DNA from: an uncultured Bacteroidales bacterium
Lineage (GTDB): Bacteria; Bacteroidota; Bacteroidia; Bacteroidales; P3
Reading direction: 5' to 3'
Length of the DNA: 64,000 bases
NCBI GenBank assembly: GCA_900318275.1
Contig: ONJY01000002.1
Coordinates: forward strand, 47,745 to 111,744
Each line of letters opens with the position of its first letter. Position 1 is the stretch's first letter. Below are positions 1 to 64,000 of this stretch, one piece after another. The position numbers and the translations under genes were made by a program. The notes under the pieces are model-generated. The model worked only from the letters and a program-made list of their open reading frames with translations, was not told the origin of the DNA and made no database searches.

Positions 1-1532
1 ATCTTGTCGGCCGTGAATGGCAGGAAGGGGGCGCAGAGCACCGCAAGGTTGGCGCATATCTGCAGCGAGAGGTTCATCACCGTGGCGGTACGCTCGGGGT
101 CAGTCTTGACGAGCTTCCACGGCTCGGTATCCGTCAGGTATTTGTTGCCCAGACGGGCCAGATTCATCATCTCGGCGAGGGCTTCACGGAAGCGGTAGGT
201 CTCAATGCTGCGGCCTATGCGTTCGGGGAAAGTAGCCATCTCCTTGACAAGCTCCTGCTCGGCTTCTCCAAGGGGTCCGCAAGCTGGCACGCGACCACCG
301 TAGAACTTGTGCGTCAGCACGAGCGTGCGGTTGACGAAGTTGCCGAGGATGGCCACCAGCTCGCTGTTGTTCTTCAACTGGAAGTCCTTCCAGGTGAAGT
401 CGTTGTCCTTGGTCTCAGGGGCGTTGCTGCACAGCGTGTAGCGCAGCACATCCTGCTTGCCGGGGAATTCACGCAGGTACTCGTGCAGCCACACGGCCCA
501 GTTGCGCGAGGTGCTTATCTTGTCGCCTTCGAGGTTGAGGAACTCGTTGGCAGGCACGTTGGCGGGCAATATGTAGCTGCCGTCAGCGTGGAGCATCGAG
601 GGGAAGATGATGCAGTGGAACACAATATTGTCCTTGCCGATGAAGTGCACCAACTTGGTGTCCTGGTCTTTCCACCATTTCTCCCAGTCGTCGCCTTTGA
701 GCTGCTTGGTGAAGCTGATGTAGCCTATAGGTGCGTCGAACCAGACGTAGAGCACTTTGCCGTCGGCACCCTCCAGGGGCACCTTCACACCCCAGTCGAG
801 GTCGCGCGTGACGGCGCGGGGCTGCAACCCGGCGTCTATCCACGACTTGCACTGTCCGTAGACGTTGGTCTTCCAGTCGCCTTTGTGGCTTTCCAGTATC
901 CACTGGCGCAGCCACGGCTCGTCTTTGTCGAGGGGGAGGAACCAGTGCTTGGTCTCCTTGAGCACGGGCTTGCTGCCGCTGAGGGCGCTCTTGGGGTTGA
1001 TGAGGTCGGTGGCGTTGAGCGAGGTGCCGCAGGCTTCGCACTGGTCGCCGTAGGCACGCTCGTTGCCGCAATGGGGGCAGGTGCCCGTGATGTAGCGGTC
1101 GGCAAGGAAGCAGCCGGCCTCCTCATCGTAGTACTGCTGCGACACCTTCTCCACAAACTTGCCCTCGTCGTAGAGTTTCTTGAAGTACTCGGCTGCCGTC
1201 TCGTGGTGCTCCTTGCTGCTTGTGCGGCTGTAGATGTCGAACGAGATACCGAGCTCGGCGAAGCTGTCCTTGATGATCTTGTGGTAGCGGTCCACGATGT
1301 CCTGCGGCGTGACGCCCTCTTTGCGGGCCTTGATGGTGATGGGCACGCCGTGCTCGTCGCTGCCGCCTATGAACATCACCTCCTCGCCCTGAGCGCGCAG
1401 ATAGCGCACATAGACGTCGGCAGGCACGTAGACACCGGCCAGGTGGCCGATGTGCACAGGGCCATTGGCGTAGGGCAGCGCCGAGGTGACGGTATAACGC
1501 TTGTATTTCTTGTCTTTCTCTGTGTATGTCAT
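1..1532 (-). CDS. metG: Methionyl-tRNA synthetase, C-terminus cut by window edge
   Basis: Charges tRNA-Met with methionine in the cytoplasm (class I synthetase). 510 codons are present and the frame runs open off the window start, so roughly the last quarter (anticodon-binding end and any tRNA-binding extension) is missing here. The N-terminus shows the HIGH box as GHIGH in [11 protein letters not shown] near residue 25, a CPHCG...CEACG zinc knuckle in the connective peptide, and the KMSKS equivalent as KISTSR. Start chosen at the ATG at 1532, where the family's usual N-terminus [20 protein letters not shown] begins. It lies 4 bp behind a lipoprotein gene on the same strand, so the two could be co-transcribed. 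Confidence 0.97.
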
Positions 1533-1536
1533 ATCT

Positions 1537-2592
1537 TTACTGCTGGTAAATGATTCGCGTCACACTACCCACGCCGTTCGTGACAGTCTCAGGAAAGCCT
1601 GCTGCGTTGTAGGTATAGGTGAAACTGTCGTCGCCACCAAGAGGCAGGGGCCGTGAGAAGGGAATCGGAATGTTACCCATGATGGTGGGAGCAGTCAACG
1701 TCACTTTTGCCGACGCGGCATTGTGCGAAGTCAGCACATTGTTGGCCGAATAGGCCGACGGCTCCATGCGGCCCAGGAACCCGCAATAGGGGTTGGGGTG
1801 GCTGTCGTAGGTCATGTCTATGGTGTCGTTGACTACTATAGTTACAGGACATGTGAGAGAGTCATCTGTCGAGACCAATAAATTTATCATGGATCCCAGC
1901 AATGAATCAATGTTCACAAACTGGCGGATCTCACCCAGGGTGATGGTGCCGTTGAGCTCGGCCGACACCAGCTGGCGCGACACATTGTTGCCCTCCCACT
2001 GCATGTCGACAGCGATGTTCGAGCCGGTGATTTCCATCTTCTCCTGAGGCCCTTTGCCAAAGAGGTCGCCGAGGTTGCCAAGCAGACCGCTGCCCAGCAG
2101 CGGGCCCAGCATACTCAGCACCTGCTCGTTGACGTTCACCGTCAGGTGGCTGATTTTGTTGTTGGCGTTGTGGTCATACAATATACTGGCCACAGGCATC
2201 GGGCTCATAACGGCATCGACCTTCGTCAGCAGGTCGCCCTGGTAGGTGTAGTTGGCAGAGATGGGCATGTCCATTATCGTCATCATTGCCGTATTCAGAC
2301 GCTTGTTGCTGTATGTGAACGTATTGGCGCCACCCATGTTGCCGTTCTCGTCGGCCTCCTGGATAGACATCACAAGGCCATTCTCCCAGCTCCACCGCTG
2401 AGCCGTCACGTCGTCCGTTATAATCTCTACAATCTTGGCGCCGGGGTTATAGTAGCCTTCGCCCGTGGGCATCTGGTCAGCAGGAGCACCGGGCTGCGAC
2501 GCGGCGGTGTTCTCGGGTTCCACATTGTCCTTCTTGCAGGCACTGAAAGCCAGCAGACTCACGGCGCAGAGCGCAAACAATACTTTCTTCAT
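1537..2592 (-). CDS. DUF4595-like lipoprotein of unknown function
   Basis: A 351-residue secreted lipoprotein. The N-terminus is a lysine start, a hydrophobic stretch and a lipobox LLAFSAC, so Cys19 should be lipidated. The body has repeated YTYxGDLLTKV / FTYSNKRLN / [14 protein letters not shown] phrases, resembling the YD-type strands of DUF4595-like Bacteroidota proteins. The linker after the cysteine ([13 protein letters not shown]) is polar, typical of surface-exposed lipoproteins. Its substrate or role cannot be read from the sequence. It ends 4 bp before metG. A second lipoprotein with similar strand repeats is encoded nearby at 3203-4003 on the other strand. Confidence 0.8.
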
Positions 2593-2628
2593 AGTTATGT
2601 TTTTATTGGTTAATAGACAACTTCAGCC

Positions 2629-3051
2629 TTACTGCTCCTTGGCATCCTCGGCCTCGGGCTCGTCGAAGGTAATCTTGTCGGCTCCCAGCAGGATGTTGTA
2701 CCATGCGAAGAGCTTCTTGGCGTCGGAGGTATGCACACGCTCGCGGTCGTAGTCGGGCAAGGCCTTCTCCAGCAGGGCGAACAGCTCCTTGCCCTCGGCC
2801 TTCTTGGGCTCGAAGGGGGTCGGCTTGCCGTCCAGCACCTTGTGGATGGCCTGCATCACCTCTTCCAGCGGACGCTCGTCGCTCTCGGTGAAGAGGCGTA
2901 TCTCGCCCAGCGAGCTGATTCTATCTGTCTTGAACACAGGGTATTTCTGACCCGTCACGAGGTTCTTCACCACGGCGCCGCCTTTGGTCTGCGACACCAG
3001 TTCACTCAAATCCGGCTTGCCGGCAATCACAAGGATGTTAGATAAATCCAT
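2629..3051 (-). CDS. DUF5606 family protein
   Basis: A 140-residue cytoplasmic protein beginning MDLSNILVIAGKPDLSELVSQ and continuing through KISSLGEIRLF-like strands. This matches my memory of DUF5606, a family restricted to Bacteroidota, whose usual opening is MDLSKILAISGKPGL. The first 60 residues look like the conserved beta domain; the C-terminal tail (DEPEAEDAKEQ) is acidic and low in complexity. No catalytic motif is visible and the function is unknown. The next gene on the strand is the DUF4595-like lipoprotein, 36 bp downstream. Confidence 0.82.
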   Translation of the reverse strand: MDLSNILVIAGKPDLSELVSQTKGGAVVKNLVTGQKYPVFKTDRISSLGEIRLFTESDERPLEEVMQAIHKVLDGKPTPFEPKKAEGKELFALLEKALPDYDRERVHTSDAKKLFAWYNILLGADKITFDEPEAEDAKEQ

Positions 3052-3202
3052 TTCAGTCTATATTTTTTTAGTTGTATTTATATAAGTCTTATAACGTCTG
3101 CCGGCCTTTTTTATTGTATATGGCATATTTTTTTCTACCCTACACAATAATTACTTCATTCTGCCGTTGTTATAAACAAATTCACCATTCACAGACACCA
3201 TT

Positions 3203-4003
3203 ATGAAAAGATTATTTGTCTATTCGCTGGCCGTGGCGACGTTGCTCTTGGCATCGGCATGCAACAAAGACGACAACAACCAGAACAATGCCTCCGACAA
3301 CAACAGTTCTGGCGGCAAAAAGTTGTCCAAAGTGACCTGGATCTACGATGAAGGCGGCGCCCAAACGTTTAGCGAAGAGACAATCTTCACATGGGATGGC
3401 GCGAACCTCAAGCGGGTTGAATTGTGGGACGAGGGCGAAAGAGATTACTATGTTGACTTCACGTACAACAACGGACGCCTCGACGAAATCACCTACCAGG
3501 AGACCGGCAAGGGTGGCGAGACCGATGTTTTCCGCCTCACCTACAACGGCGACCGTATAACCGGCGTGGCCTGCTACTACGACGGCGTCCATGAGGACGA
3601 CTACGTGCTCTCCTACAACAGCGAAGGTCTCTTGTCGTCGTTCGACATCAACAGTGGCTATTTTGTATTTTACCTAACATGGACTAACGGTAACATCACA
3701 CGCCGCGACGTAGTCAGCGAGGGCTACAACCTCTACCTCTACGACAACAAGCGCAACCCTTACCCACAACCTTATGCATTGTTTATGGCTTTTCTGGATG
3801 AGGACTTCTACTACTTGTCCGCCAATAATCTGGAGACAAAACGCTGGATTCCTGAAAACGGCGGCAATTCCAGCACGAGAAGTTATACCTACACCTACGA
3901 CGGCGACTATCCCTCTATGTGTAGTTACAGTTCCGCCGGTGGCTCCGGCAGGTACTACTTCCAGTACACTGACGGCGGCGGCCTCACGCCCCCCGCACAT
4001 TAA
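3203..4003 (+). CDS. Lipoprotein with YD-like repeats, function unknown
   Basis: A 266-residue lipoprotein: MKRLFVYSLAVATLLLASAC is a signal peptide with lipobox LASAC. It is followed by an Asn/Asp/Ser-rich linker (NKDDNNQNNASDNNSSGG) and then strands such as FTYNNGRLDEITY, LTYNGDRITGVACYYDG, LSYNSEGLLSSFD and YTYTYDGDYP, which repeat about every 22-25 residues like RHS/YD strands. This suggests an extracellular beta-repeat protein, possibly of the DUF4595 type. It is transcribed away from the neighbouring lipoprotein cluster. No canonical TAnnTTTG promoter is obvious in the 150 bp upstream. Confidence 0.75.
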   Translation: MKRLFVYSLAVATLLLASACNKDDNNQNNASDNNSSGGKKLSKVTWIYDEGGAQTFSEETIFTWDGANLKRVELWDEGERDYYVDFTYNNGRLDEITYQETGKGGETDVFRLTYNGDRITGVACYYDGVHEDDYVLSYNSEGLLSSFDINSGYFVFYLTWTNGNITRRDVVSEGYNLYLYDNKRNPYPQPYALFMAFLDEDFYYLSANNLETKRWIPENGGNSSTRSYTYTYDGDYPSMCSYSSAGGSGRYYFQYTDGGGLTPPAH

Positions 4004-4117
4004 TTCATCGCCCGGTATAGCTATCGGCCGAATGGGCTTCGAACGAAAGTAGACACAGCAAGAACTCCGAGAAACAACATCTCGGAAAGCAACTAAATCA
4101 ACACTATACGTATAGAA

Positions 4118-4951
4118 TTATTTTTCGCTGTGGAAGCGTCTCAGGCCGACGATGGGGTCGGCTACTATAGTGCTTACTTTCAGTCCGTTGCCCTCCATGA
4201 CGGCGCGCAGCGTCGGCTCGATGGCCTTGGCGTAGCTGCCGACCACCGACAGCGGGAAGTCGCCATTGCGCATCAGGGGCATGATGGCGTCGGTGAACCA
4301 CTCGTCCAGAGTCTTGGTGACGACACTGCGGCAATAGTCCTCCGCGATGTGCTTCACGGCAAAGGGGGCCAGCGAGGCTAGAAAGCGGTTGGGGTTGGGC
4401 TGATGGTAGACGGCATCCATCAGCTGGGCGTCGCTCATACGGTAAGTATCATGGAACATGAGTCTTAAGTCAGACGGCATGTGATGGGCGAGATAGTCGT
4501 TGAGTAGCACACGTCCCACATGGTTGGCCGAACCGCGGTCGCCGAGTATATAGCCTGTGCTGGTGGCTTGATGCCTAATTTGCAAGCCGTCGTAGAGGCA
4601 GGCGTTGCTGCCTGTGCCGAGGATGGCGACAAGGGCTGGTTGGTCGCCGGCGGTGGCGCGGCAGGCGGCGAGCATGTCGGTCTCGACATGTACAACGCTT
4701 GTTCCAAAGGCTTTAGCAAGCCATGTGGCCACCTTCTCGCGCTGGGCGGGAAGACCGCAGCCGGCACCGTAGAAGGTAATTGAGAATTGAGAATTGAGAA
4801 TTGAGAGTTGCTGACGCACAACATTGCAGGCGACGAGGAACTGCTCCTCGGTGGTGAAGTGTGGGTTGAGGCCTTCGGTAACTACCATGTTACCAGACTC
4901 TACCTCCATCCACGTGGTCTTGGTGCTCCCGCTGTCGGCTATGAGTATCAT
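4118..4951 (-). CDS. BadF/BadG-type ATPase, N-acetylglucosamine kinase-like
   Basis: A 277-residue cytoplasmic ASKHA-fold kinase. The phosphate-1 loop is [12 protein letters not shown] at the N-terminus. FYGAGCG begins the second strand block, and [13 protein letters not shown] with [14 protein letters not shown] forms the adenosine-binding half. Bacteroidota homologues are annotated as BadF/BadG/BcrA/BcrD ATPases or GlcNAc kinases, so amino-sugar salvage (for example from peptidoglycan) is the likely role, though the substrate is inferred. It overlaps pyrD by 4 bp and is the last gene of a long minus-strand operon. Residues [14 protein letters not shown] come from a heptanucleotide array inserted in frame just before the FYGAGC strand. 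Confidence 0.85.
4778..4810. repeat. Heptanucleotide array inside the sugar-kinase gene
   Basis: Four tandem copies of a 7-mer (AATTGAG on the plus strand, CTCAATT on the coding strand) followed by a degenerate unit. Read in the gene's frame it encodes SILNSQFSI without a stop. The same heptamer and peptide occur in thiN at 36531-36561. Confidence 0.9.
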
Positions 4952-5847
4952 ATTATGCCGATAATCTCATTGATGTCGTTGACGTTGTGACGGCGGCACC
5001 AGGCCTCCATGCCATCGATGATCTTGACGGTGACGGCGGGGTCGATGAAGTTGGCGGTGCCCACCTCGATGGCTGTGGCACCGGCCATGAGGAACTCGAT
5101 GGCGTCCTCGGCGGTGCAGATGCCACCCAGGCCTACGACGGGAATCTTCACGGCATGGGCAACTTGCCACACCATGCGCACGGCCACGGGCTTGACGGCG
5201 GGACCGCTGAGGCCGCCGGTGATGTTGGCCATGCAGGGACGGCGGCGCTCGATGTCGATAGCCATGCCCAGCAGTGTGTTGATGAGGCTCACGCTGTCGG
5301 CGCCGGCGCCTTCGACGGCCTTGGCTATCTCGGCGATGCTGGTGACGTTGGGCGAGAGCTTCACTATCAGCGTCTTGTTGTATACCTTGCGCACCGCGGA
5401 GACGACCTGTGCCGCCATGTCGGGGCTGGTGCCGAAGCCCATGCCTCCGCACTTGACGTTGGGGCAGCTGATGTTGAGCTCGATGGCGGGGATGCGGTCG
5501 AGGGCGTCGACCTGCGAGGCCACGTCGCAGTACTCCTCGATGGAAGAGCCGCTGACGTTGACTATGATATTGGTGTCGAGGTGTTTGATACGGGGGTATA
5601 CCTCTTTGCAGAACTTCTCCACACCGCCGTTCTGGAGGCCCACGGAGTTGAGCATACCCGAGGGGGTCTCCACCATGCGAGGATAGGGGTTGCCCTCGCG
5701 GTGGCTGCCTGTGGTGCCCTTGACGACGAAGCCGCCGAGACGGTTGAGGTCTATGAAGTCGGAGAACTCTTCGCCATAGCCGAAGGTGCCGCTAGCGGTC
5801 ATCACGGGGTTCTTCAGCTTGAGATTGTGTATGTTGACGTTTAGCAT
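4948..5847 (-). CDS. pyrD: Dihydroorotate dehydrogenase B, catalytic subunit
   Basis: Oxidises dihydroorotate to orotate in de novo pyrimidine synthesis. It is a class 1B FMN enzyme that works with the PyrK electron-transfer subunit encoded immediately upstream. The 299 residues begin [20 protein letters not shown]. Visible motifs are the FMN-binding [24 protein letters not shown] with the class 1B active-site cysteine region, IVKLSPNV, and the C-terminal phosphate loop [29 protein letters not shown] chose the ATG at 5847 because longer upstream extensions only translate pyrK out of frame. The start overlaps pyrK by 7 bp and the end overlaps the sugar-kinase start by 4 bp, implying translational coupling. 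Confidence 0.96.
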
Positions 5848-6617
5848 TGGTACCATTTTTTCATTGTGGAAATATCGAACACCGGGCCGTCCTTGCAGAC
5901 GCAACGGTGGCCCTGGTCGGTGTCGGTGACGCAGCAAAGGCATGCGCCGACGCCGCAAGCCATCATGTTCTCCAGGCTCACCTCGCAGCGCAGGCCACGC
6001 TCGGCGGCGCTACGTGCCACGGCCTTCATCATGGGCGTAGGACCGCAGGTGTAGATGATGTCGTAGCTGTCGGCGAAGGCGGGGTGCGTGGTGACGATGC
6101 CATGGTGACCGAGGCTGCCGTCGTCGGTGGCTATCAGGAGGTCGCCGTAGGGCTTGAAGTCGTCGCGCACGGGGATGAGGCCGGCGGTGCGTCCGCCGAG
6201 GAGTATGGTACAGCGTACGCCACTAGCCTTCAGCACCTTGCTGAGGTGCAGCAGAGGTGCCGTGCCGGCGCCGCCACCCACGAGGAGGGCATGGCTGCCG
6301 GCGGGGATGGCTGTGGTGAAGCCGTGGCCGAGGGGATAGACGACATTGAGGCTGTCGCCCACGGCGAGGGTGGCGAGACGGCGGGTGCCGTTGCCGACAA
6401 TCTGGATGAGCAGGCTCAGGGTGCCGGCCTCGGCGTCGACATCGTGCACCGAGATGGGGCGGCGCAGCATGACGCGAGGCTCGTCCTCGACGAGCACCTC
6501 GACAAACTGGCCGGGGGCTATGGGCTGCATCTTGCCGCCATGCTGCAGCACCAGACGGAAGTACTGGTCGCCGAGCTGCTGGCATGCAGCGATACTGAAG
6601 TTGTGTATTTCCTTCAT
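5841..6617 (-). CDS. pyrK: Dihydroorotate dehydrogenase B, electron-transfer subunit
   Basis: 258 residues; carries electrons from the PyrD FMN through FAD and a [2Fe-2S] cluster to NAD+. The FAD-binding signature RRPISVHD appears near residue 50, the NAD-binding loop [12 protein letters not shown] in the middle, [10 protein letters not shown] near the C-terminal third, and the ferredoxin-like cysteines in CGVGACLCC...[10 protein letters not shown]. Start set at the ATG at 6617, which overlaps the last base of the upstream lptF/G stop codon (TAATG); the longer open frame merely reads into lptF/G. pyrK and pyrD overlap by 7 bp, as expected for subunits of one complex. Confidence 0.95.
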
Positions 6618-8041
6618 TATTGTTGCTTTGACTTGAATAATCTGTTGAAGAAGCGCTTCCACGAGGCCGCGTCGAAGAGCGACGAGTCGGTGGTGGCCTG
6701 CAGGGTGAGGAAAAGGCCTATAGGCAGCATGACAAAGGATGATATCCACATGCCCATGGGGCCTATGGCCGACTCGCGGACGGCTTTCTCGGCAATCATG
6801 CCCACGACATAGTAGAACACAAAGAAGCCCACGGAGGCCACCAACGGGAGGCCTAGGCCGCCTTTGCGCACTATGGAGCCGAAGGGGGCGCCGATGAGGA
6901 AGAGCAGCAGACAGGCCACGGAGAGGGTGAATTTCTTGTGGCGCTCGATGTCGTGCTTGTTGACATACTCGCGGTCTGTCTCAAGGAACTCGCCGTAGTT
7001 GCGGCTGTCGGTGACGGCGGTGTTGGCGATGTAGCGGGCGCGGTTGAGCATCTTCAGGCGCGTAGCGTCATCGACGGTATCGAGGCGTGTGTGCAGGTTG
7101 AAGGCTTCGAGATGGTGCTCCTCGTCGGCCCTGGCCACATAGCGCTTCCAGGTGCGCAGGTTGATCTCTGCGTCGCGCTTATAGGTGTCGTAACGCTTGT
7201 CAAGGCCCACCCTGAGCGAGTCTATGGCGATGCTGAGTTCCGCGACGTTCATGGTCTGGTAGCTGCCCTTGAAAAGGTCTTCGCCGCTCTTGCTGTAGGC
7301 GAACGACGAGATGTCTATGGAGATGGTCTGCTTGCTGAAATGGATGGCGGTCATGGGGTGCGAGCGGTTGGCATCGCGGCTGCCGCCAATCTCGGTATAG
7401 GTGTATCCGTCGTCGAGGGAGAAGATAAGGTAACGGTTGTCCATGGTGGACTGCATGGTGCCGGTCTTGGCAACAATGACCGTGGACTCTTCCCTGCCCT
7501 TCTTGTGGTCGTAGATGACGACATCCTGCAAGGTATGTCCGTCCTGCGACTTGCTGCCTACGCGTATCACATAGCCGTCGATCTCCTTGTAGTACTCGCC
7601 CGGGCGTATGTTGACAGCAGGCTTCTTGCGTGTGACGTCGTAGAGGGTCTTGCGGTAGCTCACCATGGCCTCAGGCATGATGTTGTTGGCGAAATAGAAG
7701 GCCACACCTGTGAGCAGCACCACGACGACGGTCATGGGCAGCATGACACGGCTGACGCTCACGCCGCCGGCTTTCATGGCCACAAGTTCGTACTTCTCGC
7801 CGAAGTTGCCCATGGTCATGATTGAGGCAAAGAGGACGGCGATGGGCAGCGCCATGGGCACGAATGTGGCCGAAGCATAAAGAAGCAGCTCGGCGATGAC
7901 GCTGAAGTCGAGTCCCTTGCCCACCATGTCGTCTATATACTTCCACACAAACTGCATGAGCAGCACGAAGACCGACAGCGTGAAGGTGAGCAGCAGCGGA
8001 CCGAGGAAAGAGCGTAGTATGAGCTTGTCTAATTTCTTCAT
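6617..8041 (-). CDS. LptF/LptG family LPS-export permease
   Basis: A 474-residue inner-membrane protein (YjgP/YjgQ family). Two LptF/G-type subunits together with LptB extract lipopolysaccharide from the inner membrane. The first membrane helices lie in ILRSFLGPLLLTFTLSVFVLLMQF and further helices follow near residues 55-125. A periplasmic beta-jellyroll-like segment occupies about 130-340, and the last membrane helices are at the C-terminus (LLLFLIGAPFGSIVRKGGLG, FFVFYYVVGMIAEKA). I cannot tell LptF from LptG. Start set at the ATG at 8041 (MKKLDKLILRSF), which overlaps the rseP stop as ATGA. The cognate ATPase gene lptB is at 23154-23978. Confidence 0.9.
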   Translation of the reverse strand: MKKLDKLILRSFLGPLLLTFTLSVFVLLMQFVWKYIDDMVGKGLDFSVIAELLLYASATFVPMALPIAVLFASIMTMGNFGEKYELVAMKAGGVSVSRVMLPMTVVVVLLTGVAFYFANNIMPEAMVSYRKTLYDVTRKKPAVNIRPGEYYKEIDGYVIRVGSKSQDGHTLQDVVIYDHKKGREESTVIVAKTGTMQSTMDNRYLIFSLDDGYTYTEIGGSRDANRSHPMTAIHFSKQTISIDISSFAYSKSGEDLFKGSYQTMNVAELSIAIDSLRVGLDKRYDTYKRDAEINLRTWKRYVARADEEHHLEAFNLHTRLDTVDDATRLKMLNRARYIANTAVTDSRNYGEFLETDREYVNKHDIERHKKFTLSVACLLLFLIGAPFGSIVRKGGLGLPLVASVGFFVFYYVVGMIAEKAVRESAIGPMGMWISSFVMLPIGLFLTLQATTDSSLFDAASWKRFFNRLFKSKQQ

Positions 8042-9441
8042 CACATAAAGCCTAACCAACGAAGGATGTCGTTGCCGTTGGCCAATATCATAAGGGCTAT
8101 CAGGAGGAACATGCCGACGTTCTGTGCCACGGTGAGGAACTTCTCCGAGGGGGTGCGGCGTGTAACTATCTCCACAAGGGTGAAGAAGATATGTCCGCCG
8201 TCAAGACCCGGTATGGGGATGATATTCATGAAGGCCAGCACCAATGCCAGCAGCGCCGTGAGTTCCCAGAAGGCTTGCCACACCCAGTGGTCGGGGAAGA
8301 GGTCGGCCATGGCCTTGAAGCCACCGAGCTGCTTGGTGCCTCCCGGCGAGAAGAGCACCTTGAGCGACGACACATAGGTGACCAATGTCTCCCAGCCGTG
8401 CTTGATGCCCGCGGGGATGGCCTGGAAGAAGGTGTAGTCTACATGGCGGTAGTCACTGAAGAGCAACGCAATGTTTGTCTCTACCTGTACACCTATCTTG
8501 CCTTGGCCGTCTACGGCGACAGGCAACGTCATGTACTCGCCTGCGCGATAGAAGCCCAAGCTCACTGTGTCGCCAGCATGGTCGCTGAATACCGCCGTTA
8601 TATCCGAGAAGGCCGCAAGAGCGCTGTCGGCAACACTGACTATGCTGTCGCCAGCCATCAGGCCCGCACGTGCGGCGTTGCCACCATCGATGGGAGAGTG
8701 CACCACGAACGGAACCCTATAGTCCATAAGCTGCTTGACACCCTCGTTGTTGACGCGCTCCAACAGACGCCCACTCATGGCGATATCTATGAGCGAGTCG
8801 TTACGCATCACGGTGACAGTCTTCGGGTTGTCCAGCAGCAGGGCGCTGGCAGCGTCGGTAATCTCATAATAGTCCTTGCCGTCTATGGCGTAGATGATGT
8901 CGCCATTGTTGAACCCTTCGTCGAGCAACACCTGGTGATAGTCATAACCAAGCGAGGCGCTGCGCAGCGGAAGCTCGTCCTTGCCCCAATGCGCGAATAT
9001 CATGCCGTAGATGAGGAGGGCCGAGACAAAGTTCACCAGCACGCCACCACTGATTATGCAGAGGCGCTGCCATGCCGGCTTGGTGCGGTACTCCCACGGC
9101 TGAGGTTCGCTCTCAAGGTCGTCGGCGCTCTTTGTCTCGTCGATCATGCCTGCTATGTCGCAGTATCCACCCAGCGGCAGCCATCCGAGGCCCCACAGCG
9201 TGTTGTCCTGGTCCTCAGGGGCGAGGTTCTTCTCGTCCCAGCTGTCAGGGGTTTTGCTGTTGAAAAACAGGAAGTGCCACTTGCCGCCAAACTTCTTGGC
9301 CTTGACAATGGAGAACCACGGGTTAAAGAATATATAGTAACGGCGCACGCGCGTGTGGAAGAGCTTGGCGAAAGCCAGATGGCCCAATTCGTGAGTGGCC
9401 ACAAGCAGCGAGAGGCTTAAGAGTAATGCTATCCAGTTCAT
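8041..9441 (-). CDS. rseP: RseP-type site-2 intramembrane metalloprotease
   Basis: A 466-residue polytopic inner-membrane zinc protease; the family cuts anti-sigma factors and remnant signal peptides. The zinc-binding HELGH lies in the first membrane helix (residues about 17-21). The second catalytic motif is in IIPIPGLDGGHI (NxxPxxxLDG-type) near residue 410. Central PDZ-like domains include VHSPIDGGNAARAGLMAGDSIVSV. Its length is normal for Bacteroidota homologues. It overlaps dxr upstream and lptF/G downstream by 4 bp each, so three envelope-related genes are translationally coupled. Confidence 0.95.
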   Translation of the reverse strand: MNWIALLLSLSLLVATHELGHLAFAKLFHTRVRRYYIFFNPWFSIVKAKKFGGKWHFLFFNSKTPDSWDEKNLAPEDQDNTLWGLGWLPLGGYCDIAGMIDETKSADDLESEPQPWEYRTKPAWQRLCIISGGVLVNFVSALLIYGMIFAHWGKDELPLRSASLGYDYHQVLLDEGFNNGDIIYAIDGKDYYEITDAASALLLDNPKTVTVMRNDSLIDIAMSGRLLERVNNEGVKQLMDYRVPFVVHSPIDGGNAARAGLMAGDSIVSVADSALAAFSDITAVFSDHAGDTVSLGFYRAGEYMTLPVAVDGQGKIGVQVETNIALLFSDYRHVDYTFFQAIPAGIKHGWETLVTYVSSLKVLFSPGGTKQLGGFKAMADLFPDHWVWQAFWELTALLALVLAFMNIIPIPGLDGGHIFFTLVEIVTRRTPSEKFLTVAQNVGMFLLIALMILANGNDILRWLGFM

Positions 9442-10565
9442 TGCTGTCTAATGGATTTGTCTGTTGCTATCAAGTCGTCAATCGTAGGTGATGCCATAAA
9501 CTGTGCGTCCTGCATGGCACGTTCCACACGGTCGGCGATGTCGAGGAAGCCGATACTGCCGTCCAGGAACTCTTGCACAGCCACCTCGTTGGCGGCATTC
9601 ATCACACACGGCATGTTGCCGCCGCGCTCTATAGCCTTGTAGGCGAGAGCGAGACAGCGGAAGGTGTCCATGTCTGGGCGCTCGAAGGTCAAAGCACCCT
9701 GCGTGAAAAGGTCGAGGCGCGGCAGATGGCTCTCTATGTGTTCGGGAAAGCTGAAGGCATACTGTATCGGTGTTTCCATGGTCGGTATGCCGAGCTGCGC
9801 CTTTACGCTGCCGTCGGCAAACTGCACCATGGAATGCACTATCGACTGCGGGTGCACATGGACCACAATGTCTTTGGCGGCGACGCCGAAAAGCCACTTG
9901 GCCTCGATCACCTCAAGGCCTTTGTTCATCAGCGTCGCACTGTCGATGGTCACCTTGCGGCCCATGCTCCAGTTGGGGTGCTTGAGGGCCTGCGCCAGGG
10001 TTACCGTAGCCAGTTCCTCTCTTTTCATGCCGCGGAAGGGGCCGCCGCTGGCGGTGAGCAGTATCTTGTCCACCGCGCTCACCTCGCCCACGAGGCACTG
10101 GAAGATGGCCGAATGCTCGCTGTCCACGGGCAGTATCGGCACACGGTGCTGACGGGCCTTGGCTGTCACTATGGCGCCGGCCACCACCATGGTCTCCTTG
10201 TTGGCCAGTGCGATGGGCTTGCCGCACTCTATGGCATGCAGCGTGGGCCTGAGGCCTGCCACACCCACTATCGCCGCCAGCACAATGTCGATGCTCTCCA
10301 TCTCCATGAGACCCACGATGGCCTCGGTGCCGGCATAGACCTTGACATCGGTGTCACGCAGCGCGTCACACACATAGGCGTAACGGCTCTCGTCGGCTAT
10401 CGCCACGGCGTTGGGGCTGAACTCGCGAGCTTGCTCTATCAGCAGGTCGGCATTGCTACCCGCGCAGAGCACCTCGGCACAGAACAGGTCGGCATGACGC
10501 CTGATGACGTTGAGCGCCTGGGTGCCGATAGAGCCTGTGGAGCCTAATATTGCTATGCGTTTCAA
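9438..10565 (-). CDS. dxr: 1-deoxy-D-xylulose-5-phosphate reductoisomerase
   Basis: The second step of the MEP isoprenoid pathway, NADPH-dependent conversion of DXP to MEP. The 375-residue length is normal. Motifs: the Rossmann loop ILGSTGSIGTQ at the N-terminus, LANKETMV, PVDSEHSAIFQC (metal and substrate binding), TASGGPFRG, and HPNWSMGRKVTIDSATLMNKGLEVIEA. It lies 15 bp downstream of the M23 gene and its stop overlaps the rseP start by 4 bp. The dxr-rseP pairing matches the arrangement commonly seen in bacterial genomes. Confidence 0.97.
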   Translation of the reverse strand: MKRIAILGSTGSIGTQALNVIRRHADLFCAEVLCAGSNADLLIEQAREFSPNAVAIADESRYAYVCDALRDTDVKVYAGTEAIVGLMEMESIDIVLAAIVGVAGLRPTLHAIECGKPIALANKETMVVAGAIVTAKARQHRVPILPVDSEHSAIFQCLVGEVSAVDKILLTASGGPFRGMKREELATVTLAQALKHPNWSMGRKVTIDSATLMNKGLEVIEAKWLFGVAAKDIVVHVHPQSIVHSMVQFADGSVKAQLGIPTMETPIQYAFSFPEHIESHLPRLDLFTQGALTFERPDMDTFRCLALAYKAIERGGNMPCVMNAANEVAVQEFLDGSIGFLDIADRVERAMQDAQFMASPTIDDLIATDKSIRQQ

Positions 10566-10580
10566 TGCTGTTTTCTCTGT

Positions 10581-11501
10581 TTAGAAAGATATGTATTCCT
10601 CGGGGTTCACGGGCATGCCGTTGACCCACACCTCCATGTGCAGGTGGGGACCCAGCTCCGTCGTCGAGCCCGTGCCCACAAAGGCTATCGGCTCGCCGGC
10701 ACGCACCGCGTCGCCCTGGTGTTTCAGCAGGGCGCTGTTGTTGCGGTAGATGGTTATGACCCCCGCGGGGTGTTGCAGGACTATGACGTGGCCGTACTCG
10801 GCAGCGAAGCCTGTCGAGACCACCGTGCCGCTGTAGGCGGCATTGACGGGACTGCCGCTTGCAGCAGCGATGTCGACACCATAATGACGCATGGCGGTGC
10901 TGTAGGGCTTGACGACATTGCCTTTGACGGGGGCGAAGAAGAGCTGCGTGACCGTAGGCTGCATGTCGGCGGCAGACGCCACCGTGCCGGAAGACTGCAC
11001 ACGCGCACTCTTCACCTCGTAGCGGTTGTCCTCGCTCTCCACCTCAAGTCTCAGCAGACTGTCCTCCTTGGAGTGGCGGTAGACGCCGGCCACGACGCTG
11101 AGCGACGCCGCACTGTCGGCCATCACGCTGTCCACCTCGGCACCCATGTTCTCGCCGCGCAGCAAGGCCTGCACCGTGGCCACGACCCACTCCTGGTCGG
11201 CGAGGGCCGTCTCCAGCGAGTCTATCTTCTTGGCGTTGACGTATGTCTGCTCGATCATTTCCGTGTCCGTGTAGCCCGGTATGTATTCGCGCAGCGGCGT
11301 GAAGGCTATGAGCACGGCGGTGAGCACTATGAGCACTATCACCGTGACGCCGGTGAAGACAAACAAGTTGATGCCCGACAGGCGGAAAGAGAACTTCTCC
11401 TTGAAGGTGTCGTTGTCAATAACCACAAAGCGGTGCTTGTGCTTTATGACATCGCCAACCTGCGAGTTCTTGATCTTTAGCCACCAATCCTTTATGCCCA
11501 T
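10581..11501 (-). CDS. M23 (LytM-like) envelope protein with one membrane anchor
   Basis: 306 residues: a cytoplasmic N-terminal tail, one membrane helix (LFVFTGVTVIVLIVLTAVLI, about residues 47-68), a coiled-coil-like region around 80-110, and a C-terminal M23 domain. The zinc ligands are HYGVD and the final HLHMEVW. The position that in active LytM-type enzymes reads YxH is YRNN here, so the catalytic histidine appears to be replaced by asparagine. It may therefore be a regulatory or structural M23 protein rather than an active endopeptidase. It is followed 15 bp later by dxr and preceded by a heptad array of about 75 bp. Confidence 0.85.
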   Translation of the reverse strand: MGIKDWWLKIKNSQVGDVIKHKHRFVVIDNDTFKEKFSFRLSGINLFVFTGVTVIVLIVLTAVLIAFTPLREYIPGYTDTEMIEQTYVNAKKIDSLETALADQEWVVATVQALLRGENMGAEVDSVMADSAASLSVVAGVYRHSKEDSLLRLEVESEDNRYEVKSARVQSSGTVASAADMQPTVTQLFFAPVKGNVVKPYSTAMRHYGVDIAAASGSPVNAAYSGTVVSTGFAAEYGHVIVLQHPAGVITIYRNNSALLKHQGDAVRAGEPIAFVGTGSTTELGPHLHMEVWVNGMPVNPEEYISF

Positions 11502-11520
11502 TGCATCGTCTTATAAGAAG

Positions 11521-11595
11521 AGGGTAGTGGGTAGTCGTTAGTGGGTAGCGCACGCATCGAATGCTATCCACTACCCACTATCCACTACCCACTAA
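11521..11595. repeat. Self-complementary heptad array between M23 and PpiD-like genes
   Basis: Units of the type GTGGGTA/GTAGTGG in the first half and the complementary TACCCAC/TATCCAC in the second, all on a 7-bp period. The halves can pair across a spacer of about 20 bases, giving a long imperfect hairpin in the transcript between the two genes. Confidence 0.85.
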
Positions 11596-11607
11596 GCAAT
11601 CTGTCTC

Positions 11608-13716
11608 TTAGAAGAACTTGTTGCGCTGGTCCACTATCTTGGCCTGTTCGCGGAGCACCTGCGAGGCCATGCGGGCCTTGCTGCGGTAGCCCTGCTCAAG
11701 CTGCATGGTCACCTGGCCGTCGGCAGCGGCGCGGGGGGCCTTGCTGTCGATCTGCACCATGTAGACACCGCTGGCGCCCTTCACGGGACCCACCAAGCCG
11801 CTCTGCTTGGCGCTGATGGCGGCCTGCACCTTGGGCTCCATGCCGTAGCGGTCGAAGTAGTAGTCGGCGAACGACACGCTGTCGATGGTGTCGACGGCGG
11901 TGTTGAGTTTCACGGCTATCGAGGTGATGTCCTTGGCGGCCTTGACAGCCTCGTCGGCACGGGCCATAAGCACCTCGGCCTTCTTGTCGAGACGCACGGC
12001 CTGCTCTATCATCGGACGCACCTGCTCAAGGGTGGCGAAGCCCTTCTTGAAGACATCCTTAAGGGCCACGACCACGAACATGCCGTCGCACTCATAGACC
12101 TGGTCGGCGACAGCGCCCACCTTGGTATCCTCGTTGTAGGCCCATTGCACTATGCTGCGGGCGTTGCCGATGCCGCTGAGGTTGTTGGACATCATGGTCA
12201 CACGGGCACTGCGCACCTGCAAGTTCTGCTGCTGGGCGGCGGCGGTGAAGTCGGTGATGTTGCGGTTCTGGCCGGCGAAGCGGTTGGCCTCGTTATAGAC
12301 GGCACGGTTGGTGGCTGCCGAAGCGGCGATCTCACGGGTGATGAGAGCCACGCGGTATTTCTTCTCGGCTTTGGTCTTGTCGGTCACCTTCACGAGGAAG
12401 TAACCCACACCCTGCGGGTGCTCAAAGACGAAGCAACTGCCCACGGGGCGGTTGACGAGTTCCTCGTTCAGGAAGCCGTAGCCGCCGTCGAGCTGCCAGT
12501 CCATGTCGCCCTTGGTCTCGCCCTTCTGCGGGTCGTCGCTGAACTGCTCCACAGCCTGCTCGAAGGTTATCTTGTTGCCGTTGAGCAGAGCCAGCACACT
12601 GTCGGCAAGGCTCTTGGCCTGGGCGTCGCTGCGCATGATGTTGCCGCCGGCGTTCTGGTTGAGGATGTACACGACAGAGGCGCGCAGCGAGTCGGGGCGC
12701 ACGGCGCTGCTGATGACCTTGGCCATCATCCACTCGTTGCCAGCCATCACGGGAGCCAGCATGTCGCCGTCCTTGGCGGCGGCAATCTGCTCGTCGAAGG
12801 GGGCCTTGAAGGTGTTGGCACGCTTGTAGGTGGAGTCGTAGCTGCGGTCGCTCTCGGCGTTGACGAAGAAAGCCACCTCGTCGGCAGGCACCGTCTGGAA
12901 CTCAGCCCAGGTCTTGTTCACCTGCTCCTGTATGTCGGCGAGGTCCTGCGGAGTGGGGTTCACCGGGAAGGCGATGAAATCGAGGTCGCGCAGCTCCTCA
13001 CGCACACGGAACTCGGCCTTGTGCTCGTTGTAGTATTTCTCGTAGTCGGCATCGGCCACGGTGGCCTCGTCGTCGCTCACCGACGAGAAGGGCATCGTCA
13101 CCACACGCACGTTGGCCACGGTGCCGGCATACTCCGCCACCTTGCTGGCCAGGGCCTTGGGCATGTAGAAGCCCGAGTTGATGAGCGTCGAGTACTTCTG
13201 CTGCTCACGGTCGGTCTTGCAATACTTCTCAAGCTCCACCCACTGCATGCGGCGCATGGTGTCGATCTGGTCGAAGTTCTCGATGAACTGGTTGACGAAA
13301 CGCACGTCGAACTGGCCCGTCTGCGGGTCGGTGAAACTCTGGCGCACATAGGGGTGGATGAAATGACCGGTGTACATGTCGTTCACCTCGGCGGGAGTCA
13401 CGCGGAGACCGAGCTTGGCGGTCTGCTCCTCCATGAGCGACTCGTCGACGAACTGAGCCCACACCTGTTCGCGGATCTGGTTCTCCATCTCGGCGGGCAC
13501 CTGCGTGGTCTGCTGCTGCATCTTGTAGTTGTTCTCCATCTCGGCCACCTTCTCGTTGAAGCGCTGCGAGGTCAGCACCTCGCCGTTCACCTTGCCGACG
13601 TCGGGGATGCCGCCGTTGTTCTTTGTCAGGTCGCCCAGAATGAAGGCCAAAATAGCAATACCGACAATGGCCACAGCCCAGCCGGAATGCTTTCTAATAC
13701 TTCCAATAATTCCCAT
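11608..13716 (-). CDS. PpiD/SurA-like peptidyl-prolyl isomerase, membrane-anchored
   Basis: 702 residues; a periplasmic folding factor held by one N-terminal membrane helix (WAVAIVGIAILAFILGDL, about residues 13-30). The SurA-N-like chaperone region follows (VNGEVLTSQRFNEKV...QVWAQFVDESLMEEQTAKLGLRVTPAEVNDMYTG). A parvulin domain sits near the middle (ALLNGNKITFEQAVEQFSDD...GDMDWQLDGGYGFLNEELV), with a second, weaker rotamase-like domain after it. Length and order match Bacteroidota PpiD-like proteins. It opens the minus-strand operon: a TAAATTTG element lies about 100 bp upstream of the start. Confidence 0.9.
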   Translation of the reverse strand: MGIIGSIRKHSGWAVAIVGIAILAFILGDLTKNNGGIPDVGKVNGEVLTSQRFNEKVAEMENNYKMQQQTTQVPAEMENQIREQVWAQFVDESLMEEQTAKLGLRVTPAEVNDMYTGHFIHPYVRQSFTDPQTGQFDVRFVNQFIENFDQIDTMRRMQWVELEKYCKTDREQQKYSTLINSGFYMPKALASKVAEYAGTVANVRVVTMPFSSVSDDEATVADADYEKYYNEHKAEFRVREELRDLDFIAFPVNPTPQDLADIQEQVNKTWAEFQTVPADEVAFFVNAESDRSYDSTYKRANTFKAPFDEQIAAAKDGDMLAPVMAGNEWMMAKVISSAVRPDSLRASVVYILNQNAGGNIMRSDAQAKSLADSVLALLNGNKITFEQAVEQFSDDPQKGETKGDMDWQLDGGYGFLNEELVNRPVGSCFVFEHPQGVGYFLVKVTDKTKAEKKYRVALITREIAASAATNRAVYNEANRFAGQNRNITDFTAAAQQQNLQVRSARVTMMSNNLSGIGNARSIVQWAYNEDTKVGAVADQVYECDGMFVVVALKDVFKKGFATLEQVRPMIEQAVRLDKKAEVLMARADEAVKAAKDITSIAVKLNTAVDTIDSVSFADYYFDRYGMEPKVQAAISAKQSGLVGPVKGASGVYMVQIDSKAPRAAADGQVTMQLEQGYRSKARMASQVLREQAKIVDQRNKFF

Positions 13717-13815
13717 TTTGTTAGTTATTTTTATTAGTTTATTCTTTACTTAAATTACTATCGCCCAGCACCCTGCACGCCACTTCGGCGGCGGCGCGCC
13801 CGGTTGCCGAAAGTG

Positions 13816-13823
13816 CAAATTTA
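13816..13823 (-). promoter_or_regulatory. Bacteroidota-type -7 element for the PpiD-like operon
   Basis: Reads TAAATTTG on the minus strand, fitting TAnnTTTG. The predicted leader is about 90-95 bases. No clean TTTG box is visible 19-21 bases upstream, so confidence is moderate. Confidence 0.55.
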
Positions 13824-13879
13824 CAAACATTTTCGCACATGGCGAAATTTTTTTTCTGCCCGCAGGCAAAATCGGCACC

Positions 13880-14350
13880 CTACAGGGCGAAGCTGAAAGG
13901 CATCAGGTCGGCCACACTCCCCACCTCGCGCACAGCGCCGCCCTCCAGCAGACAGAGCACACGCAGCGGATGACCCTGACGCTGCTCGTACTCCAGCAGC
14001 ACCTGGCGGCAGGCACCGCAGGGCGACGCCTCGCACAACTCGCCGCCGGCATTGCGGCCGACAATGGCAATAGCCTCATAGTCACGCATGTCGGGACGCT
14101 GCGCCGATGCCGCGAAGATCGCCGTGCGTTCCGCGCAGAGGCCCGACGGATAGGCGGCGTTCTCCTGGTTGCTGCCCACAACCATGCTGCCGTCGGCCAG
14201 CCGCACGACAGCACCCACACGGAAGTCCGAATAGGGAGCGTAAGCCCCGTCGGTGGCGGCAACAGCCCGACGCATCAACTCGGCGTCGGCGGCACCGAGG
14301 GCATCCACCGAAGGATATTCTTTATATTTGATAGTCAGCGCTTTCTCCAT
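13880..14350 (-). CDS. cdd: Cytidine deaminase
   Basis: Hydrolytic deamination of cytidine and deoxycytidine in pyrimidine salvage. 156 residues, as for the homotetrameric class. Zinc ligands are the three-cysteine set in GLCAERTAIF and PCGACRQVL, with the catalytic glutamate in CAE. Substrate-binding FRVGAV and NQENAAYPSG are also visible. Start set at the ATG at 14350 (MEKALTIKYKEYPSV), because the longer frame would begin inside the probable promoter. A TATATTTG element on the minus strand lies at 14375-14382. Confidence 0.95.
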   Translation of the reverse strand: MEKALTIKYKEYPSVDALGAADAELMRRAVAATDGAYAPYSDFRVGAVVRLADGSMVVGSNQENAAYPSGLCAERTAIFAASAQRPDMRDYEAIAIVGRNAGGELCEASPCGACRQVLLEYEQRQGHPLRVLCLLEGGAVREVGSVADLMPFSFAL

Positions 14351-14690
14351 AAATGTACGTTCGTTTTCCAACTGCAAATATAGCAATTTTTATCCATTCG
14401 ACACCTTTTTCCTCACCTCACCCCTACCCCGACGCCCCACCTATGCTCCCACAGCTCCCCCACCGGGCCCCTCCCGCGCCCCCTTTCCGACCTCTCTCCC
14501 CAACGGAGTCCCTACGGCATTTCGACAATACTTCAACTGCCGTAGAGGCGGCGATGGAACAGAGACGCAACTACGCACCTGTGCCGTACCAATCAGGTAG
14601 GGAGACCGGTGGAACTGTGTACCGGATGAGGCTTGGAAAGGTTTTTGACTCTATGTTAAAAAAAAGTCGTATTTTTGCACCCCGAAAACG
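14351..14690. promoter_or_regulatory. Divergent cdd/rsgA intergenic region
   Basis: 340 bp without a gene. It contains a minus-strand TATATTTG (14375-14382) for cdd and a plus-strand TATTTTTG (14670-14677) for rsgA, only 13 bases before the rsgA start. Between them lie a C-rich low-complexity stretch (about 14405-14500) and an 8-bp inverted repeat CTACGGCA...TGCCGTAG around 14512-14546. No convincing coding potential is seen; the short open frames are compositional. Confidence 0.6.
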
Positions 14691-15635
14691 ATGACAGAAG
14701 GACTGGTCATAAGAACTACCGGCAACTGGTACAGGGTGTTGCCCGACAGCGGCGAGGCGCTGGAATGCCGCCTGCGCGGCAACTACCGCCTCCGCGGCAA
14801 CAAGCAGACCAACCCTGTGGCCGTGGGCGACCGCGTGCTCTTCGAGCTGCAGGACGACGGCACGGGGGTGATACACGACGTGCGCGACCGCCGCAACTAC
14901 ATCGTGCGACGCGCCACCAAGCTGTCTAAGCAGACCCACGTCATCGCCGCCAACATCGACCTGCTGTGCGTCGTGGCCACCCTCGGCCTGCCACGCACCT
15001 CCACAGGCTTCATCGACCGCCTGCTGGTGACCGCCGAGGCCTACCACATACCGGCATGCCTCGTCTTCAACAAGTGCGACCTGCTGGACGACCCCGACCT
15101 CCGCACCCTGCAGGACAAGGTGTCGGCAATCTACCGCGCCGCGGGCTACCCCGTACTGGAGGTGTCGGCCCTGCGCGGCGACGGCCTCGCGGAGCTGAAG
15201 CAGACCATCGCCGGCAAGACGGTGCTCTTCAGCGGCCACAGCGGCGTGGGCAAGAGCGCCCTGCTCAACGCACTCTGTCCCGACCTCGCCCTCAAGGTCG
15301 GCGCCATCTCCGATTGGAGCCTCAAAGGACGCCACACCACCACCTTCGCCGAAATACATCCAATCCAACTCATAACTCATAACTCCAAACTCCTAACTTA
15401 CTTAATCGACACCCCCGGCATCAAGGAGTTCGGCATGGTGGACTTCAACGAGCAGGAGCTCTCGCATTTCTTCCCCGAGATGCGCGCCGTGCTGCACGGA
15501 TGCCACTTCGCCAACTGCACCCACCGCCACGAACCCGGGTGCGCCGTCAAGGAGGCCGTGGAGCAAGGTCGCATCAGCGACGAGCGCTACCGCAACTACC
15601 TCAGCATCATAGAAGATACAATAAAACCACAATAA
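14691..15635 (+). CDS. rsgA: Ribosome small-subunit biogenesis GTPase RsgA
   Basis: A circularly permuted GTPase that checks late 30S maturation. 314 residues: an N-terminal OB domain (VLPDSGEALECRLRGNYRL), then G4 as FNKCD, G5 near VSALRG, G1 as GHSGVGKSALLNAL, the switch region GRHTTT, G3 as DTPG, and a C-terminal zinc knuckle CHFANCTHRHEPGC. Between GRHTTTFAEI and DTPG the usual short strand is replaced by HPIQLITHNSKLLTYLI, encoded by a heptad array. The GTPase motifs remain intact, so the protein is probably functional. marC follows 3 bp after the stop. Confidence 0.96.
   Translation: MTEGLVIRTTGNWYRVLPDSGEALECRLRGNYRLRGNKQTNPVAVGDRVLFELQDDGTGVIHDVRDRRNYIVRRATKLSKQTHVIAANIDLLCVVATLGLPRTSTGFIDRLLVTAEAYHIPACLVFNKCDLLDDPDLRTLQDKVSAIYRAAGYPVLEVSALRGDGLAELKQTIAGKTVLFSGHSGVGKSALLNALCPDLALKVGAISDWSLKGRHTTTFAEIHPIQLITHNSKLLTYLIDTPGIKEFGMVDFNEQELSHFFPEMRAVLHGCHFANCTHRHEPGCAVKEAVEQGRISDERYRNYLSIIEDTIKPQ
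15359..15403. repeat. Heptanucleotide array inside rsgA
   Basis: About five units of AACTCAT and its variants (AACTCCA, AACTCCT, AACTTAC), in frame and stop-free on the coding strand, encoding QLITHNSKLLTYL. It lies between the switch I region and the strand that leads into the G3 motif. Confidence 0.88.
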
Positions 15636-15638
15636 GAT

Positions 15639-16226
15639 ATGTTACAGGCACTTAGCTTCAAGGAAATCTTCAGCACATTCCTCGTGATGTTCGCCATCAT
15701 CGACATCACAGGGTCGATACCCATCTTCGTCTCCATGCGCGACAAAGGCACGAAAATCAAGCCTTTCCAGGCCACCGGGGCGGCACTGCTGCTCTTCGTG
15801 GGCTTCTTCATCGTCGGCGACCAGCTGCTCAAGCTCTTCGGCATCGATATGCCGTCGTTCGCCGTAGCAGGCTCTGTGGTGCTCTTCATCCTAGCCTTCG
15901 AGATGATCCTGGGACGCGACATCATCAAGAACGAACCCACCTCGTCGGGAGCGAGCATCGTGCCCATAGCCTTCCCACTGATAGCCGGACCCGGAGCCAT
16001 CACGGCATTCATCTCGCTGCACGCCGAGTACGAGACCGTCAACATCATGATCGGCCTCGCCGTCAACATCGTCATCGACTTCTTCGTGCTACGCCACCTC
16101 GACAAGATAACCCACTGGCTGGGACAGGACATCATCTACGTGCTGCGCAAGTTCTTCGGCGTCATACTCCTGGCTATGGCGGTGAAACTCTTTGCAGGCA
16201 ACATCATGGCTATCTTCCACGGCTGA
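15639..16226 (+). CDS. MarC family integral membrane protein
   Basis: A 195-residue inner-membrane protein with about six hydrophobic segments: FSTFLVMFAIIDITGSIPIF, AALLLFVGFFIVGDQLLKLF, FAVAGSVVLFILAFEMILG, IVPIAFPLIAGPGAITAFI, the NIMIGLAVNIVIDFFVL stretch, and FFGVILLAMAVKLFAGNIM. The conserved PLIAGPGAIT loop identifies the MarC/UPF0056 family. The biochemical role of the family is not settled. It begins 3 bp after rsgA and is followed 40 bp later by a conserved hypothetical gene. Confidence 0.9.
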   Translation: MLQALSFKEIFSTFLVMFAIIDITGSIPIFVSMRDKGTKIKPFQATGAALLLFVGFFIVGDQLLKLFGIDMPSFAVAGSVVLFILAFEMILGRDIIKNEPTSSGASIVPIAFPLIAGPGAITAFISLHAEYETVNIMIGLAVNIVIDFFVLRHLDKITHWLGQDIIYVLRKFFGVILLAMAVKLFAGNIMAIFHG

Positions 16227-16266
16227 ACCGACAACATAACGGCATAAACAGAAAAACAACAAGGAC

Positions 16267-16941
16267 ATGGAACTGAAAGAATCACTCAAAGACTTGGTAT
16301 TCAGCAAAAGCGAGCTGAAACGCAATGTATACGACGCCACCAAGGAGACCTTCGAAATCTTCCGCTCTACCACACGCGACCTCATAGCCCTCTTCCGCGA
16401 GCAGTGCCACAAGGAAGGCAAGGATGTGGCCTTCGAGTTCACCGACCGCGGCGACTTCGAGTTCGAGGTCAAGTTCGCAGGCGACATACTGCTGTTCATG
16501 ATGCACACCAACGTCTTCGAGTTCTCACGCGACCACCAGGTCATGAAGTCACCCTACATTCGCGAGGACACGACACGCTCCTACTGCGGAGTGATACACA
16601 TCTATAACTTCCTCGCCGACTCGTTCGCCTACCAGCGCGACAACGACTTGGGTTATATGATTGGACGCGTGTTCGTTAACAAGGAGAAACACTACTTTAT
16701 CGAAGGCAAGCGCGAGCTGGGCATGCTCTACACCAATTTCAACACATCGGTTGTAAATCAGGACACTGTGCAAGGCATCGTGGAGTCGGCCATCGAGTAC
16801 ACCACCAATTTCGACCTCCTGACCCCTCCCTACGACGAAGTCAAGCTCGTCTCGGTGGGCGAGATGAAAAACAATTTTGACAAAAAATCACTGGTCACCG
16901 GCAAACGTTTAGGCTTTCGTTTCCAAGCAGATAGCGAGTAG
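16267..16941 (+). CDS. Conserved hypothetical cytoplasmic protein
   Basis: 224 residues, no signal peptide or membrane segment, mixed alpha/beta composition. It begins MELKESLKDLVFSKSELKRNVYDATKETF and contains a strongly patterned core, GDILLFMMHTNVFEF...SYCGVIHIYNFLADSFAYQR. I recall similar proteins in Bacteroidota without assigned function. No catalytic motif stands out. It is probably the last gene of the rsgA-marC transcript, since a fresh promoter for tRNA-Glu follows. Confidence 0.75.
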   Translation: MELKESLKDLVFSKSELKRNVYDATKETFEIFRSTTRDLIALFREQCHKEGKDVAFEFTDRGDFEFEVKFAGDILLFMMHTNVFEFSRDHQVMKSPYIREDTTRSYCGVIHIYNFLADSFAYQRDNDLGYMIGRVFVNKEKHYFIEGKRELGMLYTNFNTSVVNQDTVQGIVESAIEYTTNFDLLTPPYDEVKLVSVGEMKNNFDKKSLVTGKRLGFRFQADSE

Positions 16942-16977
16942 CAGCATGGCGATTTCAACAACAGCGGTTGAAAAAAA

Positions 16978-17009
16978 TTTGGCCATGTCAAAAAATGTTA
17001 GTAATTTTG
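16978..17009 (+). promoter_or_regulatory. Promoter for tRNA-Glu and rpsT
   Basis: TTTG at 16978-16981 and TAATTTTG at 17002-17009, spaced by 20 bases. This is an almost ideal Bacteroidota -33/-7 pair, 54 bases before the tRNA. Confidence 0.8.
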
Positions 17010-17062
17010 CACCCGCTTTTTGCGGAAAAAATACCCTTTCAGGGTAGCCGCCGAAGCACTGC

Positions 17063-17137
17063 GCCGCGTTCGTCTAGTAGGCCCAGGACGTGAGATTTTC
17101 ATTCTCAAAATCGCGGGTTCGAATCCCGCACGCGGTA
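17063..17137 (+). tRNA. tRNA-Glu (anticodon TTC)
   Basis: A 75-base cloverleaf. The acceptor stem GCCGCGT pairs with ACGCGGT (G1-U72 wobble) before discriminator A. The anticodon stem TGAGA/TTCTCA flanks the loop TTTTCAT with TTC at positions 34-36. The T-arm is GCGGG TTCGAAT CCCGC. CCA is not encoded. rpsT starts 41 bases downstream without an intervening promoter. Confidence 0.95.
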
Positions 17138-17178
17138 CGAAGGAAAAGAATAATAAGAAAAAAGAACAATAAGAATTT

Positions 17179-17430
17179 ATGGCACACCACAAGTCTGCAA
17201 AGAAAAGAATTCGCTCAAGCGAAAAAAGAAGAGTAGAGAATCGCTACTACGCCAAGACCATGCGCAACGCACTGCGTGACTTCCGCGCCCTCACCGACAA
17301 GGCCGCTGCCACCGAGCGTCTGCCCAAGATGGTCTCCATCATCGACAAGCTGGCCAAGCGTTCCGTCATCCACAAGAACAAAGCCGCCAACCTCAAGTCG
17401 AAGTGCATGCGTCAGGTCAACGCCATGTAA
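17179..17430 (+). CDS. rpsT: 30S ribosomal protein S20
   Basis: An 83-residue basic primary 16S rRNA-binding protein of the small subunit. The family opening [23 protein letters not shown] and the C-terminal [19 protein letters not shown] are diagnostic. It is apparently co-transcribed with tRNA-Glu and closed by a rho-independent terminator at 17464-17493. It contains a GAATTC site at 17207, relevant to the EcoRI-type system elsewhere in the window. Confidence 0.97.
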
Positions 17431-17463
17431 GCGTGACCCGCGCGAGCGAACAAAAAAGAGACA

Positions 17464-17493
17464 GCCGACCGCCGCAAGGGGTTGGCCTTTTTT
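17464..17493 (+). terminator. Terminator after rpsT
   Basis: GCCGACC pairs with GGTTGGC across a 9-base loop and is followed by a T-run. An outer A-run before the stem can extend the pairing. Confidence 0.85.
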
Positions 17494-17532
17494 GTTCAGA
17501 GCCAACGGTAAATTATTAACACAAACAAATAA

Positions 17533-18834
<1,302 letters not shown>

Positions 18835-18859
18835 ACAGCTGAGATACGAACAAAACGCA

Positions 18860-18890
18860 AAGCCCGCCACTCACATGGCGGGCTTTTGCT
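18860..18890 (+). terminator. Terminator after eno
   Basis: GCCCGCC and GGCGGGC pair across an 8-base loop, followed by TTTTG. Confidence 0.88.
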
Positions 18891-18960
18891 TTCCCCATTG
18901 TAGCCGACAACAAGCACTGCCCCATGGTTATTTACTTCTAAATCAGCAAAAAATATAACC

Positions 18961-19112
18961 TGGGACAGTAGGACGGTTGGGACAGTTGTTTTTTATACTA
19001 CCCCCCTCCTCTAAATACTATTTATATATAATATATAATATTATATATATAATTTCTCTTTTGACTTTTGCATACCATATTTTTTAACTGTCCCAGATGT
19101 CCCACTGTCCCA
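18961..19112. mobile_element. 152-bp element with 27-bp terminal inverted repeats (MITE-like)
   Basis: The left arm at 18961-18987 opens TGGGACAGT and ends GGGACAGTT. The right arm at 19086-19112 is its reverse complement with about four mismatches and ends ACTGTCCCA. The 98-bp centre is strongly AT-rich with alternating TA runs (about 19020-19050). There is no open frame inside and no clear target-site duplication. It could equally be a paired binding site for a regulator or replication protein; the mobile label is an inference from the shape. Confidence 0.45.
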
Positions 19113-19340
19113 TTTTCACCCTAACGCCTCTCCTAATTATATTATTCTTAATATATTATAGAAAGGTCTCCCTTTCACAAATACAACTCCCACCTTATAT
19201 CTCCTCCAGAGAGGGACGGAAGCCTCTAAACGGCTACTAAACGGCTGGTAAACCTACTGAAGACCCTATAAAATGATTACACCAATTCACGGTAATGAAA
19301 GGGAGAGGTGGTCTGCCGCGAAATAAAATTTTACCATATC

Positions 19341-19478
19341 GCTCAACTTTGACTTCGTCTGCGCTGCTGCATCTCGGAAAAGAAAACCCGTTTTCTCTTC
19401 TCTCGACTTTCGCAACTTTGGCTTCGCCTTAATTATGGCACCTTGGAAAAGAAAATTCATTTTCTTTTCTCTCGGTTT
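19341..19478. repeat. Two tandem ~69-bp repeats, each with an AAAAGAAAA hairpin
   Basis: Copy 1 (about 19341-19410) and copy 2 (about 19411-19478) share CAACTTTGNCTTCG at the start, then GGAAAAGAAAA, a short loop, TTTTCTNTTCTCTCG. Each copy can form an A-rich/T-rich stem. They end just before the promoter of the membrane-protein/efp unit. The rest of 18891-19513 holds no gene; three short TAAACGGCT/TAAACC units near 19226-19256 recur every 11 bases. Confidence 0.7.
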
Positions 19479-19490
19479 GAGAAATTTTCG

Positions 19491-19498
19491 TATCTTTG
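19491..19498 (+). promoter_or_regulatory. -7 element for the 19514 gene and efp
   Basis: A perfect TATCTTTG, 15 bases before the ATG at 19514. No TTTG at the ideal distance; TTTG at 19476-19479 is only 11 bases away. Confidence 0.65.
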
Positions 19499-19513
19499 CA
19501 TTCTAAAACATTT

Positions 19514-19789
19514 ATGCCGATGAGCCACAAGACTGTTATAAAGGTTTATGAGATAGCGTCCTACGCGCTGATACTGGGTGCGACGGTGATCTTTTTCCTG
19601 ATGAAGGAGAACCCCATGCGCCTGTCGTTGACGATGATACTCGTGGCGCTGGCCATAGCCATGCGCTGGCTCATGGAGCGTCACCGCTTCAAGGCCGCCG
19701 ACGAGGAGATAGACCAGCTGCACGACGACCTGAGACGCCTCACACAGCTGCTGGCAGAAGAGAAGAAGAAAAACAATAATAACAAATAA
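19514..19789 (+). CDS. Small membrane protein with C-terminal coiled coil
   Basis: 91 residues from the ATG at 19514 (the upstream in-frame ATG lies inside the promoter). Two hydrophobic segments (YEIASYALILGATVIFFLM and LSLTMILVALAIAMRWLM) form a helical hairpin. A charged heptad-like tail follows (DEEIDQLHDDLRRLTQLLAEEKKK), rich enough in Lys/Asn at the end to be disordered. Function unknown. efp starts 14 bp after the stop, so the two are probably co-transcribed from the TATCTTTG promoter. Confidence 0.7.
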   Translation: MPMSHKTVIKVYEIASYALILGATVIFFLMKENPMRLSLTMILVALAIAMRWLMERHRFKAADEEIDQLHDDLRRLTQLLAEEKKKNNNNK

Positions 19790-19803
19790 ACAATCATCAT
19801 TTT

Positions 19804-20367
19804 ATGGCAACAACCACCGATATCAAGAACGGACTTTGCATCAATTTCAACAACGACATCTACACCATCGTAGAGTTCCTGCACGTGAAACCCGGCAAGG
19901 GCGCGGCCTTCGTGCGCACCAAGATGCGCAACGTGAAGACCGGCCGCATGCTGGAGAACACCTTCCCCAGCGGTGCCAAGATCGACATCGTGCGCGTGGA
20001 ACGCCGCCCTTACACCTACCTGTACAAGGAGGGCGACATGCACGTGTTCATGCACACGGAGACCTACGAGCAGATATACATCCCCGAACAGATCATCAAC
20101 GCCCCACAGTTCCTACGCGACGGCCAGTATGTGGAAATCACCGTCGACGCCGACACCGAGACCCCTCTGACCTGCGAGCTGCCCCCGTTCATCGAGACCG
20201 TGGTCACCTACACCGAACCCGGCTTCGCCGGCAACACCGCCACCAACGCCATGAAGGACGCCACCGTGGAGCCCGGCGTGCAGGTCCGCGTGCCGCTGTT
20301 CATCAAGGAAGGCGAGCGCATCAAGGTTGACACCCGCACCTGCGAGTATGCAGAACGCTTGAAATAA
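19804..20367 (+). CDS. efp: Elongation factor P
   Basis: Relieves ribosome stalling at polyproline. 187 residues with the three-domain KOW/OB/OB layout. The domain I loop reads VKPGKGAAFVRTKMRN, with the modifiable-residue position at the tip (Lys of PGKG). The C-terminus carries ERIKVDTRTCEYAERLK, the conserved EFP signature. Length is normal. It is followed by a heptad array that leads straight into the next gene's start codon. Confidence 0.97.
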   Translation: MATTTDIKNGLCINFNNDIYTIVEFLHVKPGKGAAFVRTKMRNVKTGRMLENTFPSGAKIDIVRVERRPYTYLYKEGDMHVFMHTETYEQIYIPEQIINAPQFLRDGQYVEITVDADTETPLTCELPPFIETVVTYTEPGFAGNTATNAMKDATVEPGVQVRVPLFIKEGERIKVDTRTCEYAERLK

Positions 20368-20399
20368 TTAAGAATTAAAAATTAAGAATTAAGAATTGA
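20365..20399. repeat. Heptad array joining efp to the cyclase-like gene
   Basis: AATTAAG-type units (one variant AATTAAA) on a 7-bp period. The array starts at the efp stop codon and its last, altered unit (AATTGAAG) contains the TTG start codon of the downstream gene. Confidence 0.9.
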
Positions 20400-21388
20400 A
20401 GCGTCTTGTCTTTATTGCAGCCTGCTTGCTGATGCTGGCAGGCTGCAAACATAAAACGACAGACAGTCAGTCGACGGCCCCGTCGACTGACTATACCCAG
20501 GTGGCTGTGCCGGCATTCTCCACCGACTCGGCCTATGCCTACGCCGCCGCACAGCTGGCTTTCGGATACCGCACACCAGGCTCCAAGGCCTGGGAGGAGT
20601 GCGCCCAGTATCTTGCCGGACAGATGGGGCGGTGGTGCGACACGGTGATGGTACAGCCATTCAAGGCCACCCTCTGGGACGGCAGCACGGTGCCCGGCCG
20701 CAACATCATAGCATCGTTGAATCCGCAGGCCGCCAAACGCATACTGCTGGCAGCCCACTGGGACAGCCGCCTATGGGCCGACCACGACCCCGACGAGGGC
20801 AACAAGCGCAAGCCGGTGCCCGGGGCTAACGACGGCGCCTCAGGAGTGGCCACACTGATGGAGATGGCACGTGTGATGAGCCAGATGCCGCCATCGGTGG
20901 GCGTGGACTTCATCTTCTTCGACGTAGAAGACCAAGGACAACCGGAATGGTCGGACAGATATGAAGACAACACATGGTGCAAGGGGTCGCAGCACTGGGC
21001 ACAGAACCGCCATGTGCCCGCCTACACGGCCGTATACGGCGTGCTGTTCGACATGGTAGGGACTGACGCTCCGCGTTATACAAAAGAGGAGGTTAGCCGA
21101 TACTATGCGCCGGGACTTACGGACAAGATGTGGAATGTGGCAGCGGCCTTGGGATACGGCAACATCTTTGTGCCACAGAACACCGACGCCATCCTTGACG
21201 ACCATCTATATGTGAACCAGATTGCCGGCATACCGATGGTGGACATAGTGCAAAACAGCGGCACCACAAGCTTCTTCCCCCACTGGCACACCACGACCGA
21301 CAACCTCGACAACCTGAACGCAGAGACCATGCACAAGGTTGCCACAGTCACCATGAAGACCATCTACGGCGACTATCCAAGCAAATGA
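20396..21388 (+). CDS. M28-family glutaminyl-peptide cyclotransferase-like lipoprotein
   Basis: 330 residues with lipobox LMLAGC, so it should be anchored in the periplasm or outer membrane. The M28 zinc set is visible: AAHWDSR, GANDGASG, FDVEDQG and FPHWHTTTD. These spacings fit type II glutaminyl cyclases of Bacteroidota, which convert N-terminal Gln exposed by signal peptidase to pyroglutamate; an aminopeptidase role is possible. The start codon is TTG at 20396, the last unit of a heptad repeat. No in-frame ATG precedes the signal peptide closely, and TTG-AAG-CGT gives the expected MKR N-terminus. Its stop overlaps the next gene by 4 bp. Confidence 0.85.
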   Translation: MKRLVFIAACLLMLAGCKHKTTDSQSTAPSTDYTQVAVPAFSTDSAYAYAAAQLAFGYRTPGSKAWEECAQYLAGQMGRWCDTVMVQPFKATLWDGSTVPGRNIIASLNPQAAKRILLAAHWDSRLWADHDPDEGNKRKPVPGANDGASGVATLMEMARVMSQMPPSVGVDFIFFDVEDQGQPEWSDRYEDNTWCKGSQHWAQNRHVPAYTAVYGVLFDMVGTDAPRYTKEEVSRYYAPGLTDKMWNVAAALGYGNIFVPQNTDAILDDHLYVNQIAGIPMVDIVQNSGTTSFFPHWHTTTDNLDNLNAETMHKVATVTMKTIYGDYPSK

Positions 21389-21786
21389 GACGGCTGTCCA
21401 TAATCATTGCCTTGCTATTGCTGACAGCGTGCAAACGCGACGTCTGCAACACCCCCATCGGCGAAGTGGGCAGGATCCTTCTGGCTGACTATGCAGAGAT
21501 CAACAATGTGGTGGGCGGAACAGTAGTGCTCAACCGCGGCCACCGCGGCGTGATTGTGCGCTGCGAGAGTTTCGGCCATTACGACGCCTTTGAGTGCGCC
21601 TGTCCCAACGACCATGACGTGCACATGTTGCCCGACGACGACCATGCCGCAATGGTACTCACATGTCCCTCTTGCGGCTCCCGTTTTGAGCTGATAAACG
21701 GCAATCCCCTCGACGGCTCGGCGACATCATGCCCGCTGCACAGATACAGCGCCGACGTTGACGGCGACTATCTCTATATATACTGA
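21385..21786 (+). CDS. Rieske-like lipoprotein with incomplete ligand set
   Basis: 133 residues; the signal peptide MRRLSIIIALLLLTAC ends in a lipobox. The C-terminal half has paired cysteine motifs CACPNDH and CPSCGSRFELINGNPLDGSATSCPLHRY. The layout recalls Rieske [2Fe-2S] domains (cluster loop 1, cluster loop 2, then GPAT-PL-Y), but the two CxH/CxxH histidines are not in canonical positions, so metal or cluster binding is uncertain. It overlaps the cyclase-like gene as ATGA, suggesting a common envelope function. Confidence 0.7.
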   Translation: MRRLSIIIALLLLTACKRDVCNTPIGEVGRILLADYAEINNVVGGTVVLNRGHRGVIVRCESFGHYDAFECACPNDHDVHMLPDDDHAAMVLTCPSCGSRFELINGNPLDGSATSCPLHRYSADVDGDYLYIY

Positions 21787-21891
21787 CTATCACCATCGAG
21801 GGTGAAATGTTAAATTTTCGCTTGTGCACAATAAATGCGCGACAATAGTGTTATTAATGGTGAATGTATTAATAACCAAATAACGGCGCGT

Positions 21892-22053
21892 ATGATGCAG
21901 AACTACGATTTTACAAGCACCGACACATTTTCGATTTCTGCAAGCACAGACGTACGGCCCTCGGAACAAGTGGTACAGAACATCATGAGTTTCGCCCGCA
22001 GTTACCAGACTGTGGAAGTGGAGGGAATGCCGATTGACCTCTTCCTGAACTGA
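21892..22053 (+). CDS. Small protein of 53 residues, unknown function
   Basis: Begins MMQNYDFTSTDTFSISASTDVRPSEQ and ends VEGMPIDLFLN; no signal peptide or membrane segment. I placed the start at the ATG-ATG at 21892 because the 19 codons upstream look like leader sequence. The middle (VVQNIMSFARSYQTVEVEG) could be an amphipathic helix followed by a strand. A very strong terminator follows directly, so this is a discrete transcription unit or the end of the upstream operon. Confidence 0.55.
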   Translation: MMQNYDFTSTDTFSISASTDVRPSEQVVQNIMSFARSYQTVEVEGMPIDLFLN

Positions 22054-22070
22054 AAGGGGTAATTAAAGAA

Positions 22071-22106
22071 AGCGGGCCACTCAACGAGTGGCCCGCCCTC
22101 TTTTAG
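22071..22106. terminator. Bidirectional terminator between small gene and manC
   Basis: A perfect 10-bp stem GCGGGCCACT/AGTGGCCCGC at 22072-22096 with a 5-base loop. A-rich flank on the left and CTCTTTT on the right let it serve both converging units. Confidence 0.9.
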
Positions 22107-22107
22107 T

Positions 22108-23157
22108 CTAACCGAGCTTCTCTACCCAGTGCTTTATCTGCTGTTCGTCGTCGAGACGGCACACCAAGAGCGAGTGGTCGCGCAACGCCACAAGGCAGTG
22201 GTCGAGCCCCTGCACGATGGCTTCATAGCCGTTCTCGATGTTTATCACGCTGTTGGCTGTGTCGACAACAACGGCATTGCCACTGACGGCATTCTGTGCC
22301 TCGTCATGGGCGGCATGGGTATAGAGTGAACCCCATGTACCTATGTCGCTCCAGCCGAAGTCGGCGGCGACGGTATAACGGCACTGGCTACGCTCCATGA
22401 CACCATAGTCGATGCTTATGTTCTCACAATGCTCGAACTGTGCGTTGATGAAAGCCTGCTCCTGAGGAGTGCCGAACTTGTCTTTTCCTTCGTCGAAGAG
22501 GCGCACGAGGTCTGGCAGGTACTGCCGGAAAGCGCCCATGATGGCATCTGTGCTCCACAGGAATATGCCTGAGTTCCAGAAGAAGTTGCCTGCTGCAAGG
22601 AAACGCTTTGCTGTGGCAAGGTCGGGCTTCTCCTTGAATGATGCCACGGGGACTATCGTGTCGCCCGGCTTGGAGGCCACCTCGATGTAGCCGTAACCCG
22701 TCTCGGGACGCGAGGGTTTTATGCCTATGGTCATCAAGGCCTCACGGTTCTGCTCCACGAAGTCAAGCCCACGCCCTATGATGCGCTGGAACTCCACCTC
22801 GTTGGTGACGAGATGGTCGGCAGGGGTGACGGCTATCGATGCCTCGGGGCACTGGCTGAGAATATGATAAACGGCGTATGCGATGCACGGTGCGGTGTTG
22901 CGACGCATAGGTTCGCAGAGTACGTTCTCCTCCCTGATCTCAGGAAGCTGTTGAAGCACCAGCTCTTTGTAGGCTGCATTGGTGACGACAACAAAGTTTT
23001 CGGACGGCACCAATGGCAGGAAACGCTCATAGGTGGAGCGGATGAAGCTCTTGCCTGTACCGAGGATGTCGAGGAACTGCTTGGGGTAGTTGTTTTTGCT
23101 GAGTGGCCAGAAGCGGCTGCCGATGCCGCCGGCCATTATGACACAATAACGATTCAT
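22108..23157 (-). CDS. manC: Mannose-1-phosphate guanylyltransferase
   Basis: Makes GDP-mannose from mannose 1-phosphate and GTP for surface glycans. 349 residues, the short form with only the nucleotidyltransferase domain (no C-terminal isomerase). Motifs: AGGIGSRFWPLS at the N-terminus, PKQFLDI, EPMRRNTAPCIAYA, VTPADHLV, FKEKPD, WNSGIFLW and YGVMERS. It is the last gene of kdsD-lptB-manC, overlapping lptB by 4 bp. Confidence 0.95.
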   Translation of the reverse strand: MNRYCVIMAGGIGSRFWPLSKNNYPKQFLDILGTGKSFIRSTYERFLPLVPSENFVVVTNAAYKELVLQQLPEIREENVLCEPMRRNTAPCIAYAVYHILSQCPEASIAVTPADHLVTNEVEFQRIIGRGLDFVEQNREALMTIGIKPSRPETGYGYIEVASKPGDTIVPVASFKEKPDLATAKRFLAAGNFFWNSGIFLWSTDAIMGAFRQYLPDLVRLFDEGKDKFGTPQEQAFINAQFEHCENISIDYGVMERSQCRYTVAADFGWSDIGTWGSLYTHAAHDEAQNAVSGNAVVVDTANSVINIENGYEAIVQGLDHCLVALRDHSLLVCRLDDEQQIKHWVEKLG

Positions 23158-23978
23158 ATCTGTTGGGTTTTGGCGCGGCGCAACTCAAAGTCACGACCGA
23201 GGTATTTCTCTCTCACGTCGGGGTCTGCAGCCATCTCCTCCGGGGTTCCGTGGTGAAGCACGTTGCCTTCGTAGAGGAGGTAGGCACGGTCGGTGATGGC
23301 AAGGGTCTCGCGCACATTATGGTCGGTGATAAGGATGCCTATGTTGCGTTCCTTGAGGTGCGCCACAATATCCTGTATATCCTGCACGGCGATGGGGTCG
23401 ACACCGGCGAAAGGTTCGTCAAGCAGCAGGAACATGGGGTCGTTGGCAAGGGCACGCGCTATCTCTGTGCGGCGTCGCTCACCACCGCTGAGCTGTATAC
23501 CTTTGCTCTTACGGATATGTTGCAGCCGGAACTCATCGAGCAGAGACTCCAGCTTCTCACGCTGTTGTTCTTTGGTAAGGTCTTTACGGAATTCAAGGAT
23601 GGACCCGATGTTGTCTTCCACTGACATCTGGCGGAAGACAGAGGCCTCCTGGGCCAGATAGCCGACGCCCATCTGTGAGCGCCGGTACATTGGGAAGCCT
23701 GTTATCTCCAGACGCCACGGCTCGTTACCTTCCGGCCGCTCAGCGTTTTTGTTCTCAAAAATGGCGCTTTGCTTGTCAGCCTCGCAGGTACTCTCGAAGA
23801 ACACCTTGCCACTATTGGCCTTGATGATGCCCACGACCATGTAGAACGTGGTGGTCTTGCCGGCACCATTGGGACCGAGCAAACCCACTATCTCACCCTG
23901 ACTGACACCCACAGACACCTCTTTGACAACGGTGCGCGAGCGGTATATCTTAACGACTTTGTCGGTGTATAGTTTCAT
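23154..23978 (-). CDS. lptB: LPS-export ABC transporter ATPase LptB
   Basis: Energises lipopolysaccharide extraction by LptF/G. 274 residues: Walker A GPNGAGKTTTFYM, Q-loop region, a family-specific insertion around residues 65-95, signature LSGGERRRTEIARAL, Walker B MFLLLDEPFAGVDPIAV, and switch histidine in ILITDHNVRETL. The insertion (ESTCEADKQSAIFENKNAERPEG) is longer than in Proteobacterial LptB. It overlaps kdsD and manC by 4 bp each, grouping Kdo synthesis, LPS export and sugar-nucleotide supply. Confidence 0.95.
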   Translation of the reverse strand: MKLYTDKVVKIYRSRTVVKEVSVGVSQGEIVGLLGPNGAGKTTTFYMVVGIIKANSGKVFFESTCEADKQSAIFENKNAERPEGNEPWRLEITGFPMYRRSQMGVGYLAQEASVFRQMSVEDNIGSILEFRKDLTKEQQREKLESLLDEFRLQHIRKSKGIQLSGGERRRTEIARALANDPMFLLLDEPFAGVDPIAVQDIQDIVAHLKERNIGILITDHNVRETLAITDRAYLLYEGNVLHHGTPEEMAADPDVREKYLGRDFELRRAKTQQI

Positions 23979-24937
23979 ATAATACCTTCTCTTAATATGT
24001 CATGGATGTGTATTATCCCAAGGTAATGCCCGTCGGCATCAACAACAATGAGCTGGGTGATGGAGTTGTTGCGCATGAGCTGCAAAGCATTGACGGCATA
24101 CTCGGTGTCGAGGATGGTTCTGGGGTTGGCATGCATGATGTCGGCAGCCGACTTCGGCTGGTGGAACGTCTGCATCATGCGGCGCAGGTCGCCATCGGTG
24201 ATGATGCCTTTTATCTTGTCACCTTCTGTCACCACCGTACATCCAAGACGCTTGGAGGTCATCTCAAGGATGGTCTCATCAATCGTCGCCGTAGGCGGTA
24301 CAGCAGGGCGCTCATTCTGTATATACAGGTCACTGACGCGCAGATACAGCTGCTTGCCAAGGGCTCCGCCGGGGTGGAAGCGGGCAAAATCGCGTGCCGA
24401 GAAATTGCGGCACTCTATGAGTGCGACAGCAAGAGCGTCGCCCATAACCAACTGCGCCGTGGTGCTGCTGGTCGGGGCCAGGTTATTGGGGCACGCCTCA
24501 TGCTCCACCGTGGTGTCGAGCACAATATCAGCCTCGTGGGCGAGGAACGAGTCGCAGTTACCCACTATGGCTATCAGCTTGTTGCCGAAGTTCTTGATGA
24601 GAGGCACCAGCACCTTTATCTCAGGAGTGTTGCCACTCTTAGAGATGCATATCACCACATCGTCGGGCCTTACCATACCGAGGTCACCGTGTATGGCGTC
24701 GGCAGCATGCAGAAACAGCGCCGGCGTGCCTGTGGAATTCATCGTCGAAACAATCTTTGTGGCAATATTGGCACTCTTGCCTATACCCGTGACTACAACA
24801 CGCCCAGTCGTTGAAAAGAGTGTCTCAACAGCTTCGACAAAGGCATCGTTTATATGGCCACACAAGTTCTCTACTGCTTTTTTTTCGTCAGTAATAACCT
24901 GAATTGCAATCTGTTTTATTTCCTCACGGCTCTTCAC
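23975..24937 (-). CDS. kdsD: Arabinose-5-phosphate isomerase (KpsF/GutQ type)
   Basis: Interconverts ribulose 5-phosphate and arabinose 5-phosphate, the first step of Kdo synthesis. 320 residues: an SIS domain (VVTGIGKSANIATKIVSTMNSTG, DVVICISKSGNTPEIK, TSSTTAQLVMGDALAVAL) followed by two CBS domains (SKRLGCTVVTEGDKIKGIITDGDLRRMM and NSITQLIVVDADGHYLGIIHIHDILR). Normal length. It opens the kdsD-lptB-manC operon; the spacer to recQ (117 bp) contains a clear promoter only on the plus strand. Confidence 0.95.
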   Translation of the reverse strand: MKSREEIKQIAIQVITDEKKAVENLCGHINDAFVEAVETLFSTTGRVVVTGIGKSANIATKIVSTMNSTGTPALFLHAADAIHGDLGMVRPDDVVICISKSGNTPEIKVLVPLIKNFGNKLIAIVGNCDSFLAHEADIVLDTTVEHEACPNNLAPTSSTTAQLVMGDALAVALIECRNFSARDFARFHPGGALGKQLYLRVSDLYIQNERPAVPPTATIDETILEMTSKRLGCTVVTEGDKIKGIITDGDLRRMMQTFHQPKSAADIMHANPRTILDTEYAVNALQLMRNNSITQLIVVDADGHYLGIIHIHDILREGII

Positions 24938-24949
24938 TGCATTTTTTAT

Positions 24950-24980
24950 TTTGTCGGTTCAACGTTTTTTTGTATCTTTG
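24950..24980 (+). promoter_or_regulatory. Promoter for recQ
   Basis: TTTG at 24950-24953 and TATCTTTG at 24973-24980, spaced by 19 bases. The predicted leader is about 70 bases. Confidence 0.8.
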
Positions 24981-25054
24981 TAAAAGAATAATCAAAGCAC
25001 TGAACGCTATTTATACTTCTATAACGCTGCTTTGTTTAAAATATTGTAGACAGT

Positions 25055-27259
25055 ATGAAAGATTTACATACATACCTCAAGGAGATTTTCGGCTTTGACA
25101 AATTCAAGGGCGACCAGGAGGCCATCATACAGAGTCTGCTGGACGGCAACGACACATTTGTCATCATGCCCACAGGCGGTGGCAAAAGCCTGTGCTACCA
25201 GCTGCCAGCCATGATACTCGAAGGCACCGCCGTTGTGGTGTCTCCTCTCATAGCACTCATGAAGAACCAGGTGGACGCTGTGCGGTACACTTCCGGCAGT
25301 GACTGCGTGGCACACTTCCTGAACTCCTCACTCTCACGCCAACAGGTAGCCGAGGTGAAAGACGACCTGCTAAAGGGTGACACCAAACTGCTTTATGTGG
25401 CACCTGAGACTCTCTCCAAAGAGGACACTATTGAGCTGCTGAAGCAGATTAAGATTACGTTCTTCGCCATCGACGAAGCCCACTGCATCTCAGAATGGGG
25501 CCATGACTTCCGCCCCGAATACCGCCGTCTGCGCGAAGCCATCAAGGCCATACAGCCCAATGTGCCTATACTGACGCTCACCGCTTCGGCCACCCCCAAA
25601 GTACAGCAGGACATTATCAAGAACCTCGGTATGGAGAAGGCCAAGACTTTCGTCTCGTCGTTCAACCGCCCCAACCTATACTACGAGGTACGCCCCAAGC
25701 CCGCCGACCCGATGCAACTGCACAAGGAGATTATACGCTTCATCAAGGAGAACCCCAACAAGAGCGGCATAATATACTGCCTGACGCGCAAGAAGGTGGA
25801 AGACCTCGCCGAACTGCTTGTCATCAACGGCATCAAAGCCCTGCCCTACCACGCAGGCCTCGACAACAAGGTGCGCGCCGAAAACCAGGATAAATTCCTC
25901 ATGGAAGAGGTCGACGTCATCGTGGCCACGATAGCCTTCGGCATGGGCATCGACAAGCCCGACGTGCGCTTTGTCATCCACTACGACATCCCCAAGAGCA
26001 TCGAAGGCTACTATCAGGAGACCGGCCGTGCCGGCCGCGACGGTGGCGAAGGACGCTGCATAGCTTTCTATAGCGAGCAGGACGTGGAGAAACTCTACAA
26101 GTTCTTCACCGAGAAGAACGTCACCGAGCAGGAGATGGCGCGCCAACTGGTGCAGGAGATGGTTTCCTATGCCGAAAGCTCCGCCTGCCGACGCCTCAAC
26201 ATATTGCGCTACTTCGGCGAAGACTACTCCGAGCCCTATTGCGGCAACTGCGACAACTGCCTGCACCCCAAACCCCAGGAGGAAGCCAAGGAAGAGGTGG
26301 CTCTGGCCATCGAGACAATCATCGCCATGAAGCAGGCTTTCAAGCCCAAGGAGATTGTCGACGTGCTTATGGGACGCCGCAACGCCAGCACCAAGAACTA
26401 CCACCTCGACGACCTCGAGCAGTTCGGCGCCGGCGCCGACAAGAACGACCTCTTCTGGAAGGCCGTCCTGCGCCAGGCCCAGTTCGACGGACTTCTGCAG
26501 AAAGAGATAGAGCAATACGGCGTGCTGAAAGTCACAGCAGCAGGCACAAAATTCCTCAAAAAACCCTACAGCATCCTCGTGGCCTGCGACCACGACTATT
26601 CAGCAGCCTCCGAGGAGGACGAGGAAGAGATGGCCGCCAATGCCGGCGGCGCCTCCGCAGCCGGCGACGAAGCCCTCTACGTGCAGCTCAAGAGCCTGCG
26701 ACGCAGCATCGCCGCACGCGAGAAACTCCCCGCCTACGTCATCTTCGAGGACACCTCGCTGAAAGACATGACGCTGCAATATCCATGCACCATCGAAGAG
26801 CTTGCCCATTGCTCCGGCGTGGGCATAGCAAAGGCGCAGAAACACGGCGCACCGTTCATCGAGCTCATAAAACAGTATGTCGACGACAACGACATCGAAC
26901 GCCCGCAGGACATAGTGGTACGCTCGGCTGTCAACAAATCCGGCCTCAAGGTATACATCATCCAGGCCATCGACCGACGCAAGAGCCTCGACGACATTGC
27001 CGCCGGCAAAGGCATCACCATGCAGGACCTCCTTACCGAGATGGAACATATCATCGCTAGCGGCGCCAAACTGAACATCGACTACTACATCGACGACGTC
27101 ATCGAGGAGGACCATCAGGAAGCGCTACTCGACTACTGGCGCAACTCAGAAAGCGACTCTCTCGAGGACGCCTACGAGGAGTTCAGCGACGACCCCGACT
27201 ACACGGAGGAGGAGATACGCCTGATGCGCATCAAGTTCATGTCCGACTACGGCCACTAA
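25055..27259 (+). CDS. recQ: ATP-dependent DNA helicase RecQ
   Basis: A 3'-5' helicase in recombination and fork repair. 734 residues: Walker A MPTGGGKSLCYQLPA, DEAH box with AIDEAHCISEWGHDFRPEY, motif VI QETGRAGRDG, zinc-binding cysteines CRRLNILRYFGE...YCGNCDNC, a winged-helix region, and an HRDC-like domain near residues 550-620. After the HRDC the protein continues about 110 residues to an acidic tail (DAYEEFSDDPDYTEEEI), as in many Bacteroidota RecQ1 forms. A strong terminator follows. Confidence 0.96.
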   Translation: MKDLHTYLKEIFGFDKFKGDQEAIIQSLLDGNDTFVIMPTGGGKSLCYQLPAMILEGTAVVVSPLIALMKNQVDAVRYTSGSDCVAHFLNSSLSRQQVAEVKDDLLKGDTKLLYVAPETLSKEDTIELLKQIKITFFAIDEAHCISEWGHDFRPEYRRLREAIKAIQPNVPILTLTASATPKVQQDIIKNLGMEKAKTFVSSFNRPNLYYEVRPKPADPMQLHKEIIRFIKENPNKSGIIYCLTRKKVEDLAELLVINGIKALPYHAGLDNKVRAENQDKFLMEEVDVIVATIAFGMGIDKPDVRFVIHYDIPKSIEGYYQETGRAGRDGGEGRCIAFYSEQDVEKLYKFFTEKNVTEQEMARQLVQEMVSYAESSACRRLNILRYFGEDYSEPYCGNCDNCLHPKPQEEAKEEVALAIETIIAMKQAFKPKEIVDVLMGRRNASTKNYHLDDLEQFGAGADKNDLFWKAVLRQAQFDGLLQKEIEQYGVLKVTAAGTKFLKKPYSILVACDHDYSAASEEDEEEMAANAGGASAAGDEALYVQLKSLRRSIAAREKLPAYVIFEDTSLKDMTLQYPCTIEELAHCSGVGIAKAQKHGAPFIELIKQYVDDNDIERPQDIVVRSAVNKSGLKVYIIQAIDRRKSLDDIAAGKGITMQDLLTEMEHIIASGAKLNIDYYIDDVIEEDHQEALLDYWRNSESDSLEDAYEEFSDDPDYTEEEIRLMRIKFMSDYGH

Positions 27260-27262
27260 GGC

Positions 27263-27310
27263 ATAAGAGAAAGGTGCCACCCTGAAACGGAGTGGCACCT
27301 TTCTCTTTTC
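27263..27310 (+). terminator. Terminator after recQ
   Basis: AAGAGAAAGGTGCCAC pairs with GTGGCACCTTTCTCTT across about 11 bases. The A and T flanks allow it to act on the converging nitroreductase gene too. Confidence 0.9.
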
Positions 27311-27324
27311 TTTCCTTGTAAGAT

Positions 27325-27960
27325 TTACCAGCGGTTGTAGTGCACACGCGCCGGGTCCCATTTGTCCTTGGGCTGGGTCGTACCGTCTTGGTATCCGATG
27401 GGCACCACAGCGTAGGGCACCACCGTGGCAGGCAGCTGCAGGGCTTTCTTGATGGGGTCCATGCGGTCGGGATAAGGATAGCAGGCCGTCCAGCAGGCAC
27501 CAAGGCCATAGGCCTCCACGGCCAGCAGCAGATTCTCGGTGACGGCGCCCATGTCGTCGCGCCACAGATGGTTCACCTGCGTCACAGCAGGTCCGTCGGG
27601 GTCTTCGCGCGTAGGGGCGGTGAAGACGGTGTCGGCACAGAGGATAATAACAGCGCCGCTCTCCATGAACTTCTGCATGTTGAAGTTGCCCTCAAAGACT
27701 GTCTCATACTGGCTCTTGTCGGTCATGACCACAATCTGCCAGGGGCGCAGGTCGCGTCCGCTGGGGGCGGCCATAGCGGCGCGCAGCAGGTTCTCCATCA
27801 CGTCGGCAGGGATGCTGTCGCCGTTGTAGGAGCGCACGCTCTTGCGGGCGAGGATGTTCTCCATAACCACTCCCGAAATGCTAGGGGTGTCACACTGTTT
27901 AGTGCAGCAGGCGCCGAACAGCATGGCTGCGGCGGCCATCATAACGATTACTTTCTTCAT
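27325..27960 (-). CDS. Nitroreductase-family lipoprotein
   Basis: An FMN-dependent nitroreductase-fold oxidoreductase. 211 residues: signal peptide MKKVIVMMAAAAMLFGAC with a lipobox, then the family opening ILARKSVRSYNGDSIPADVMENLLRAAMAAPSGRDLRPWQIVV, the DMGAVTENLLLAVEAYGLGACW core, and the PIGYQDG-type C-terminal loop. Cytoplasmic nitroreductases lack a signal, so this one is exported and lipidated, with its electron donor unknown. It faces recQ across a shared terminator and follows the Bro-N gene by 20 bp. Confidence 0.88.
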   Translation of the reverse strand: MKKVIVMMAAAAMLFGACCTKQCDTPSISGVVMENILARKSVRSYNGDSIPADVMENLLRAAMAAPSGRDLRPWQIVVMTDKSQYETVFEGNFNMQKFMESGAVIILCADTVFTAPTREDPDGPAVTQVNHLWRDDMGAVTENLLLAVEAYGLGACWTACYPYPDRMDPIKKALQLPATVVPYAVVPIGYQDGTTQPKDKWDPARVHYNRW

Positions 27961-27980
27961 ATTAATGAGGATTGTTTGAT

Positions 27981-28835
27981 TTAACTTTTCTTTGTACCTA
28001 TTTGTTGAACTTCTTCAATACTAGTATCCAATGCCAACTTATCGGTGGCATTAAGGGTGCTGACAACAGGCTGGCCCGTACGTTGCTCTATCTCACGGCG
28101 GGCCGAACCGGCGACATTGCCGCCCTCAATGGCGATATTGCGACTCTCGTCAAAGGTTTCCGGTTGACGACTTCGGGAGATGGCGGTGGTGGTAACCTCG
28201 GCAAGCATGTTCAACACCAACTCAAGGTTGGTCATATTGTCGCGCAAGTTTTCTTTCTTAAGTCCTTTCACCTCCTTGTAGTCACGCACCGTAAGGCCAC
28301 TCCACGCACGGGTCATCTCGTTGGTCAGTATGGCATAGTCGCGTTCCTGGTCGATGCCACGGGCCTTCCATTCGTCTGTCAACTCCTTGCGCATCTCTAT
28401 GGATTGCAGCCGTTGGTTTATCCACCCTTCGCTGTACCCTTTGGCGCGGTAGAAGTCGGCACCACGCACGATGGCCTTCTCCGGGTCGGCAATCTCATCC
28501 AACCGCTCGGCACCCACCTGTGCCAACCACTGCTTGAAGGGTTCTGCCTTGGGTGACGGAATGGACTGTATGATACGGAAAACAGACTTGCTATCAGCAG
28601 CAAGGGTCTTTCTATGCTTGCCAGTCTCGGTCAACATATCTACCTGGGGACAATTTGTCCCCATAAACGAGGCAAGCTCAGGGTCACGCTTACGCATTTT
28701 TTTGAGGTAGTCCGTAGGGTTAGTTGAATCTGTCAATGCCCCAACAACATCCACCACTGAGAAGTACCACTCCTCGCGTTCTGCATCCCAATGGGTACGA
28801 ACCTTCTTGTCTTGGAATATCTGAACCTTATTCAC
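27981..28835 (-). CDS. Bro-N domain protein (phage antirepressor-like)
   Basis: 284 residues. The N-terminal BRO domain spans about residues 5-110 (VRTHWDAEREEWYFSVVDVVGALTDS...YLKKMRKRDPEL...VFRIIQSIPSPKAEPFKQWLAQVG), typical of phage and mobile-element antirepressors and of stand-alone chromosomal copies. The C-terminal half is helical and charged (EVKGLKKENLRDNMTNLELVLNMLAEVTTTAIS), resembling the conserved tail of Bacteroidota Bro proteins. It overlaps the end of namZ by 8 bp in a housekeeping operon. No phage genes surround it, so it may be a domesticated or recently acquired gene. Confidence 0.85.
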   Translation of the reverse strand: MNKVQIFQDKKVRTHWDAEREEWYFSVVDVVGALTDSTNPTDYLKKMRKRDPELASFMGTNCPQVDMLTETGKHRKTLAADSKSVFRIIQSIPSPKAEPFKQWLAQVGAERLDEIADPEKAIVRGADFYRAKGYSEGWINQRLQSIEMRKELTDEWKARGIDQERDYAILTNEMTRAWSGLTVRDYKEVKGLKKENLRDNMTNLELVLNMLAEVTTTAISRSRQPETFDESRNIAIEGGNVAGSARREIEQRTGQPVVSTLNATDKLALDTSIEEVQQIGTKKS

Positions 28836-30048
28836 TATATATTAAATACTTTTCTCTAATCTTCTTGAATTCGTTGAGCGCGGGCTGCCACGTGGCGCGT
28901 ATCTCCTCCTCGCTCATGCCCTGCTCTATCTGGCGGCGCAGGTCGCCGTTGCCGGCAAGCTTCTCGAAGAAGTTGTTCTTGAGGAAGAAGGTTCCTTTCT
29001 TGGACAGCCTATACATTAACATGAGATATGAGAGGTCAAATTTAGCGGGAACGACGATTCCCCACAGATTGATACCGAAGTGCTGCTCGCCACCCTGTGG
29101 GGCGAAGTAGAAAGCTCCGGCTATCTGATTACCTGCCAAGGTGAAATTGGTATTGCTGCACCACCATGTGCTGTATTTCGAAGGGATGCCTATGATTTCA
29201 AACGGGCTGTCGGTGCCACGCCCCACGCTGACGTTGGTGCCCTCGAAGAGGCAGAGACTGGGATAGAGGGCGATGGCGTGGGCGTTGCGCAGGTTAGGCG
29301 ACGGCGGCACAGGCAGCTCGTAGCCTACGCTGTCGCGCTTGTAGCCATCCATGGGGACTACTGTGAGGCGGCATTTCATGCCACCTTTTAGCCAGCCTTC
29401 GCCGTTGATCATCTGCGCGTACTCACCTATCGTCATACCGTAAACAACAGGTACTGGGTGCATGCCGACGAAGGAACGATAGTGCGCGGTGTCCAGCACT
29501 GGGCCGTCGACATAATGGCCGTTGGGGTTGGGGCGGTCGAGGACGACCAGCGGTACGCCCGCTTCGGCGCAAGCCTCCATCACATAGTGCAGCGTGGAGA
29601 TATAGGTATAGAAACGGCAGCCGACATCCTGAAGGTCGAAGACCACACAATCCACATCCTTCAGCTGCTCCGGCGTGGGCTTCTTGTTCTTGCCGTAGAG
29701 GCTTATTATCGGCAGGCCTGTCTTGGGGTCGGTGCTGTTGTCGATATGCGCGCCCGCCGCCGCAGTGCCTCGGAAGCCATGCTCCGGGCAGAAGATTTTG
29801 GCGACGTTCACACCACTGGACAACAAAGTATCGACGAGGTGGGCGTTTCCAACGATGGAGGTTTGGTTACCAACTACAGCCACGCGTCCCGCTGGCAACT
29901 GCTGTTTCATCAGCACTTCGGCACCCGTCAGAAAAGTAGCTCCTTGTGGCACAACGGAAGGTTGCGCATGGCATGCGTTGAAGGTCAGCAATGCCCAAAG
30001 CGAGAATATCAATTTACGGCAATTCACGGCCAATTTACGATAATTCAC
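28828..30048 (-). CDS. namZ: Exo-beta-N-acetylmuramidase-like (DUF1343/NamZ) lipoprotein or secreted protein
   Basis: 406 residues in the DUF1343 family, whose characterised member releases terminal MurNAc from peptidoglycan fragments. Key blocks: GRVAVVGNQTSIV, IFCPEHGFRG, SLYGKNKKPTPEQLKDVDCVVFDLQDVGCRFYTYISTLHYVMEA, VLDRPNPNG, and GTNVSVGRGTDSPFE. The start is a GTG at 30048 inside a 21-bp direct repeat, which encodes NYRKLAVNCRKLI before the hydrophobic FSLWALLTFNAC; the C could be a lipobox cysteine. It follows dut by 2 bp. With the GlcNAc-kinase-like gene and the GH3 enzyme it fits peptidoglycan recycling. Confidence 0.87.
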   Translation of the reverse strand: MNYRKLAVNCRKLIFSLWALLTFNACHAQPSVVPQGATFLTGAEVLMKQQLPAGRVAVVGNQTSIVGNAHLVDTLLSSGVNVAKIFCPEHGFRGTAAAGAHIDNSTDPKTGLPIISLYGKNKKPTPEQLKDVDCVVFDLQDVGCRFYTYISTLHYVMEACAEAGVPLVVLDRPNPNGHYVDGPVLDTAHYRSFVGMHPVPVVYGMTIGEYAQMINGEGWLKGGMKCRLTVVPMDGYKRDSVGYELPVPPSPNLRNAHAIALYPSLCLFEGTNVSVGRGTDSPFEIIGIPSKYSTWWCSNTNFTLAGNQIAGAFYFAPQGGEQHFGINLWGIVVPAKFDLSYLMLMYRLSKKGTFFLKNNFFEKLAGNGDLRRQIEQGMSEEEIRATWQPALNEFKKIREKYLIYSE

Positions 30049-30049
30049 G
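30008..30049. repeat. Two-copy 21-bp repeat at the start of namZ
   Basis: On the minus strand two 21-base copies of the form GTGAATTNNCGTAAATTGNNN stand side by side, with internal half-unit similarity. They supply the GTG start codon and the first 14 codons of namZ. Confidence 0.85.
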
Positions 30050-30050
30050 T

Positions 30051-30484
<434 letters not shown>

Positions 30485-30488
<4 letters not shown>

Positions 30489-31162
30489 GCCTCGGTAGCA
30501 GGTTTCTTCGTCAGCACCTCGTCAATCATGCCGTAGGCGAGGGCCTCTTCGGCGGTGAACCAATGGTCGCGGTCGCTGTCTTTCTCCACCTGCTCGAAGG
30601 GCTGGCCGCTGTGCTTGGCGATGATCTCGTAGAGTTCTTTCTTGAGCTTAAGAATCTCGCGCACGGTAATCTCCATGTCGGTGGCCTGTCCGTCGGCGCC
30701 GCCCATGGGCTGGTGTATCATCACGCGGGCGTGCGGCAGGGCGCAGCGGCGGCCTTTCTCGCCGGCGCAGAGCAGCACACTGGCCATCGAGGCGGCCAGA
30801 CCGGTGCAGATGGTGCTCACCTTCGGCTGGATGTACTGCATGGTGTCGTAGATGCCAAGGCCGGCATAGACGGAGCCTCCCGGCGAGTTGAGGTAGATCT
30901 GGATATCCTTGGTGGGGTCGACGCTCTCGAGGAAGAGCAGCTGCGCTTGGATGACGTTGGCGGTGTAGTCGTCGATGGCGGTGCCGAGGAAGATGATGCG
31001 GTCCATCATCAGGCGGCTGAAGACGTCCATCTGGGCCACGTTCAGCTGGCGCTCTTCAACGATGTAAGGGGTCAGCGAATTGTTTATAGCCGAAGTATAC
31101 TTGGCATAAGTCGTGCTGCTGATGCCACGGTGCTTGGTGGCGTATTTCTCAAATTCTGTCAT
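30485..31162 (-). CDS. clpP: ATP-dependent Clp protease proteolytic subunit
   Basis: The serine peptidase ring of Clp proteases in the cytoplasm. 225 residues from the ATG at 31162; the longer frame reads into trmD. The catalytic triad is Ser in [14 protein letters not shown], His in MIHQPMGG, and the Asp in the [13 protein letters not shown] region. [18 protein letters not shown] is the conserved handle segment. The 30-residue N-terminal extension ([19 protein letters not shown]) is typical of Bacteroidota ClpP. ATGA overlaps with trmD upstream and dut downstream. Confidence 0.96.
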
Positions 31163-31845
31163 ATCTTGGTGTTTTTTAATAATTCGGGTCTGCGTTCTTT
31201 GGTGCGCTGTATGGCTTGTTCCATGCGCCACTGCTCTATCTTGGCGTGGTTGCCGCTGAGGAGCACGTCGGGCACGCGCCATCCGCGGAACTCCGGTGGC
31301 CGCGTGTACTCAGGTGGAGCCACAAGGCCGTCCTGGAACGAGTCGCCGAGGGCCGACTGCTCGTCGCCTATCACTCCCGGCACCAGCCGTATCACGGCGT
31401 CGCAGATGACCGCCGTGGCCAACTCGCCACCGGTGAGCACATAGTCGCCGATACTTATCTCCTTGGTGATGAAATGCTCGCGGACGCGCTCGTCGACACC
31501 CTTGTAGTGCCCACACAGCACCATCAAATTCTGTGCCAACGACAGCTGGTTGGCCATCGGCTGGCTGAGCATCTCGCCGTCGGGGGCGGTGTAGATGACC
31601 TCGTCATAGTGACGCTCTTTCTGCAGCCCCTCGATGCAGTTGGCCAGCGGCTCCACGGCCATCACCATGCCGGCAGCGCCCCCGTAGGGGTAGTCGTCGA
31701 CCGACCCGTAGCGCGTCAGCGAGTAGTCGTGCAAGTCGTGGAACACCACCTCCACCAGCCCTTTCTTCTGGGCACGCTTGAGGATGCTCTCCTCGAAGAA
31801 CATCGTCATCATGTTGGGGAACAGTGTCAAGATGTCAATCCGCAT
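31159..31845 (-). CDS. trmD: tRNA (guanine37-N1)-methyltransferase
   Basis: Methylates G37 next to the anticodon using SAM, preventing frameshifts. 228 residues in the SPOUT fold: [13 protein letters not shown] at the N-terminus, [26 protein letters not shown], and the knotted SAM-binding segment [15 protein letters not shown]...[16 protein letters not shown]. It lies between the LysM/M23 gene and clpP; a heptad array fills the upstream junction. Confidence 0.97.
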
Positions 31846-31856
31846 ATCTTAGCTTC

Positions 31857-31893
31857 AATAACCTGTAACCTTTAACCGATAACCATCAACCGA
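31857..31893. repeat. Heptad array between LysM/M23 gene and trmD
   Basis: On the minus strand five units GGTTGAT, GGTTATC, GGTTAAA, GGTTACA, GGTTATT stand in tandem. The TGA stop of the LysM/M23 gene lies in the first unit, so the array begins exactly where that gene ends. Confidence 0.88.
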
Positions 31894-33115
31894 GCTTCAA
31901 CTTTTGGCCCACACGAAGCTTGCTGTTCTCGCTTATACCGTTGAGCTGGCAGAGGCGGCTCACAGTGGTGCCGTTGCGTTTGGCTATGCTGTAGAGCGTG
32001 TCGCCGCTGCGCACGGTGTAGGTGCCCTTGGCGCCCGTAGCCTGCTGTGCGGCGGAGCTCTTGCCGCTGCCCTCCTTGGCCGATGTGGTGCTCTTGGCCG
32101 AGGCCGACTTGGCCGCAGAGCCCGTGACCTTGAGCCGCTGCCCCACTCGGAGCGTAGAGGTGGGCTTGATGCCGTTGAGCTGGCAGAGACGCTTCACGGT
32201 GGTACCGTTGCGCCGTGCTATCTTCTCCAAAGTGTCGCCGCTGCGCACACGGTACCAGCCGCTCGACGACACATTGCCGCCACGCGAGCCCTTGCCGCCC
32301 TTCGACACCTTGCGGAACGAGTCGGACGTCAGCGTCAGCGTGTTGTTTAATAGGCCGTGCGTCTCGCAGTCAAGCACATTCTCGGGGTTGATGGCGTTGC
32401 CCATATAGCGTATCTCGAAGTGCAGATGGCTGCCGAACGAGCGCCCCGTGTTGCCGCAGAGGCCTATCAGGTCGCCGCTCTTCACGTGGTCGCCCACCGA
32501 CACCTCACGCTTCGACATGTGGGCATAATAGGTCTCCAAGCCATTGGCATGATGTATGATGACCAGGTTGCCGTAGCTGCGGTTGCGCTTCGAGATGCGC
32601 ACCACGCCGTCGAAAGCCGCGTAGATAGGCTCACCCGTAGGCTGAGCCAGGTCGAGGCCGTAGTGGAAACGGCGGCGGCGCGGGCCGAAGTGGCTCGTGG
32701 GGCGCGCCGTAACCGGCGTGGGCCACGAAAACTTGGGCAGCGTCAGCATGATGGGCTCGGTGATGGTCGACGGGTCGAGCTTGGGCAGGTGGATGGCCAT
32801 CGTGTCGAAAGCCTCAAGGATGATGTCCTCCTCGCTGTCGACGCCGTCGTCGTCGAGGGTGAAGGGCTGAATCACGCCCTCCTCGTCATCGTCGTCGGGG
32901 CGTACGATGAAAGGCGACTGATACATAATCTCTTCCGTCTCATCCTCCTCGCTCTGGTCAATCTTTATCCCCTTGAACTCCTCTTCCTCATAGATGACAT
33001 CGAGCTTGCCGACCCTTATTTCCGACTTCTTCTGCGGGTCGTCGTTCTGCGCCAACGTCACAGCCGGCAGAGCCAACAGCCCAAGTGTCAAAATGATACG
33101 TCCTATATTTTTCAT
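31886..33115 (-). CDS. Secreted M23 peptidase with two LysM domains
   Basis: A probable peptidoglycan endopeptidase of the periplasm. 409 residues: signal peptide ending AVTLAQ, an acidic linker ([20 protein letters not shown]), an M23 domain about 160-265 with HYGLD, YYAHMS and HLHFEI all intact, then LysM domains [18 protein letters not shown] and [18 protein letters not shown] separated by a Ser/Ala/Lys-rich linker. Unlike the M23 protein at 10581, all catalytic residues are present. A promoter lies just upstream. The stop codon is part of the heptad array before trmD. Confidence 0.93.
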
Positions 33116-33149
33116 CCGATAGTTTCGTGGTTGGTATTAAAAGAAGATG

Positions 33150-33180
33150 CAAAGATACTAAAATTTTGCGACACGGCAAA
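33150..33180 (-). promoter_or_regulatory. Promoter for the LysM/M23-trmD-clpP-dut-namZ operon
   Basis: Minus-strand TATCTTTG (33150-33157) with TTTG (33177-33180) 19 bases upstream. Confidence 0.8.
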
Positions 33181-33311
33181 GTTATTTTCTGTTAAACTGC
33201 ATCCAAACAGCTTGCCTAAAGCAACATAAAAAAACTTTTCAGGGCATTCACGCCTTGTCGGCATGAGAGCCTCCGGTACGAAGCCGAAGCGAGGGTGGAG
33301 GAAAATATTGC

Positions 33312-33340
33312 TTGCAAAATGGAAAAAAGTTGTATCTTTG
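33312..33340 (+). promoter_or_regulatory. Promoter for the thiamine-salvage operon
   Basis: TTG at 33312-33314 and TATCTTTG at 33333-33340, spaced by 18 bases, just before the TPP riboswitch. Confidence 0.78.
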
Positions 33341-33354
33341 CGGCGTGAAGAGTT

Positions 33355-33457
33355 CACAAAGGGGTGCGTTTATGATGCACGTCTACAGCGAAGTAGATGC
33401 ATAAACTGCTGAGAATACACCCTCAAAACTTGATCGGGGTAATGCCCGCGTAAGGAA
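33355..33457 (+). ncRNA. TPP (THI-box) riboswitch
   Basis: Contains the conserved thiamine-pyrophosphate aptamer blocks in order: GGGGTGC at 33361, CTGAGAATACACCC at about 33408, TTGATC and GGGGTAATGCCCGCGTAAGGAAA at 33430-33457. An extended P3 helix (GTTTATG...CATAAAC with an inner GTCTAC/GTAGAT stem) lies between the first two. The aptamer ends at the start codon of the TonB receptor, so ligand binding could block translation directly. Genes downstream are all thiamine-related, which supports the call. Confidence 0.95.
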
Positions 33458-33458
33458 A

Positions 33459-35714
33459 ATGAATATGGTAAAACACAATACTGATTGTGGCCGCTATCGC
33501 TTTTTTGGAGCCACCCGCATCAGCCGCCAGCAGATGATAGCCTGCTGCGCAGCTTTGGTTTTCAGTTTTAGTTTTCAGTTGACGGCCCACGCCCAGGACA
33601 CCACCGCCCGCAAACTCGACGAGGTGATGATCCAGGACGTTCGCGTGAGCAACAAGACGCCGTTGACCACGAGCACCATGAATCGCGAACAACTGCAGGA
33701 GAACAAGTTCTCCCCCGCCCTGCCCGATGTTGTGGAGTTTGAGCCCTCGGTGGTGGTCACCGCCGAGAACGGCATTGTCGGAGCCTCGTCGTTCCGCATC
33801 CGCGGTGTCGACGCCTCGCGTATCAACGTGAACATCAACGGACTGCCGCTCAACGATGCCGAGAGCCAGTCAGTCTATTGGATTAACATACCGAACCTCG
33901 GTGGCATGGCGCAGAGCATACAGATACAGCGCGGTGTTGGTGCCTCGAACGGCGGTTCGGCCGCTTTCGGCGGAGCGGTGAACATACAGACCTTCAACGC
34001 TGCCGACAAGCCCTATGGACAAGCCGACCTCTCGCTGGGATCGTGGAACACGCGCCAGTATGGCATCCTGGCCGGAACAGGTCTCACCAAGCATGGTTTC
34101 TCGTTCGACGTGGCCTACAACGGCCTCACGAGCGACGGCTTCGTGCGCGGAGGATTCGCCGACCAGCAGAGCGTCTTCTTGTCGGCAAGCCACTACACGG
34201 ACGTCTCCCTCCTCAAGGCAGTGATGATATTTGGCAAGCAGAGCACCGGCATCACATGGGACGGTGCCGACAGCGCCGACCTTAACCGTGACCCCCACTA
34301 TAATGGTACAGGTGCATATTATGATGAGTTCGGCAATGTGCACTACTACGAGAACGAGAGCGACAACTATCAGCAGCAGCACTACCAGCTCTATTATTCG
34401 CGCCTGTTGGGCGAGAACTGGTCGCTCAACGCCGCCTTCGACTACACGCACGGCTATGGATGGGACGAGCGCTACAAGGATGACAAGAAACCGTCTAAAT
34501 ACAACATACCCTCCGGTCTCGGCATAGGCATCGGCGACTTTATCCTCTACAAGGATATGGGCAACAGTGCCTACACGGGCAACCTGTCGCTGCGTTATGG
34601 CAAAGAGGCTCTGTCTGTTGTGCTGGGAGGCAGTTTCCAGTACCACGACAGCAGACACGTGGGCTCAGTCATCTGGGCACAGAACGACACCAACGAAATT
34701 ATATCGCGCGATCATCCGTTCAACGACTGGTACACCAACACCGGTAAGAAAAGCGATGCTGTGGTCTTCGCCAAGCTGAACTATGACTTCTCCGACGACC
34801 TCAACCTCTATGCCGACCTTCAGGTGCGCACTCTCAAATACTCGCTGCGCGGTTCCGACGACGATTACGACAATCTAGACTACGACACCAACTATCTGTT
34901 CTTCAACCCCAAGGTGGGTGTCAACTATCGCATCTCCGAAAACCAGCGCCTCTATTTGGTGGCAGGCATGTCAAACCGTGAGCCTACACGTGCCGACATC
35001 AAGGATGCCATGCACATGGGCGACACCATCAAGCCAGAGACGATGGTTGACATAGAGTTTGGCTATCAGATACGTCAAGCCAAGTATCACATTGAGGCCA
35101 ACCTCTATGCCATGCTGTACAAAGACCAGCTCGTGGCCTCGGGCCTTGTGTCGAACAGTGGCTATGCTTTGATGGAGAATGTTGACAAGAGTTACCGCAT
35201 GGGCATTGAGCTTGTGGGCGGCTACAATGTGGCTCGCTGGTTCAGCCTCGACGGCAACCTGACACTCTCGATGAACAAGATTGTCGACTATACATATAAC
35301 GCCTACGACGCTTCCTACAACCAGCATCCAGTCTCCTTCGGCACTACCGACATCGCCCTGTCACCCTCTATCATAGGTGCTGCCATCGCCACATTCCGCC
35401 CCATCGACAACGCCAAGTTACAGATTATTGGCAAATACGTCGGTGAACAGTACGGCGACAACACAGGCCGCAAGGATATGAAGGTGGACGATTATTTCCT
35501 GCTCAACATGCGCGCGTCGTATACCTGGCACCTCAAAGGCACCAACGAGATTGAAGCACAGGTGTTGGTCAACAATGTGTTCAACCACAAATACCGCCTC
35601 AGCGCCTGGGTCAGCTCCACCTATGACCCAGTCAACGGGAGCTTCGAATGCTATCGCGGCTGGTTCCAGCAGCCCGGCATCAACTTCATGGGCCGCTTGA
35701 TATATAGGTTCTAA
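33459..35714 (+). CDS. TonB-dependent outer-membrane receptor, probably for thiamine
   Basis: 751 residues. The N-terminal segment carries a signal peptide (MIACCAALVFSFSFQLTAHAQ) after about 25 extra residues, so translation may begin at a later Met than the 33459 ATG. The plug domain follows (VVTAENGIVGASSFRIRGVDASRINVNINGLPLNDAESQSVYWINIPNL), then a 22-strand barrel ending in a terminal aromatic RLIYRF. The TPP riboswitch and the pnuT and thiN genes downstream point to thiamine or a derivative as the ligand; that is inferred from context. Its stop overlaps pnuT by one base. Confidence 0.93.
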   Translation: MNMVKHNTDCGRYRFFGATRISRQQMIACCAALVFSFSFQLTAHAQDTTARKLDEVMIQDVRVSNKTPLTTSTMNREQLQENKFSPALPDVVEFEPSVVVTAENGIVGASSFRIRGVDASRINVNINGLPLNDAESQSVYWINIPNLGGMAQSIQIQRGVGASNGGSAAFGGAVNIQTFNAADKPYGQADLSLGSWNTRQYGILAGTGLTKHGFSFDVAYNGLTSDGFVRGGFADQQSVFLSASHYTDVSLLKAVMIFGKQSTGITWDGADSADLNRDPHYNGTGAYYDEFGNVHYYENESDNYQQQHYQLYYSRLLGENWSLNAAFDYTHGYGWDERYKDDKKPSKYNIPSGLGIGIGDFILYKDMGNSAYTGNLSLRYGKEALSVVLGGSFQYHDSRHVGSVIWAQNDTNEIISRDHPFNDWYTNTGKKSDAVVFAKLNYDFSDDLNLYADLQVRTLKYSLRGSDDDYDNLDYDTNYLFFNPKVGVNYRISENQRLYLVAGMSNREPTRADIKDAMHMGDTIKPETMVDIEFGYQIRQAKYHIEANLYAMLYKDQLVASGLVSNSGYALMENVDKSYRMGIELVGGYNVARWFSLDGNLTLSMNKIVDYTYNAYDASYNQHPVSFGTTDIALSPSIIGAAIATFRPIDNAKLQIIGKYVGEQYGDNTGRKDMKVDDYFLLNMRASYTWHLKGTNEIEAQVLVNNVFNHKYRLSAWVSSTYDPVNGSFECYRGWFQQPGINFMGRLIYRF

Positions 35715-36274
35715 TGAATGTGTTGGACATCGTCGGCGCCGCCATCGGCTTGGTCTTTGTGTTCAGCGAATACAAGGCAAGCCGGTGGCTGTGGCCGTCG
35801 AGTCTGCTGATGGCGGCATTCTACGCGGTCATCAACTTCAGCATAGGCTGGTACGCCAACATGGGCATCTGCGTGTACAACTTCGCCATATCCGTATATG
35901 GTCTGCTGGTGTGGCGCGGCATTGTCCAAAGCAAAGAGAAGAAAGAGCGACCGATAGCCAGTTGTCCCGGGCGTCTATGGCCGTGGCTCATAGCGGCCAC
36001 AGTAGTGCTTACGCTACTCTTCCGCTGGCTGCTGGGCATGCTGGGCGAGAGCAACATGCCATGGCTCGACGGCTTGTCGGCAGCGCTCGGCATCGTTGGC
36101 ATGTGGATGCTCTCGCAGAAATACTGGCAGCAGTGGATATTCTGGCTCGTCAGCGAGCCGATACTGGTATACATCTACCTCAGCACCGGCTACACCGCCT
36201 CGGCTTTGATGTATGCCGTCTACGAGGTGTTCTGCATCATGGGAATAATAAGATGGAAGAGACTAAGCATATAG
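35714..36274 (+). CDS. pnuT: PnuC-family thiamine transporter (PnuT)
   Basis: A 186-residue inner-membrane facilitator with about six to seven hydrophobic segments, a PnuC-type topology. Conserved aromatic blocks WLWPSSLLMAAFYAVINFSIGWYANMG and QKYWQQWIFWLVSEPILVYIYL are visible. In Bacteroidota this variant behind a TPP riboswitch and TonB receptor is named PnuT and imports thiamine. ATG overlaps the receptor stop (TAATG) and the gene overlaps thiN by 22 bp. Confidence 0.92.
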   Translation: MNVLDIVGAAIGLVFVFSEYKASRWLWPSSLLMAAFYAVINFSIGWYANMGICVYNFAISVYGLLVWRGIVQSKEKKERPIASCPGRLWPWLIAATVVLTLLFRWLLGMLGESNMPWLDGLSAALGIVGMWMLSQKYWQQWIFWLVSEPILVYIYLSTGYTASALMYAVYEVFCIMGIIRWKRLSI

Positions 36275-36909
36275 TGATACTGGCGGCGGGCGACTTCCCC
36301 ACGCACCCTGTGCCCTTGCAGGCTCTCCGCGAGGCGGACTTTGTCGTGTGCTGCGACAGCGCCTACGGGACGGTCAAAGATGGCAGGTTAGGGATAGGGG
36401 ACTATGTGGTGGTCGGCGACGGCGATTCCCTGTCAGAGGCGGACAAAGCCGCTCTCGGCAACCGCTGGATTGAGGTTGGCGAACAGGACTACAACGACCT
36501 GCACAAGGCCATGGAGTATGCCACCAGTAAATTCTCAATTCTCAATTCTCAGTTCTCAATTGTTGGTGCCACCGGCCGCCGCGAGGACCACACCATAGGC
36601 AACATCAGCTACTTGATAACCTTCGCCGACGAGCACCCTGGAGCCGACATCGAGATGCTGACGGATTACGGACGCTTCGTGGCGACGACCGGCAGACGCA
36701 CCTTTGCCAGCTTCCCGCGCCAGCAGGTGAGCATCTTCACAATGACGCCCGACATACCTATCAATGCCATCGGCCTCAAGTGGCCTCTCGACGGCTTCCA
36801 TGCCAGGCTCTGGTGGCAGGCCACATTAAACGAAGCCCTCGGAGACAACTTCACGCTTGACTCCGAGGGTAGGATTATTGTCTTTCAGACTTACGACCCG
36901 AAGCAATAA
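36253..36909 (+). CDS. thiN: Thiamine pyrophosphokinase
   Basis: Turns imported thiamine into thiamine pyrophosphate, trapping it in the cell and producing the riboswitch ligand. 218 residues from the ATG at 36253. Motifs: VILAAGDFPTHP, CCDSAYGTVKD, VVGDGDSLSE, DYNDLHKAMEYA, VGATGRREDHTIGNI (active site), and the C-terminal beta domain (GLKWPLDGF). Residues [12 protein letters not shown] come from a heptad array in the loop before GATGRREDH, where relatives have a short variable turn. Catalytic residues are untouched. Confidence 0.93.
   Translation: MEETKHIVILAAGDFPTHPVPLQALREADFVVCCDSAYGTVKDGRLGIGDYVVVGDGDSLSEADKAALGNRWIEVGEQDYNDLHKAMEYATSKFSILNSQFSIVGATGRREDHTIGNISYLITFADEHPGADIEMLTDYGRFVATTGRRTFASFPRQQVSIFTMTPDIPINAIGLKWPLDGFHARLWWQATLNEALGDNFTLDSEGRIIVFQTYDPKQ
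36531..36561. repeat. Heptanucleotide array inside thiN
   Basis: Four tandem ATTCTCA units (the fourth GTTCTCA), in frame and stop-free, encoding [10 protein letters not shown]. Same heptamer and peptide as in the sugar-kinase gene at 4778-4810, in the same sense relative to transcription. Confidence 0.92.
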
Positions 36910-36931
36910 GTCCACGAGTCGTGGATAATTG

Positions 36932-38218
36932 TCACTGCATCAGCTTGAGCAAGTCCTGACCGATGTCGCGGCGGTTGTATTTGCCGTCCCACTGGATTGT
37001 GGCGGCACGGTTATAGCTCTTCAGCAGGGCTTCAGGCAGGGAGCCTGCGAGGGCGGTGGTGCAGATGACGCGTCCGCCATTGGTGAGCAGCTGGCCGTCG
37101 TCACCGCGCTTGGTGCCGCAATGGAACACAAGCACATCGTCGGCATCCTCGCCGAGTGTGATAGGCTTGCCCTTCTCATAGCTGCCAGGGTAGCCGCCAG
37201 CGACCATCATGACACAGGCAGCCGTGCGGCTGTCGACAGTCAGCGTGCAGCGGTCCAGCGTACCGTTGGCGGTGTTCTTGAAGAGATCGACGACGTCACT
37301 CTTGATGCGGGGGAAGACACTCTCGGTCTCAGGGTCGCCCATACGCACGTTATACTCTATGACATAAGGGTCGCCGCCACAATTCATAAGGCCTATGAAT
37401 ATGAAGCCACGGTAGTCAATCTTCTCGTCGCGCAGGCCACGGACTGTGGGTTTGACGATACGGTCCTCCACCTTCTTCATGAACTCCTTGTCGGCAAAAG
37501 GCACAGGACTGACGGAGCCCATGCCGCCGGTATTGAGGCCGGTGTCACCCTCGCCGATACGTTTGTAGTCCTTGGCGGAAGGAAGCATGAGGTAGTGACT
37601 GCCGTCGGTAAGCACAAAGACACTGAGCTCTATGCCGCTGAGGTATTCTTCTATCACCACGCTGGCACTGGCGGCACCGAACTGGCCGGCCAGCATGTCG
37701 CGAAGGTGAGCCTTGGCAGTTGCCAGGTCTTCCTCGATGAGGACACCTTTGCCCGCTGCCAGACCGTCAGCCTTAAGCACGTAGGGGGCCTTGAGGGTGT
37801 CAAGGAAGGCCTCGCCCTCGTTAAGATTGTCGGCGGTGAAAGTGCGGTATTGCGCCGTGGGTATCTTGTGGCGTGTCATGAAGGCCTTGGCATAGTCCTT
37901 GCTGCCTTCGAGCATGGCGCCTTGGCGGCTGGGGCCAACGACCATAACGTTCATCAGTGTCGGCGTGTTGGCGAAATGGTCGGCTATACCCGCCACCAGT
38001 GGTGCCTCGGGGCCGACGACAAGCATATCGACATGGTTATCCACGACGAAGCGTTCCACTTCGGCGAAATCCTCGGGGTTAAGCTTGACATTGATACCTA
38101 CCTCGGCAGTGCCTGCATTGCCAGGGGCAATAAATAACTTGCTGCAATGCTCACTTTGCGCAATCTTTACGGCTATGGCATGTTCACGGCCGCCTCCACC
38201 AAGTAGAAGGATGTTCAC
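36932..38218 (-). CDS. purD: Phosphoribosylamine-glycine ligase
   Basis: The second step of de novo purine synthesis (GAR synthetase). 428 residues, ATP-grasp fold: MNILLLGGGGREHAIAVKIAQS, APGNAGTAE, VVGPEAPLVAGIADHF, GPSRQGAMLEGSKDYAKAFM, YVLKADGLAAGKGV, GGMGSVSPVPFADKEF, FIGLMNCGGDPYVIEYNVRMGDPETE. It begins 22 bases after the 3' end of tRNA-Ala(CGC), with no promoter between, so it is probably expressed from the tRNA promoter. Confidence 0.97.
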   Translation of the reverse strand: MNILLLGGGGREHAIAVKIAQSEHCSKLFIAPGNAGTAEVGINVKLNPEDFAEVERFVVDNHVDMLVVGPEAPLVAGIADHFANTPTLMNVMVVGPSRQGAMLEGSKDYAKAFMTRHKIPTAQYRTFTADNLNEGEAFLDTLKAPYVLKADGLAAGKGVLIEEDLATAKAHLRDMLAGQFGAASASVVIEEYLSGIELSVFVLTDGSHYLMLPSAKDYKRIGEGDTGLNTGGMGSVSPVPFADKEFMKKVEDRIVKPTVRGLRDEKIDYRGFIFIGLMNCGGDPYVIEYNVRMGDPETESVFPRIKSDVVDLFKNTANGTLDRCTLTVDSRTAACVMMVAGGYPGSYEKGKPITLGEDADDVLVFHCGTKRGDDGQLLTNGGRVICTTALAGSLPEALLKSYNRAATIQWDGKYNRRDIGQDLLKLMQ

Positions 38219-38239
38219 GATAAAAAATGTTTTGGGTTG

Positions 38240-38312
38240 TGGAGTATACGGGAGTCGAACCCGTTGCCTTCAGATTGCGAACCTGACGCTCTACCAAATG
38301 AGCTAATACCCC
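38240..38312 (-). tRNA. tRNA-Ala (anticodon CGC)
   Basis: 73 bases on the minus strand. The acceptor stem GGGGTAT/ATACTCC includes the G3-U70 pair that marks alanine tRNAs. The anticodon stem TCAGG/TCTGA closes the loop TTCGCAA, giving CGC. The T-arm is ACGGG TTCGACT CCCGT. Discriminator A; CCA not encoded. Confidence 0.92.
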
Positions 38313-38381
38313 TTGTTTGGTGTCGATGTGCCACTCGTTGTCCTTTTACTAAAAAAGGGCCGTTGAGTCGACCCTTATTTG

Positions 38382-38455
<74 letters not shown>

Positions 38456-38479
38456 TCTCGTTTCTTCCGAAATCGGGTG

Positions 38480-38510
38480 CAAAAGTACAACCTTTTTTTC
38501 AACTGGCAAA
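38480..38510 (-). promoter_or_regulatory. Promoter for the tRNA-Ala pair and probably purD
   Basis: Minus-strand TACTTTTG (38480-38487) with TTTG (38507-38510) 19 bases upstream. Confidence 0.78.
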
Positions 38511-38611
38511 ATTTTTTTTTCTATTACCTGTCAATGTATCACGCTACACGTTGCAGTACAACATATTGCGTTTTGCAAAAAATTGTCGCCTGAACGGAAA
38601 GACACAAAAAC

Positions 38612-38646
38612 AAAAGACCCCACGCCAATGTGCCGTAGGGTCTTTT
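38612..38646 (-). terminator. Terminator after gtrA
   Basis: AAAAGACCC and GGGTCTTTT pair across 17 bases. On the minus strand it is followed by a T-rich run, closing the 39734-38668 unit. Confidence 0.8.
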
Positions 38647-38667
38647 ATTAAAGGTCGAAGCCTGTAT

Positions 38668-39099
38668 TTACTCCTGCTTTTGCTTTCTGAAGGTGAAGAG
38701 GTTGTTTGCCAAGAAGTTCCACACCATCACGATGCCGGTAGCAATGATTTTGGCAACCCAAAAGTCCCAGTCAATATTCGTCTCGACGAAGCGTGGAACG
38801 ATGCTGATGTCTTTGAGCAGGAACACGATGAGTGAATTGAGGCCCAGGCCGACGAGGGAGACGAAGAAGAACTTGGCATACTCAATGCCGACCTCCTTGG
38901 AGGTGCTTCTCCACGTCCATACCCGGTTGAGGAAGTAGTTGCTTGTGGCGGCAACAGTGAATCCTATCGCGTTAGACAGCAATTCAGGAATGCCGAAAAT
39001 CCCTTTGCAGAGGGCTGTGAGGCCAAAATCGATAACAGCACCGCTGGCGCCGACGACAGCAAACTTAATGAACTTGGTGATGAGCGGGCGCCACTCCAT
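38668..39099 (-). CDS. GtrA family membrane protein
   Basis: 143 residues with four membrane helices (FIKFAVVGASGAVIDFGLTAL, LLSNAIGFTVAATSNYFLNRVW, YAKFFFVSLVGLGLNSLIVFLL, AKIIATGIVMVWNFLANNLFTF). The family is implicated in moving polyprenyl-linked sugars across the membrane for glycan modification. The terminal F-x-R motif (FTFRKQKQE) is typical. It begins on the last base of the upstream stop codon (TAATG), so it is coupled to the secreted protein at 39099-39734. Confidence 0.9.
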   Translation of the reverse strand: MEWRPLITKFIKFAVVGASGAVIDFGLTALCKGIFGIPELLSNAIGFTVAATSNYFLNRVWTWRSTSKEVGIEYAKFFFVSLVGLGLNSLIVFLLKDISIVPRFVETNIDWDFWVAKIIATGIVMVWNFLANNLFTFRKQKQE

Positions 39100-39734
39100 T
39101 AGTTGAAGACCTTTTCTTCGGGGCTGTGGATGATACCGGTCTTGCGAACCTTGACCTTCTTGTTACTCTTCGACTTACTGATGCGTGGCGCAGGTTTCTT
39201 GACGCGTGGCAGATACTGTATGTCACCGTCTTCGTTGATTTCAAGACCGTAGATTTTGCGCGTAGCCAAGTTGCACTTGACATGCCAGAAATGGCCACAG
39301 CCGCCTTTCGTCAAGAGTATGTCGTTGGCCAGCTTTGCATCAGGCAAGTTGTCGTCCCAGAGGAAGTTGACCCATACAATATGGTCGCCACGGTCATTTG
39401 TGAAACCCACATACTGACGGCGATACATGCGCATGTGCTCATCAATGACAGGGCACATACCACCCTGGTTGTAATGCTCGCGGTTCAAGTAAGCTATACG
39501 TTTCTGTATAAGTTTCTCCGTCTCGGCAATCTCCTCGTCTGTAGGGGTAAAGCGTCCGTCCTGGTTCTCCACGGTGAAGTCAACCTCCCAATCCTGGTGG
39601 TAACTCCAGCCATGATAATTGTTGCCCCAGACCTCCGCATTTTTCCATTTTTCAGTAGGTTCTATGTATTCCTGTGCCACCGCAATAGAAGCCAGCAACA
39701 TCAGTCCAACCGTCAAAAACAGCGTCTTATTCAT
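39099..39734 (-). CDS. Secreted protein of unknown function
   Basis: 211 residues with a cleavable signal peptide MNKTLFLTVGLMLLASIAVAQ. The mature part is rich in Trp, Tyr and His (VWGNNYHGWSYHQDWEVDF; GGCGHFWHVKCNLATRKIYGLEIN) and ends in a basic tail (KSKSNKKVKVRKTG). Three cysteines occur, two in the GGCGHFWHVKC block. I do not recognise the family. It has its own promoter (minus-strand TATCTTTG at 39761-39768 with TTTG 20 bases upstream) and is coupled to gtrA. Confidence 0.7.
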   Translation of the reverse strand: MNKTLFLTVGLMLLASIAVAQEYIEPTEKWKNAEVWGNNYHGWSYHQDWEVDFTVENQDGRFTPTDEEIAETEKLIQKRIAYLNREHYNQGGMCPVIDEHMRMYRRQYVGFTNDRGDHIVWVNFLWDDNLPDAKLANDILLTKGGCGHFWHVKCNLATRKIYGLEINEDGDIQYLPRVKKPAPRISKSKSNKKVKVRKTGIIHSPEEKVFN

Positions 39735-39760
39735 GCTTTTTATTCCTTAGTTTTATGGTG

Positions 39761-39792
39761 CAAAGATACTCATATTTCGGCATCTGCACAAA
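39761..39792 (-). promoter_or_regulatory. Promoter for the secreted protein and gtrA
   Basis: Minus-strand TATCTTTG (39761-39768) and TTTG (39789-39792) spaced by 20 bases. Confidence 0.8.
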
Positions 39793-39819
39793 TTTTTTTT
39801 CTAATTTACAAAAAAGTAG

Positions 39820-39827
39820 TATATTTG
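39820..39827 (+). promoter_or_regulatory. -7 element for the CoA-transferase/kal operon
   Basis: TATATTTG, 44 bases before the ATG; the upstream box is not clear in the T-rich stretch. Confidence 0.6.
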
Positions 39828-39871
39828 CACTCCGAAACAATAACGGAAAATAGATAAAAAAAGTATACATT

Positions 39872-40519
39872 ATGAACAAATTTGTCACAGTAAAAGAGGC
39901 CGCCGACAAAATTCACGACGGCATGACAGTAATGGTTGGCGGTTTCCTCGGTGTAGGCAATCCCATCGCCCTCATTGACGAGCTCGTGGCCCGCAATGTT
40001 AAAGACCTCACCATCATCTGCAACGACACCGCATACCCTGAAGTGGGCGTCGGCAAACTCATCACCAACCACCAGGTGAAAGCCCTCATAGCCACCCACA
40101 TCGGCACCAACAACAACACCATTGACCAGATGAATGCCGGTGAACTGAAGGTGACGCTGCAGCCTCAGGGCACCCTCGCCGAGCAGATTCGCGCTGCCGG
40201 TGCAGGCCTCGGCGGTGTTCTCACCCAGACCGGCCTCGGCACCGTCGTCGAGAACGGCAAGCAGAAGATTACCGTTGACGGCAAAGAGTATCTGCTCGAG
40301 AAACCCGTCCGCGCCGACATCGCCATCATCGGTGCCAACATCGCTGACGAAGAGGGCAACCTCGTGTACAAAGGCACCAGCCAGAACTTCAGCCCCATGA
40401 TGGCCACCGCCGCCGACACCGTCATCGTCGAACCTCAGGAGATCGTCGCCACCGGCAGCATAGCTCCCGAGAACGTCAAGACCCCCGGCATCTTCGTTGA
40501 TTACATCATCAAAAAATAA
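39872..40519 (+). CDS. CoA-transferase alpha subunit (AtoD-like)
   Basis: 215 residues of a family I CoA-transferase, moving CoA between acetate/acetoacetate/butyrate-type acids. Motifs: [16 protein letters not shown] near the N-terminus, [60 protein letters not shown] and [22 protein letters not shown]. The catalytic glutamate of this enzyme class is on the beta subunit, and no beta-subunit gene is present here. It is followed 10 bp later by kal, placing it in lysine fermentation to acetate and butyrate. Confidence 0.9.
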
Positions 40520-40529
40520 AAGAACAATT

Positions 40530-40922
40530 ATGGCAGTTACATCTATGCTCCGCGTTCGTATGAGCGCCAAGGACGCCCACTACGGCGGCAATCTAGTCGA
40601 CGGCGCCCACATGGTACATCTCTTCGGCGATGTGGCCACAGAGCTTCTCATTAAACAGGACGGCGACGAAGGTCTCTTCTGCGCCTACGATATGGTAGAG
40701 TTCAAAGCCCCCGTCTACGCCGGCGACTATATTGAAGCCTACGGCGAGATCACCCACGTCGGCAACACCTCCCGCAAGATGAAGTTTGAGGCCTACAAGG
40801 TCATCCGCACCTTGCCGGAAATCAGCGCCAGCGCCGCCGAGGTACTCGAAGAGCGCATCCTCGTGGCACGTGCCACAGGCACTTGTGTCACCCCCAAGGA
40901 GTGCCAGCGCTACAACAAATAA
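40530..40922 (+). CDS. kal: 3-aminobutyryl-CoA ammonia-lyase
   Basis: A 130-residue hotdog-fold enzyme that removes ammonia from L-3-aminobutyryl-CoA to give crotonyl-CoA in the anaerobic lysine pathway. The family signature [45 protein letters not shown] and [31 protein letters not shown] is clear. Start set at the ATG at 40530, since the longer frame overlaps the CoA-transferase. No kamA, kamDE, kdd or kce gene is in the window. A terminator follows. Confidence 0.92.
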
Positions 40923-40936
40923 CATTCCATCGACTC

Positions 40937-40973
40937 AAAAGCGGTTGACCACAAGTGGCCAACCGCTTTTTTT
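40937..40973 (+). terminator. Terminator after kal
   Basis: AAAGCGGTTG pairs with CAACCGCTTT, with a small inner ACC/GGC-type extension and a T7 run after it. Confidence 0.88.
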
Positions 40974-40988
40974 GCAATCTTTCCGACA

Positions 40989-41762
40989 ATGAACATAGCC
41001 TTTATATCAGCAGTGTTGCCAGTCTTGGTGCTGCTCTTCTTCATCTACAAGAAGGATAAATACCAGCCCGAACCTATAGGCAAGCTTATATGGGTCTTTG
41101 TTGTAGGATGCTTCAGTGTTGTCCCTGCAGCCCTCATGGAGGCTGTCACCATGCCCTTTGCACCAGATGCAGAGACAATGCCGGTGCTCAACGGTCTCTT
41201 CAACGGCTACCTCGTGGCAGGCTTCAGCGAAGAGCTGTGCAAGCTTCTCCTGCTGCTATGGGTCATCTGGCGCAGCCCTCATTTCGACGAATACTTCGAC
41301 GGCATCGTCTACGCTGCATACCTCTCGCTGGGCTTTGCCTGCATAGAGAATATCGGCTATGTGTTTCAAGGTAGCGACCAGATGGTCACCGCCCTCATGC
41401 GCGGCGTGCTCGCCGTGCCGGCCCACTTCCTCTTCGCAGTCACAATGGGCTATTATGTCTCCCTCGCCAAGTTCGACCCTTCGCACCGCCGCAGTCACCT
41501 CTGGAAGGCTTTCCTCTACCCCATGCTGCTCCACGGCACCTACGACGCCCTGCTGATGGTCTCCGGCACCCTCGGCGAAGCCTACGGCGAAGAGAGCGTA
41601 GTCGTGATGACCACTTGCGCCATACTCTTTATCGTCTTCATTATCTTCGACATCAAGATGTGGCGATGGGGGCTCAAGCGCATCAAACGCCTGCAGGAAC
41701 GCTCGAAGGAGCAGGGGTTCGACCGCATGCACCCCTTCGACGGGTTCACCTGGAACTTCTAA
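40989..41762 (+). CDS. PrsW-family intramembrane metalloprotease
   Basis: 257 residues with about seven membrane helices. The CPBP-like catalytic motif is FSEELCKLLLLLW (EExxK), followed by YAAYLSLGFACIENIGY and PAHFLFAVTMGYY (His ligand) and LYPMLLHGTYDALLM (second His). PrsW cuts anti-sigma factors in Bacillus; the substrate here is unknown. It stands alone, 15 bp after the kal terminator and converging on the GH3 gene. Confidence 0.9.
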   Translation: MNIAFISAVLPVLVLLFFIYKKDKYQPEPIGKLIWVFVVGCFSVVPAALMEAVTMPFAPDAETMPVLNGLFNGYLVAGFSEELCKLLLLLWVIWRSPHFDEYFDGIVYAAYLSLGFACIENIGYVFQGSDQMVTALMRGVLAVPAHFLFAVTMGYYVSLAKFDPSHRRSHLWKAFLYPMLLHGTYDALLMVSGTLGEAYGEESVVVMTTCAILFIVFIIFDIKMWRWGLKRIKRLQERSKEQGFDRMHPFDGFTWNF

Positions 41763-41769
41763 ACAATAA

Positions 41770-42891
41770 CTATTGCAGCCTCGCTTTTAGCGCACGCACC
41801 CTCTCTGCCGAGGCATGTATGCGTTCGGCACTCACTGTGCCGTCGGCAACCAGCCGCTTGATGATATGCACGGCCTTGGGCACCATCTCGCTGTCGTAAG
41901 TACCTCCATTGTTGCTCAGACACAACATGTCGGCTCCAGCCTCTATAGCCATGCGCAGCGCCACCTCGAACGAATATTCGTTCACTATGGCGCCCATGGC
42001 AAGGTCGTCGGTCACTATCACACCGTTGAAGCCCAACGTGTCGCGCAAGTAAGCGGTGATACTTGGTGACAGCGATGCCGGTAAACCGTCGACGTCAAGC
42101 TGACGGTTGATGACATGCGCTGTCATGATCATCGGCACGGTCTTGACGAGCTCGCGGTAAGGCTGCAGCTCTATCCCCTTCCATGTGCCGCTCACATCCA
42201 CCAAGCCCTTGTGTGTGTCGCCTTTGGCGCTGCCATGACCGGGGAAGTGTTTCATGCACGAGGCCACCCCCTTCCTGTCCTGCTCCTCGATCCAAATGCG
42301 GCAGCAGTCGGTCACCCTCTCCGGCGAGGCCGAGAAACTGCGCTCCAACTTACCTATGACGGGACAGTCGGGGTTGACATCCACATCGGCCACAGGGGCA
42401 AAGTTGAGGTTGATGCCCACCTCCTGCAGCATCTGCGCCGTCATGCGTGCACAACTGCGCACACTGTCGTCACCTGCCGTGGCCGAAGCCTGTGGCGTAC
42501 CTACGGCAGGGAAGCCGTAGCGCGTGTGCAGGCGGCTCACCCTGCCGCCTTCCTGGTCGATACCTATCAGCAAGTCAGGCCTGACGCTCCGCAGCTGGCT
42601 GCAGAGGTTCTGCACCTGCTGCCGACCGGTGATATTGCGTCCACGGCGCCCCGTGGCGGCATCGTAGTCGAACAGAATCACGCTACCCACGCGGAAGTGC
42701 GTCAGGTCGCGCCAGATATGGTCGGTGGAATCAAGCGCCACACCTCTAAACCCCACCAGCAGCATCTCGCCGATGTCGTCATCCAGCGTGTATGCAGCCA
42801 CTGTCTTGTCACCTTCACATGCCTGGGTGGCCGGCTTTGCCGTACAGGCCACAATGGCCAGCATCATGGCAATCGTCGATAGTATCTTCAT
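41770..42891 (-). CDS. GH3 beta-N-acetylhexosaminidase-like lipoprotein
   Basis: 373 residues: lipobox LAIVAC, then a GH3 TIM barrel with LLIGIDQEGGRVSRL, INLNFAPVADVDVNP, CMKHFPGHGSAKGDTHKGLVDV (the mobile loop carrying the NagZ-type His/Asp catalytic pair), VPMIMTAHVIN and GVIVTDDLAMGAI (nucleophile Asp). These mark the NagZ-like branch that releases GlcNAc from muropeptides. It acts outside the cytoplasm, since it is lipidated, and overlaps recR by 4 bp. Together with NamZ and the BadF kinase it fits a peptidoglycan-recycling set. Confidence 0.9.
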   Translation of the reverse strand: MKILSTIAMMLAIVACTAKPATQACEGDKTVAAYTLDDDIGEMLLVGFRGVALDSTDHIWRDLTHFRVGSVILFDYDAATGRRGRNITGRQQVQNLCSQLRSVRPDLLIGIDQEGGRVSRLHTRYGFPAVGTPQASATAGDDSVRSCARMTAQMLQEVGINLNFAPVADVDVNPDCPVIGKLERSFSASPERVTDCCRIWIEEQDRKGVASCMKHFPGHGSAKGDTHKGLVDVSGTWKGIELQPYRELVKTVPMIMTAHVINRQLDVDGLPASLSPSITAYLRDTLGFNGVIVTDDLAMGAIVNEYSFEVALRMAIEAGADMLCLSNNGGTYDSEMVPKAVHIIKRLVADGTVSAERIHASAERVRALKARLQ

Positions 42892-43502
42892 CCTTCAAAC
42901 GGTATTCTGTGGGCTATGCTGCGCCCGAGGGTTATCTCGTCAGTGTAGTTGAGGCTGTCGCCAACGGCCACGCCGCGCGCCAGCGTCGTCACCTTCACGC
43001 CCGTAGGCTGCAGGTGGCGGTGTATGTAGTATCCCGTGGTGTCGCCTTCCATGGTGGTTGGCAGCGCGAGGATGACCTCCTCCACGGGGACGGGGTCACC
43101 CGTCTCCACACGCCGCAGCAGGCTGCCAATCTCTATGTCCTGCACCCCCACGCCGTCGATGGGCGAGATGACGCCGCCTAGCACGTGGTACAGTCCGCGG
43201 TACTGCTGCGTGTTCTCAATGGCCATCACGTCCTGCACGTTCTCCACCACGCACACGATGCCTTTCTGCCGCTTCTCGCTGGCGCAGATGGGGCACACCT
43301 CAGTGTCGCTTAGGTTGTGGCAGTAACGGCAGTGGTATAGGTTCGTCTTGAGCCTCACCAGCGCCTCGCCGAGGTCGCGCACACTCTGCTCGTCGCGACT
43401 CAGCAGGTCTAGCGCGTAGCGCAACGCCGACCGCTTGCCAACGCCTGGCAGGGTGGCAAGTTGGTCAACGGCATCTTGCAGTATCTCCGACGGCAGGTCC
43501 AT
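42888..43502 (-). CDS. recR: Recombination protein RecR
   Basis: Ring-forming partner of RecO/RecF in gap repair. 204 residues: a helix-hairpin-helix start (LATLPGVGKRSALRYALDLL), the C4 zinc finger CRYCHNLSDTEVCPIC, and a Toprim domain (GIVCVVENVQDVMAIENT, YHVLGGVISPIDGVG, EVILALPTTMEGDTTGYYI). Normal length. It lies 5 bp after the phosphohexomutase gene. Confidence 0.96.
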   Translation of the reverse strand: MDLPSEILQDAVDQLATLPGVGKRSALRYALDLLSRDEQSVRDLGEALVRLKTNLYHCRYCHNLSDTEVCPICASEKRQKGIVCVVENVQDVMAIENTQQYRGLYHVLGGVISPIDGVGVQDIEIGSLLRRVETGDPVPVEEVILALPTTMEGDTTGYYIHRHLQPTGVKVTTLARGVAVGDSLNYTDEITLGRSIAHRIPFEG

Positions 43503-43507
43503 GCCTC

Positions 43508-45256
43508 TTAGCAGAGCTTCATGCTGTGCTTGATGCTCTCAATCTTGGCGTCGAGGGCGTTGTTGACGTCATCGAAGCAGTGGGGACAGGGCAGCTCGGC
43601 CTTGACGCCGAAGTAGAACTTTATCTTGGGCTCTGTGCCGCTGGGGCGCACGGTGACCTTGTTGCCCTTGTCGGTGAAGAACTGCAGGACGTTGCTCGTG
43701 GGCAGGTCAATATGCGTCACCTTGCCGGTGAGCAGGTCCTTGCTCTCGTGGGTCTGGTAGTCCTTGATGCATACGACCTTCTCGCCGTCGATTTCCGCAG
43801 GGGGATTCGAGCGGTAGTCGCGCATCATCTGCTGTATCTCCTCGGCGCCGCTCTTGCCTTTGCGCACCACGCTGACGAGGCCTTCCTTGTAGAAGCCGTA
43901 CTGGCGGTAGATGTCCACCAGCACGTCGAAGAAGGTCTTGCCCTGCTCCAATGCCCAGGCGGATATCTCGGCAATCATCGAGCAGGCGGCCACGGCATCC
44001 TTGTCGCGCACGAAGTCGCCTATCATGTAGCCGTAACTCTCCTCGCCGCCGGCGATGAACTGCTCCACGCCCTCCAGTTCCAATATCTTGGCGCCGATAA
44101 ACTTGAAGCCAGTCAGTACGTCGTATATCTTGATGCCGGCGCGGGTGGCTATGTCGGCGGGCAGTTCGCTGGTGACGATGGTCTTCACCATGAACTCGTT
44201 GCCGGTGAGCATCTGTTTCTCCTGCCACTGGCGGACGATATAGTAGAACAGCACGCTCATGGTCTGGTTGCCGTTGAGCAGCATCCACTCGCCGTCGGGG
44301 CGCTTCACGGCCACACCCACGCGGTCGGCGTCGGGGTCGCTGGCGAAGACAATGTCGGCGTCGATCTCCTTGGCCAGGTCAACAGCCATCTTCATGGCCG
44401 GCTTCTCCTCGGGGTTGGGGCTCGGGGTGGTGGGGAAGTTGCCGTCGGGCACAGCCTGAGCCTCGACGACGTTGACGTTGGTGAAGCCCAACTGCTTCAG
44501 CATGCGCGGTATCAGGGTGATGCCGGTGCCGTGCAGCGGGGTGTATACTATCTTCACGTCGTGGTGCTTGCGGATGACCTCGGGGTTGAGGCTGTTCTGC
44601 TCCACGCGTGCCAGGTATATCTTGTCAAGCTCCTCGCCGATAATCTCTATGCCGCCTTCGGGAGCGTTCATCTTCACGTCGCCCACACTCTTGATTTTCA
44701 GCACCTCGTCTATCACCGCCGTGTCGTGCGGGGCCGTCAGCTGGCAGCCGTCGCTCCAGTAGGCCTTGTAGCCGTTGTACTCCTTGGGGTTGTGGCTGGC
44801 GGTGACCATGACGCCCGTGTGGCACTTGTAGTGGCGCACGGCGAAGCTCAGCTCAGGCGTCGGCCTCATGCCGTCGAAGAGGTAGACATGGAAGCCGTTG
44901 GCGGCGAGCACACTGGCGGTAATCTCGGCAAACTCGCGGCTGTGGTTGCGGCTGTCGTGGCTCACGGCGGCACGCAGATCTTTCTCGCCGGCATTGACCT
45001 TCTTCACATAGTTGGCCAGGCCCTGGGTGGCCATGGCCACGGTGTATTTGTTCATGCGGTTGGTGCCCACGCCCATGATGCCGCGCAGGCCGCCGGTACC
45101 GAACTCCAAGTGACGGTAAAAGCTCTCGTTGAGCTCCGTGGGGTTTGCGGCCATGTCGCGGATGGCCTGCTTGGTGGCTTCGTCATATTCGCCTTCGAGC
45201 CAAGCCTTGACGTTGAGTTTGGCGCTGTCGTCGATGTTGAGAGTGTTGATATCCAT
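43508..45256 (-). CDS. Phosphohexomutase (phosphoglucomutase/phosphomannomutase)
   Basis: 582 residues, alpha-D-phosphohexomutase superfamily, interconverting hexose 1- and 6-phosphates. Start at the ATG at 45256 (MDINTLNIDDSAKLNVKAWLEG); the much longer open frame upstream runs through lacZ promoter DNA and is rejected. Motifs: FGTGGLRGIMGVGTNRMN, the active-site serine in TASHNPKEYNGYK, metal loop SDPDADRVG, sugar loop GGEESYGYM, and phosphate loop RPSGTEPKIKFY. In this genome it may supply mannose 1-phosphate for ManC or glucose 1-phosphate; the substrate is not decided by sequence. Confidence 0.93.
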   Translation of the reverse strand: MDINTLNIDDSAKLNVKAWLEGEYDEATKQAIRDMAANPTELNESFYRHLEFGTGGLRGIMGVGTNRMNKYTVAMATQGLANYVKKVNAGEKDLRAAVSHDSRNHSREFAEITASVLAANGFHVYLFDGMRPTPELSFAVRHYKCHTGVMVTASHNPKEYNGYKAYWSDGCQLTAPHDTAVIDEVLKIKSVGDVKMNAPEGGIEIIGEELDKIYLARVEQNSLNPEVIRKHHDVKIVYTPLHGTGITLIPRMLKQLGFTNVNVVEAQAVPDGNFPTTPSPNPEEKPAMKMAVDLAKEIDADIVFASDPDADRVGVAVKRPDGEWMLLNGNQTMSVLFYYIVRQWQEKQMLTGNEFMVKTIVTSELPADIATRAGIKIYDVLTGFKFIGAKILELEGVEQFIAGGEESYGYMIGDFVRDKDAVAACSMIAEISAWALEQGKTFFDVLVDIYRQYGFYKEGLVSVVRKGKSGAEEIQQMMRDYRSNPPAEIDGEKVVCIKDYQTHESKDLLTGKVTHIDLPTSNVLQFFTDKGNKVTVRPSGTEPKIKFYFGVKAELPCPHCFDDVNNALDAKIESIKHSMKLC

Positions 45257-45390
45257 AGTGTAAGATTTTTTTATATGGTAACACAAAAACAGCACTTTTA
45301 TTGTGCCCTTGCACAAATTTATTTTCCTTCCCTCCCCTTCGGACCCGGTACGGAGTCGGCACCGGAAGCGCCTTTTTCGGCACCCATGTC

Positions 45391-45419
45391 TTGCGGTTCG
45401 AAAAAAATGTGTATCTTTG
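45391..45419 (+). promoter_or_regulatory. Promoter for lacZ and the polymerase genes
   Basis: TTG at 45391-45393 and TATCTTTG at 45412-45419, spaced by 18 bases. The ATG of lacZ is only 9 bases after the -7 element, implying an almost leaderless mRNA. Confidence 0.72.
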
Positions 45420-45428
45420 CATCCGGAT

Positions 45429-48400
45429 ATGAGCAAGCACATTTTCGCCATTAGCATAATAATGACGCTTTTCTGCGTCGTGGGCACGCAGGCGCAACCC
45501 CATTGGGACAACCTTGAGGTGTACCGCCTGAACAAGGTGCAGCCGCACGACCATGTGGTGCCCGAAGGGCCTTGGCGCCTGAGCCTCAACGGCCAATGGG
45601 CTTTCCGCATCTTTGACACACCGCAGCAGGCCACCCTCACTCCCGCACGCTGGGACAGCATCGGCGTGCCGGGCAACATAGAGCTACAAGGCTACGGCAT
45701 ACCGGTCTATGTCAATATGCGCAACGAGTTCGTCGGCGGCGACCGGCAGGGAGCCAACGGCTCAAAAAGCGACCCGCCGCGGGCACCGCGCAGCTACAAC
45801 CCGACGGGGGTGTACATGCGCCACTTCACGCTGCCCGGCCACTGGCAGGGACGGCGCACGATAGCCAAGATCGGCGCTGCAGGCGGCGGCGTGTACCTCT
45901 ACATCAACGGCCGCGAGGTGGGCTACAGCCAGGACTCGAAGACCCCGGCCGAGTGGGACATCACGCGATACCTCGCAGCAGGACGCAACACGATGGCCGT
46001 CAAAGTGGTGCGATGGAGCGACGGCAGCTACCTGGAATGCCAGGACATGTGGCGCATGAGTGGCATCACGCGCGACGTGGAGCTGTACAGCGTGCCGTGG
46101 ACCTACATCACTGACCTGAAAATCACCGCCGACGTCGACACCGCCGACTGGCGCACGGGGCGCCTCGACGTGATAGTGGACCTCAGCCGCGAGGTGCAGG
46201 GAGGGAGCGTGGAGTGGAGAGTGGAGAGTGGAGAACCGGGGGAATGTTTGGACAAGGGTCGCAAGGTGCTGGAGCCGCGCGACTGGTACACCAGCTTCTC
46301 GGCCACGGTACACGACGTGCAGCCGTGGTGCGACTCGACACCTGTGCTCTACAAGCTGCAGGTGAGCCTCCACGACGCCGGTGGGCGCGAGACAGAGCGC
46401 CTCGTCAAGCGTATAGGCTTCCGCCATATCGACATCCGCGACGGGCAGCTGCGCGTCAACGGCAAGGCCGTGGAGATACGCGGCGTAAATCGTCACGAGC
46501 ACAGCGTCGCCGGGGGCCACTACATAACGCCCAACGAGATGCGGCAGGACGTTGCCCTGATGAAAGAGCTGGGCATCAACGCCGTGCGCACAAGCCACTA
46601 CCCCGACGACGAGTTGTGGTACGACCTCTGCGACTCGGCAGGCATCTACGTGTGGGACGAGGCCAACGTCGAGAGTCACGCCCAGGGCTACGGCGAAGGC
46701 TCGCTGGCACGCAAGAAGGAATGGCTCAACCCAATACTGGACCGCATATACAACATGTTCAAGCGTGACCGCAACCACCCGTCGGTCATTGTGTGGAGCC
46801 TCGGCAACGAGTGCGGCAACGGCTACTGCTTCGAGGAGGCCTACCGCTTCCTCAAAGGCAAGGACAACACGCGGCCGGTGGTCTACGAGCGCGCCGAGAC
46901 GGCATGGAACACCGACATCGTGTGCACCATGTACCCGTCGGCGGCCGACATCGGTGCCTATGCCCGCAACGCCAGGAACAAACGCCCCTACATCATGGCC
47001 GAATACTGCCACGCCATGGGCAACGGCATGGGCGGACTGAAGGACTACTGGGACACCATAGACCGCTACCCGCTGCTTCAGGGCGGCTTCATCTGGGACT
47101 GGGCCGACCAGGCTTTCTTGATGGAAAACGGCTGGTGGGCGGCCGGCGGCGACCTCGGCGAGTTGCCGGGAGTGAAAGACGACGACGCCTTCTGCGCCAA
47201 CGGCATACTTGCCGCCGACCGCAGCCCGCATCCGGCGGCGGCCGAAGTGAAGGCCGTCTACACACGCGGCAGCGACAACGTCGTGGTGCCGCTGCGCGAC
47301 GGCACGGAGGCCCACAGCACAGGGTTGCACAACGGCGAGGTGCGCGTGCACCGCGGCCGCGAGGCAGTATCGCTGAAGGGCAGCGACTTCGAGGTGCACA
47401 TAGACCTGCACGACGGCAGCGTGACCAGCTACCGCTACCGCGGACACGAGCTGCTGGCGGCACCGCTGCGCTGCAATTTCTGGCGCCCACCGACGGACAA
47501 CGACCTCGTCGACGTAGCCGGAGCACGTGCCTGGCAGGGGCTCGACAGGCTGACGGCCGAGGTGCTCTCGGTGAGCACCGCCCAGGGCGAGGTGAACATG
47601 CTGATGCGCCTGAAGAGCGACGATGGGGCGGCACTGCGTGTGAAGCAGATAGTGGAGGCCGACAACGAGGGACGCCTGCAGCTGAGCTACATGGTGGTGC
47701 CCGGGGGCCAGTACCGAACCCTGCCCAAGGTAGGCGTGCAGCTCGGCCTCGACACCGGCTACACGGCATGCCTCTTCCGCGGCAACCTGTACGAGACCTA
47801 CCCCGACCGCCGTGCCGCACAGCGCAACGGCACATGGTACAAGGCCATGGAGGAGCTGGCGCTGCCGCAGTATGTGGTGCCGCAAGAGCAGGGCAACCGC
47901 GAGGCGGTGTGGGTGCGCTTCACCGGCGACGGCACCGACGAGCGGCCGGCGCTGACCCTGATGAGCCCCGACACCGTGCTCAACTTCAGCGTGCGCCGCT
48001 GGAGCGACAGCACGCTCACCGCCGCACACCGTTGGCGTGGCTTGACACCCGAGGATATGTATACGGTGAGCGTCGACCACCGCCAGACAGGCCTCGGCAC
48101 GGCCACCTGCGGACCCGGCGTGGCGGAACGCCACCAGCTGAGCGGCGACAGCACCTACTACTACCGCTTCGTGGCTGTGCCTGGCGACGTGGAGCGCAGC
48201 TGCCCATTCGCGACGCACCCCGACATGGGTGGCAACATAGGGGCGGAACAGATGCAGACGCTCAAGATAAAAGACATAGCCTCGAACGTGAAGCCATCGG
48301 AGCCCTACACGGAAGGCTTCCCACGGCAGATGGCCGACGGCCGACGTGCCGTGCCTGGCGACTGGTGCCACGGGTGGGCAGGCTTCCAAGGCGAGGACAC

Positions 48401-48746
48401 AGTGGAGCTGACGCTCACCCTGGAAGGCTACGAGACCCTCGGCAGCATAGCCGTGGGTGCATGCCACAGCCCGGGCGACTGGGTAGTGAAGCCGCAGGAC
48501 GTGCAGGTGCAGTGGAGCATCGACGGCAGTCGCTGGAGCCCATGGCAGAGCATGGAGCTGGCCAACCCGCCGGACGACCTGTACGCCGACAGCCGCCGTC
48601 TGCGCTACACGCTGACGCCAAACAAAGCGCGGAGCGTGCACTTCGTGAGGGTGCGCTTCACCGGCCGCGGGCAACTGCCGATATGGCACCAGTATGCAGG
48701 GCAGCCGGCATGGCTGATGATTGACGAGATAGACCTGACAAAATAG
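45429..48746 (+). CDS. Secreted GH2 beta-galactosidase with C-terminal discoidin-like domain
   Basis: 1105 residues. Signal peptide MSKHIFAISIIMTLFCVVGTQAQ; then GH2 sugar-binding, immunoglobulin-like and TIM-barrel domains. The acid/base glutamate is in WSLGNECGNG and the nucleophile in IMAEYCHAMGNGMGGLKDYWD. The bgal small-chain domain follows (LRCNFWRPPTDNDL). The last about 150 residues resemble an F5/8-type carbohydrate-binding domain (VQVQWSIDGSRWSPWQ...VHFVRVRFTGRG). A heptad array puts SVEWRVESGE into the immunoglobulin-like region. A periplasmic role in glycan degradation is likely. The Y-family polymerase gene begins 6 bp after the stop. Confidence 0.93.
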   Translation: MSKHIFAISIIMTLFCVVGTQAQPHWDNLEVYRLNKVQPHDHVVPEGPWRLSLNGQWAFRIFDTPQQATLTPARWDSIGVPGNIELQGYGIPVYVNMRNEFVGGDRQGANGSKSDPPRAPRSYNPTGVYMRHFTLPGHWQGRRTIAKIGAAGGGVYLYINGREVGYSQDSKTPAEWDITRYLAAGRNTMAVKVVRWSDGSYLECQDMWRMSGITRDVELYSVPWTYITDLKITADVDTADWRTGRLDVIVDLSREVQGGSVEWRVESGEPGECLDKGRKVLEPRDWYTSFSATVHDVQPWCDSTPVLYKLQVSLHDAGGRETERLVKRIGFRHIDIRDGQLRVNGKAVEIRGVNRHEHSVAGGHYITPNEMRQDVALMKELGINAVRTSHYPDDELWYDLCDSAGIYVWDEANVESHAQGYGEGSLARKKEWLNPILDRIYNMFKRDRNHPSVIVWSLGNECGNGYCFEEAYRFLKGKDNTRPVVYERAETAWNTDIVCTMYPSAADIGAYARNARNKRPYIMAEYCHAMGNGMGGLKDYWDTIDRYPLLQGGFIWDWADQAFLMENGWWAAGGDLGELPGVKDDDAFCANGILAADRSPHPAAAEVKAVYTRGSDNVVVPLRDGTEAHSTGLHNGEVRVHRGREAVSLKGSDFEVHIDLHDGSVTSYRYRGHELLAAPLRCNFWRPPTDNDLVDVAGARAWQGLDRLTAEVLSVSTAQGEVNMLMRLKSDDGAALRVKQIVEADNEGRLQLSYMVVPGGQYRTLPKVGVQLGLDTGYTACLFRGNLYETYPDRRAAQRNGTWYKAMEELALPQYVVPQEQGNREAVWVRFTGDGTDERPALTLMSPDTVLNFSVRRWSDSTLTAAHRWRGLTPEDMYTVSVDHRQTGLGTATCGPGVAERHQLSGDSTYYYRFVAVPGDVERSCPFATHPDMGGNIGAEQMQTLKIKDIASNVKPSEPYTEGFPRQMADGRRAVPGDWCHGWAGFQGEDTVELTLTLEGYETLGSIAVGACHSPGDWVVKPQDVQVQWSIDGSRWSPWQSMELANPPDDLYADSRRLRYTLTPNKARSVHFVRVRFTGRGQLPIWHQYAGQPAWLMIDEIDLTK
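46207..46235. repeat. Heptanucleotide array inside the GH2 gene
   Basis: Tandem GAGTGGA units (about 3.5 copies), in frame and stop-free, encoding VEWRVESGE in a loop between strands of the immunoglobulin-like domain. Confidence 0.85.
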
Positions 48747-48752
48747 GCACCG

Positions 48753-50246
48753 ATGGCAAAGCAGCGCACATTCATAGCCATAGACCTCAAGTCGTTCTAC
48801 GCATCGGTGGAGTGCGTGGAACGCGGCTTGGACCCGCTGCGGACCAACCTAGTGGTGGCCGACGCGTCGAGGACGGAGAAGACGATATGCCTAGCGGTGA
48901 CGCCGTCGCTGAAAGCATACGGCATCTCGGGCCGTGCAAGGCTCTTCGAGGTGGTGGAACGCGTGCGGCAGGTGAACATGGAGCGACTGTGCTTCTCGCC
49001 CGAAGGCATCTTCACGGGACGCTCCACACACGACCCCGACCTGAAGGCCAACGACGGGTGGGAGCTTGACTACATAGTGGCGCCGCCGCGTATGAGGCTC
49101 TACATGCAGTATTCGGCACGCATCTACGGCATATACCTGCGCTACATAGCACCCGAGGATATACACGTATACTCGGTGGACGAGGTGTTCATCGACGCCA
49201 CCAACTACCTCCAATCATATCGCATGACGCCACACGAGCTGACGGTGAAGCTGATACACGAGGTGCTATGCGAGACAGGCATCACCGCCACGGCGGGCAT
49301 AGGCACCAACTTCTATCTGAGCAAGGTGGCTATGGACATCGTGGCCAAGCACATACCGGCCGACAAGGATGGGGTGCGCATAGCCGAAGTGGACGAGATG
49401 AGCTACCGCCGCCTGCTGTGGGACCACCGTCCGCTGACGGATTTCTGGCGTGTGGGACGCGGCATCAGCCGCAAGCTGGAAGCCAACGGCATGATGACCA
49501 TGGGCGACGTGGCACGCCGCTCGCTCACCAACGAGATGCAGCTGTTCAAACTCTTCGGCGTGAACGCCGAGTTGCTGATAGACCATGCCTGGGGCTACGA
49601 GCCGGTGGGCATGAAGGATGTCAAGGTCTACCGGCCGTCGACAAAGTCGTTCAGTTCCAGCCAGGTGTTGGGCGAACCCTACACGGCAGACAAGGCACGC
49701 ATAGTGGTGCGCGAGATGGCCGACAGCATGGCGCTGAAGTTGGTGGACAAAGGGTTGGTGACGTCGTATGTAGGCCTCACGGTGAACTATGACGTGGAGA
49801 ACATCGACCCCAAAGGCGGCTACGAGGGCAAGGTTACTACGGATTGGTACGGACGCAAGGTGCCACGTTTCGCACACGGCACAGCGATGCTGGAGCCGAC
49901 ATCATCGTCGCGCACCATAGCCGAAACCATCGTGGGCATCTATGACGACAACGTGGACCGCAAGCTGCTGGTGCGCCGCCTGACGGTGGTGGTGGGCAAC
50001 CTCATAGACAGAAACAGCGTGCTGCAAAACAAGGAGATACAGCTTGACCTCTTCGCCGACCACGAGGCCGAAGAACGCAAGAAGGCGGCACAGAAGGCAA
50101 AGCTGGAGCGCGAGAACCGCATGCAGAAGGCGGCAATAAGCATACAGAAACGCTTCGGCAAGAACGCCATACTGCGTGGCACCGACTTCGAGGAAGGAGC
50201 CACGCTGCGCGACCGCAACAGCCAAGTAGGAGGACACAAGGGATGA
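48753..50246 (+). CDS. Y-family DNA polymerase (DinB/UmuC-like)
   Basis: A 497-residue translesion polymerase. The catalytic palm shows FIAIDLKSFYASVECVERGLDP (first Asp), YSVDEVFIDATNY (SxDE carboxylates) and TATAGIGTNFYLSKVAMDI. The thumb helix-hairpin-helix is WRVGRGISRKLEANGMMTMGDVA, and the little-finger domain follows (SFSSSQVLGEPYTADKARIVV). A charged C-terminal tail (EERKKAAQKAKLERENRMQ) takes the place where a clamp-binding motif (QLDLF) appears at about residue 434. It is probably co-transcribed with the GH2 gene, and its stop overlaps the YolD-like gene by 4 bp. Confidence 0.94.
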   Translation: MAKQRTFIAIDLKSFYASVECVERGLDPLRTNLVVADASRTEKTICLAVTPSLKAYGISGRARLFEVVERVRQVNMERLCFSPEGIFTGRSTHDPDLKANDGWELDYIVAPPRMRLYMQYSARIYGIYLRYIAPEDIHVYSVDEVFIDATNYLQSYRMTPHELTVKLIHEVLCETGITATAGIGTNFYLSKVAMDIVAKHIPADKDGVRIAEVDEMSYRRLLWDHRPLTDFWRVGRGISRKLEANGMMTMGDVARRSLTNEMQLFKLFGVNAELLIDHAWGYEPVGMKDVKVYRPSTKSFSSSQVLGEPYTADKARIVVREMADSMALKLVDKGLVTSYVGLTVNYDVENIDPKGGYEGKVTTDWYGRKVPRFAHGTAMLEPTSSSRTIAETIVGIYDDNVDRKLLVRRLTVVVGNLIDRNSVLQNKEIQLDLFADHEAEERKKAAQKAKLERENRMQKAAISIQKRFGKNAILRGTDFEEGATLRDRNSQVGGHKG

Positions 50247-50509
50247 AAGACGACTACAAAGACATAATAGACCTGCCATACAACGGTGTGAAGCAGCACC
50301 GGCGCATGAGCATGTACGAACGGGCCGCACAGTTGTCGCCCTTCGCCGCCCTCACGGGTCACAACGACATGCTTGACGACACCGCCCGCACAAAAGAAGA
50401 GGCCGACCGCGAGAACGATATGCCCAAGGACTTCGAGGAATGGTACGCCGTGCTCATGCAGATGACAGAACAGGAGTCTCTAGATGCCGACAACGAACCA
50501 TCAGCATAA
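50243..50509 (+). CDS. YolD-like small protein paired with the Y-family polymerase
   Basis: 88 residues: YKDIIDLPYNGVKQHRRMSMYERAAQLSPFAALTGHNDMLDDTARTKEEADRE. The block RMSxxERAAQxSPFAALTGxxD is the hallmark I know from YolD-like proteins that sit next to UvrX/UmuC-type polymerases in Firmicutes. ATGA overlap with the polymerase gene suggests translational coupling and a regulatory or accessory role in translesion synthesis. Function is otherwise unproven. No membrane segments. Confidence 0.8.
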   Translation: MKDDYKDIIDLPYNGVKQHRRMSMYERAAQLSPFAALTGHNDMLDDTARTKEEADRENDMPKDFEEWYAVLMQMTEQESLDADNEPSA

Positions 50510-50521
50510 CACCCTACATTT

Positions 50522-51310
50522 ATGGAAACAGAAGAAAACAACGATATGAATACCAAGACCCAAACACCGAAAAACCTGATGATAGGCAGCGGAATATCAT
50601 CTACAAAGCAATTCCTGCTGTCGCTCCTCGCCACCACAGTTTCAATCGCGCTCACCTTCGGCACAGCGGCGATAATCGACCACAACAAGAAACAGAAAGA
50701 GAAGCGAGAGATAGTGATGATGGTGGTTTACGATATGTACAATTCACTTGAGATGATAGAACAGGCCGACTCCAACATCCACAAGTCCATACTTTATCAG
50801 AGGCAGATTGCTGTCGACACCTCGCTGTTCGACAAATTGAGATTTTATTTTATCCATTTAGTACCGCAAACAAACTACACCGAGACGACAGAACATATAT
50901 TTTCGTCGAATATAGAGACCATCAACACGGTAGGCAACGTGCTCTTCACCGAAAACGTAGCAGAGTTCTACCAGAATCGCAAGCTATACAAATCGACGAT
51001 GTGCGACTCGGTGGCCAAGAGGTTTAGCAACGAAGCACCCCATACATCCCTGAAGTCTTTACTTGACTTCGACTACTCCTTCGAGGCAATCCTGAGTAGA
51101 AAGATACTGCAATACATGCAATGCCTCTACGAACAAAGTAAAGAAATGATGAACGTCAGCGACAAAGAGATAGAAGCCTACAGCAAGGAACGGATGGAGA
51201 TAGATAAAAGGATGTATGAAAACAGAGAGGAATATAATCCTATTGAGGAGGAGATTCTACAGTATCAGGAAGAGATTGCCGCCGCCAAAAAGAGGCTGCA
51301 TTTAGAATAA
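50522..51310 (+). CDS. Single-pass membrane protein with coiled-coil tail, unknown
   Basis: 262 residues. One membrane helix at about residues 30-50 (FLLSLLATTVSIALTFGTAAIID) follows a polar N-terminus, then a basic stretch (NKKQKEKRE). A long helical domain rich in Tyr, Ser and charged residues follows, and a coiled-coil-like end (YNPIEEEILQYQEEIAAAKKRLHLE). Codon usage is more AT-rich than the flanking genes, suggesting acquisition. No recognisable domain. It lies 12 bp after the YolD-like gene and 23 bp before a nitroreductase gene. Confidence 0.7.
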   Translation: METEENNDMNTKTQTPKNLMIGSGISSTKQFLLSLLATTVSIALTFGTAAIIDHNKKQKEKREIVMMVVYDMYNSLEMIEQADSNIHKSILYQRQIAVDTSLFDKLRFYFIHLVPQTNYTETTEHIFSSNIETINTVGNVLFTENVAEFYQNRKLYKSTMCDSVAKRFSNEAPHTSLKSLLDFDYSFEAILSRKILQYMQCLYEQSKEMMNVSDKEIEAYSKERMEIDKRMYENREEYNPIEEEILQYQEEIAAAKKRLHLE

Positions 51311-51333
51311 CCACGATATTTAATACCACAGAT

Positions 51334-52002
51334 ATGACATTGCAGGAAGCCGTCGTCGCACGCCATTCGGTGCGACAGTATCATGAGAAGTCCATCGAGG
51401 CGGAGATTATTAAGATCCTTAATGAAGAGATTGCATTGTGCAATCAGGAGGGAGGGTTGCACATACAGCTGGTCACCGACGAGCCGCAGGCTTTCACCGG
51501 TGGTATGGTAAAATACGGCAACTTCAAGGGTGTACGCAACTATCTGGCAATGGTAGCACCCAAAGGCGCCGACGAGAAGGTGGGATATTATGGCGAGCGC
51601 ATCGTGCTGTTGGCACAGACGCTGGGTCTTAACAGCTGCTGGGTAGGCCTCTCGGTAGGCAAACAGCCCGACCGCTACACCATTGCTGCAGGCGAGAAGC
51701 TTCATTGCGTCATAGCTATCGGCTACGGTGTCACACAAGGCGTGCAACACCCTATGCGGCCGATGGAGAAGTTTTACAGGACAAAAGGTGAGATGCCCGA
51801 CTGGTTCCGTCGCGGAATGGATGCCGCCATGCTGGCACCAACAGCGGTTCACCAGCAGAAGTTCGAGCTTGAGTTGCTGGACGACCACACCGTAGCCGCC
51901 CGTGCACGCTTCTCATTGGTCGGTTGGGCAAAGCTCGACCTCGGCATCGTAAAGTATAACTTCGAGGTAGCAGCCGGCAAAGAAAACTTCTGCTGGCAAT
52001 GA
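51334..52002 (+). CDS. Cytoplasmic nitroreductase-family protein
   Basis: 222 residues, FMN-dependent fold with the opening LQEAVVARHSVRQYHEKSIEAEIIKIL, FMN-contact regions TGGMVKYGNFKGVRNYLAMVAP, and the central helix YYGERIVLLAQTLGLNSCWVGLS. The C-terminal part (MPDWFRRGMDAAMLAPTAVHQQKFEL) fits the family that uses a longer C-terminal lobe. There is no signal peptide, unlike the lipidated nitroreductase at 27325. Its stop overlaps the DUF1294 gene by 4 bp. Confidence 0.9.
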   Translation: MTLQEAVVARHSVRQYHEKSIEAEIIKILNEEIALCNQEGGLHIQLVTDEPQAFTGGMVKYGNFKGVRNYLAMVAPKGADEKVGYYGERIVLLAQTLGLNSCWVGLSVGKQPDRYTIAAGEKLHCVIAIGYGVTQGVQHPMRPMEKFYRTKGEMPDWFRRGMDAAMLAPTAVHQQKFELELLDDHTVAARARFSLVGWAKLDLGIVKYNFEVAAGKENFCWQ

Positions 52003-52283
52003 CCATCCACCTATTACTATATTACCTTCTTGCCTCCAACCTGCTGACCTTTGTCATCTATGGCATCGACAAACACAAGGCGCGCCACAACCGTTGGCGC
52101 ATTCCCGAGGCAACGCTCCTTCTCCTCGCTGCCCTCGGTGGCAGCATAGGTGCCTTGCTGGCGATGAGAGCATTCCGCCACAAGACGCAGCACAAGAAGT
52201 TCCGCTACGGGGTGCCTGCCATCCTGCTTGTAAAGTTGGCTATTGCAGCGTTTTGTTACTACCGATACACCTCAATGGTGTAG
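51999..52283 (+). CDS. DUF1294 small membrane protein
   Basis: 94 residues with three hydrophobic segments. The family signature is IYGIDKHKARHNRWRIPEATLLLLAALGGSIGALLAM followed by RHKTQHKKFRYGVP, which matches DUF1294. Function unknown. Its last 25 bases overlap the 3' end of the converging mutarotase gene, so the two transcripts share antisense sequence. Confidence 0.88.
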   Translation: MTIHLLLYYLLASNLLTFVIYGIDKHKARHNRWRIPEATLLLLAALGGSIGALLAMRAFRHKTQHKKFRYGVPAILLVKLAIAAFCYYRYTSMV

Positions 52284-53122
52284 GCGAAGGTATACTTCTC
52301 TTTCGGTGCCAAACGGTGGACATACTGGCGCGTGGCTATGTCACCGGTGAAGCCTTTGGTGTCGCAAATGCCACACCAAGGCTCGAGGCACACGAACGGA
52401 CAGTCTTCTTTGTGTGGTGCCCAGATGCCATAAGCTTCAGCTTGCGGACAACTGACAGCGACAACATCGTGGCCTTCCTTGTCGCAAAGCACAGCCATAG
52501 CCACCTGGCCGCCCTCGAACATCAGCGCGTCGTTGGCGAAGGTGTTGGCCCCTATCGGCATCTCAGCTGGAATACGTCGCGGTTCCGACAAAGACACACG
52601 GTTGCCCTCCTCAAGGGCTGAGACGATGACGGGCGACACAGGATTTCCCTCATGGTCGTAATAGCGTATAAATCCATGCATAGCGCCCTCAGCTTTGTAA
52701 TCGGGCAACATAAAGCCGGGATGGGCACCTATCTGGAAGTAAGCATCGCGGCAGTCGTTGTTATCTACCGTCCACGTTACCACCACAGCGTTGTCCTGCA
52801 GCCGATAGCAGACCTCCAACCCCAGTTGATAAGGGTAGCTTTCGCTGAGAGCACCCGTCAGCATTCGCAGCTGTCCGTCACCAATAACCTCAAACTCGCT
52901 ATCTCTCGCATACCCATGCTGCTTCATGGGGTAGGCCTTCCCGTCAACATGGAGTTCGTTGTTATTCGGCTTCCCAACGGCTGGGAAGAGTATCGGCGCA
53001 TGGCGGTTCCAATAGGCAGCATCACCGTTCCACAGGTACTCGTGCCCCCCTTTCGTAAGGCTCACCAGCTCGGCGCCATGCTCGTTCACCTCTATGATGA
53101 TTATGTCGTTACTTAGCTTCAT
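52259..53122 (-). CDS. Aldose 1-epimerase-family protein
   Basis: 287 residues, galactose-mutarotase-like beta-sandwich. Start at the ATG at 53122 (MKLSNDIIIIEVNEHGAELVSL); the longer frame reads into the cupin gene. Family blocks: HGAELVSLTKGGHEYLWNGDAAYWNRHAPILFPAVG, MKQHGYARDSEFEV (catalytic His region), FQIGAHPGFMLPDY (second His), and FVCLEPWCGICD (catalytic Glu). It belongs to the branch acting on unidentified sugars rather than classic GalM. It overlaps the cupin gene by 4 bp. Confidence 0.9.
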   Translation of the reverse strand: MKLSNDIIIIEVNEHGAELVSLTKGGHEYLWNGDAAYWNRHAPILFPAVGKPNNNELHVDGKAYPMKQHGYARDSEFEVIGDGQLRMLTGALSESYPYQLGLEVCYRLQDNAVVVTWTVDNNDCRDAYFQIGAHPGFMLPDYKAEGAMHGFIRYYDHEGNPVSPVIVSALEEGNRVSLSEPRRIPAEMPIGANTFANDALMFEGGQVAMAVLCDKEGHDVVAVSCPQAEAYGIWAPHKEDCPFVCLEPWCGICDTKGFTGDIATRQYVHRLAPKEKYTFAYTIEVYR

Positions 53123-53460
53123 ATGGCTTTCAGTTCTGGTACTATGGCGAAGAATATCAAAGGTTCGCTGGCGCTGGCGTTGATGAGCGCATGCGAGTGT
53201 CCTAAAGGACAGTAGTGGCATTGTCCAGCCGACAGGCGTTCCTCGCCGTCGTCGTATAGGCAACGTGCCTCACCGCTGAGGATGAATATTATCTCGCTGT
53301 TGGTCTCATGCTTGTGGTAGCCGATTGAGCAACCCACGTCGAGCCTACCTCGCATAATCTTGTTCTGTCCGTCGTTGAAGGTGCGGAACATCGTGTCGCC
53401 TTCGCCGCCCTTGAACTGCGGGTTGGCGACCTCTTCTATCTTGTTAAAGTCTATTACCAT
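53119..53460 (-). CDS. Cupin-domain protein
   Basis: 113 residues, single beta-barrel cupin. Metal-binding motif 1 is GYHKHETNSEIIFILSGEARC (HxH and E), and motif 2 is LGHSHALIN. The middle carries DGEERLSAGQCHYCP. Such small cupins are often sugar-phosphate or regulator-like proteins; no substrate can be named. It overlaps the mutarotase by 4 bp and the upstream Nudix gene by 7 bp. Confidence 0.88.
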   Translation of the reverse strand: MVIDFNKIEEVANPQFKGGEGDTMFRTFNDGQNKIMRGRLDVGCSIGYHKHETNSEIIFILSGEARCLYDDGEERLSAGQCHYCPLGHSHALINASASEPLIFFAIVPELKAI

Positions 53461-53846
53461 AAGTCATCTTTTTTCATTTGTTCTATCAGTTGCAGGTCCG
53501 CCGGCAGCCACCGCACGCTGTCGAGCTCTTCTCTGGCGAGCCAGCGGGCGGCCTCATGCTCGTTGAGATGGAGGGCTTCCGTCAGCAGGGAGCAAAGGTA
53601 GCAATGCATGGTGAGGTGAAAAGCTGGATAGTCGTACTCTACGGTAACGAGCAACTCATCCACGCTTATCTCTGCCGACAGTTCCTCGCGTATCTCACGC
53701 TTCAGCGCCACCTCCGGCGTTTCACCGGCTTCCATCTTGCCGCCCGGAAACTCCCACCAATCCTTCCACTCGCCGTATCCACGCTGCGTGGCGAAGATCC
53801 TGTCACCCTTGCGGATTATGGCCGCTACAACCTCTATCTGTTTCAT
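53454..53846 (-). CDS. MutT-like Nudix hydrolase
   Basis: 130 residues. The Nudix box is complete: GGKMEAGETPEVALKREIREELSAEI (GX5EX7REUXEEXGU). The N-terminus VVAAIIRKGDRIFATQRGYGEWKDWWEFPGG and the C-terminus EHEAARWLAREELDSVRWLPAD fit the (deoxy)nucleoside triphosphate pyrophosphohydrolase group that cleans oxidised or modified nucleotides. It overlaps the upstream lipoprotein gene by 4 bp. Confidence 0.92.
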   Translation of the reverse strand: MKQIEVVAAIIRKGDRIFATQRGYGEWKDWWEFPGGKMEAGETPEVALKREIREELSAEISVDELLVTVEYDYPAFHLTMHCYLCSLLTEALHLNEHEAARWLAREELDSVRWLPADLQLIEQMKKDDLW

Positions 53847-54760
53847 ATTTCTACTGCCGGCCAGCCATAATCCTGATAGTAGCGGACGTTGAGGTTGTTG
53901 CGCTTGACGTACTCCTGCAACTGCTCCTTGCGGACGGCCTCGCGCACCTGCTCGCTGGCGTGCACGTTCTCATAGATGTCGTAATAGCTGCCGAAGATAC
54001 GCTTGGCGCTGGCCACGTTGCCGGCACCGTCCACCGCCTGCTCGAAGCCGGTCACCTTGTATTTGCCGTCCTCTTTGCTCATGGTTATCGCGCCTGCGTG
54101 GTTGCCGCCGGAGACGCACTTCAACGTGTCGCCAGCCACATTGTACCACATCACCCAGAAGTCGCCCATAAAGAGCCCGTCCTCCTCGTGTATCATCATC
54201 AACGTCGGGATGCAGAGCTCGCCTTTCAGGTACTGCTCGCCGATCTCGCTCACCAGGTAGTCGCTTATGGCCGCTCTTACGGCCTGTTCCTCGCGGTTGA
54301 TGGCTATGTGGCGTATGCAGTCGGCCTTGTGTCCGTCAAAGTCTGCAATCAGCCATTTGCCGCCCACCTTCTCCATCGCCAGCCGATGCTCCTCAACATC
54401 GCTACTGGGGTCGAAGGAGCCGTCCTCCCATTTCTGCCGCACGCTGATGGTGGCCGTAGCGTGACTCTTGTCGGTTTGTTCCACGCCGACAACGTCGAAG
54501 TCGGCTATCGTGCCCCCGTTGCCGGTGACGAAGTAGTAGAGCCACTCGTGATCCATAGCCTCAAACTCCGGCAGGTGGTTGAACATCGTGTCGAGCACGT
54601 TGTAGAAGTCCTCGGTCATGTAGGGGCGCGACTCCTCCCGCAGCTCGTGGTCGGGGATATACTTGCACAGCTCCGCAGCTCTTTCCTTCAGCTGCTCTTC
54701 TTGGTTTCCGCAAGCCGTCAGCAGCAGGGCGGCCGTCAGCAATAGCACAGTTCTTTTCAT
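53843..54760 (-). CDS. Lipoprotein of unknown function
   Basis: 305 residues: lipobox TACG after MKRTVLLLTAALLL. Two similar halves can be seen, each with a TxDFYNVLDTMF/ISDYLVSEIGEQYL-like helix followed by beta strands ending in GKWLIADFDGH or KYKVTGFEQ. This two-fold DUF3828-like or NTF2-like arrangement suggests a duplicated binding domain. No catalytic residues are evident. It stands at the head of the cupin/mutarotase cluster, 12 bp after the TSCPD gene. Confidence 0.72.
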   Translation of the reverse strand: MKRTVLLLTAALLLTACGNQEEQLKERAAELCKYIPDHELREESRPYMTEDFYNVLDTMFNHLPEFEAMDHEWLYYFVTGNGGTIADFDVVGVEQTDKSHATATISVRQKWEDGSFDPSSDVEEHRLAMEKVGGKWLIADFDGHKADCIRHIAINREEQAVRAAISDYLVSEIGEQYLKGELCIPTLMMIHEEDGLFMGDFWVMWYNVAGDTLKCVSGGNHAGAITMSKEDGKYKVTGFEQAVDGAGNVASAKRIFGSYYDIYENVHASEQVREAVRKEQLQEYVKRNNLNVRYYQDYGWPAVEI

Positions 54761-54772
54761 GATGGGTATAAT

Positions 54773-55030
54773 TTAGTGTTTGTTCTTCAATTGTTCCAAT
54801 GCCCGGCAGAGCTGGTCGGGACACGACGTGGGCTTGCCTCCGCAACTGATGCCGTCGAGCTTGGCTATCACGTCGTCTATCTTCTGACCCTTCACAAGTC
54901 GGCAGATGCCCTGCAGGTTGCCGTCGCAGCCGCCGAGGAACGCCACATTCTGTATGACGTCGTTGTCGTCAGCCGTCACGTCTATCAGCACCGAGCAGGT
55001 GCCTTGTGTCTGATACTGTATGTGTTTCAT
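54773..55030 (-). CDS. TSCPD-domain protein (TIGR03905-like)
   Basis: 85 residues with the cysteine pattern QGTCSVLIDV...GGCDGNLQGICRLVKGQ...LDGISCGGKPTSCPDQLCRAL. The TSCPD block is also found at the C-terminus of some ribonucleotide reductases; stand-alone copies have no assigned function. The conserved cysteines suggest metal binding. Between it and the ThrE-like gene upstream lies a 14-bp-period repeat, from which the ATG emerges. Confidence 0.87.
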   Translation of the reverse strand: MKHIQYQTQGTCSVLIDVTADDNDVIQNVAFLGGCDGNLQGICRLVKGQKIDDVIAKLDGISCGGKPTSCPDQLCRALEQLKNKH

Positions 55031-55032
55031 TA

Positions 55033-55078
55033 TTCAATTTATGGTTATTAATCTACATTCACTAATCCCCATTCACCT
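55033..55078. repeat. 14-bp (2 x 7) repeat at the ThrE/TSCPD junction
   Basis: On the minus strand GTGAATGGGGATTA is followed by GTGAATGTAGATTA, then more degenerate units. The ThrE stop TAG is formed across the first junction, and the array runs to within 3 bases of the TSCPD start. Confidence 0.8.
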
Positions 55079-56300
55079 TCCTCCTCTTCACCCTACCCGC
55101 TATGGCGCCCATCAGTATGATGCCACCGGCAATGGCTATGGTTACCTTGAGGGCGGTGAAGCCGGTGGTGGCCGCCAGGCGCAGCTGGTCGCTGACCAGG
55201 TAGTAGGCCGTCCAGAAGATGCCGCCGCCGGGCACGAGCGGTATGATGCCGCAGATGAGGAACACCGTCGTCGGACATTTCCGCACCACAGCCAGCACGC
55301 TGCTCACCGCAGCCACCGTCAGGGCGCCCAGGAAGGCGGCACCCACCACATGCTGCGGCGCCGCCGTTGCTGTCAGCAGATACACCGCCCACCCCAGCAT
55401 ACCCACGATGCCGCAGTCGACATAGTATTTGCGCGGTGCGCCGAAGAGCGCCGAAAAGCCCACGGTGCCTATGAATGCCGCCGGCAGCTGTATGTACCAC
55501 GCCGACGCCACAGGGTCGATGGCCGGCGTGCTAAGCTGCATCAATCCGCCGGCAAACAGGCCCTCCACGATGAACGCCAGCACCACCCCGATGGCGATGC
55601 AGAGGAACGCCAGGAAGGCGTCCATCAAGCGCGTGGCGCCAGCTATATAGTCTTCGTTGGCCAAGTCGCGCATGCCGTTGGTGAAGGGCACGCCGGGCAC
55701 CAAGGCGATGATGGTGCCTATAATCATGTTGGGCAGGTGCTCGCCGAAGCCCAGCGTCACCGCCAGCACACAGAGTAGGCCGCCCACGAGGCCACCCAGC
55801 AGGTTGCCGAAGATGCGGCTCAGGTGCGCCCCAACGAAGGTCATGAAGGCTCCCAGCAGCAAGCCGCAGGCGAAGGTGGCCGCAGCGTCCACAAGGCTTC
55901 CGCCGAAGAGGATGCTGAACGAGGCAACGCCCAAGGCGATGCCCATGACGACCTCCCACCAAGGCTTTCCTTTGCCTGTACGTATTGCCTGCAGGCGCGA
56001 CGCCAGCTCGTCGAGGGGCACCCGTCCGGCGCTCACATCGCGGCTCAGCTGGTTCACCTCCACCACACGGCTCAGCTGCGTGCCGCGTATGGGTATAAAC
56101 TCGGCGCGGGCATATTGCTGCCCGGTGGTGATGATGCCGTTGCTGAGCACGAAGAAGTTCTCGTCGCTCACCCCATAGGCCGTCGCTATGTGCTCCATCG
56201 TCTGCTCCACACGGCTTATCTCCGCACCGTTCTCGAGTAGCACATGTCCCGCCTCGGTAGCCAGCCGCAGGGCTTTCTCTTGTTCTGTCGTTTCTGTCAT
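55062..56300 (-). CDS. ThrE-like threonine/serine exporter, fused form
   Basis: 412 residues. The N-terminal soluble DUF1212 half (ATEAGHVLLENGAEISRVEQTMEHIATAYG, FVLSNGIITT) leads into about five membrane helices. A second ThrE-type block of about five helices follows (AFIGTVGFSALFGAPRKYYVDCGIVGMLGWAVYLL, FLICGIIPLVPGGGIFWTAYYLV). In many bacteria these are two proteins; here they form one chain. Start set at 56300; the second ATG of MM (56303) is an equal choice. The stop codon is inside a repeat. Confidence 0.9.
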   Translation of the reverse strand: MTETTEQEKALRLATEAGHVLLENGAEISRVEQTMEHIATAYGVSDENFFVLSNGIITTGQQYARAEFIPIRGTQLSRVVEVNQLSRDVSAGRVPLDELASRLQAIRTGKGKPWWEVVMGIALGVASFSILFGGSLVDAAATFACGLLLGAFMTFVGAHLSRIFGNLLGGLVGGLLCVLAVTLGFGEHLPNMIIGTIIALVPGVPFTNGMRDLANEDYIAGATRLMDAFLAFLCIAIGVVLAFIVEGLFAGGLMQLSTPAIDPVASAWYIQLPAAFIGTVGFSALFGAPRKYYVDCGIVGMLGWAVYLLTATAAPQHVVGAAFLGALTVAAVSSVLAVVRKCPTTVFLICGIIPLVPGGGIFWTAYYLVSDQLRLAATTGFTALKVTIAIAGGIILMGAIAGRVKRRKVNGD

Positions 56301-56316
56301 CATTCTGTCTTTTGCA

Positions 56317-56799
56317 TTACTTTTCAGCAAAGCGCTTCAACGCCGTCTCGTCCAACCGCTGCACCGTCCACTCGTCCATCGGTATGGCGCCTATACTGCG
56401 GTACACCTTCAAGGCCGGCTGGTTCCAGTCGAGGCATATCCACTCCATGCGACCGCAGTTGCGCTCCACAGCCAGCTGCGCCAGGTGCTTCAGCAGGGCT
56501 TTTCCATAGCCACGACCACGTTTCTCAGGCACTATGAAGAGGTCTTCGAGGTAGAGCCCTTTGCGCCCCACAAAGGTGGAGAAGTTGTGGAAGAACAGGG
56601 CGAAGCCTATCACCACACCATCTTCTTCGGCGAAGAGCACTTCTGCGGAGTGCTCCACAAAGAGCGAGTGATGCAGCGTTGCCTCGTCGGCCACCACTTC
56701 GTCGGCACATTTCTCGTACGCCGCCAGTTTCTTGATGAATTCCAGCACAAAGCCCGCCTCACCGGCCCTCGCCGGACGTATATTGAATTTATTTTCCAT
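56317..56799 (-). CDS. GNAT-family N-acetyltransferase
   Basis: 160 residues from MENKFNIRPARAGEAGFVLEFIKKLAAYEK. The acetyl-CoA loop is LYLEDLFIVPEKRGRGYGKALLKHL (RGxGxG/A motif), followed by WICLDWNQPALKVYRSIGA and the C-terminal strand. This composition is close to diamine/spermidine acetyltransferase-type GNATs (ENKFxIRPA, YLEDLF), but the substrate is not certain. The start overlaps the upstream small gene by 11 bp. Confidence 0.9.
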   Translation of the reverse strand: MENKFNIRPARAGEAGFVLEFIKKLAAYEKCADEVVADEATLHHSLFVEHSAEVLFAEEDGVVIGFALFFHNFSTFVGRKGLYLEDLFIVPEKRGRGYGKALLKHLAQLAVERNCGRMEWICLDWNQPALKVYRSIGAIPMDEWTVQRLDETALKRFAEK

Positions 56800-57034
56800 A
56801 ATCATTAAGCAATTCACATAAACGGTCTTCGCGAATGACTTTCGGCACCGCCTTGCCGGCCAGCACCAGCACCTTCTTCCCGTTACGGTAGATATGCAGC
56901 TGCCGCGAGCGCACCACAGCCGTCAGCTCCGGGTCATCCTGCATCGCCAGCCATAAATGGTGGTATTCGCCATTCTCGTCGAACAGTTTCCGCTGCAGAT
57001 GCGAGCACATATTGGTTGTATCTATGTCAATCAT
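56789..57034 (-). CDS. Small hypothetical protein
   Basis: 81 residues: MIDIDTTNMCSHLQRKLFDENGEYHHLWLAMQDDPELTAVVRSRQLHIYRNGKKVLVLAGKAVP. No signal or membrane segment; the pattern resembles a helical N-terminal half and a strand-rich middle (LHIYRNGKKVLVL). I do not recognise a family. It overlaps the GNAT start, which supports it being translated. Its ATG follows directly on the degenerate heptad array that truncates the YdeI-like gene. Confidence 0.65.
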   Translation of the reverse strand: MIDIDTTNMCSHLQRKLFDENGEYHHLWLAMQDDPELTAVVRSRQLHIYRNGKKVLVLAGKAVPKVIREDRLCELLNDYGK

Positions 57035-57066
57035 ACCTCAATATTCAACTTTCGTATTTCACAATT
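57033..57066. repeat. Degenerate heptad array at the end of the YdeI-like gene
   Basis: On the minus strand ATTGTGA, AATACGA, AAGTTGA, ATATTGA, GGTATGA stand on a 7-bp period with GA conserved at the end of each unit. The first unit contains the YdeI stop, the last the ATG of the downstream gene. Confidence 0.72.
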
Positions 57067-57394
57067 GGCAACGCATTCTTCCTGCCTCCGTCATCAAACC
57101 CCGCTGCTCCAGTTCCCTGCACCGCTCCCGGTTTCGCTCCGTCCAGTGGCTATTCTTCCTTCGCGGAGAGAGACGCTGTGCCAGCCGTCCGTCGGGCAGC
57201 CGCTTGCAGGTGGAATCTATCCATCCGAAGCAGAGGGCCTCCTCAACGACCTCCACATACGGCAACGCATCGGCCATCGGTAGTTTGCCCCTATATGTAG
57301 CCACCCATACCTCGCGCTCCTTCTGGTGATGCCTCATCAGCCATCGCCGCAACGCCTTGCGGTCATCCGTCTCCAAGAGGGTAGTTATCTCCAT
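57059..57394 (-). pseudogene. YdeI/OmpD-associated family protein, C-terminally truncated
   Basis: 111 residues match the N-terminal half of YdeI-like proteins (RRWLMRHHQKEREVWVATYRG, EALCFGWIDSTCKRL, AQRLSPRRKNSHWTERNRERCRELEQRGLMTEAG). Family members usually continue for another about 70-80 residues; here the frame ends RMRCQL and TGA, exactly where a heptad array begins. It may be a decayed gene or a shortened but working domain. It starts one base before the EFR1 gene's stop. Confidence 0.7.
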
Positions 57395-58231
57395 CTATAT
57401 GCTGTGTGTCGTTTCTGCTACATAGAACTCCGGCCGCTTCGGGACAGCGAAGGTGCGCTCAATCATGGCTACGTGGGAGAGATACTCGGAGTCGGTGAAG
57501 GCGATGGCGCTGGCAGGACAGCTACGGCGGCAGGCTTGGCATTTGATGCAGACGCCGTCGAAGGTCGGCATACCGTCTTCCGCTCCGATGCTCCCCATAG
57601 GGCACACCTCCATACACTCGCCGCAGCGCGTGCACAAGGCGCTGTTGCACGAGGGCTTGGCCTTGAGGAATCCCGCGGGGGCATTGTTGGTCTTCAGGGG
57701 GGTATAGTATCTCTCGGGATGCGCTTCGCCGGGAACCGATACAGTTAATAGTTTAGAATCATGAGTTAAGAGTTTCTCTGCAACTTGAGTGGCGAAACGG
57801 TCGAGGGCTGCGAGGTCCTCACCGTTAGGGCGTCCGGCACCAAGGGTGTCGCTGAAAGCGTGGCGCGTCACCATAGCGGCGGCGCCGACGGGCTTCATAC
57901 CGCCCTCCTCCATCAAGCCCACCAGCTCGGCCAGCGCGTTGTCGTAGGCGCGGTTGCCGAAGGTGACGAGCGCAACAGCCGGATTGCCGTCGGCACGTAA
58001 GGCTCGCCGCACATAGTCGAGCGTCTTGTTGGGTATGCGCCCAGCATAGACGGGCGTCGCCCACACGACTACATCTCCCGCCTCCAACTGCGGCAGCTCC
58101 TCGCGCTCACGCGGCAAGGTGTATGAATGGTATTCCACCTCCGCACCCAGCAGCGCACCCAGCCGGTCGCCCAAGTGCTGCGCCACCTGCAACGTGCCTC
58201 CCGTAGGACTGAAATAGTAGACCTTGAGCAT
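57395..58231 (-). CDS. EFR1-family flavodoxin/ferredoxin fusion
   Basis: 278 residues: an N-terminal flavodoxin-like domain (YYFSPTGGTLQVAQ FMN loop, WATPVYAGRIPNKTLDYV, VTFGNRAYDNALAEL) and a C-terminal 2[4Fe-4S] ferredoxin (CTRCGECMEVCPMGSI and CIKCQACRRSCPASAI). It shuttles electrons between flavin and ferredoxin partners in anaerobes; the partner is unknown. Residues LLTHDSKLLTV linking the two domains come from a heptad array like that in rsgA. Start is ATG at 58231. Confidence 0.93.
   Translation of the reverse strand: MLKVYYFSPTGGTLQVAQHLGDRLGALLGAEVEYHSYTLPREREELPQLEAGDVVVWATPVYAGRIPNKTLDYVRRALRADGNPAVALVTFGNRAYDNALAELVGLMEEGGMKPVGAAAMVTRHAFSDTLGAGRPNGEDLAALDRFATQVAEKLLTHDSKLLTVSVPGEAHPERYYTPLKTNNAPAGFLKAKPSCNSALCTRCGECMEVCPMGSIGAEDGMPTFDGVCIKCQACRRSCPASAIAFTDSEYLSHVAMIERTFAVPKRPEFYVAETTHSI
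57741..57778. repeat. Heptanucleotide array inside the EFR1 gene
   Basis: On the coding strand AACTCTT, AACTCAT, GATTCTA, AACTATT, AACTGTA stand in tandem, in frame and stop-free. They encode KLLTHDSKLLTV in the flavodoxin-ferredoxin linker, nearly the same phrase as in RsgA. Confidence 0.82.
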
Positions 58232-58248
58232 ACCTGATTCTCCTCAAC

Positions 58249-58728
58249 TTAAAACCTGCGTGTACGACGACAATAATCTTTGTATTCGTCGCCGAAATCG
58301 CGTTGCAGACGACGTTCCTCGCTGACAACTTGCACCAGCATAATGGCGAAGAAAGCCACCCACACCAGCGCTGCCTGCCAAGTCCAAAGCCACACCACGC
58401 ATCCGGCCAAGAAGGTTAGCGTGCCGGTGAGCATAGGGTTGCGGTTGATGCGGTAGGGGCCTTCGGTCATCAGGTGTTGCGTGCGTGGTGCCACCTCGTG
58501 GCCGAAGGCATCCATAGGGTTGCCCTTGCCGCGACGTTTCATATAGACGATTGTCCAGATGCTCAGCGACAATCCGCCAATCATCAGCACTCCCGTTATC
58601 GTGGCCCTCAAGGCGCCGATATACACTATGGGCGGCATGCCCGACGCCAGCCACATCACCGTAGGCAGCAGCATCACGAAAAGCACCGCACCGAGCAGAT
58701 ATCCAAGTATTTCTTTCAACAGTTTCAT
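58249..58728 (-). CDS. Isoprenylcysteine methyltransferase-like membrane protein
   Basis: 159 residues with about four to five membrane helices. The ICMT/phospholipid-methyltransferase motif is TEGPYRINRNPMLTGTLTFLAG followed by SEERRLQRDFGDEYKDYCRRTRRF, which binds SAM near the membrane. Start set at the ATG at 58728 (MKLLKEILGYLLG). The methyl acceptor is unknown in bacteria. It lies 17 bp upstream of the EFR1 gene. Confidence 0.86.
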   Translation of the reverse strand: MKLLKEILGYLLGAVLFVMLLPTVMWLASGMPPIVYIGALRATITGVLMIGGLSLSIWTIVYMKRRGKGNPMDAFGHEVAPRTQHLMTEGPYRINRNPMLTGTLTFLAGCVVWLWTWQAALVWVAFFAIMLVQVVSEERRLQRDFGDEYKDYCRRTRRF

Positions 58729-58747
58729 ACTTCCGGTATTTTTGCCA

Positions 58748-59362
58748 TTACCTTCTCCAGGCACCTATCACCTCGCCGATGTAGACGGTGTGGATGCCCG
58801 CCTCGAAGCCGTCGTACCACTCCTTGGGCGTCGCGTTGCGGAAGTCCTGCGCCGTCTGGTGCCAGGCGGTCATCGTCTCGCACTCGATGACCGTCTTCGC
58901 CTCCTCGTAGTAAGGCGTACCGTGCTCGGTGTAAGCCACATGCAGGCCCAGCGCCGCAGCCTTGTCGCCGTCGCGACCGCTGTTCTTGCCCATATACTTC
59001 CACACCTCGGGGTCGTCGAACTCCATGATGGTGAAGCGCGGATGGCGCTCCATGAACTCGTAAGTGTAGCGCGCCGGCGCCACATACACCGTCACCGCCG
59101 CACGCTCGTGCCCAAGGTAGTTGCCGATGCCGCCCCAGCCGATGGTCATCGCGTTGCTCTCCGTGCTGTCGCCGCAGCAGAGCACAAGGTTCTTGGTGAA
59201 GAACGTGAAGCCGTTGTCGGCAAAGTCGCTCCTCACGTCAAAAGCTTTCAGTTCGCTGTTCATAGCCGTTTCCTGTTGATTGTCCTGTTTCTGGTTGTCG
59301 CCGCAGCCGGCCATCAAGGCCACCGTAGCCGCAACAAGCAGAGTGAATACCGTCTTTCTCAT
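58748..59362 (-). CDS. Lipidated flavin reductase-like protein
   Basis: 204 residues. Signal peptide MRKTVFTLLVAATVALMAGC with lipobox, a Gln/Asn linker (DNQKQDNQQETAMNSE), then a flavin-reductase-like split barrel (TESNAMTIGWGGIGNYLGHERAAVTVYVAPARYTYEFMERHPRFTIMEF) and a C-terminal HTVYIGEVIGAW. Members of this family are usually cytoplasmic; this one is exported and anchored. Start at 59362 is chosen for the signal peptide; the longer frame is compositional. Confidence 0.87.
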   Translation of the reverse strand: MRKTVFTLLVAATVALMAGCGDNQKQDNQQETAMNSELKAFDVRSDFADNGFTFFTKNLVLCCGDSTESNAMTIGWGGIGNYLGHERAAVTVYVAPARYTYEFMERHPRFTIMEFDDPEVWKYMGKNSGRDGDKAAALGLHVAYTEHGTPYYEEAKTVIECETMTAWHQTAQDFRNATPKEWYDGFEAGIHTVYIGEVIGAWRR

Positions 59363-59400
59363 AGTTCCGTACTTTTTGTAAACCAACATCTTGCCGCCAC

Positions 59401-60129
59401 CTATCGCACCTCCTTCGTCAACCCGCCATAGCTCTCGGCGGCAGCCTCGAAAGCCTCCTCGGTAGTGAACTGCTGGTAGTAGGTGCAACGCGTGACCACC
59501 CGCTGGCTGCTGCAACGCGAGTCGCGGATATGCACCAGCGCCCAGCCGCACATCTCGTCGGCGAAATCGTCGCCCACCAGCGCCAGCCGTCCGTCGACGA
59601 CCCTGAAGTCATCCACGCCCAAGTCGGCGGCGCTGACGCGCACCATCGGCCGCGAACCCTCGACAACCTGGCGCAACGTGTAGAGCCGCAGCGTGTCGTC
59701 GCGATGCACGTCGGCCGTCGTCAGCGAGGTGACGAGAGCCGTTGCGCCCTCCACCTCAGCAAGTTGCTGCTCCACTACAGGCAGCACACCGTCGCTCACC
59801 GGCATGCCCGGCAGCAGCAGCACAGCCTTCGCCGTACGGCCGCTCACCGGCGTGAACACCACCGGCGTGCGACGCATCAGCGTGCGGAACCGCGCATACG
59901 CCGTAGGCGTCTTCTCAAACAGCGGTTCGCCCGCCCACTTCAGCACCCGCCACAGGCGGCAGCCGTGAGCCAGCTGCTGGCGCGCCACAAACTGGCCGCG
60001 CGTGCGACGCTTCGGCTGCTCGCTGTGCGCCGTCCGCGCAACCATCTGTCCTCCACGGAGGTAGAACGTCACTCCGCTCTTCTTCAAGCTGCCGTTCACA
60101 AGCAGCCCCGTTGGTTTTGTCTTTGCCAT
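59401..60129 (-). CDS. Hypothetical protein, conserved in Bacteroidales
   Basis: 242 residues: MAKTKPTGLLVNGSLKKSGVTFYLRGGQMVARTAHSEQPKRRTRGQFVARQQ. I recall proteins with this opening in Bacteroidales but no assigned function. The first 60 residues are basic, which might bind nucleic acid; the rest alternates short strands and helices (VVFTPVSGRTAKAVLLLPGMPVSDGVLPVVEQQLAEVEGA). No signal peptide or catalytic motif. It reads away from the repeat-rich spacer at 60130-60555. Confidence 0.68.
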   Translation of the reverse strand: MAKTKPTGLLVNGSLKKSGVTFYLRGGQMVARTAHSEQPKRRTRGQFVARQQLAHGCRLWRVLKWAGEPLFEKTPTAYARFRTLMRRTPVVFTPVSGRTAKAVLLLPGMPVSDGVLPVVEQQLAEVEGATALVTSLTTADVHRDDTLRLYTLRQVVEGSRPMVRVSAADLGVDDFRVVDGRLALVGDDFADEMCGWALVHIRDSRCSSQRVVTRCTYYQQFTTEEAFEAAAESYGGLTKEVR

Positions 60130-60268
60130 AATTCGTTTCTCCTATGTTGTTTATTCATTTCCCATCAATCCATCACCCTCCCGTAACACTCACATGACGC
60201 ACCCATTACCCTACCATAACCCACTCATCACGCACCCATAACCCACTCTACCCCACCTCTTCCACCGT

Positions 60269-60362
60269 TATTTCAACGATACTTCAACGATACATCAACG
60301 ATACTTTAACGATAACTATCGTTGAAATATTGTAGAACTATCGTTAAAATATCGTTAAAAGG
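60269..60362. repeat. Inverted 11-mer array upstream of the ORF6N gene
   Basis: Four forward units of the type ACTTCAACGAT (60271-60313) face four reverse units of the type ATCGTTGAAAT/ATCGTTAAAAT (60318-60361), all on an 11-bp period. The centre AACGATA-AC-TATCGTT is a perfect 7-bp inverted repeat. The flanking 60160-60260 is C/A-rich and also weakly repetitive (ACCCA/ATAACCC phrases). The whole 60130-60555 spacer holds no gene. Confidence 0.85.
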
Positions 60363-60473
60363 TCATACCGCCCGCTCTTTCACCGCCTTGCACACCCTAA
60401 CCGGTCACCATGCAAAGGCCCGCCACAGGCGTTAAATTGCAAAAATATTTTTCTGCAAATGATTTTATTTTTG

Positions 60474-60508
60474 TATCTTTGTAAATTCACGTATAGTATT
60501 ATACGTGA
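60474..60508 (+). promoter_or_regulatory. Promoter and operator-like palindrome for the ORF6N gene
   Basis: TATCTTTG at 60474-60481. A 9-bp perfect inverted repeat TCACGTATA...TATACGTGA with a 4-base spacer spans 60487-60508, right at the expected transcription start. It could be an operator for a repressor or a 5' mRNA hairpin. Confidence 0.65.
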
Positions 60509-60555
60509 TGTATTGTTGTCGTTATTAGTGAATTACACACAGGACGCCAAAGAAA

Positions 60556-61278
60556 ATGGCCACAGATATTGCCATAAAAGGGACCGCTGACATAGAAGTC
60601 ATCAAGCATAGCATCTACGAGGTGCGGGGTATGCAAGTTATGCTTGACCGCGACCTGGCGGAGTTGTATAATGTGGAGACTAAAGTCTTGAACCAAGCGG
60701 TCAAACGCAATATTGAGCGTTTCCCTGAAGACTTTATGTTCAAGTTGAACAAAAGTGAGTGGATGTTTCTAAGGTCACAAATTGCGACCTTAAAGGAGAG
60801 CGCTTTGAGCACTGATACTGAAGACATTGATGTTGTTGAGACCAGTTTGATGTCACAAATTGTGACTTCAAGTCCAGAAAATATTGATAATGATACAGAT
60901 TTGAAGTCACAAATTGCGACTTCAAGTTGGGGAGGCACACGCAAATTACCCAATGCTTTTACTGAACTTGGTATTGCGATGCTCAGTTCTGTGTTGCGGT
61001 CGGAGACGGCCATACAGGTCAACATCAATATTATGCGGGCGTTTGTGGCCATTCGTCACGCAATAGGTGCCTGGCAGGGTGTCAACCTGAAGGTGGAGCA
61101 GTTGTCGCACAAAGTCGACAACCTCAACGCCCGTGTGGATGAGATTCTCCACGAGCAGAACGAGAACAATATGGAGATGGCCGTCCAGATAAGCGCCCTT
61201 AACGACGCCCTCGACCAACTGCGCGAGAAACCATCAACACCGCGGAAACGGATAGGGTTTAAGCAAAGTAAAAAATGA
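60556..61278 (+). CDS. ORF6N-domain protein with triplicated SQI(A/V)T motif
   Basis: 240 residues. The N-terminal ORF6N DNA-binding domain (SIYEVRGMQVMLDRDLAELYNVETKVLNQAVKRNIERFPEDFMFKLNKSEW) is complete. It is followed by LRSQIATLK, LMSQIVTSS and LKSQIATSSWGGTRKLPNAFTELGIAMLSSVLRS; the SQI(A/V)T phrase, normally single in my memory of the family, occurs three times. The C-terminus is coiled-coil-like (NLKVEQLSHKVDNLNARVDEILHEQ). Such proteins accompany phages and mobile elements as regulators. It is separated by 57 bp from the restriction enzyme gene, and the whole unit is more AT-rich than its surroundings. Confidence 0.9.
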   Translation: MATDIAIKGTADIEVIKHSIYEVRGMQVMLDRDLAELYNVETKVLNQAVKRNIERFPEDFMFKLNKSEWMFLRSQIATLKESALSTDTEDIDVVETSLMSQIVTSSPENIDNDTDLKSQIATSSWGGTRKLPNAFTELGIAMLSSVLRSETAIQVNINIMRAFVAIRHAIGAWQGVNLKVEQLSHKVDNLNARVDEILHEQNENNMEMAVQISALNDALDQLREKPSTPRKRIGFKQSKK

Positions 61279-61335
61279 CCGTACTGGAAGAAATGGGAAA
61301 TAGGAAACTGCTGAAATAAAACAAAATACTTAAAT

Positions 61336-62169
61336 ATGGCCAAGAAAAATCAATCTAACAGATTAACTGCGCAACAAAAAGAAAACTTGGGCGCAATTGG
61401 AATATTCGGAGATGAAGCGAAGTCTCACGACGTATTGGTTGGTAAGATTTCGGAAAAAGCATTAAAAAAACTTGAAAAGAAATACCCAAAATTTGAGTTC
61501 CGTTACAGAACAAGCATCAGCAAAGAGGAAATCAATAAAGCATTACAAGAAGTTGATAAAGAATTGGGGCAAACATTGTTTGTACACGACTCTAACATTA
61601 AGCCAGATGGTGGTTTGATTGAGGTGAAGGATGACAAAGGTTTTTGGCGGGTAATTCTTGTTTCTGAGGCAAAGCATCAAGGGAAGGATATTGAGAATAT
61701 CAAAAATGGCATCTTGGTAGGGAAGAATAATGACCAAGATTTCATGGTTGCCGGAAACGCCATAGAACGTTCTCATAAGAACATTTCAGAAATTGCAAAT
61801 TTAATGCTCAAAGAGGCATATTTCCCATACGTTTTATTTTTGGAGGGGTCTAATTTTCTCACTAAAAATGTTGTGGTCACGAGACCGAATGGCGAAAAGC
61901 TTACAATAACCTATAACACAGGAAGTCTGAATAGATTAGATAGACTAACTGCGGCAAACTATGGCATGCCCATCAATACTAACCTATGCAAGAACAAGTT
62001 TGTAAAGTCCAACAACCGAATGATAATGCTTCAAGCCGCCTCAATATATACACAAGGCGATGGGGGGCATTGGAGTGAGGCAAAAATGCTCAAAATAATG
62101 ATTGAAATTGCTGATACTTCCATTCAAATGTTGGCGTCTGACTTGTTTTTACAACTTACAAAAAAATAG
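61336..62169 (+). CDS. EcoRI-type restriction endonuclease (predicted GAATTC)
   Basis: 277 residues, the same length as EcoRI, and colinear with it as I remember it: KQSNRLT near the start, IGIFGDEAKSHD, FRYRTSI, EVKDDKGFWRVILVSEAKHQGKDI. The catalytic residues fall at D91, E111 and K113, and the recognition residues N141, E144, R145, R200 and R203 are all at EcoRI positions (AGNAIERSHKNISEIAN; LNRLDRLTAANYGMPIN). GAATTC specificity is therefore strongly predicted. The gene is AT-rich against a GC-rich background and precedes the methylase by 2 bp. Confidence 0.96.
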   Translation: MAKKNQSNRLTAQQKENLGAIGIFGDEAKSHDVLVGKISEKALKKLEKKYPKFEFRYRTSISKEEINKALQEVDKELGQTLFVHDSNIKPDGGLIEVKDDKGFWRVILVSEAKHQGKDIENIKNGILVGKNNDQDFMVAGNAIERSHKNISEIANLMLKEAYFPYVLFLEGSNFLTKNVVVTRPNGEKLTITYNTGSLNRLDRLTAANYGMPINTNLCKNKFVKSNNRMIMLQAASIYTQGDGGHWSEAKMLKIMIEIADTSIQMLASDLFLQLTKK

Positions 62170-62171
62170 GA

Positions 62172-63146
62172 ATGGCAATACACAATAAATCACATAGTAA
62201 CTCTGGACTTATGCAGCTTAATAGGATGAACAAGGATAATATTAAGCATAAAACGAGTGTGGACTTCGCTGTGCCAGAGAGAACAAATTGTATTCTTTTA
62301 AACAAAGACTGTTTGGACTTGTTGAAATCTTTACCTGACGATTCAATTCAACTTATATTGATTGACCCACCTTACAATTTGGATTTAGCAGATTGGGACA
62401 CTTTTGACAATTATATTGATTGGGCGGCAGAGTGGCTTAATGAATCTTATAGGGTTTTGGCGAAAAGCGGGAATATGGTCATTTTCGGAGGAACTCAATT
62501 CCAAGATGAAAAGAGTGGTGATTTGATAGAAATCATACACTATTGCCGTCACCACACAAAGTTCCGTTTAGTCAATACTATTGTCTGGTACTACAAGAAT
62601 GGGATGTCTGCTCACCGTTATTTCGCAAATAGGCACGAAGAGGCAATCTGGTTGACAAAAACAGATGGATACTATTTTGACTTGGATTCCGTTAGAGTTC
62701 CCTATGGCGAGAAAGAGTTAGAAGAAGCGTTGAAAGACAAACGGCTTAATCCAGAAAGTATTAGAAAAGGGAAAAACCCCACCAATGTTTGGGAGATTGG
62801 CAGACTAAATGGTAATTCTCTTGAACGTGTTGGCCATCCTACACAGAAACCCATTGAAATAATGAGACGTTTTGTAAAAGCATTATCATATCCAGATTCA
62901 ATCGTTTTGGATTTTTTTGCTGGGAGTGGAACAACTGGTATAGCTTGTTTGGAAGAAAAACGTAATTGTATCATGTGCGACAAAGATGAACACTCAAAGA
63001 TATACTTTGACAAACATATTTCCCGCTTGCAAACAAGTTTATTCTATCAGCCTTTCATCGAATGTGATAGTTTGGATTTGTTTTTCGATGGCATCAAGAA
63101 AAGAACAAAAATACCACAATACCAAGTTCAAGTAGTAAATAACTAG
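62172..63146 (+). CDS. N6-adenine DNA methyltransferase, M.RsrI-like
   Basis: 324 residues. Motif IV DPPYNLDLADW lies at about 65, before motif I FFAGSGTTG at about 248, so it is a beta-class adenine methylase. Blocks IFGGTQFQ, NGMSAHRYFANRHEE, KDKRLNPESIRKGKNPTNVW and GRLNGNSLERVGHPTQKP match M.RsrI as I remember it, not the gamma-like M.EcoRI. It should protect GAATTC at the inner adenine from the endonuclease encoded 2 bp upstream. The gene is AT-rich. Confidence 0.95.
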   Translation: MAIHNKSHSNSGLMQLNRMNKDNIKHKTSVDFAVPERTNCILLNKDCLDLLKSLPDDSIQLILIDPPYNLDLADWDTFDNYIDWAAEWLNESYRVLAKSGNMVIFGGTQFQDEKSGDLIEIIHYCRHHTKFRLVNTIVWYYKNGMSAHRYFANRHEEAIWLTKTDGYYFDLDSVRVPYGEKELEEALKDKRLNPESIRKGKNPTNVWEIGRLNGNSLERVGHPTQKPIEIMRRFVKALSYPDSIVLDFFAGSGTTGIACLEEKRNCIMCDKDEHSKIYFDKHISRLQTSLFYQPFIECDSLDLFFDGIKKRTKIPQYQVQVVNN

Positions 63147-63181
63147 AAATTCACCAAAATAATTAATCCTTAAACGTTTAA

Positions 63182-64000
<819 letters not shown>

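Follow-up and report, generated by a model that had tools for sequence, protein, structure and literature searches.

Palindromic elements of Wolbachia are, alongside the Rickettsia palindromic elements (RPE), what we take to be a close counterpart of the in-frame palindrome described here. The STRR of cyanobacteria form a further class of heptanucleotide repeat, and one site in the Nostoc tRNA-Leu intron reportedly carries degenerate heptads of differing classes by strain, for which Costa is said to have invoked slippage and homogenisation in 2002; there a single intron loop is concerned, whereas here arrays occur genome-wide and in protein genes. RPE are described as small palindromes read in-frame within conserved genes and found across many genes, unrelated to one another, of a single genus (PMC2229807). 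REPs are presented as elements of 20-40 bp with GTAG or CGTC at one end, the GTAG REPs being linked to RAYT genes; many GTAG- or CGTC-tagged REPs inside ORFs code for 20-30 residues, often in DNA-repair genes and also in tRNA synthetases, the REP TAG supplies stops to flanking ORFs, and CGTC repeats occur in the phylum Bacteroidetes (PMC3733652). An excess of heptads in bacteria has already been published (Mrazek 2007 as cited in PMC4679880; also PMC4692102), and these papers name TAACTGA in Beggiatoaceae, Cyanobacteria and some Bacteroidetes (five, according to PMC4679880) and GGGNATC in Xanthomonas/Nostoc (PMC4679880, PMC4692102). Among the literature matches listed, titles and abstract openings gave no such description of heptads or coding palindromes in Bacteroidetes.

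We analysed a stretch of 64,000 nucleotides from an uncultured Bacteroidales bacterium (the window), for which a genome-wide system of scattered heptanucleotide arrays had been proposed. An excess over shuffled sequence was found in the 329 kb sampled: 329,186 bases of the window's genome contained 32 period-7 runs (threshold 11), compared with 0.0-0.4 in Markov shuffles of order 1, 3 and 5. Periods 4 to 30 were scored; period 11, likewise in excess, gave 24 runs, periods 14, 21 and 22 gave 24, 15 and 17, and all remaining periods 0-7 apiece. The period-7 excess in this genome is not attributable to chance. An assembly artefact might be suspected, since the near relatives are metagenome-assembled genomes and the other relatives fragmented drafts, but arrays recur at matching places in many separate assemblies, their frames remain open, and almost no arrays arise in Markov shuffles or at most other periods, which makes such an origin exceedingly improbable.

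For single sites, the background came from 70-bp pieces drawn at random from the window, 3000 in all, of which 1.1% had a period-7 score of at least 8 and 6.4% one of at least 5. Seven of the eleven heptad sites of the original prediction were confirmed, with run scores of 23 (4778), 9 (11521), 16 (15359), 19 (20365), 10 (31857), 19 (36531) and 16 (46207). The site at 30008 turned out to be a 21-bp repeat devoid of a 7-bp sub-period (period-21 score 13, also 10; period-7 score 3), and those at 55033, 57033 and 57741 were weak, with background period-7 scores of 3, 4 and 5 and no TRF row at any. Raw scores at longer periods were a period-14 run of 8 at 55033 and a period-21 run of 9 at 57741.

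Two of the confirmed arrays lie inside genes and have counterparts in several relatives: 4.7 units of AATTGAG (4778-4810, minus strand), encoding 11 residues, within a minus-strand gene for a BadF/BadG-like ATPase (4118-4951; Pfam match below cut-off), represented by AATTGAG in G022, a weak AGTTGAA/AGTGGGA run in G046 and AGAGTTG/AGAGTGG in G018, and 4.6 units of AATTCTC (36530-36561, plus strand) within a thiamin pyrophosphokinase ORF (35785-36909), represented by AATTCTC in G018, AATTCAC in G009 and ACTTCAC in G022. Within a beta-galactosidase gene (45303-48746), 3.3 units of GAGTGGA (46212-46234, plus strand) encode EWRVESGE. From the stop codon of EF-P (19804-20367) to the start of an M28 peptidase ORF (20396-21388) run 4.6 units of AATTAAG (20366-20397, plus strand), with AGTTAAG as counterpart in G022 and an AAAGTGG-type hairpin in G011. 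Degenerate TAACCNN heptads (31859-31893, minus strand) at the 3' end of an M23/LysM gene (31886-33115, minus strand) are kept in G022, missing from G018, G009 and G011, and matched by no periodic array in G056. Between M23 peptidase and SurA-like PPIase genes, positions 11519-11596 (no strand assigned) carry two heptad arms, GGGTAGT and ACTACCC, with a predicted fold of -44.1 kcal/mol (z -9.0); this hairpin is an intergenic member of the dispersed palindromic family treated below. The nearest relative, G022, is without exactly 14 bp of one of its arms, a difference that backs whole-unit steps and thereby slippage, one of the options originally offered. Rfam matched no known RNA at the arrays.

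The remaining array, AACTCAT-type heptads at 15367-15398 (plus strand), lies in rsgA (14691-15635), where it occupies residues 226-236 in the loop preceding IDTPG and forms an insertion when compared with 1u0l, the best match among solved RsgA structures. Across 47 species, this loop held 21 heptad arrays (score at least 9, of many units) and 2 octad arrays, and in 8 species it was array-less with 24-27 nt. Loops of 48 nt numbered 21, 13 of them heptads. In the pairs G104/G007, G115/G055 and G072/G116 the loops are wholly unlike despite 86-90% identical flanks. The gains are compatible with three added units of 7 or 8, and what looks like length-preserving replacement within genes could also reflect three units having been gained independently more than once (from 27 to 48 nt in rsgA).

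Array positions are often conserved while their spelling changes in concert. A period-7 array (score at least 9) stood at the orthologous place in the relative in 46 of 95 comparisons, compared with 0, 1, 2, 0, 0 and 0 of 95 for periods 5, 6, 8, 9, 10 and 11; many arrays were missing in relatives. The consensus unit was altered in 23 of 32 array pairs, a count that a few places still enter twice, and six of the nine unaltered pairs join the two nearest genomes. In a set of 43 pairs with arrays on both sides, where rsgA supplies many rows and certain pairs enter once in each direction, gene-internal arrays had a lag-7 identity of 0.92 within arrays and 0.76 between species, other arrays one of 0.91 and 0.80. 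All comparisons were between different species, with one genome per species, and so caught no event in the act. One array (L159:14958) has the same sequence in G000 and in G046, a distant genome, and a different one in the nearer G022, which could mean exchange between species. Sharing of every array at identical length and sequence, which would have told against the earlier proposal of one recurrent process acting at many loci, was not seen among the relatives; together with the genomic excess, these site comparisons support such a process genome-wide.

The heptamers had been described as several unrelated sequences. This was wrong: AATTCTC at 36530 is AATTGAG at 4778 on the opposite strand, and most units share an ARTKRRN-like grammar, to which 67 of 110 units from seven genomes conform (shuffled-unit mean 21, maximum 32). 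TAACTGA is not among these 110 consensus units. In distant Bacteroidota the grammar is weakly enriched (8 of 33 units, mean 3.1 in shuffles, of which 4 of 500 reach 8), and of 247 genomes sampled from the phylum, 137 contain a four-unit ARTKRRN-type pattern. A reversed-pattern control equalled or exceeded the pattern in many of those genomes and fell little short of it in the window's own; a universal heptad grammar was therefore rejected, and the grammar is loose and lineage-dependent. A genome-wide heptad dialect, for which an initial test on four genomes had given p values of 0.03 and 0.0065, proved weak: when labels were permuted 2000 times, the observed mean distance was reached in 33 cases and the proportion of near-identical pairs in 1, and arrays outside genes carried no dialect signal (1401 and 650 of 2000). 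The 11-mers are genome-specific (0 of 2000 on both measures). A dedicated enzyme, reverse-transcriptase or telomerase-like, that copies short units into the chromosome would account for the common grammar, the fixed unit length, whole-array unit replacement and the genome-specific 11-mers, yet units vary inside one genome, the reversed-pattern control exceeds the pattern in several other genera, and the candidate-gene search covered the Y1 transposase alone; we hold such an enzyme to be very improbable.

Of the 110 heptad arrays in these seven genomes, 47 fall within genes, 16 at gene borders and 47 in intergenic DNA, counts that rest on a purpose-written gene finder, which classed the thiamin pyrophosphokinase array as non-coding whereas Pfam recognises the gene. 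The published heptanucleotide repeats resemble these arrays in period, in few copies per array and in occupying many loci, and are there strain-specific; they differ in being described as mainly intergenic around one main unit (PMC4679880, PMC4692102), whereas here units are many. The excess of period-7 arrays over shuffled sequence agrees with repeats of the LSSR/STRR type; with 47 of 110 arrays in genes, the mainly intergenic placement that defines such repeats does not apply. Gene-internal arrays are stop-free in the sense frame, as had been noted, because the host gene is open; the ARTK-like motif is on the antisense strand in 27 of the 47 and on the sense strand in 20. An inverted partner accompanies 24 of the 110 arrays, compared with 8 of 550 random segments.

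One subset of the arrays belongs to a dispersed palindrome of ~77 bp, each arm of which holds about four heptads and whose loop of ~16 nt is related to them. Twenty copies from G011 and the window copy align across arms and loop (mean column identity 76%). Of the 20 G011 palindromes examined, 18 are open in-frame through genes on the loop-defined strand, and 13 of the 14 frames scanned among these 18 match a known gene family. Among 118 genomes of the genus, 20 contain matches to the encoded peptide (VGSGE..LPTTHYPLPT); 119 matches were counted, and 90 are free of stops, in frames of 178-1946 aa. None occurred in 247 genomes drawn across the order, and none at the cut-off in the window's own genome. 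Orthologues were found in the compared DNA for 7 of the 18 G011 inserts; those of ValRS, NrdD, DapF, NadB and RarA in the window's own genome are without insert; inspected for target-site duplication, as expected of a MITE, these five sites had highly diverged flanks. RadA carries the insert in G011 and G068; its copy in G022 has decayed, and there the right arm is simply a heptad array. This right-arm decay was seen for one family (AGTGGGT), and AATTGAG-type arrays, as in the window, had no visible palindrome parent. A mobile microrepeat, as originally suggested, is supported for the palindrome with heptad arms and for no other subset.

The palindrome with heptad arms resembles RPE by analogy. 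Many copies with shared sequence, in-frame reading and insert-less orthologues would place it among coding palindromic elements of the RPE/WPE kind. It is like RPE, as described, in lying in-frame in conserved, unrelated genes of one genus (PMC2229807); it differs in length (~77 bp as against 105-146 bp), in arms made of tandem heptads that grade into plain arrays, and in its host, a rumen Bacteroidales genus. With GTAG/CGTC REPs it has in common a location within ORFs, including repair and tRNA synthetase genes, and it differs in its ~77 bp, in GTAG recurring within the heptads instead of serving as an end tag, and in having no adjacent RAYT (PMC3733652).

We consider it reasonably probable that slippage and fold-back copying make the heptad arrays and that one palindrome family also spreads. 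In this lineage, slippage during replication and template switching by fold-back would recur in units of 7 bp (11, less often 8), slippage giving direct arrays and fold-back giving paired inverted arrays, that is, hairpins. Units inside one array would become homogenised, so that place and reading frame are kept while spelling is swapped between species. The ~77-bp palindrome would additionally spread among genomes of the genus; in most copies one frame of the sense strand contains no stop, and we propose that the palindrome is therefore tolerated within genes, to which it would add about 25 residues. Part of the gene-internal arrays would then be right arms that survived decay of the left arm, and selection would chiefly filter the surviving arrays for frame, stops and tolerant loops, with no function of the repeat required. 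Against this reading, no polymerase, transposase or intermediate was identified. More tentatively, and with the balance somewhat against it, a translated, self-spreading heptad palindrome with a single stop-free frame, on one strand, may have spread across core genes of this rumen Bacteroidales genus (RadA, RecG, UvrA, tRNA synthetases and others), the palindrome and its kin seeding heptad arrays whose sequence is afterwards renewed, time and again, at the same place. If so, in-frame palindromic DNA in essential genes, as reported for Rickettsia, Wolbachia and some REP-bearing bacteria, would extend to a group of gut bacteria and be tied to tandem heptads, and repeat DNA would write some core-protein loops in rumen bacteria of the genus. 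Insert, homogenised array, decayed arm and absence of insert would form a series of states across more than 100 related genomes, allowing tests of the mutational origin of bacterial heptad repeats.

A simpler possibility is that only ordinary microsatellites are involved, local seeds expanding by 7-bp-favouring slippage, drifting and shrinking, with palindromes as fold-back products and no mobile element. The period-7 bias is indeed general in Bacteroidota (33 runs in 1.24 Mb of named loci, against 0, 12, 3, 1 and 1 at periods 5, 8, 10, 11 and 13), and the three-unit gains in rsgA and the 14-bp step at 11519 agree with such expansion. The twenty G011 palindromes, however, share their loop as well as their arms, and insert-less orthologues exist, which leaves this account unlikely as a whole, if the strongest of the competing ones; for the plain arrays it may hold.

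Candidate vehicles for the spreading palindrome were sought. A Y1 transposase (RAYT) was rejected as mobiliser, as it is not adjacent to the palindromes: no heptad palindrome lies within about 2 kb either side of the three Y1 genes of G011, the Y1 gene of G022 is accompanied by its own GACCCCTACGGGGTC repeats, and the window's genome (88.64% complete) gave no Y1 match. One plain ACTACCC array lies 1.7 kb from one of the G011 Y1 genes. Phage or plasmid carriage was likewise rejected: at E 0.01 the peptide matched nothing among 50,697 records of phages and 72,556 of plasmids; one loop-arm pattern, a narrow one that matches 8 of 285 loci, had no exact match in viral_contigs.

Period-11 arrays are distributed differently from the heptads, being nearly all intergenic (101 of 112), and gaps between divergent genes hold 34 of them, compared with 22 expected by length. 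Together with their genome specificity and the very stable hairpins predicted for some arrays, this is what repeats under selection as binding sites, transcription terminators or RNA hairpins would lead one to expect. Such a function of the repeats is improbable, given that 47 of 110 heptad arrays lie inside genes, units are often swapped, many arrays are missing in relatives, and neither of two plain arrays that were folded had a predicted structure. At 60272-60360 (no strand assigned), in a gap designated intergenic by the purpose-written gene finder, a hairpin with arms of 11-bp tandem repeats (TTCAACGATAC and TATCGTTAAAA) repeats the design of the heptad hairpins at period 11.

The genome that holds the window (2.28 Mb in 56 contigs, 88.64% complete; the window lies on contig C20) has uncultured rumen Bacteroidales as its nearest named relatives by enolase, and its SurA-like protein is 100% identical to that of the related genome G022 and 86% identical to that of G018. 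Periodicity was evaluated in a sample picked independently of array content and consisting of the window plus the first 20 kb (or whole) of contigs C1-C19 and C21 (329,186 bases; 376,930 bases after the remainder of C20 was joined later). The predicted excess of period-7 arrays over shuffled sequence was borne out: the 329,186 bases contained 32 period-7 runs at a score threshold of 11 and 21 at threshold 14, compared with 0.0 to 0.4 in shuffles of Markov order 1, 3 and 5. Period 11 yielded 24 and 16 runs at the same two thresholds, versus 0.0-0.4 in shuffles; the multiples 14, 21 and 22 reached 24, 15 and 17 runs at the lower threshold (11), and the remaining periods from 4 to 30 gave 0-7 runs each there. 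Among the eleven window sites listed in the original prediction, seven stood as period-7 arrays; site 30008 repeats every 21 bp and has no 7-bp sub-period, and at 55033, 57033 and 57741 the period-7 signal is at background level.

The heptamers had been described as unrelated, which proved incorrect. When each unit is read on its better strand and rotation, as was done for the grammar fits given here, the unit at 4778 (AATTGAG) is that at 36530 (AATTCTC) on the opposite strand, and the unit at 20366 (AATTAAG) is one base off. For 110 period-7 arrays in 1.36 Mb from seven genomes, ARTKRRN was fitted by 67 units (shuffled units: mean 21, maximum 32) and RRTKNNN by 104 (mean 68, maximum 80). According to our own gene finder, 47 of these arrays are gene-internal, 16 lie at borders and 47 are intergenic. 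Unlike heptads, period-11 arrays are gene-internal in only 8 of 112 cases. Their 11-mers are strongly genome-specific (pairs at most one base apart: 11.3% within versus 0.6% between genomes, reached by 0 of 2000 permutations); heptad genome-specificity is weak, and absent for arrays outside genes. This second repeat system is about as frequent as the heptads, almost all intergenic and often arranged as hairpin arms (window 60272-60360; loci L130-L133, L172-L175 and others), with units such as the many TGGTCCG-based ones in G009 and ACTGAAGAACT in G022.

For 38 of 97 array sites the orthologous position could be anchored in one or more other genomes, giving 95 comparisons. Period 7 was present there with a score of at least 9 in 46, weak in 14 and lacking in 35, while six other periods reached score 9 in only 0-2 of the 95. 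The consensus unit differed in 23 of 32 array-to-array pairs, a set from which duplicates were roughly removed, with a few double-counted places remaining; six of the nine pairs with an unchanged unit compare the nearest genomes, the window's own and G022. Spelling can change across all copies together, as 3' of efp (AATTAAG in the window's genome, AGTTAAG in G022) and inside the ORF for thiamin pyrophosphokinase (AATTCTC in the window's genome, AATTCAC in G009, ACTTCAC in G022). Lag-7 identity inside arrays was 0.92 (gene-internal) and 0.91 (other), and identity between species 0.76 and 0.80 (43 pairs), a comparison that favours the within-array values since both members of a pair were selected for periodicity. 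For the 21 gene-internal pairs the length differences were 0, 3 or 6 nt, as they must be if the frame is to stay open; for the 22 other pairs they spanned -39 to +39. The array at L159:14958 is identical in the window's genome and G046 and different in the nearer G022; that at 31859 is missing in G018, G009 and G011, and its place in G056 is not periodic.

The array at 15367-15398 encodes RsgA residues 226-236, directly ahead of IDTPG, in a loop that is shorter by 7 and 8 residues in the two best-matching solved structures (1u0l and 1t9h, respectively). An rsgA match was obtained in 104 of 119 genus genomes and read in 50 (the 30 best matches and 20 more, 8 of these chosen because the match was split in the gene); the loop was readable in 47, leaving out G044, G076 and G093. 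Of these loops, 21 are heptad (score of at least 9), 2 score 7-8, 2 have period 8 (G116, G117) and 22 are aperiodic. Eight loops measure 24-27 nt and 21 measure 48 nt (heptads in 13 of the latter), the others ranging from 36 to 177 nt. Given that the step from 27 to 48 nt equals three heptads and that from 27 to 51 nt three octads, each may represent a separate in-frame gain. Flanks that are 90% (G104/G007) and 89% (G115/G055) identical surround dissimilar loops, one a plain array and the other a long inverted pair. In G068 the loop is a shortened copy of a dispersed palindromic element of about 77 bp.

The intergenic window copy of this element, the hairpin at 11519, matches at least 23 distinct places in the related genome G011. 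Twenty were retrieved, the strand of each being set by eye from the loop, and they align with the window copy across both heptad arms and a related loop of about 16 nt. On the loop-set strand, 18 of the 20 can be read in one open frame from flank to flank across the element, the exceptions being L262 and L265, and the window copy is likewise not open; a 21st place, L138:10538, is open in frame. In the open copies, TAG is absent from the left arm in the one open frame, and the peptide reads like VGSGECVVDSSRGQVLPTTHYPLPT. The G011 RarA-type gene (L249) carries two tandem copies of the left half, possibly an insertion of the element into itself. A second in-frame repeat, encoding LTPGPSPNGEG-like peptides, was seen in G011 RadA-/UvrA-type genes (L263, L264, L191:4014-4079), the L191 copy being palindromic.

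Fourteen of the 18 open G011 frames were scanned (L250, L261, L266 and L267 lay outside the scan), and all except L258 matched a family: amidohydrolase, UvrB/C motif, UvrD helicase, NRDD, class I tRNA synthetases, ValRS, DapF, Ham1, RarA, NadB, RadA or UvrA. Nine inserts were retrieved from other genomes, of which L279, L280, L282 and L285 did not fit the motif; five frames there correspond to RadA (G068), RecG (G072, G018), MurC/Mpl (G068) and amidohydrolase (G115), with only the G068 RadA above its cut-off in the NCBIfam scan, for which the queries were fragments. Orthologues in the DNA sampled from other genomes were found for 7 of the 18 G011 inserts, and the window's genome has no insert in five (ValRS, NrdD, DapF, NadB, RarA). 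RadA carries the insert in G011 and G068, and G022 retains a diverged copy whose right arm had been counted as a plain heptad array; in RecG, G072 and G018 have the insert at one shared position. The peptide gave 119 matches in 20 of 118 genus genomes. Of these, 90 lie in stop-free frames of 178-1946 aa, and the remaining 29 include some that fall on the palindrome's opposite strand. The peptide had no match in the window's genome, in 247 genomes drawn across the order (the window's included), or in phage and plasmid records.

An inverted partner lies within 90 nt of 24 of the 110 period-7 arrays, versus 8 of 550 random segments. Slippage combined with fold-back template switching would produce direct plus inverted arrays at one site, and the 14-bp (two-unit) difference in one arm at 11519 between the window's genome and G022 fits unit-wise slippage. 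These two processes do not suffice to spread a single palindrome whose copies share a loop. Y1 transposases, which occur in 7 of the 10 genomes checked, did not adjoin the elements at three G011 loci and one G022 locus, and none was found in the window's genome. That a palindrome can lead to a plain array is shown for the AGTGGGT family and only suggested for the window's AATTGAG-type arrays. In G022 (L120:14500-15750, in the region corresponding to about 31.2 kb of the window), a Y1 transposase gene adjoins CCCCTACGGGG palindromes.

A heptad excess in bacteria (PMC4679880, PMC4692102) and in-frame palindromes within genes (PMC2229807, PMC3733652) have been described, as has a different kind of palindromic coding repeat (PMC2996958). 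Among the top-ranked papers listed by our literature searches, no title or opening of an abstract described heptad arms, in-frame spread and fixed-place array rewriting together in a Bacteroidales genus.

The window holds further features. A TPP riboswitch (33350-33473) lies ahead of genes for a TonB receptor, an NMN-transporter-type protein and thiamin pyrophosphokinase, and 33350-36909 is probably a thiamine uptake cluster. A sequence of about 50 bp occurs at 16971-17020 and 38468-38519 on opposite strands, near tRNA genes at 17063 and 38381, with copies in all six relatives searched, at least five of which also matched in a second comparison. A quasi-palindromic stretch at 18961-19112 (TGGGACAGT ... 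ACTGTCCC) has more copies in G022 and G046.
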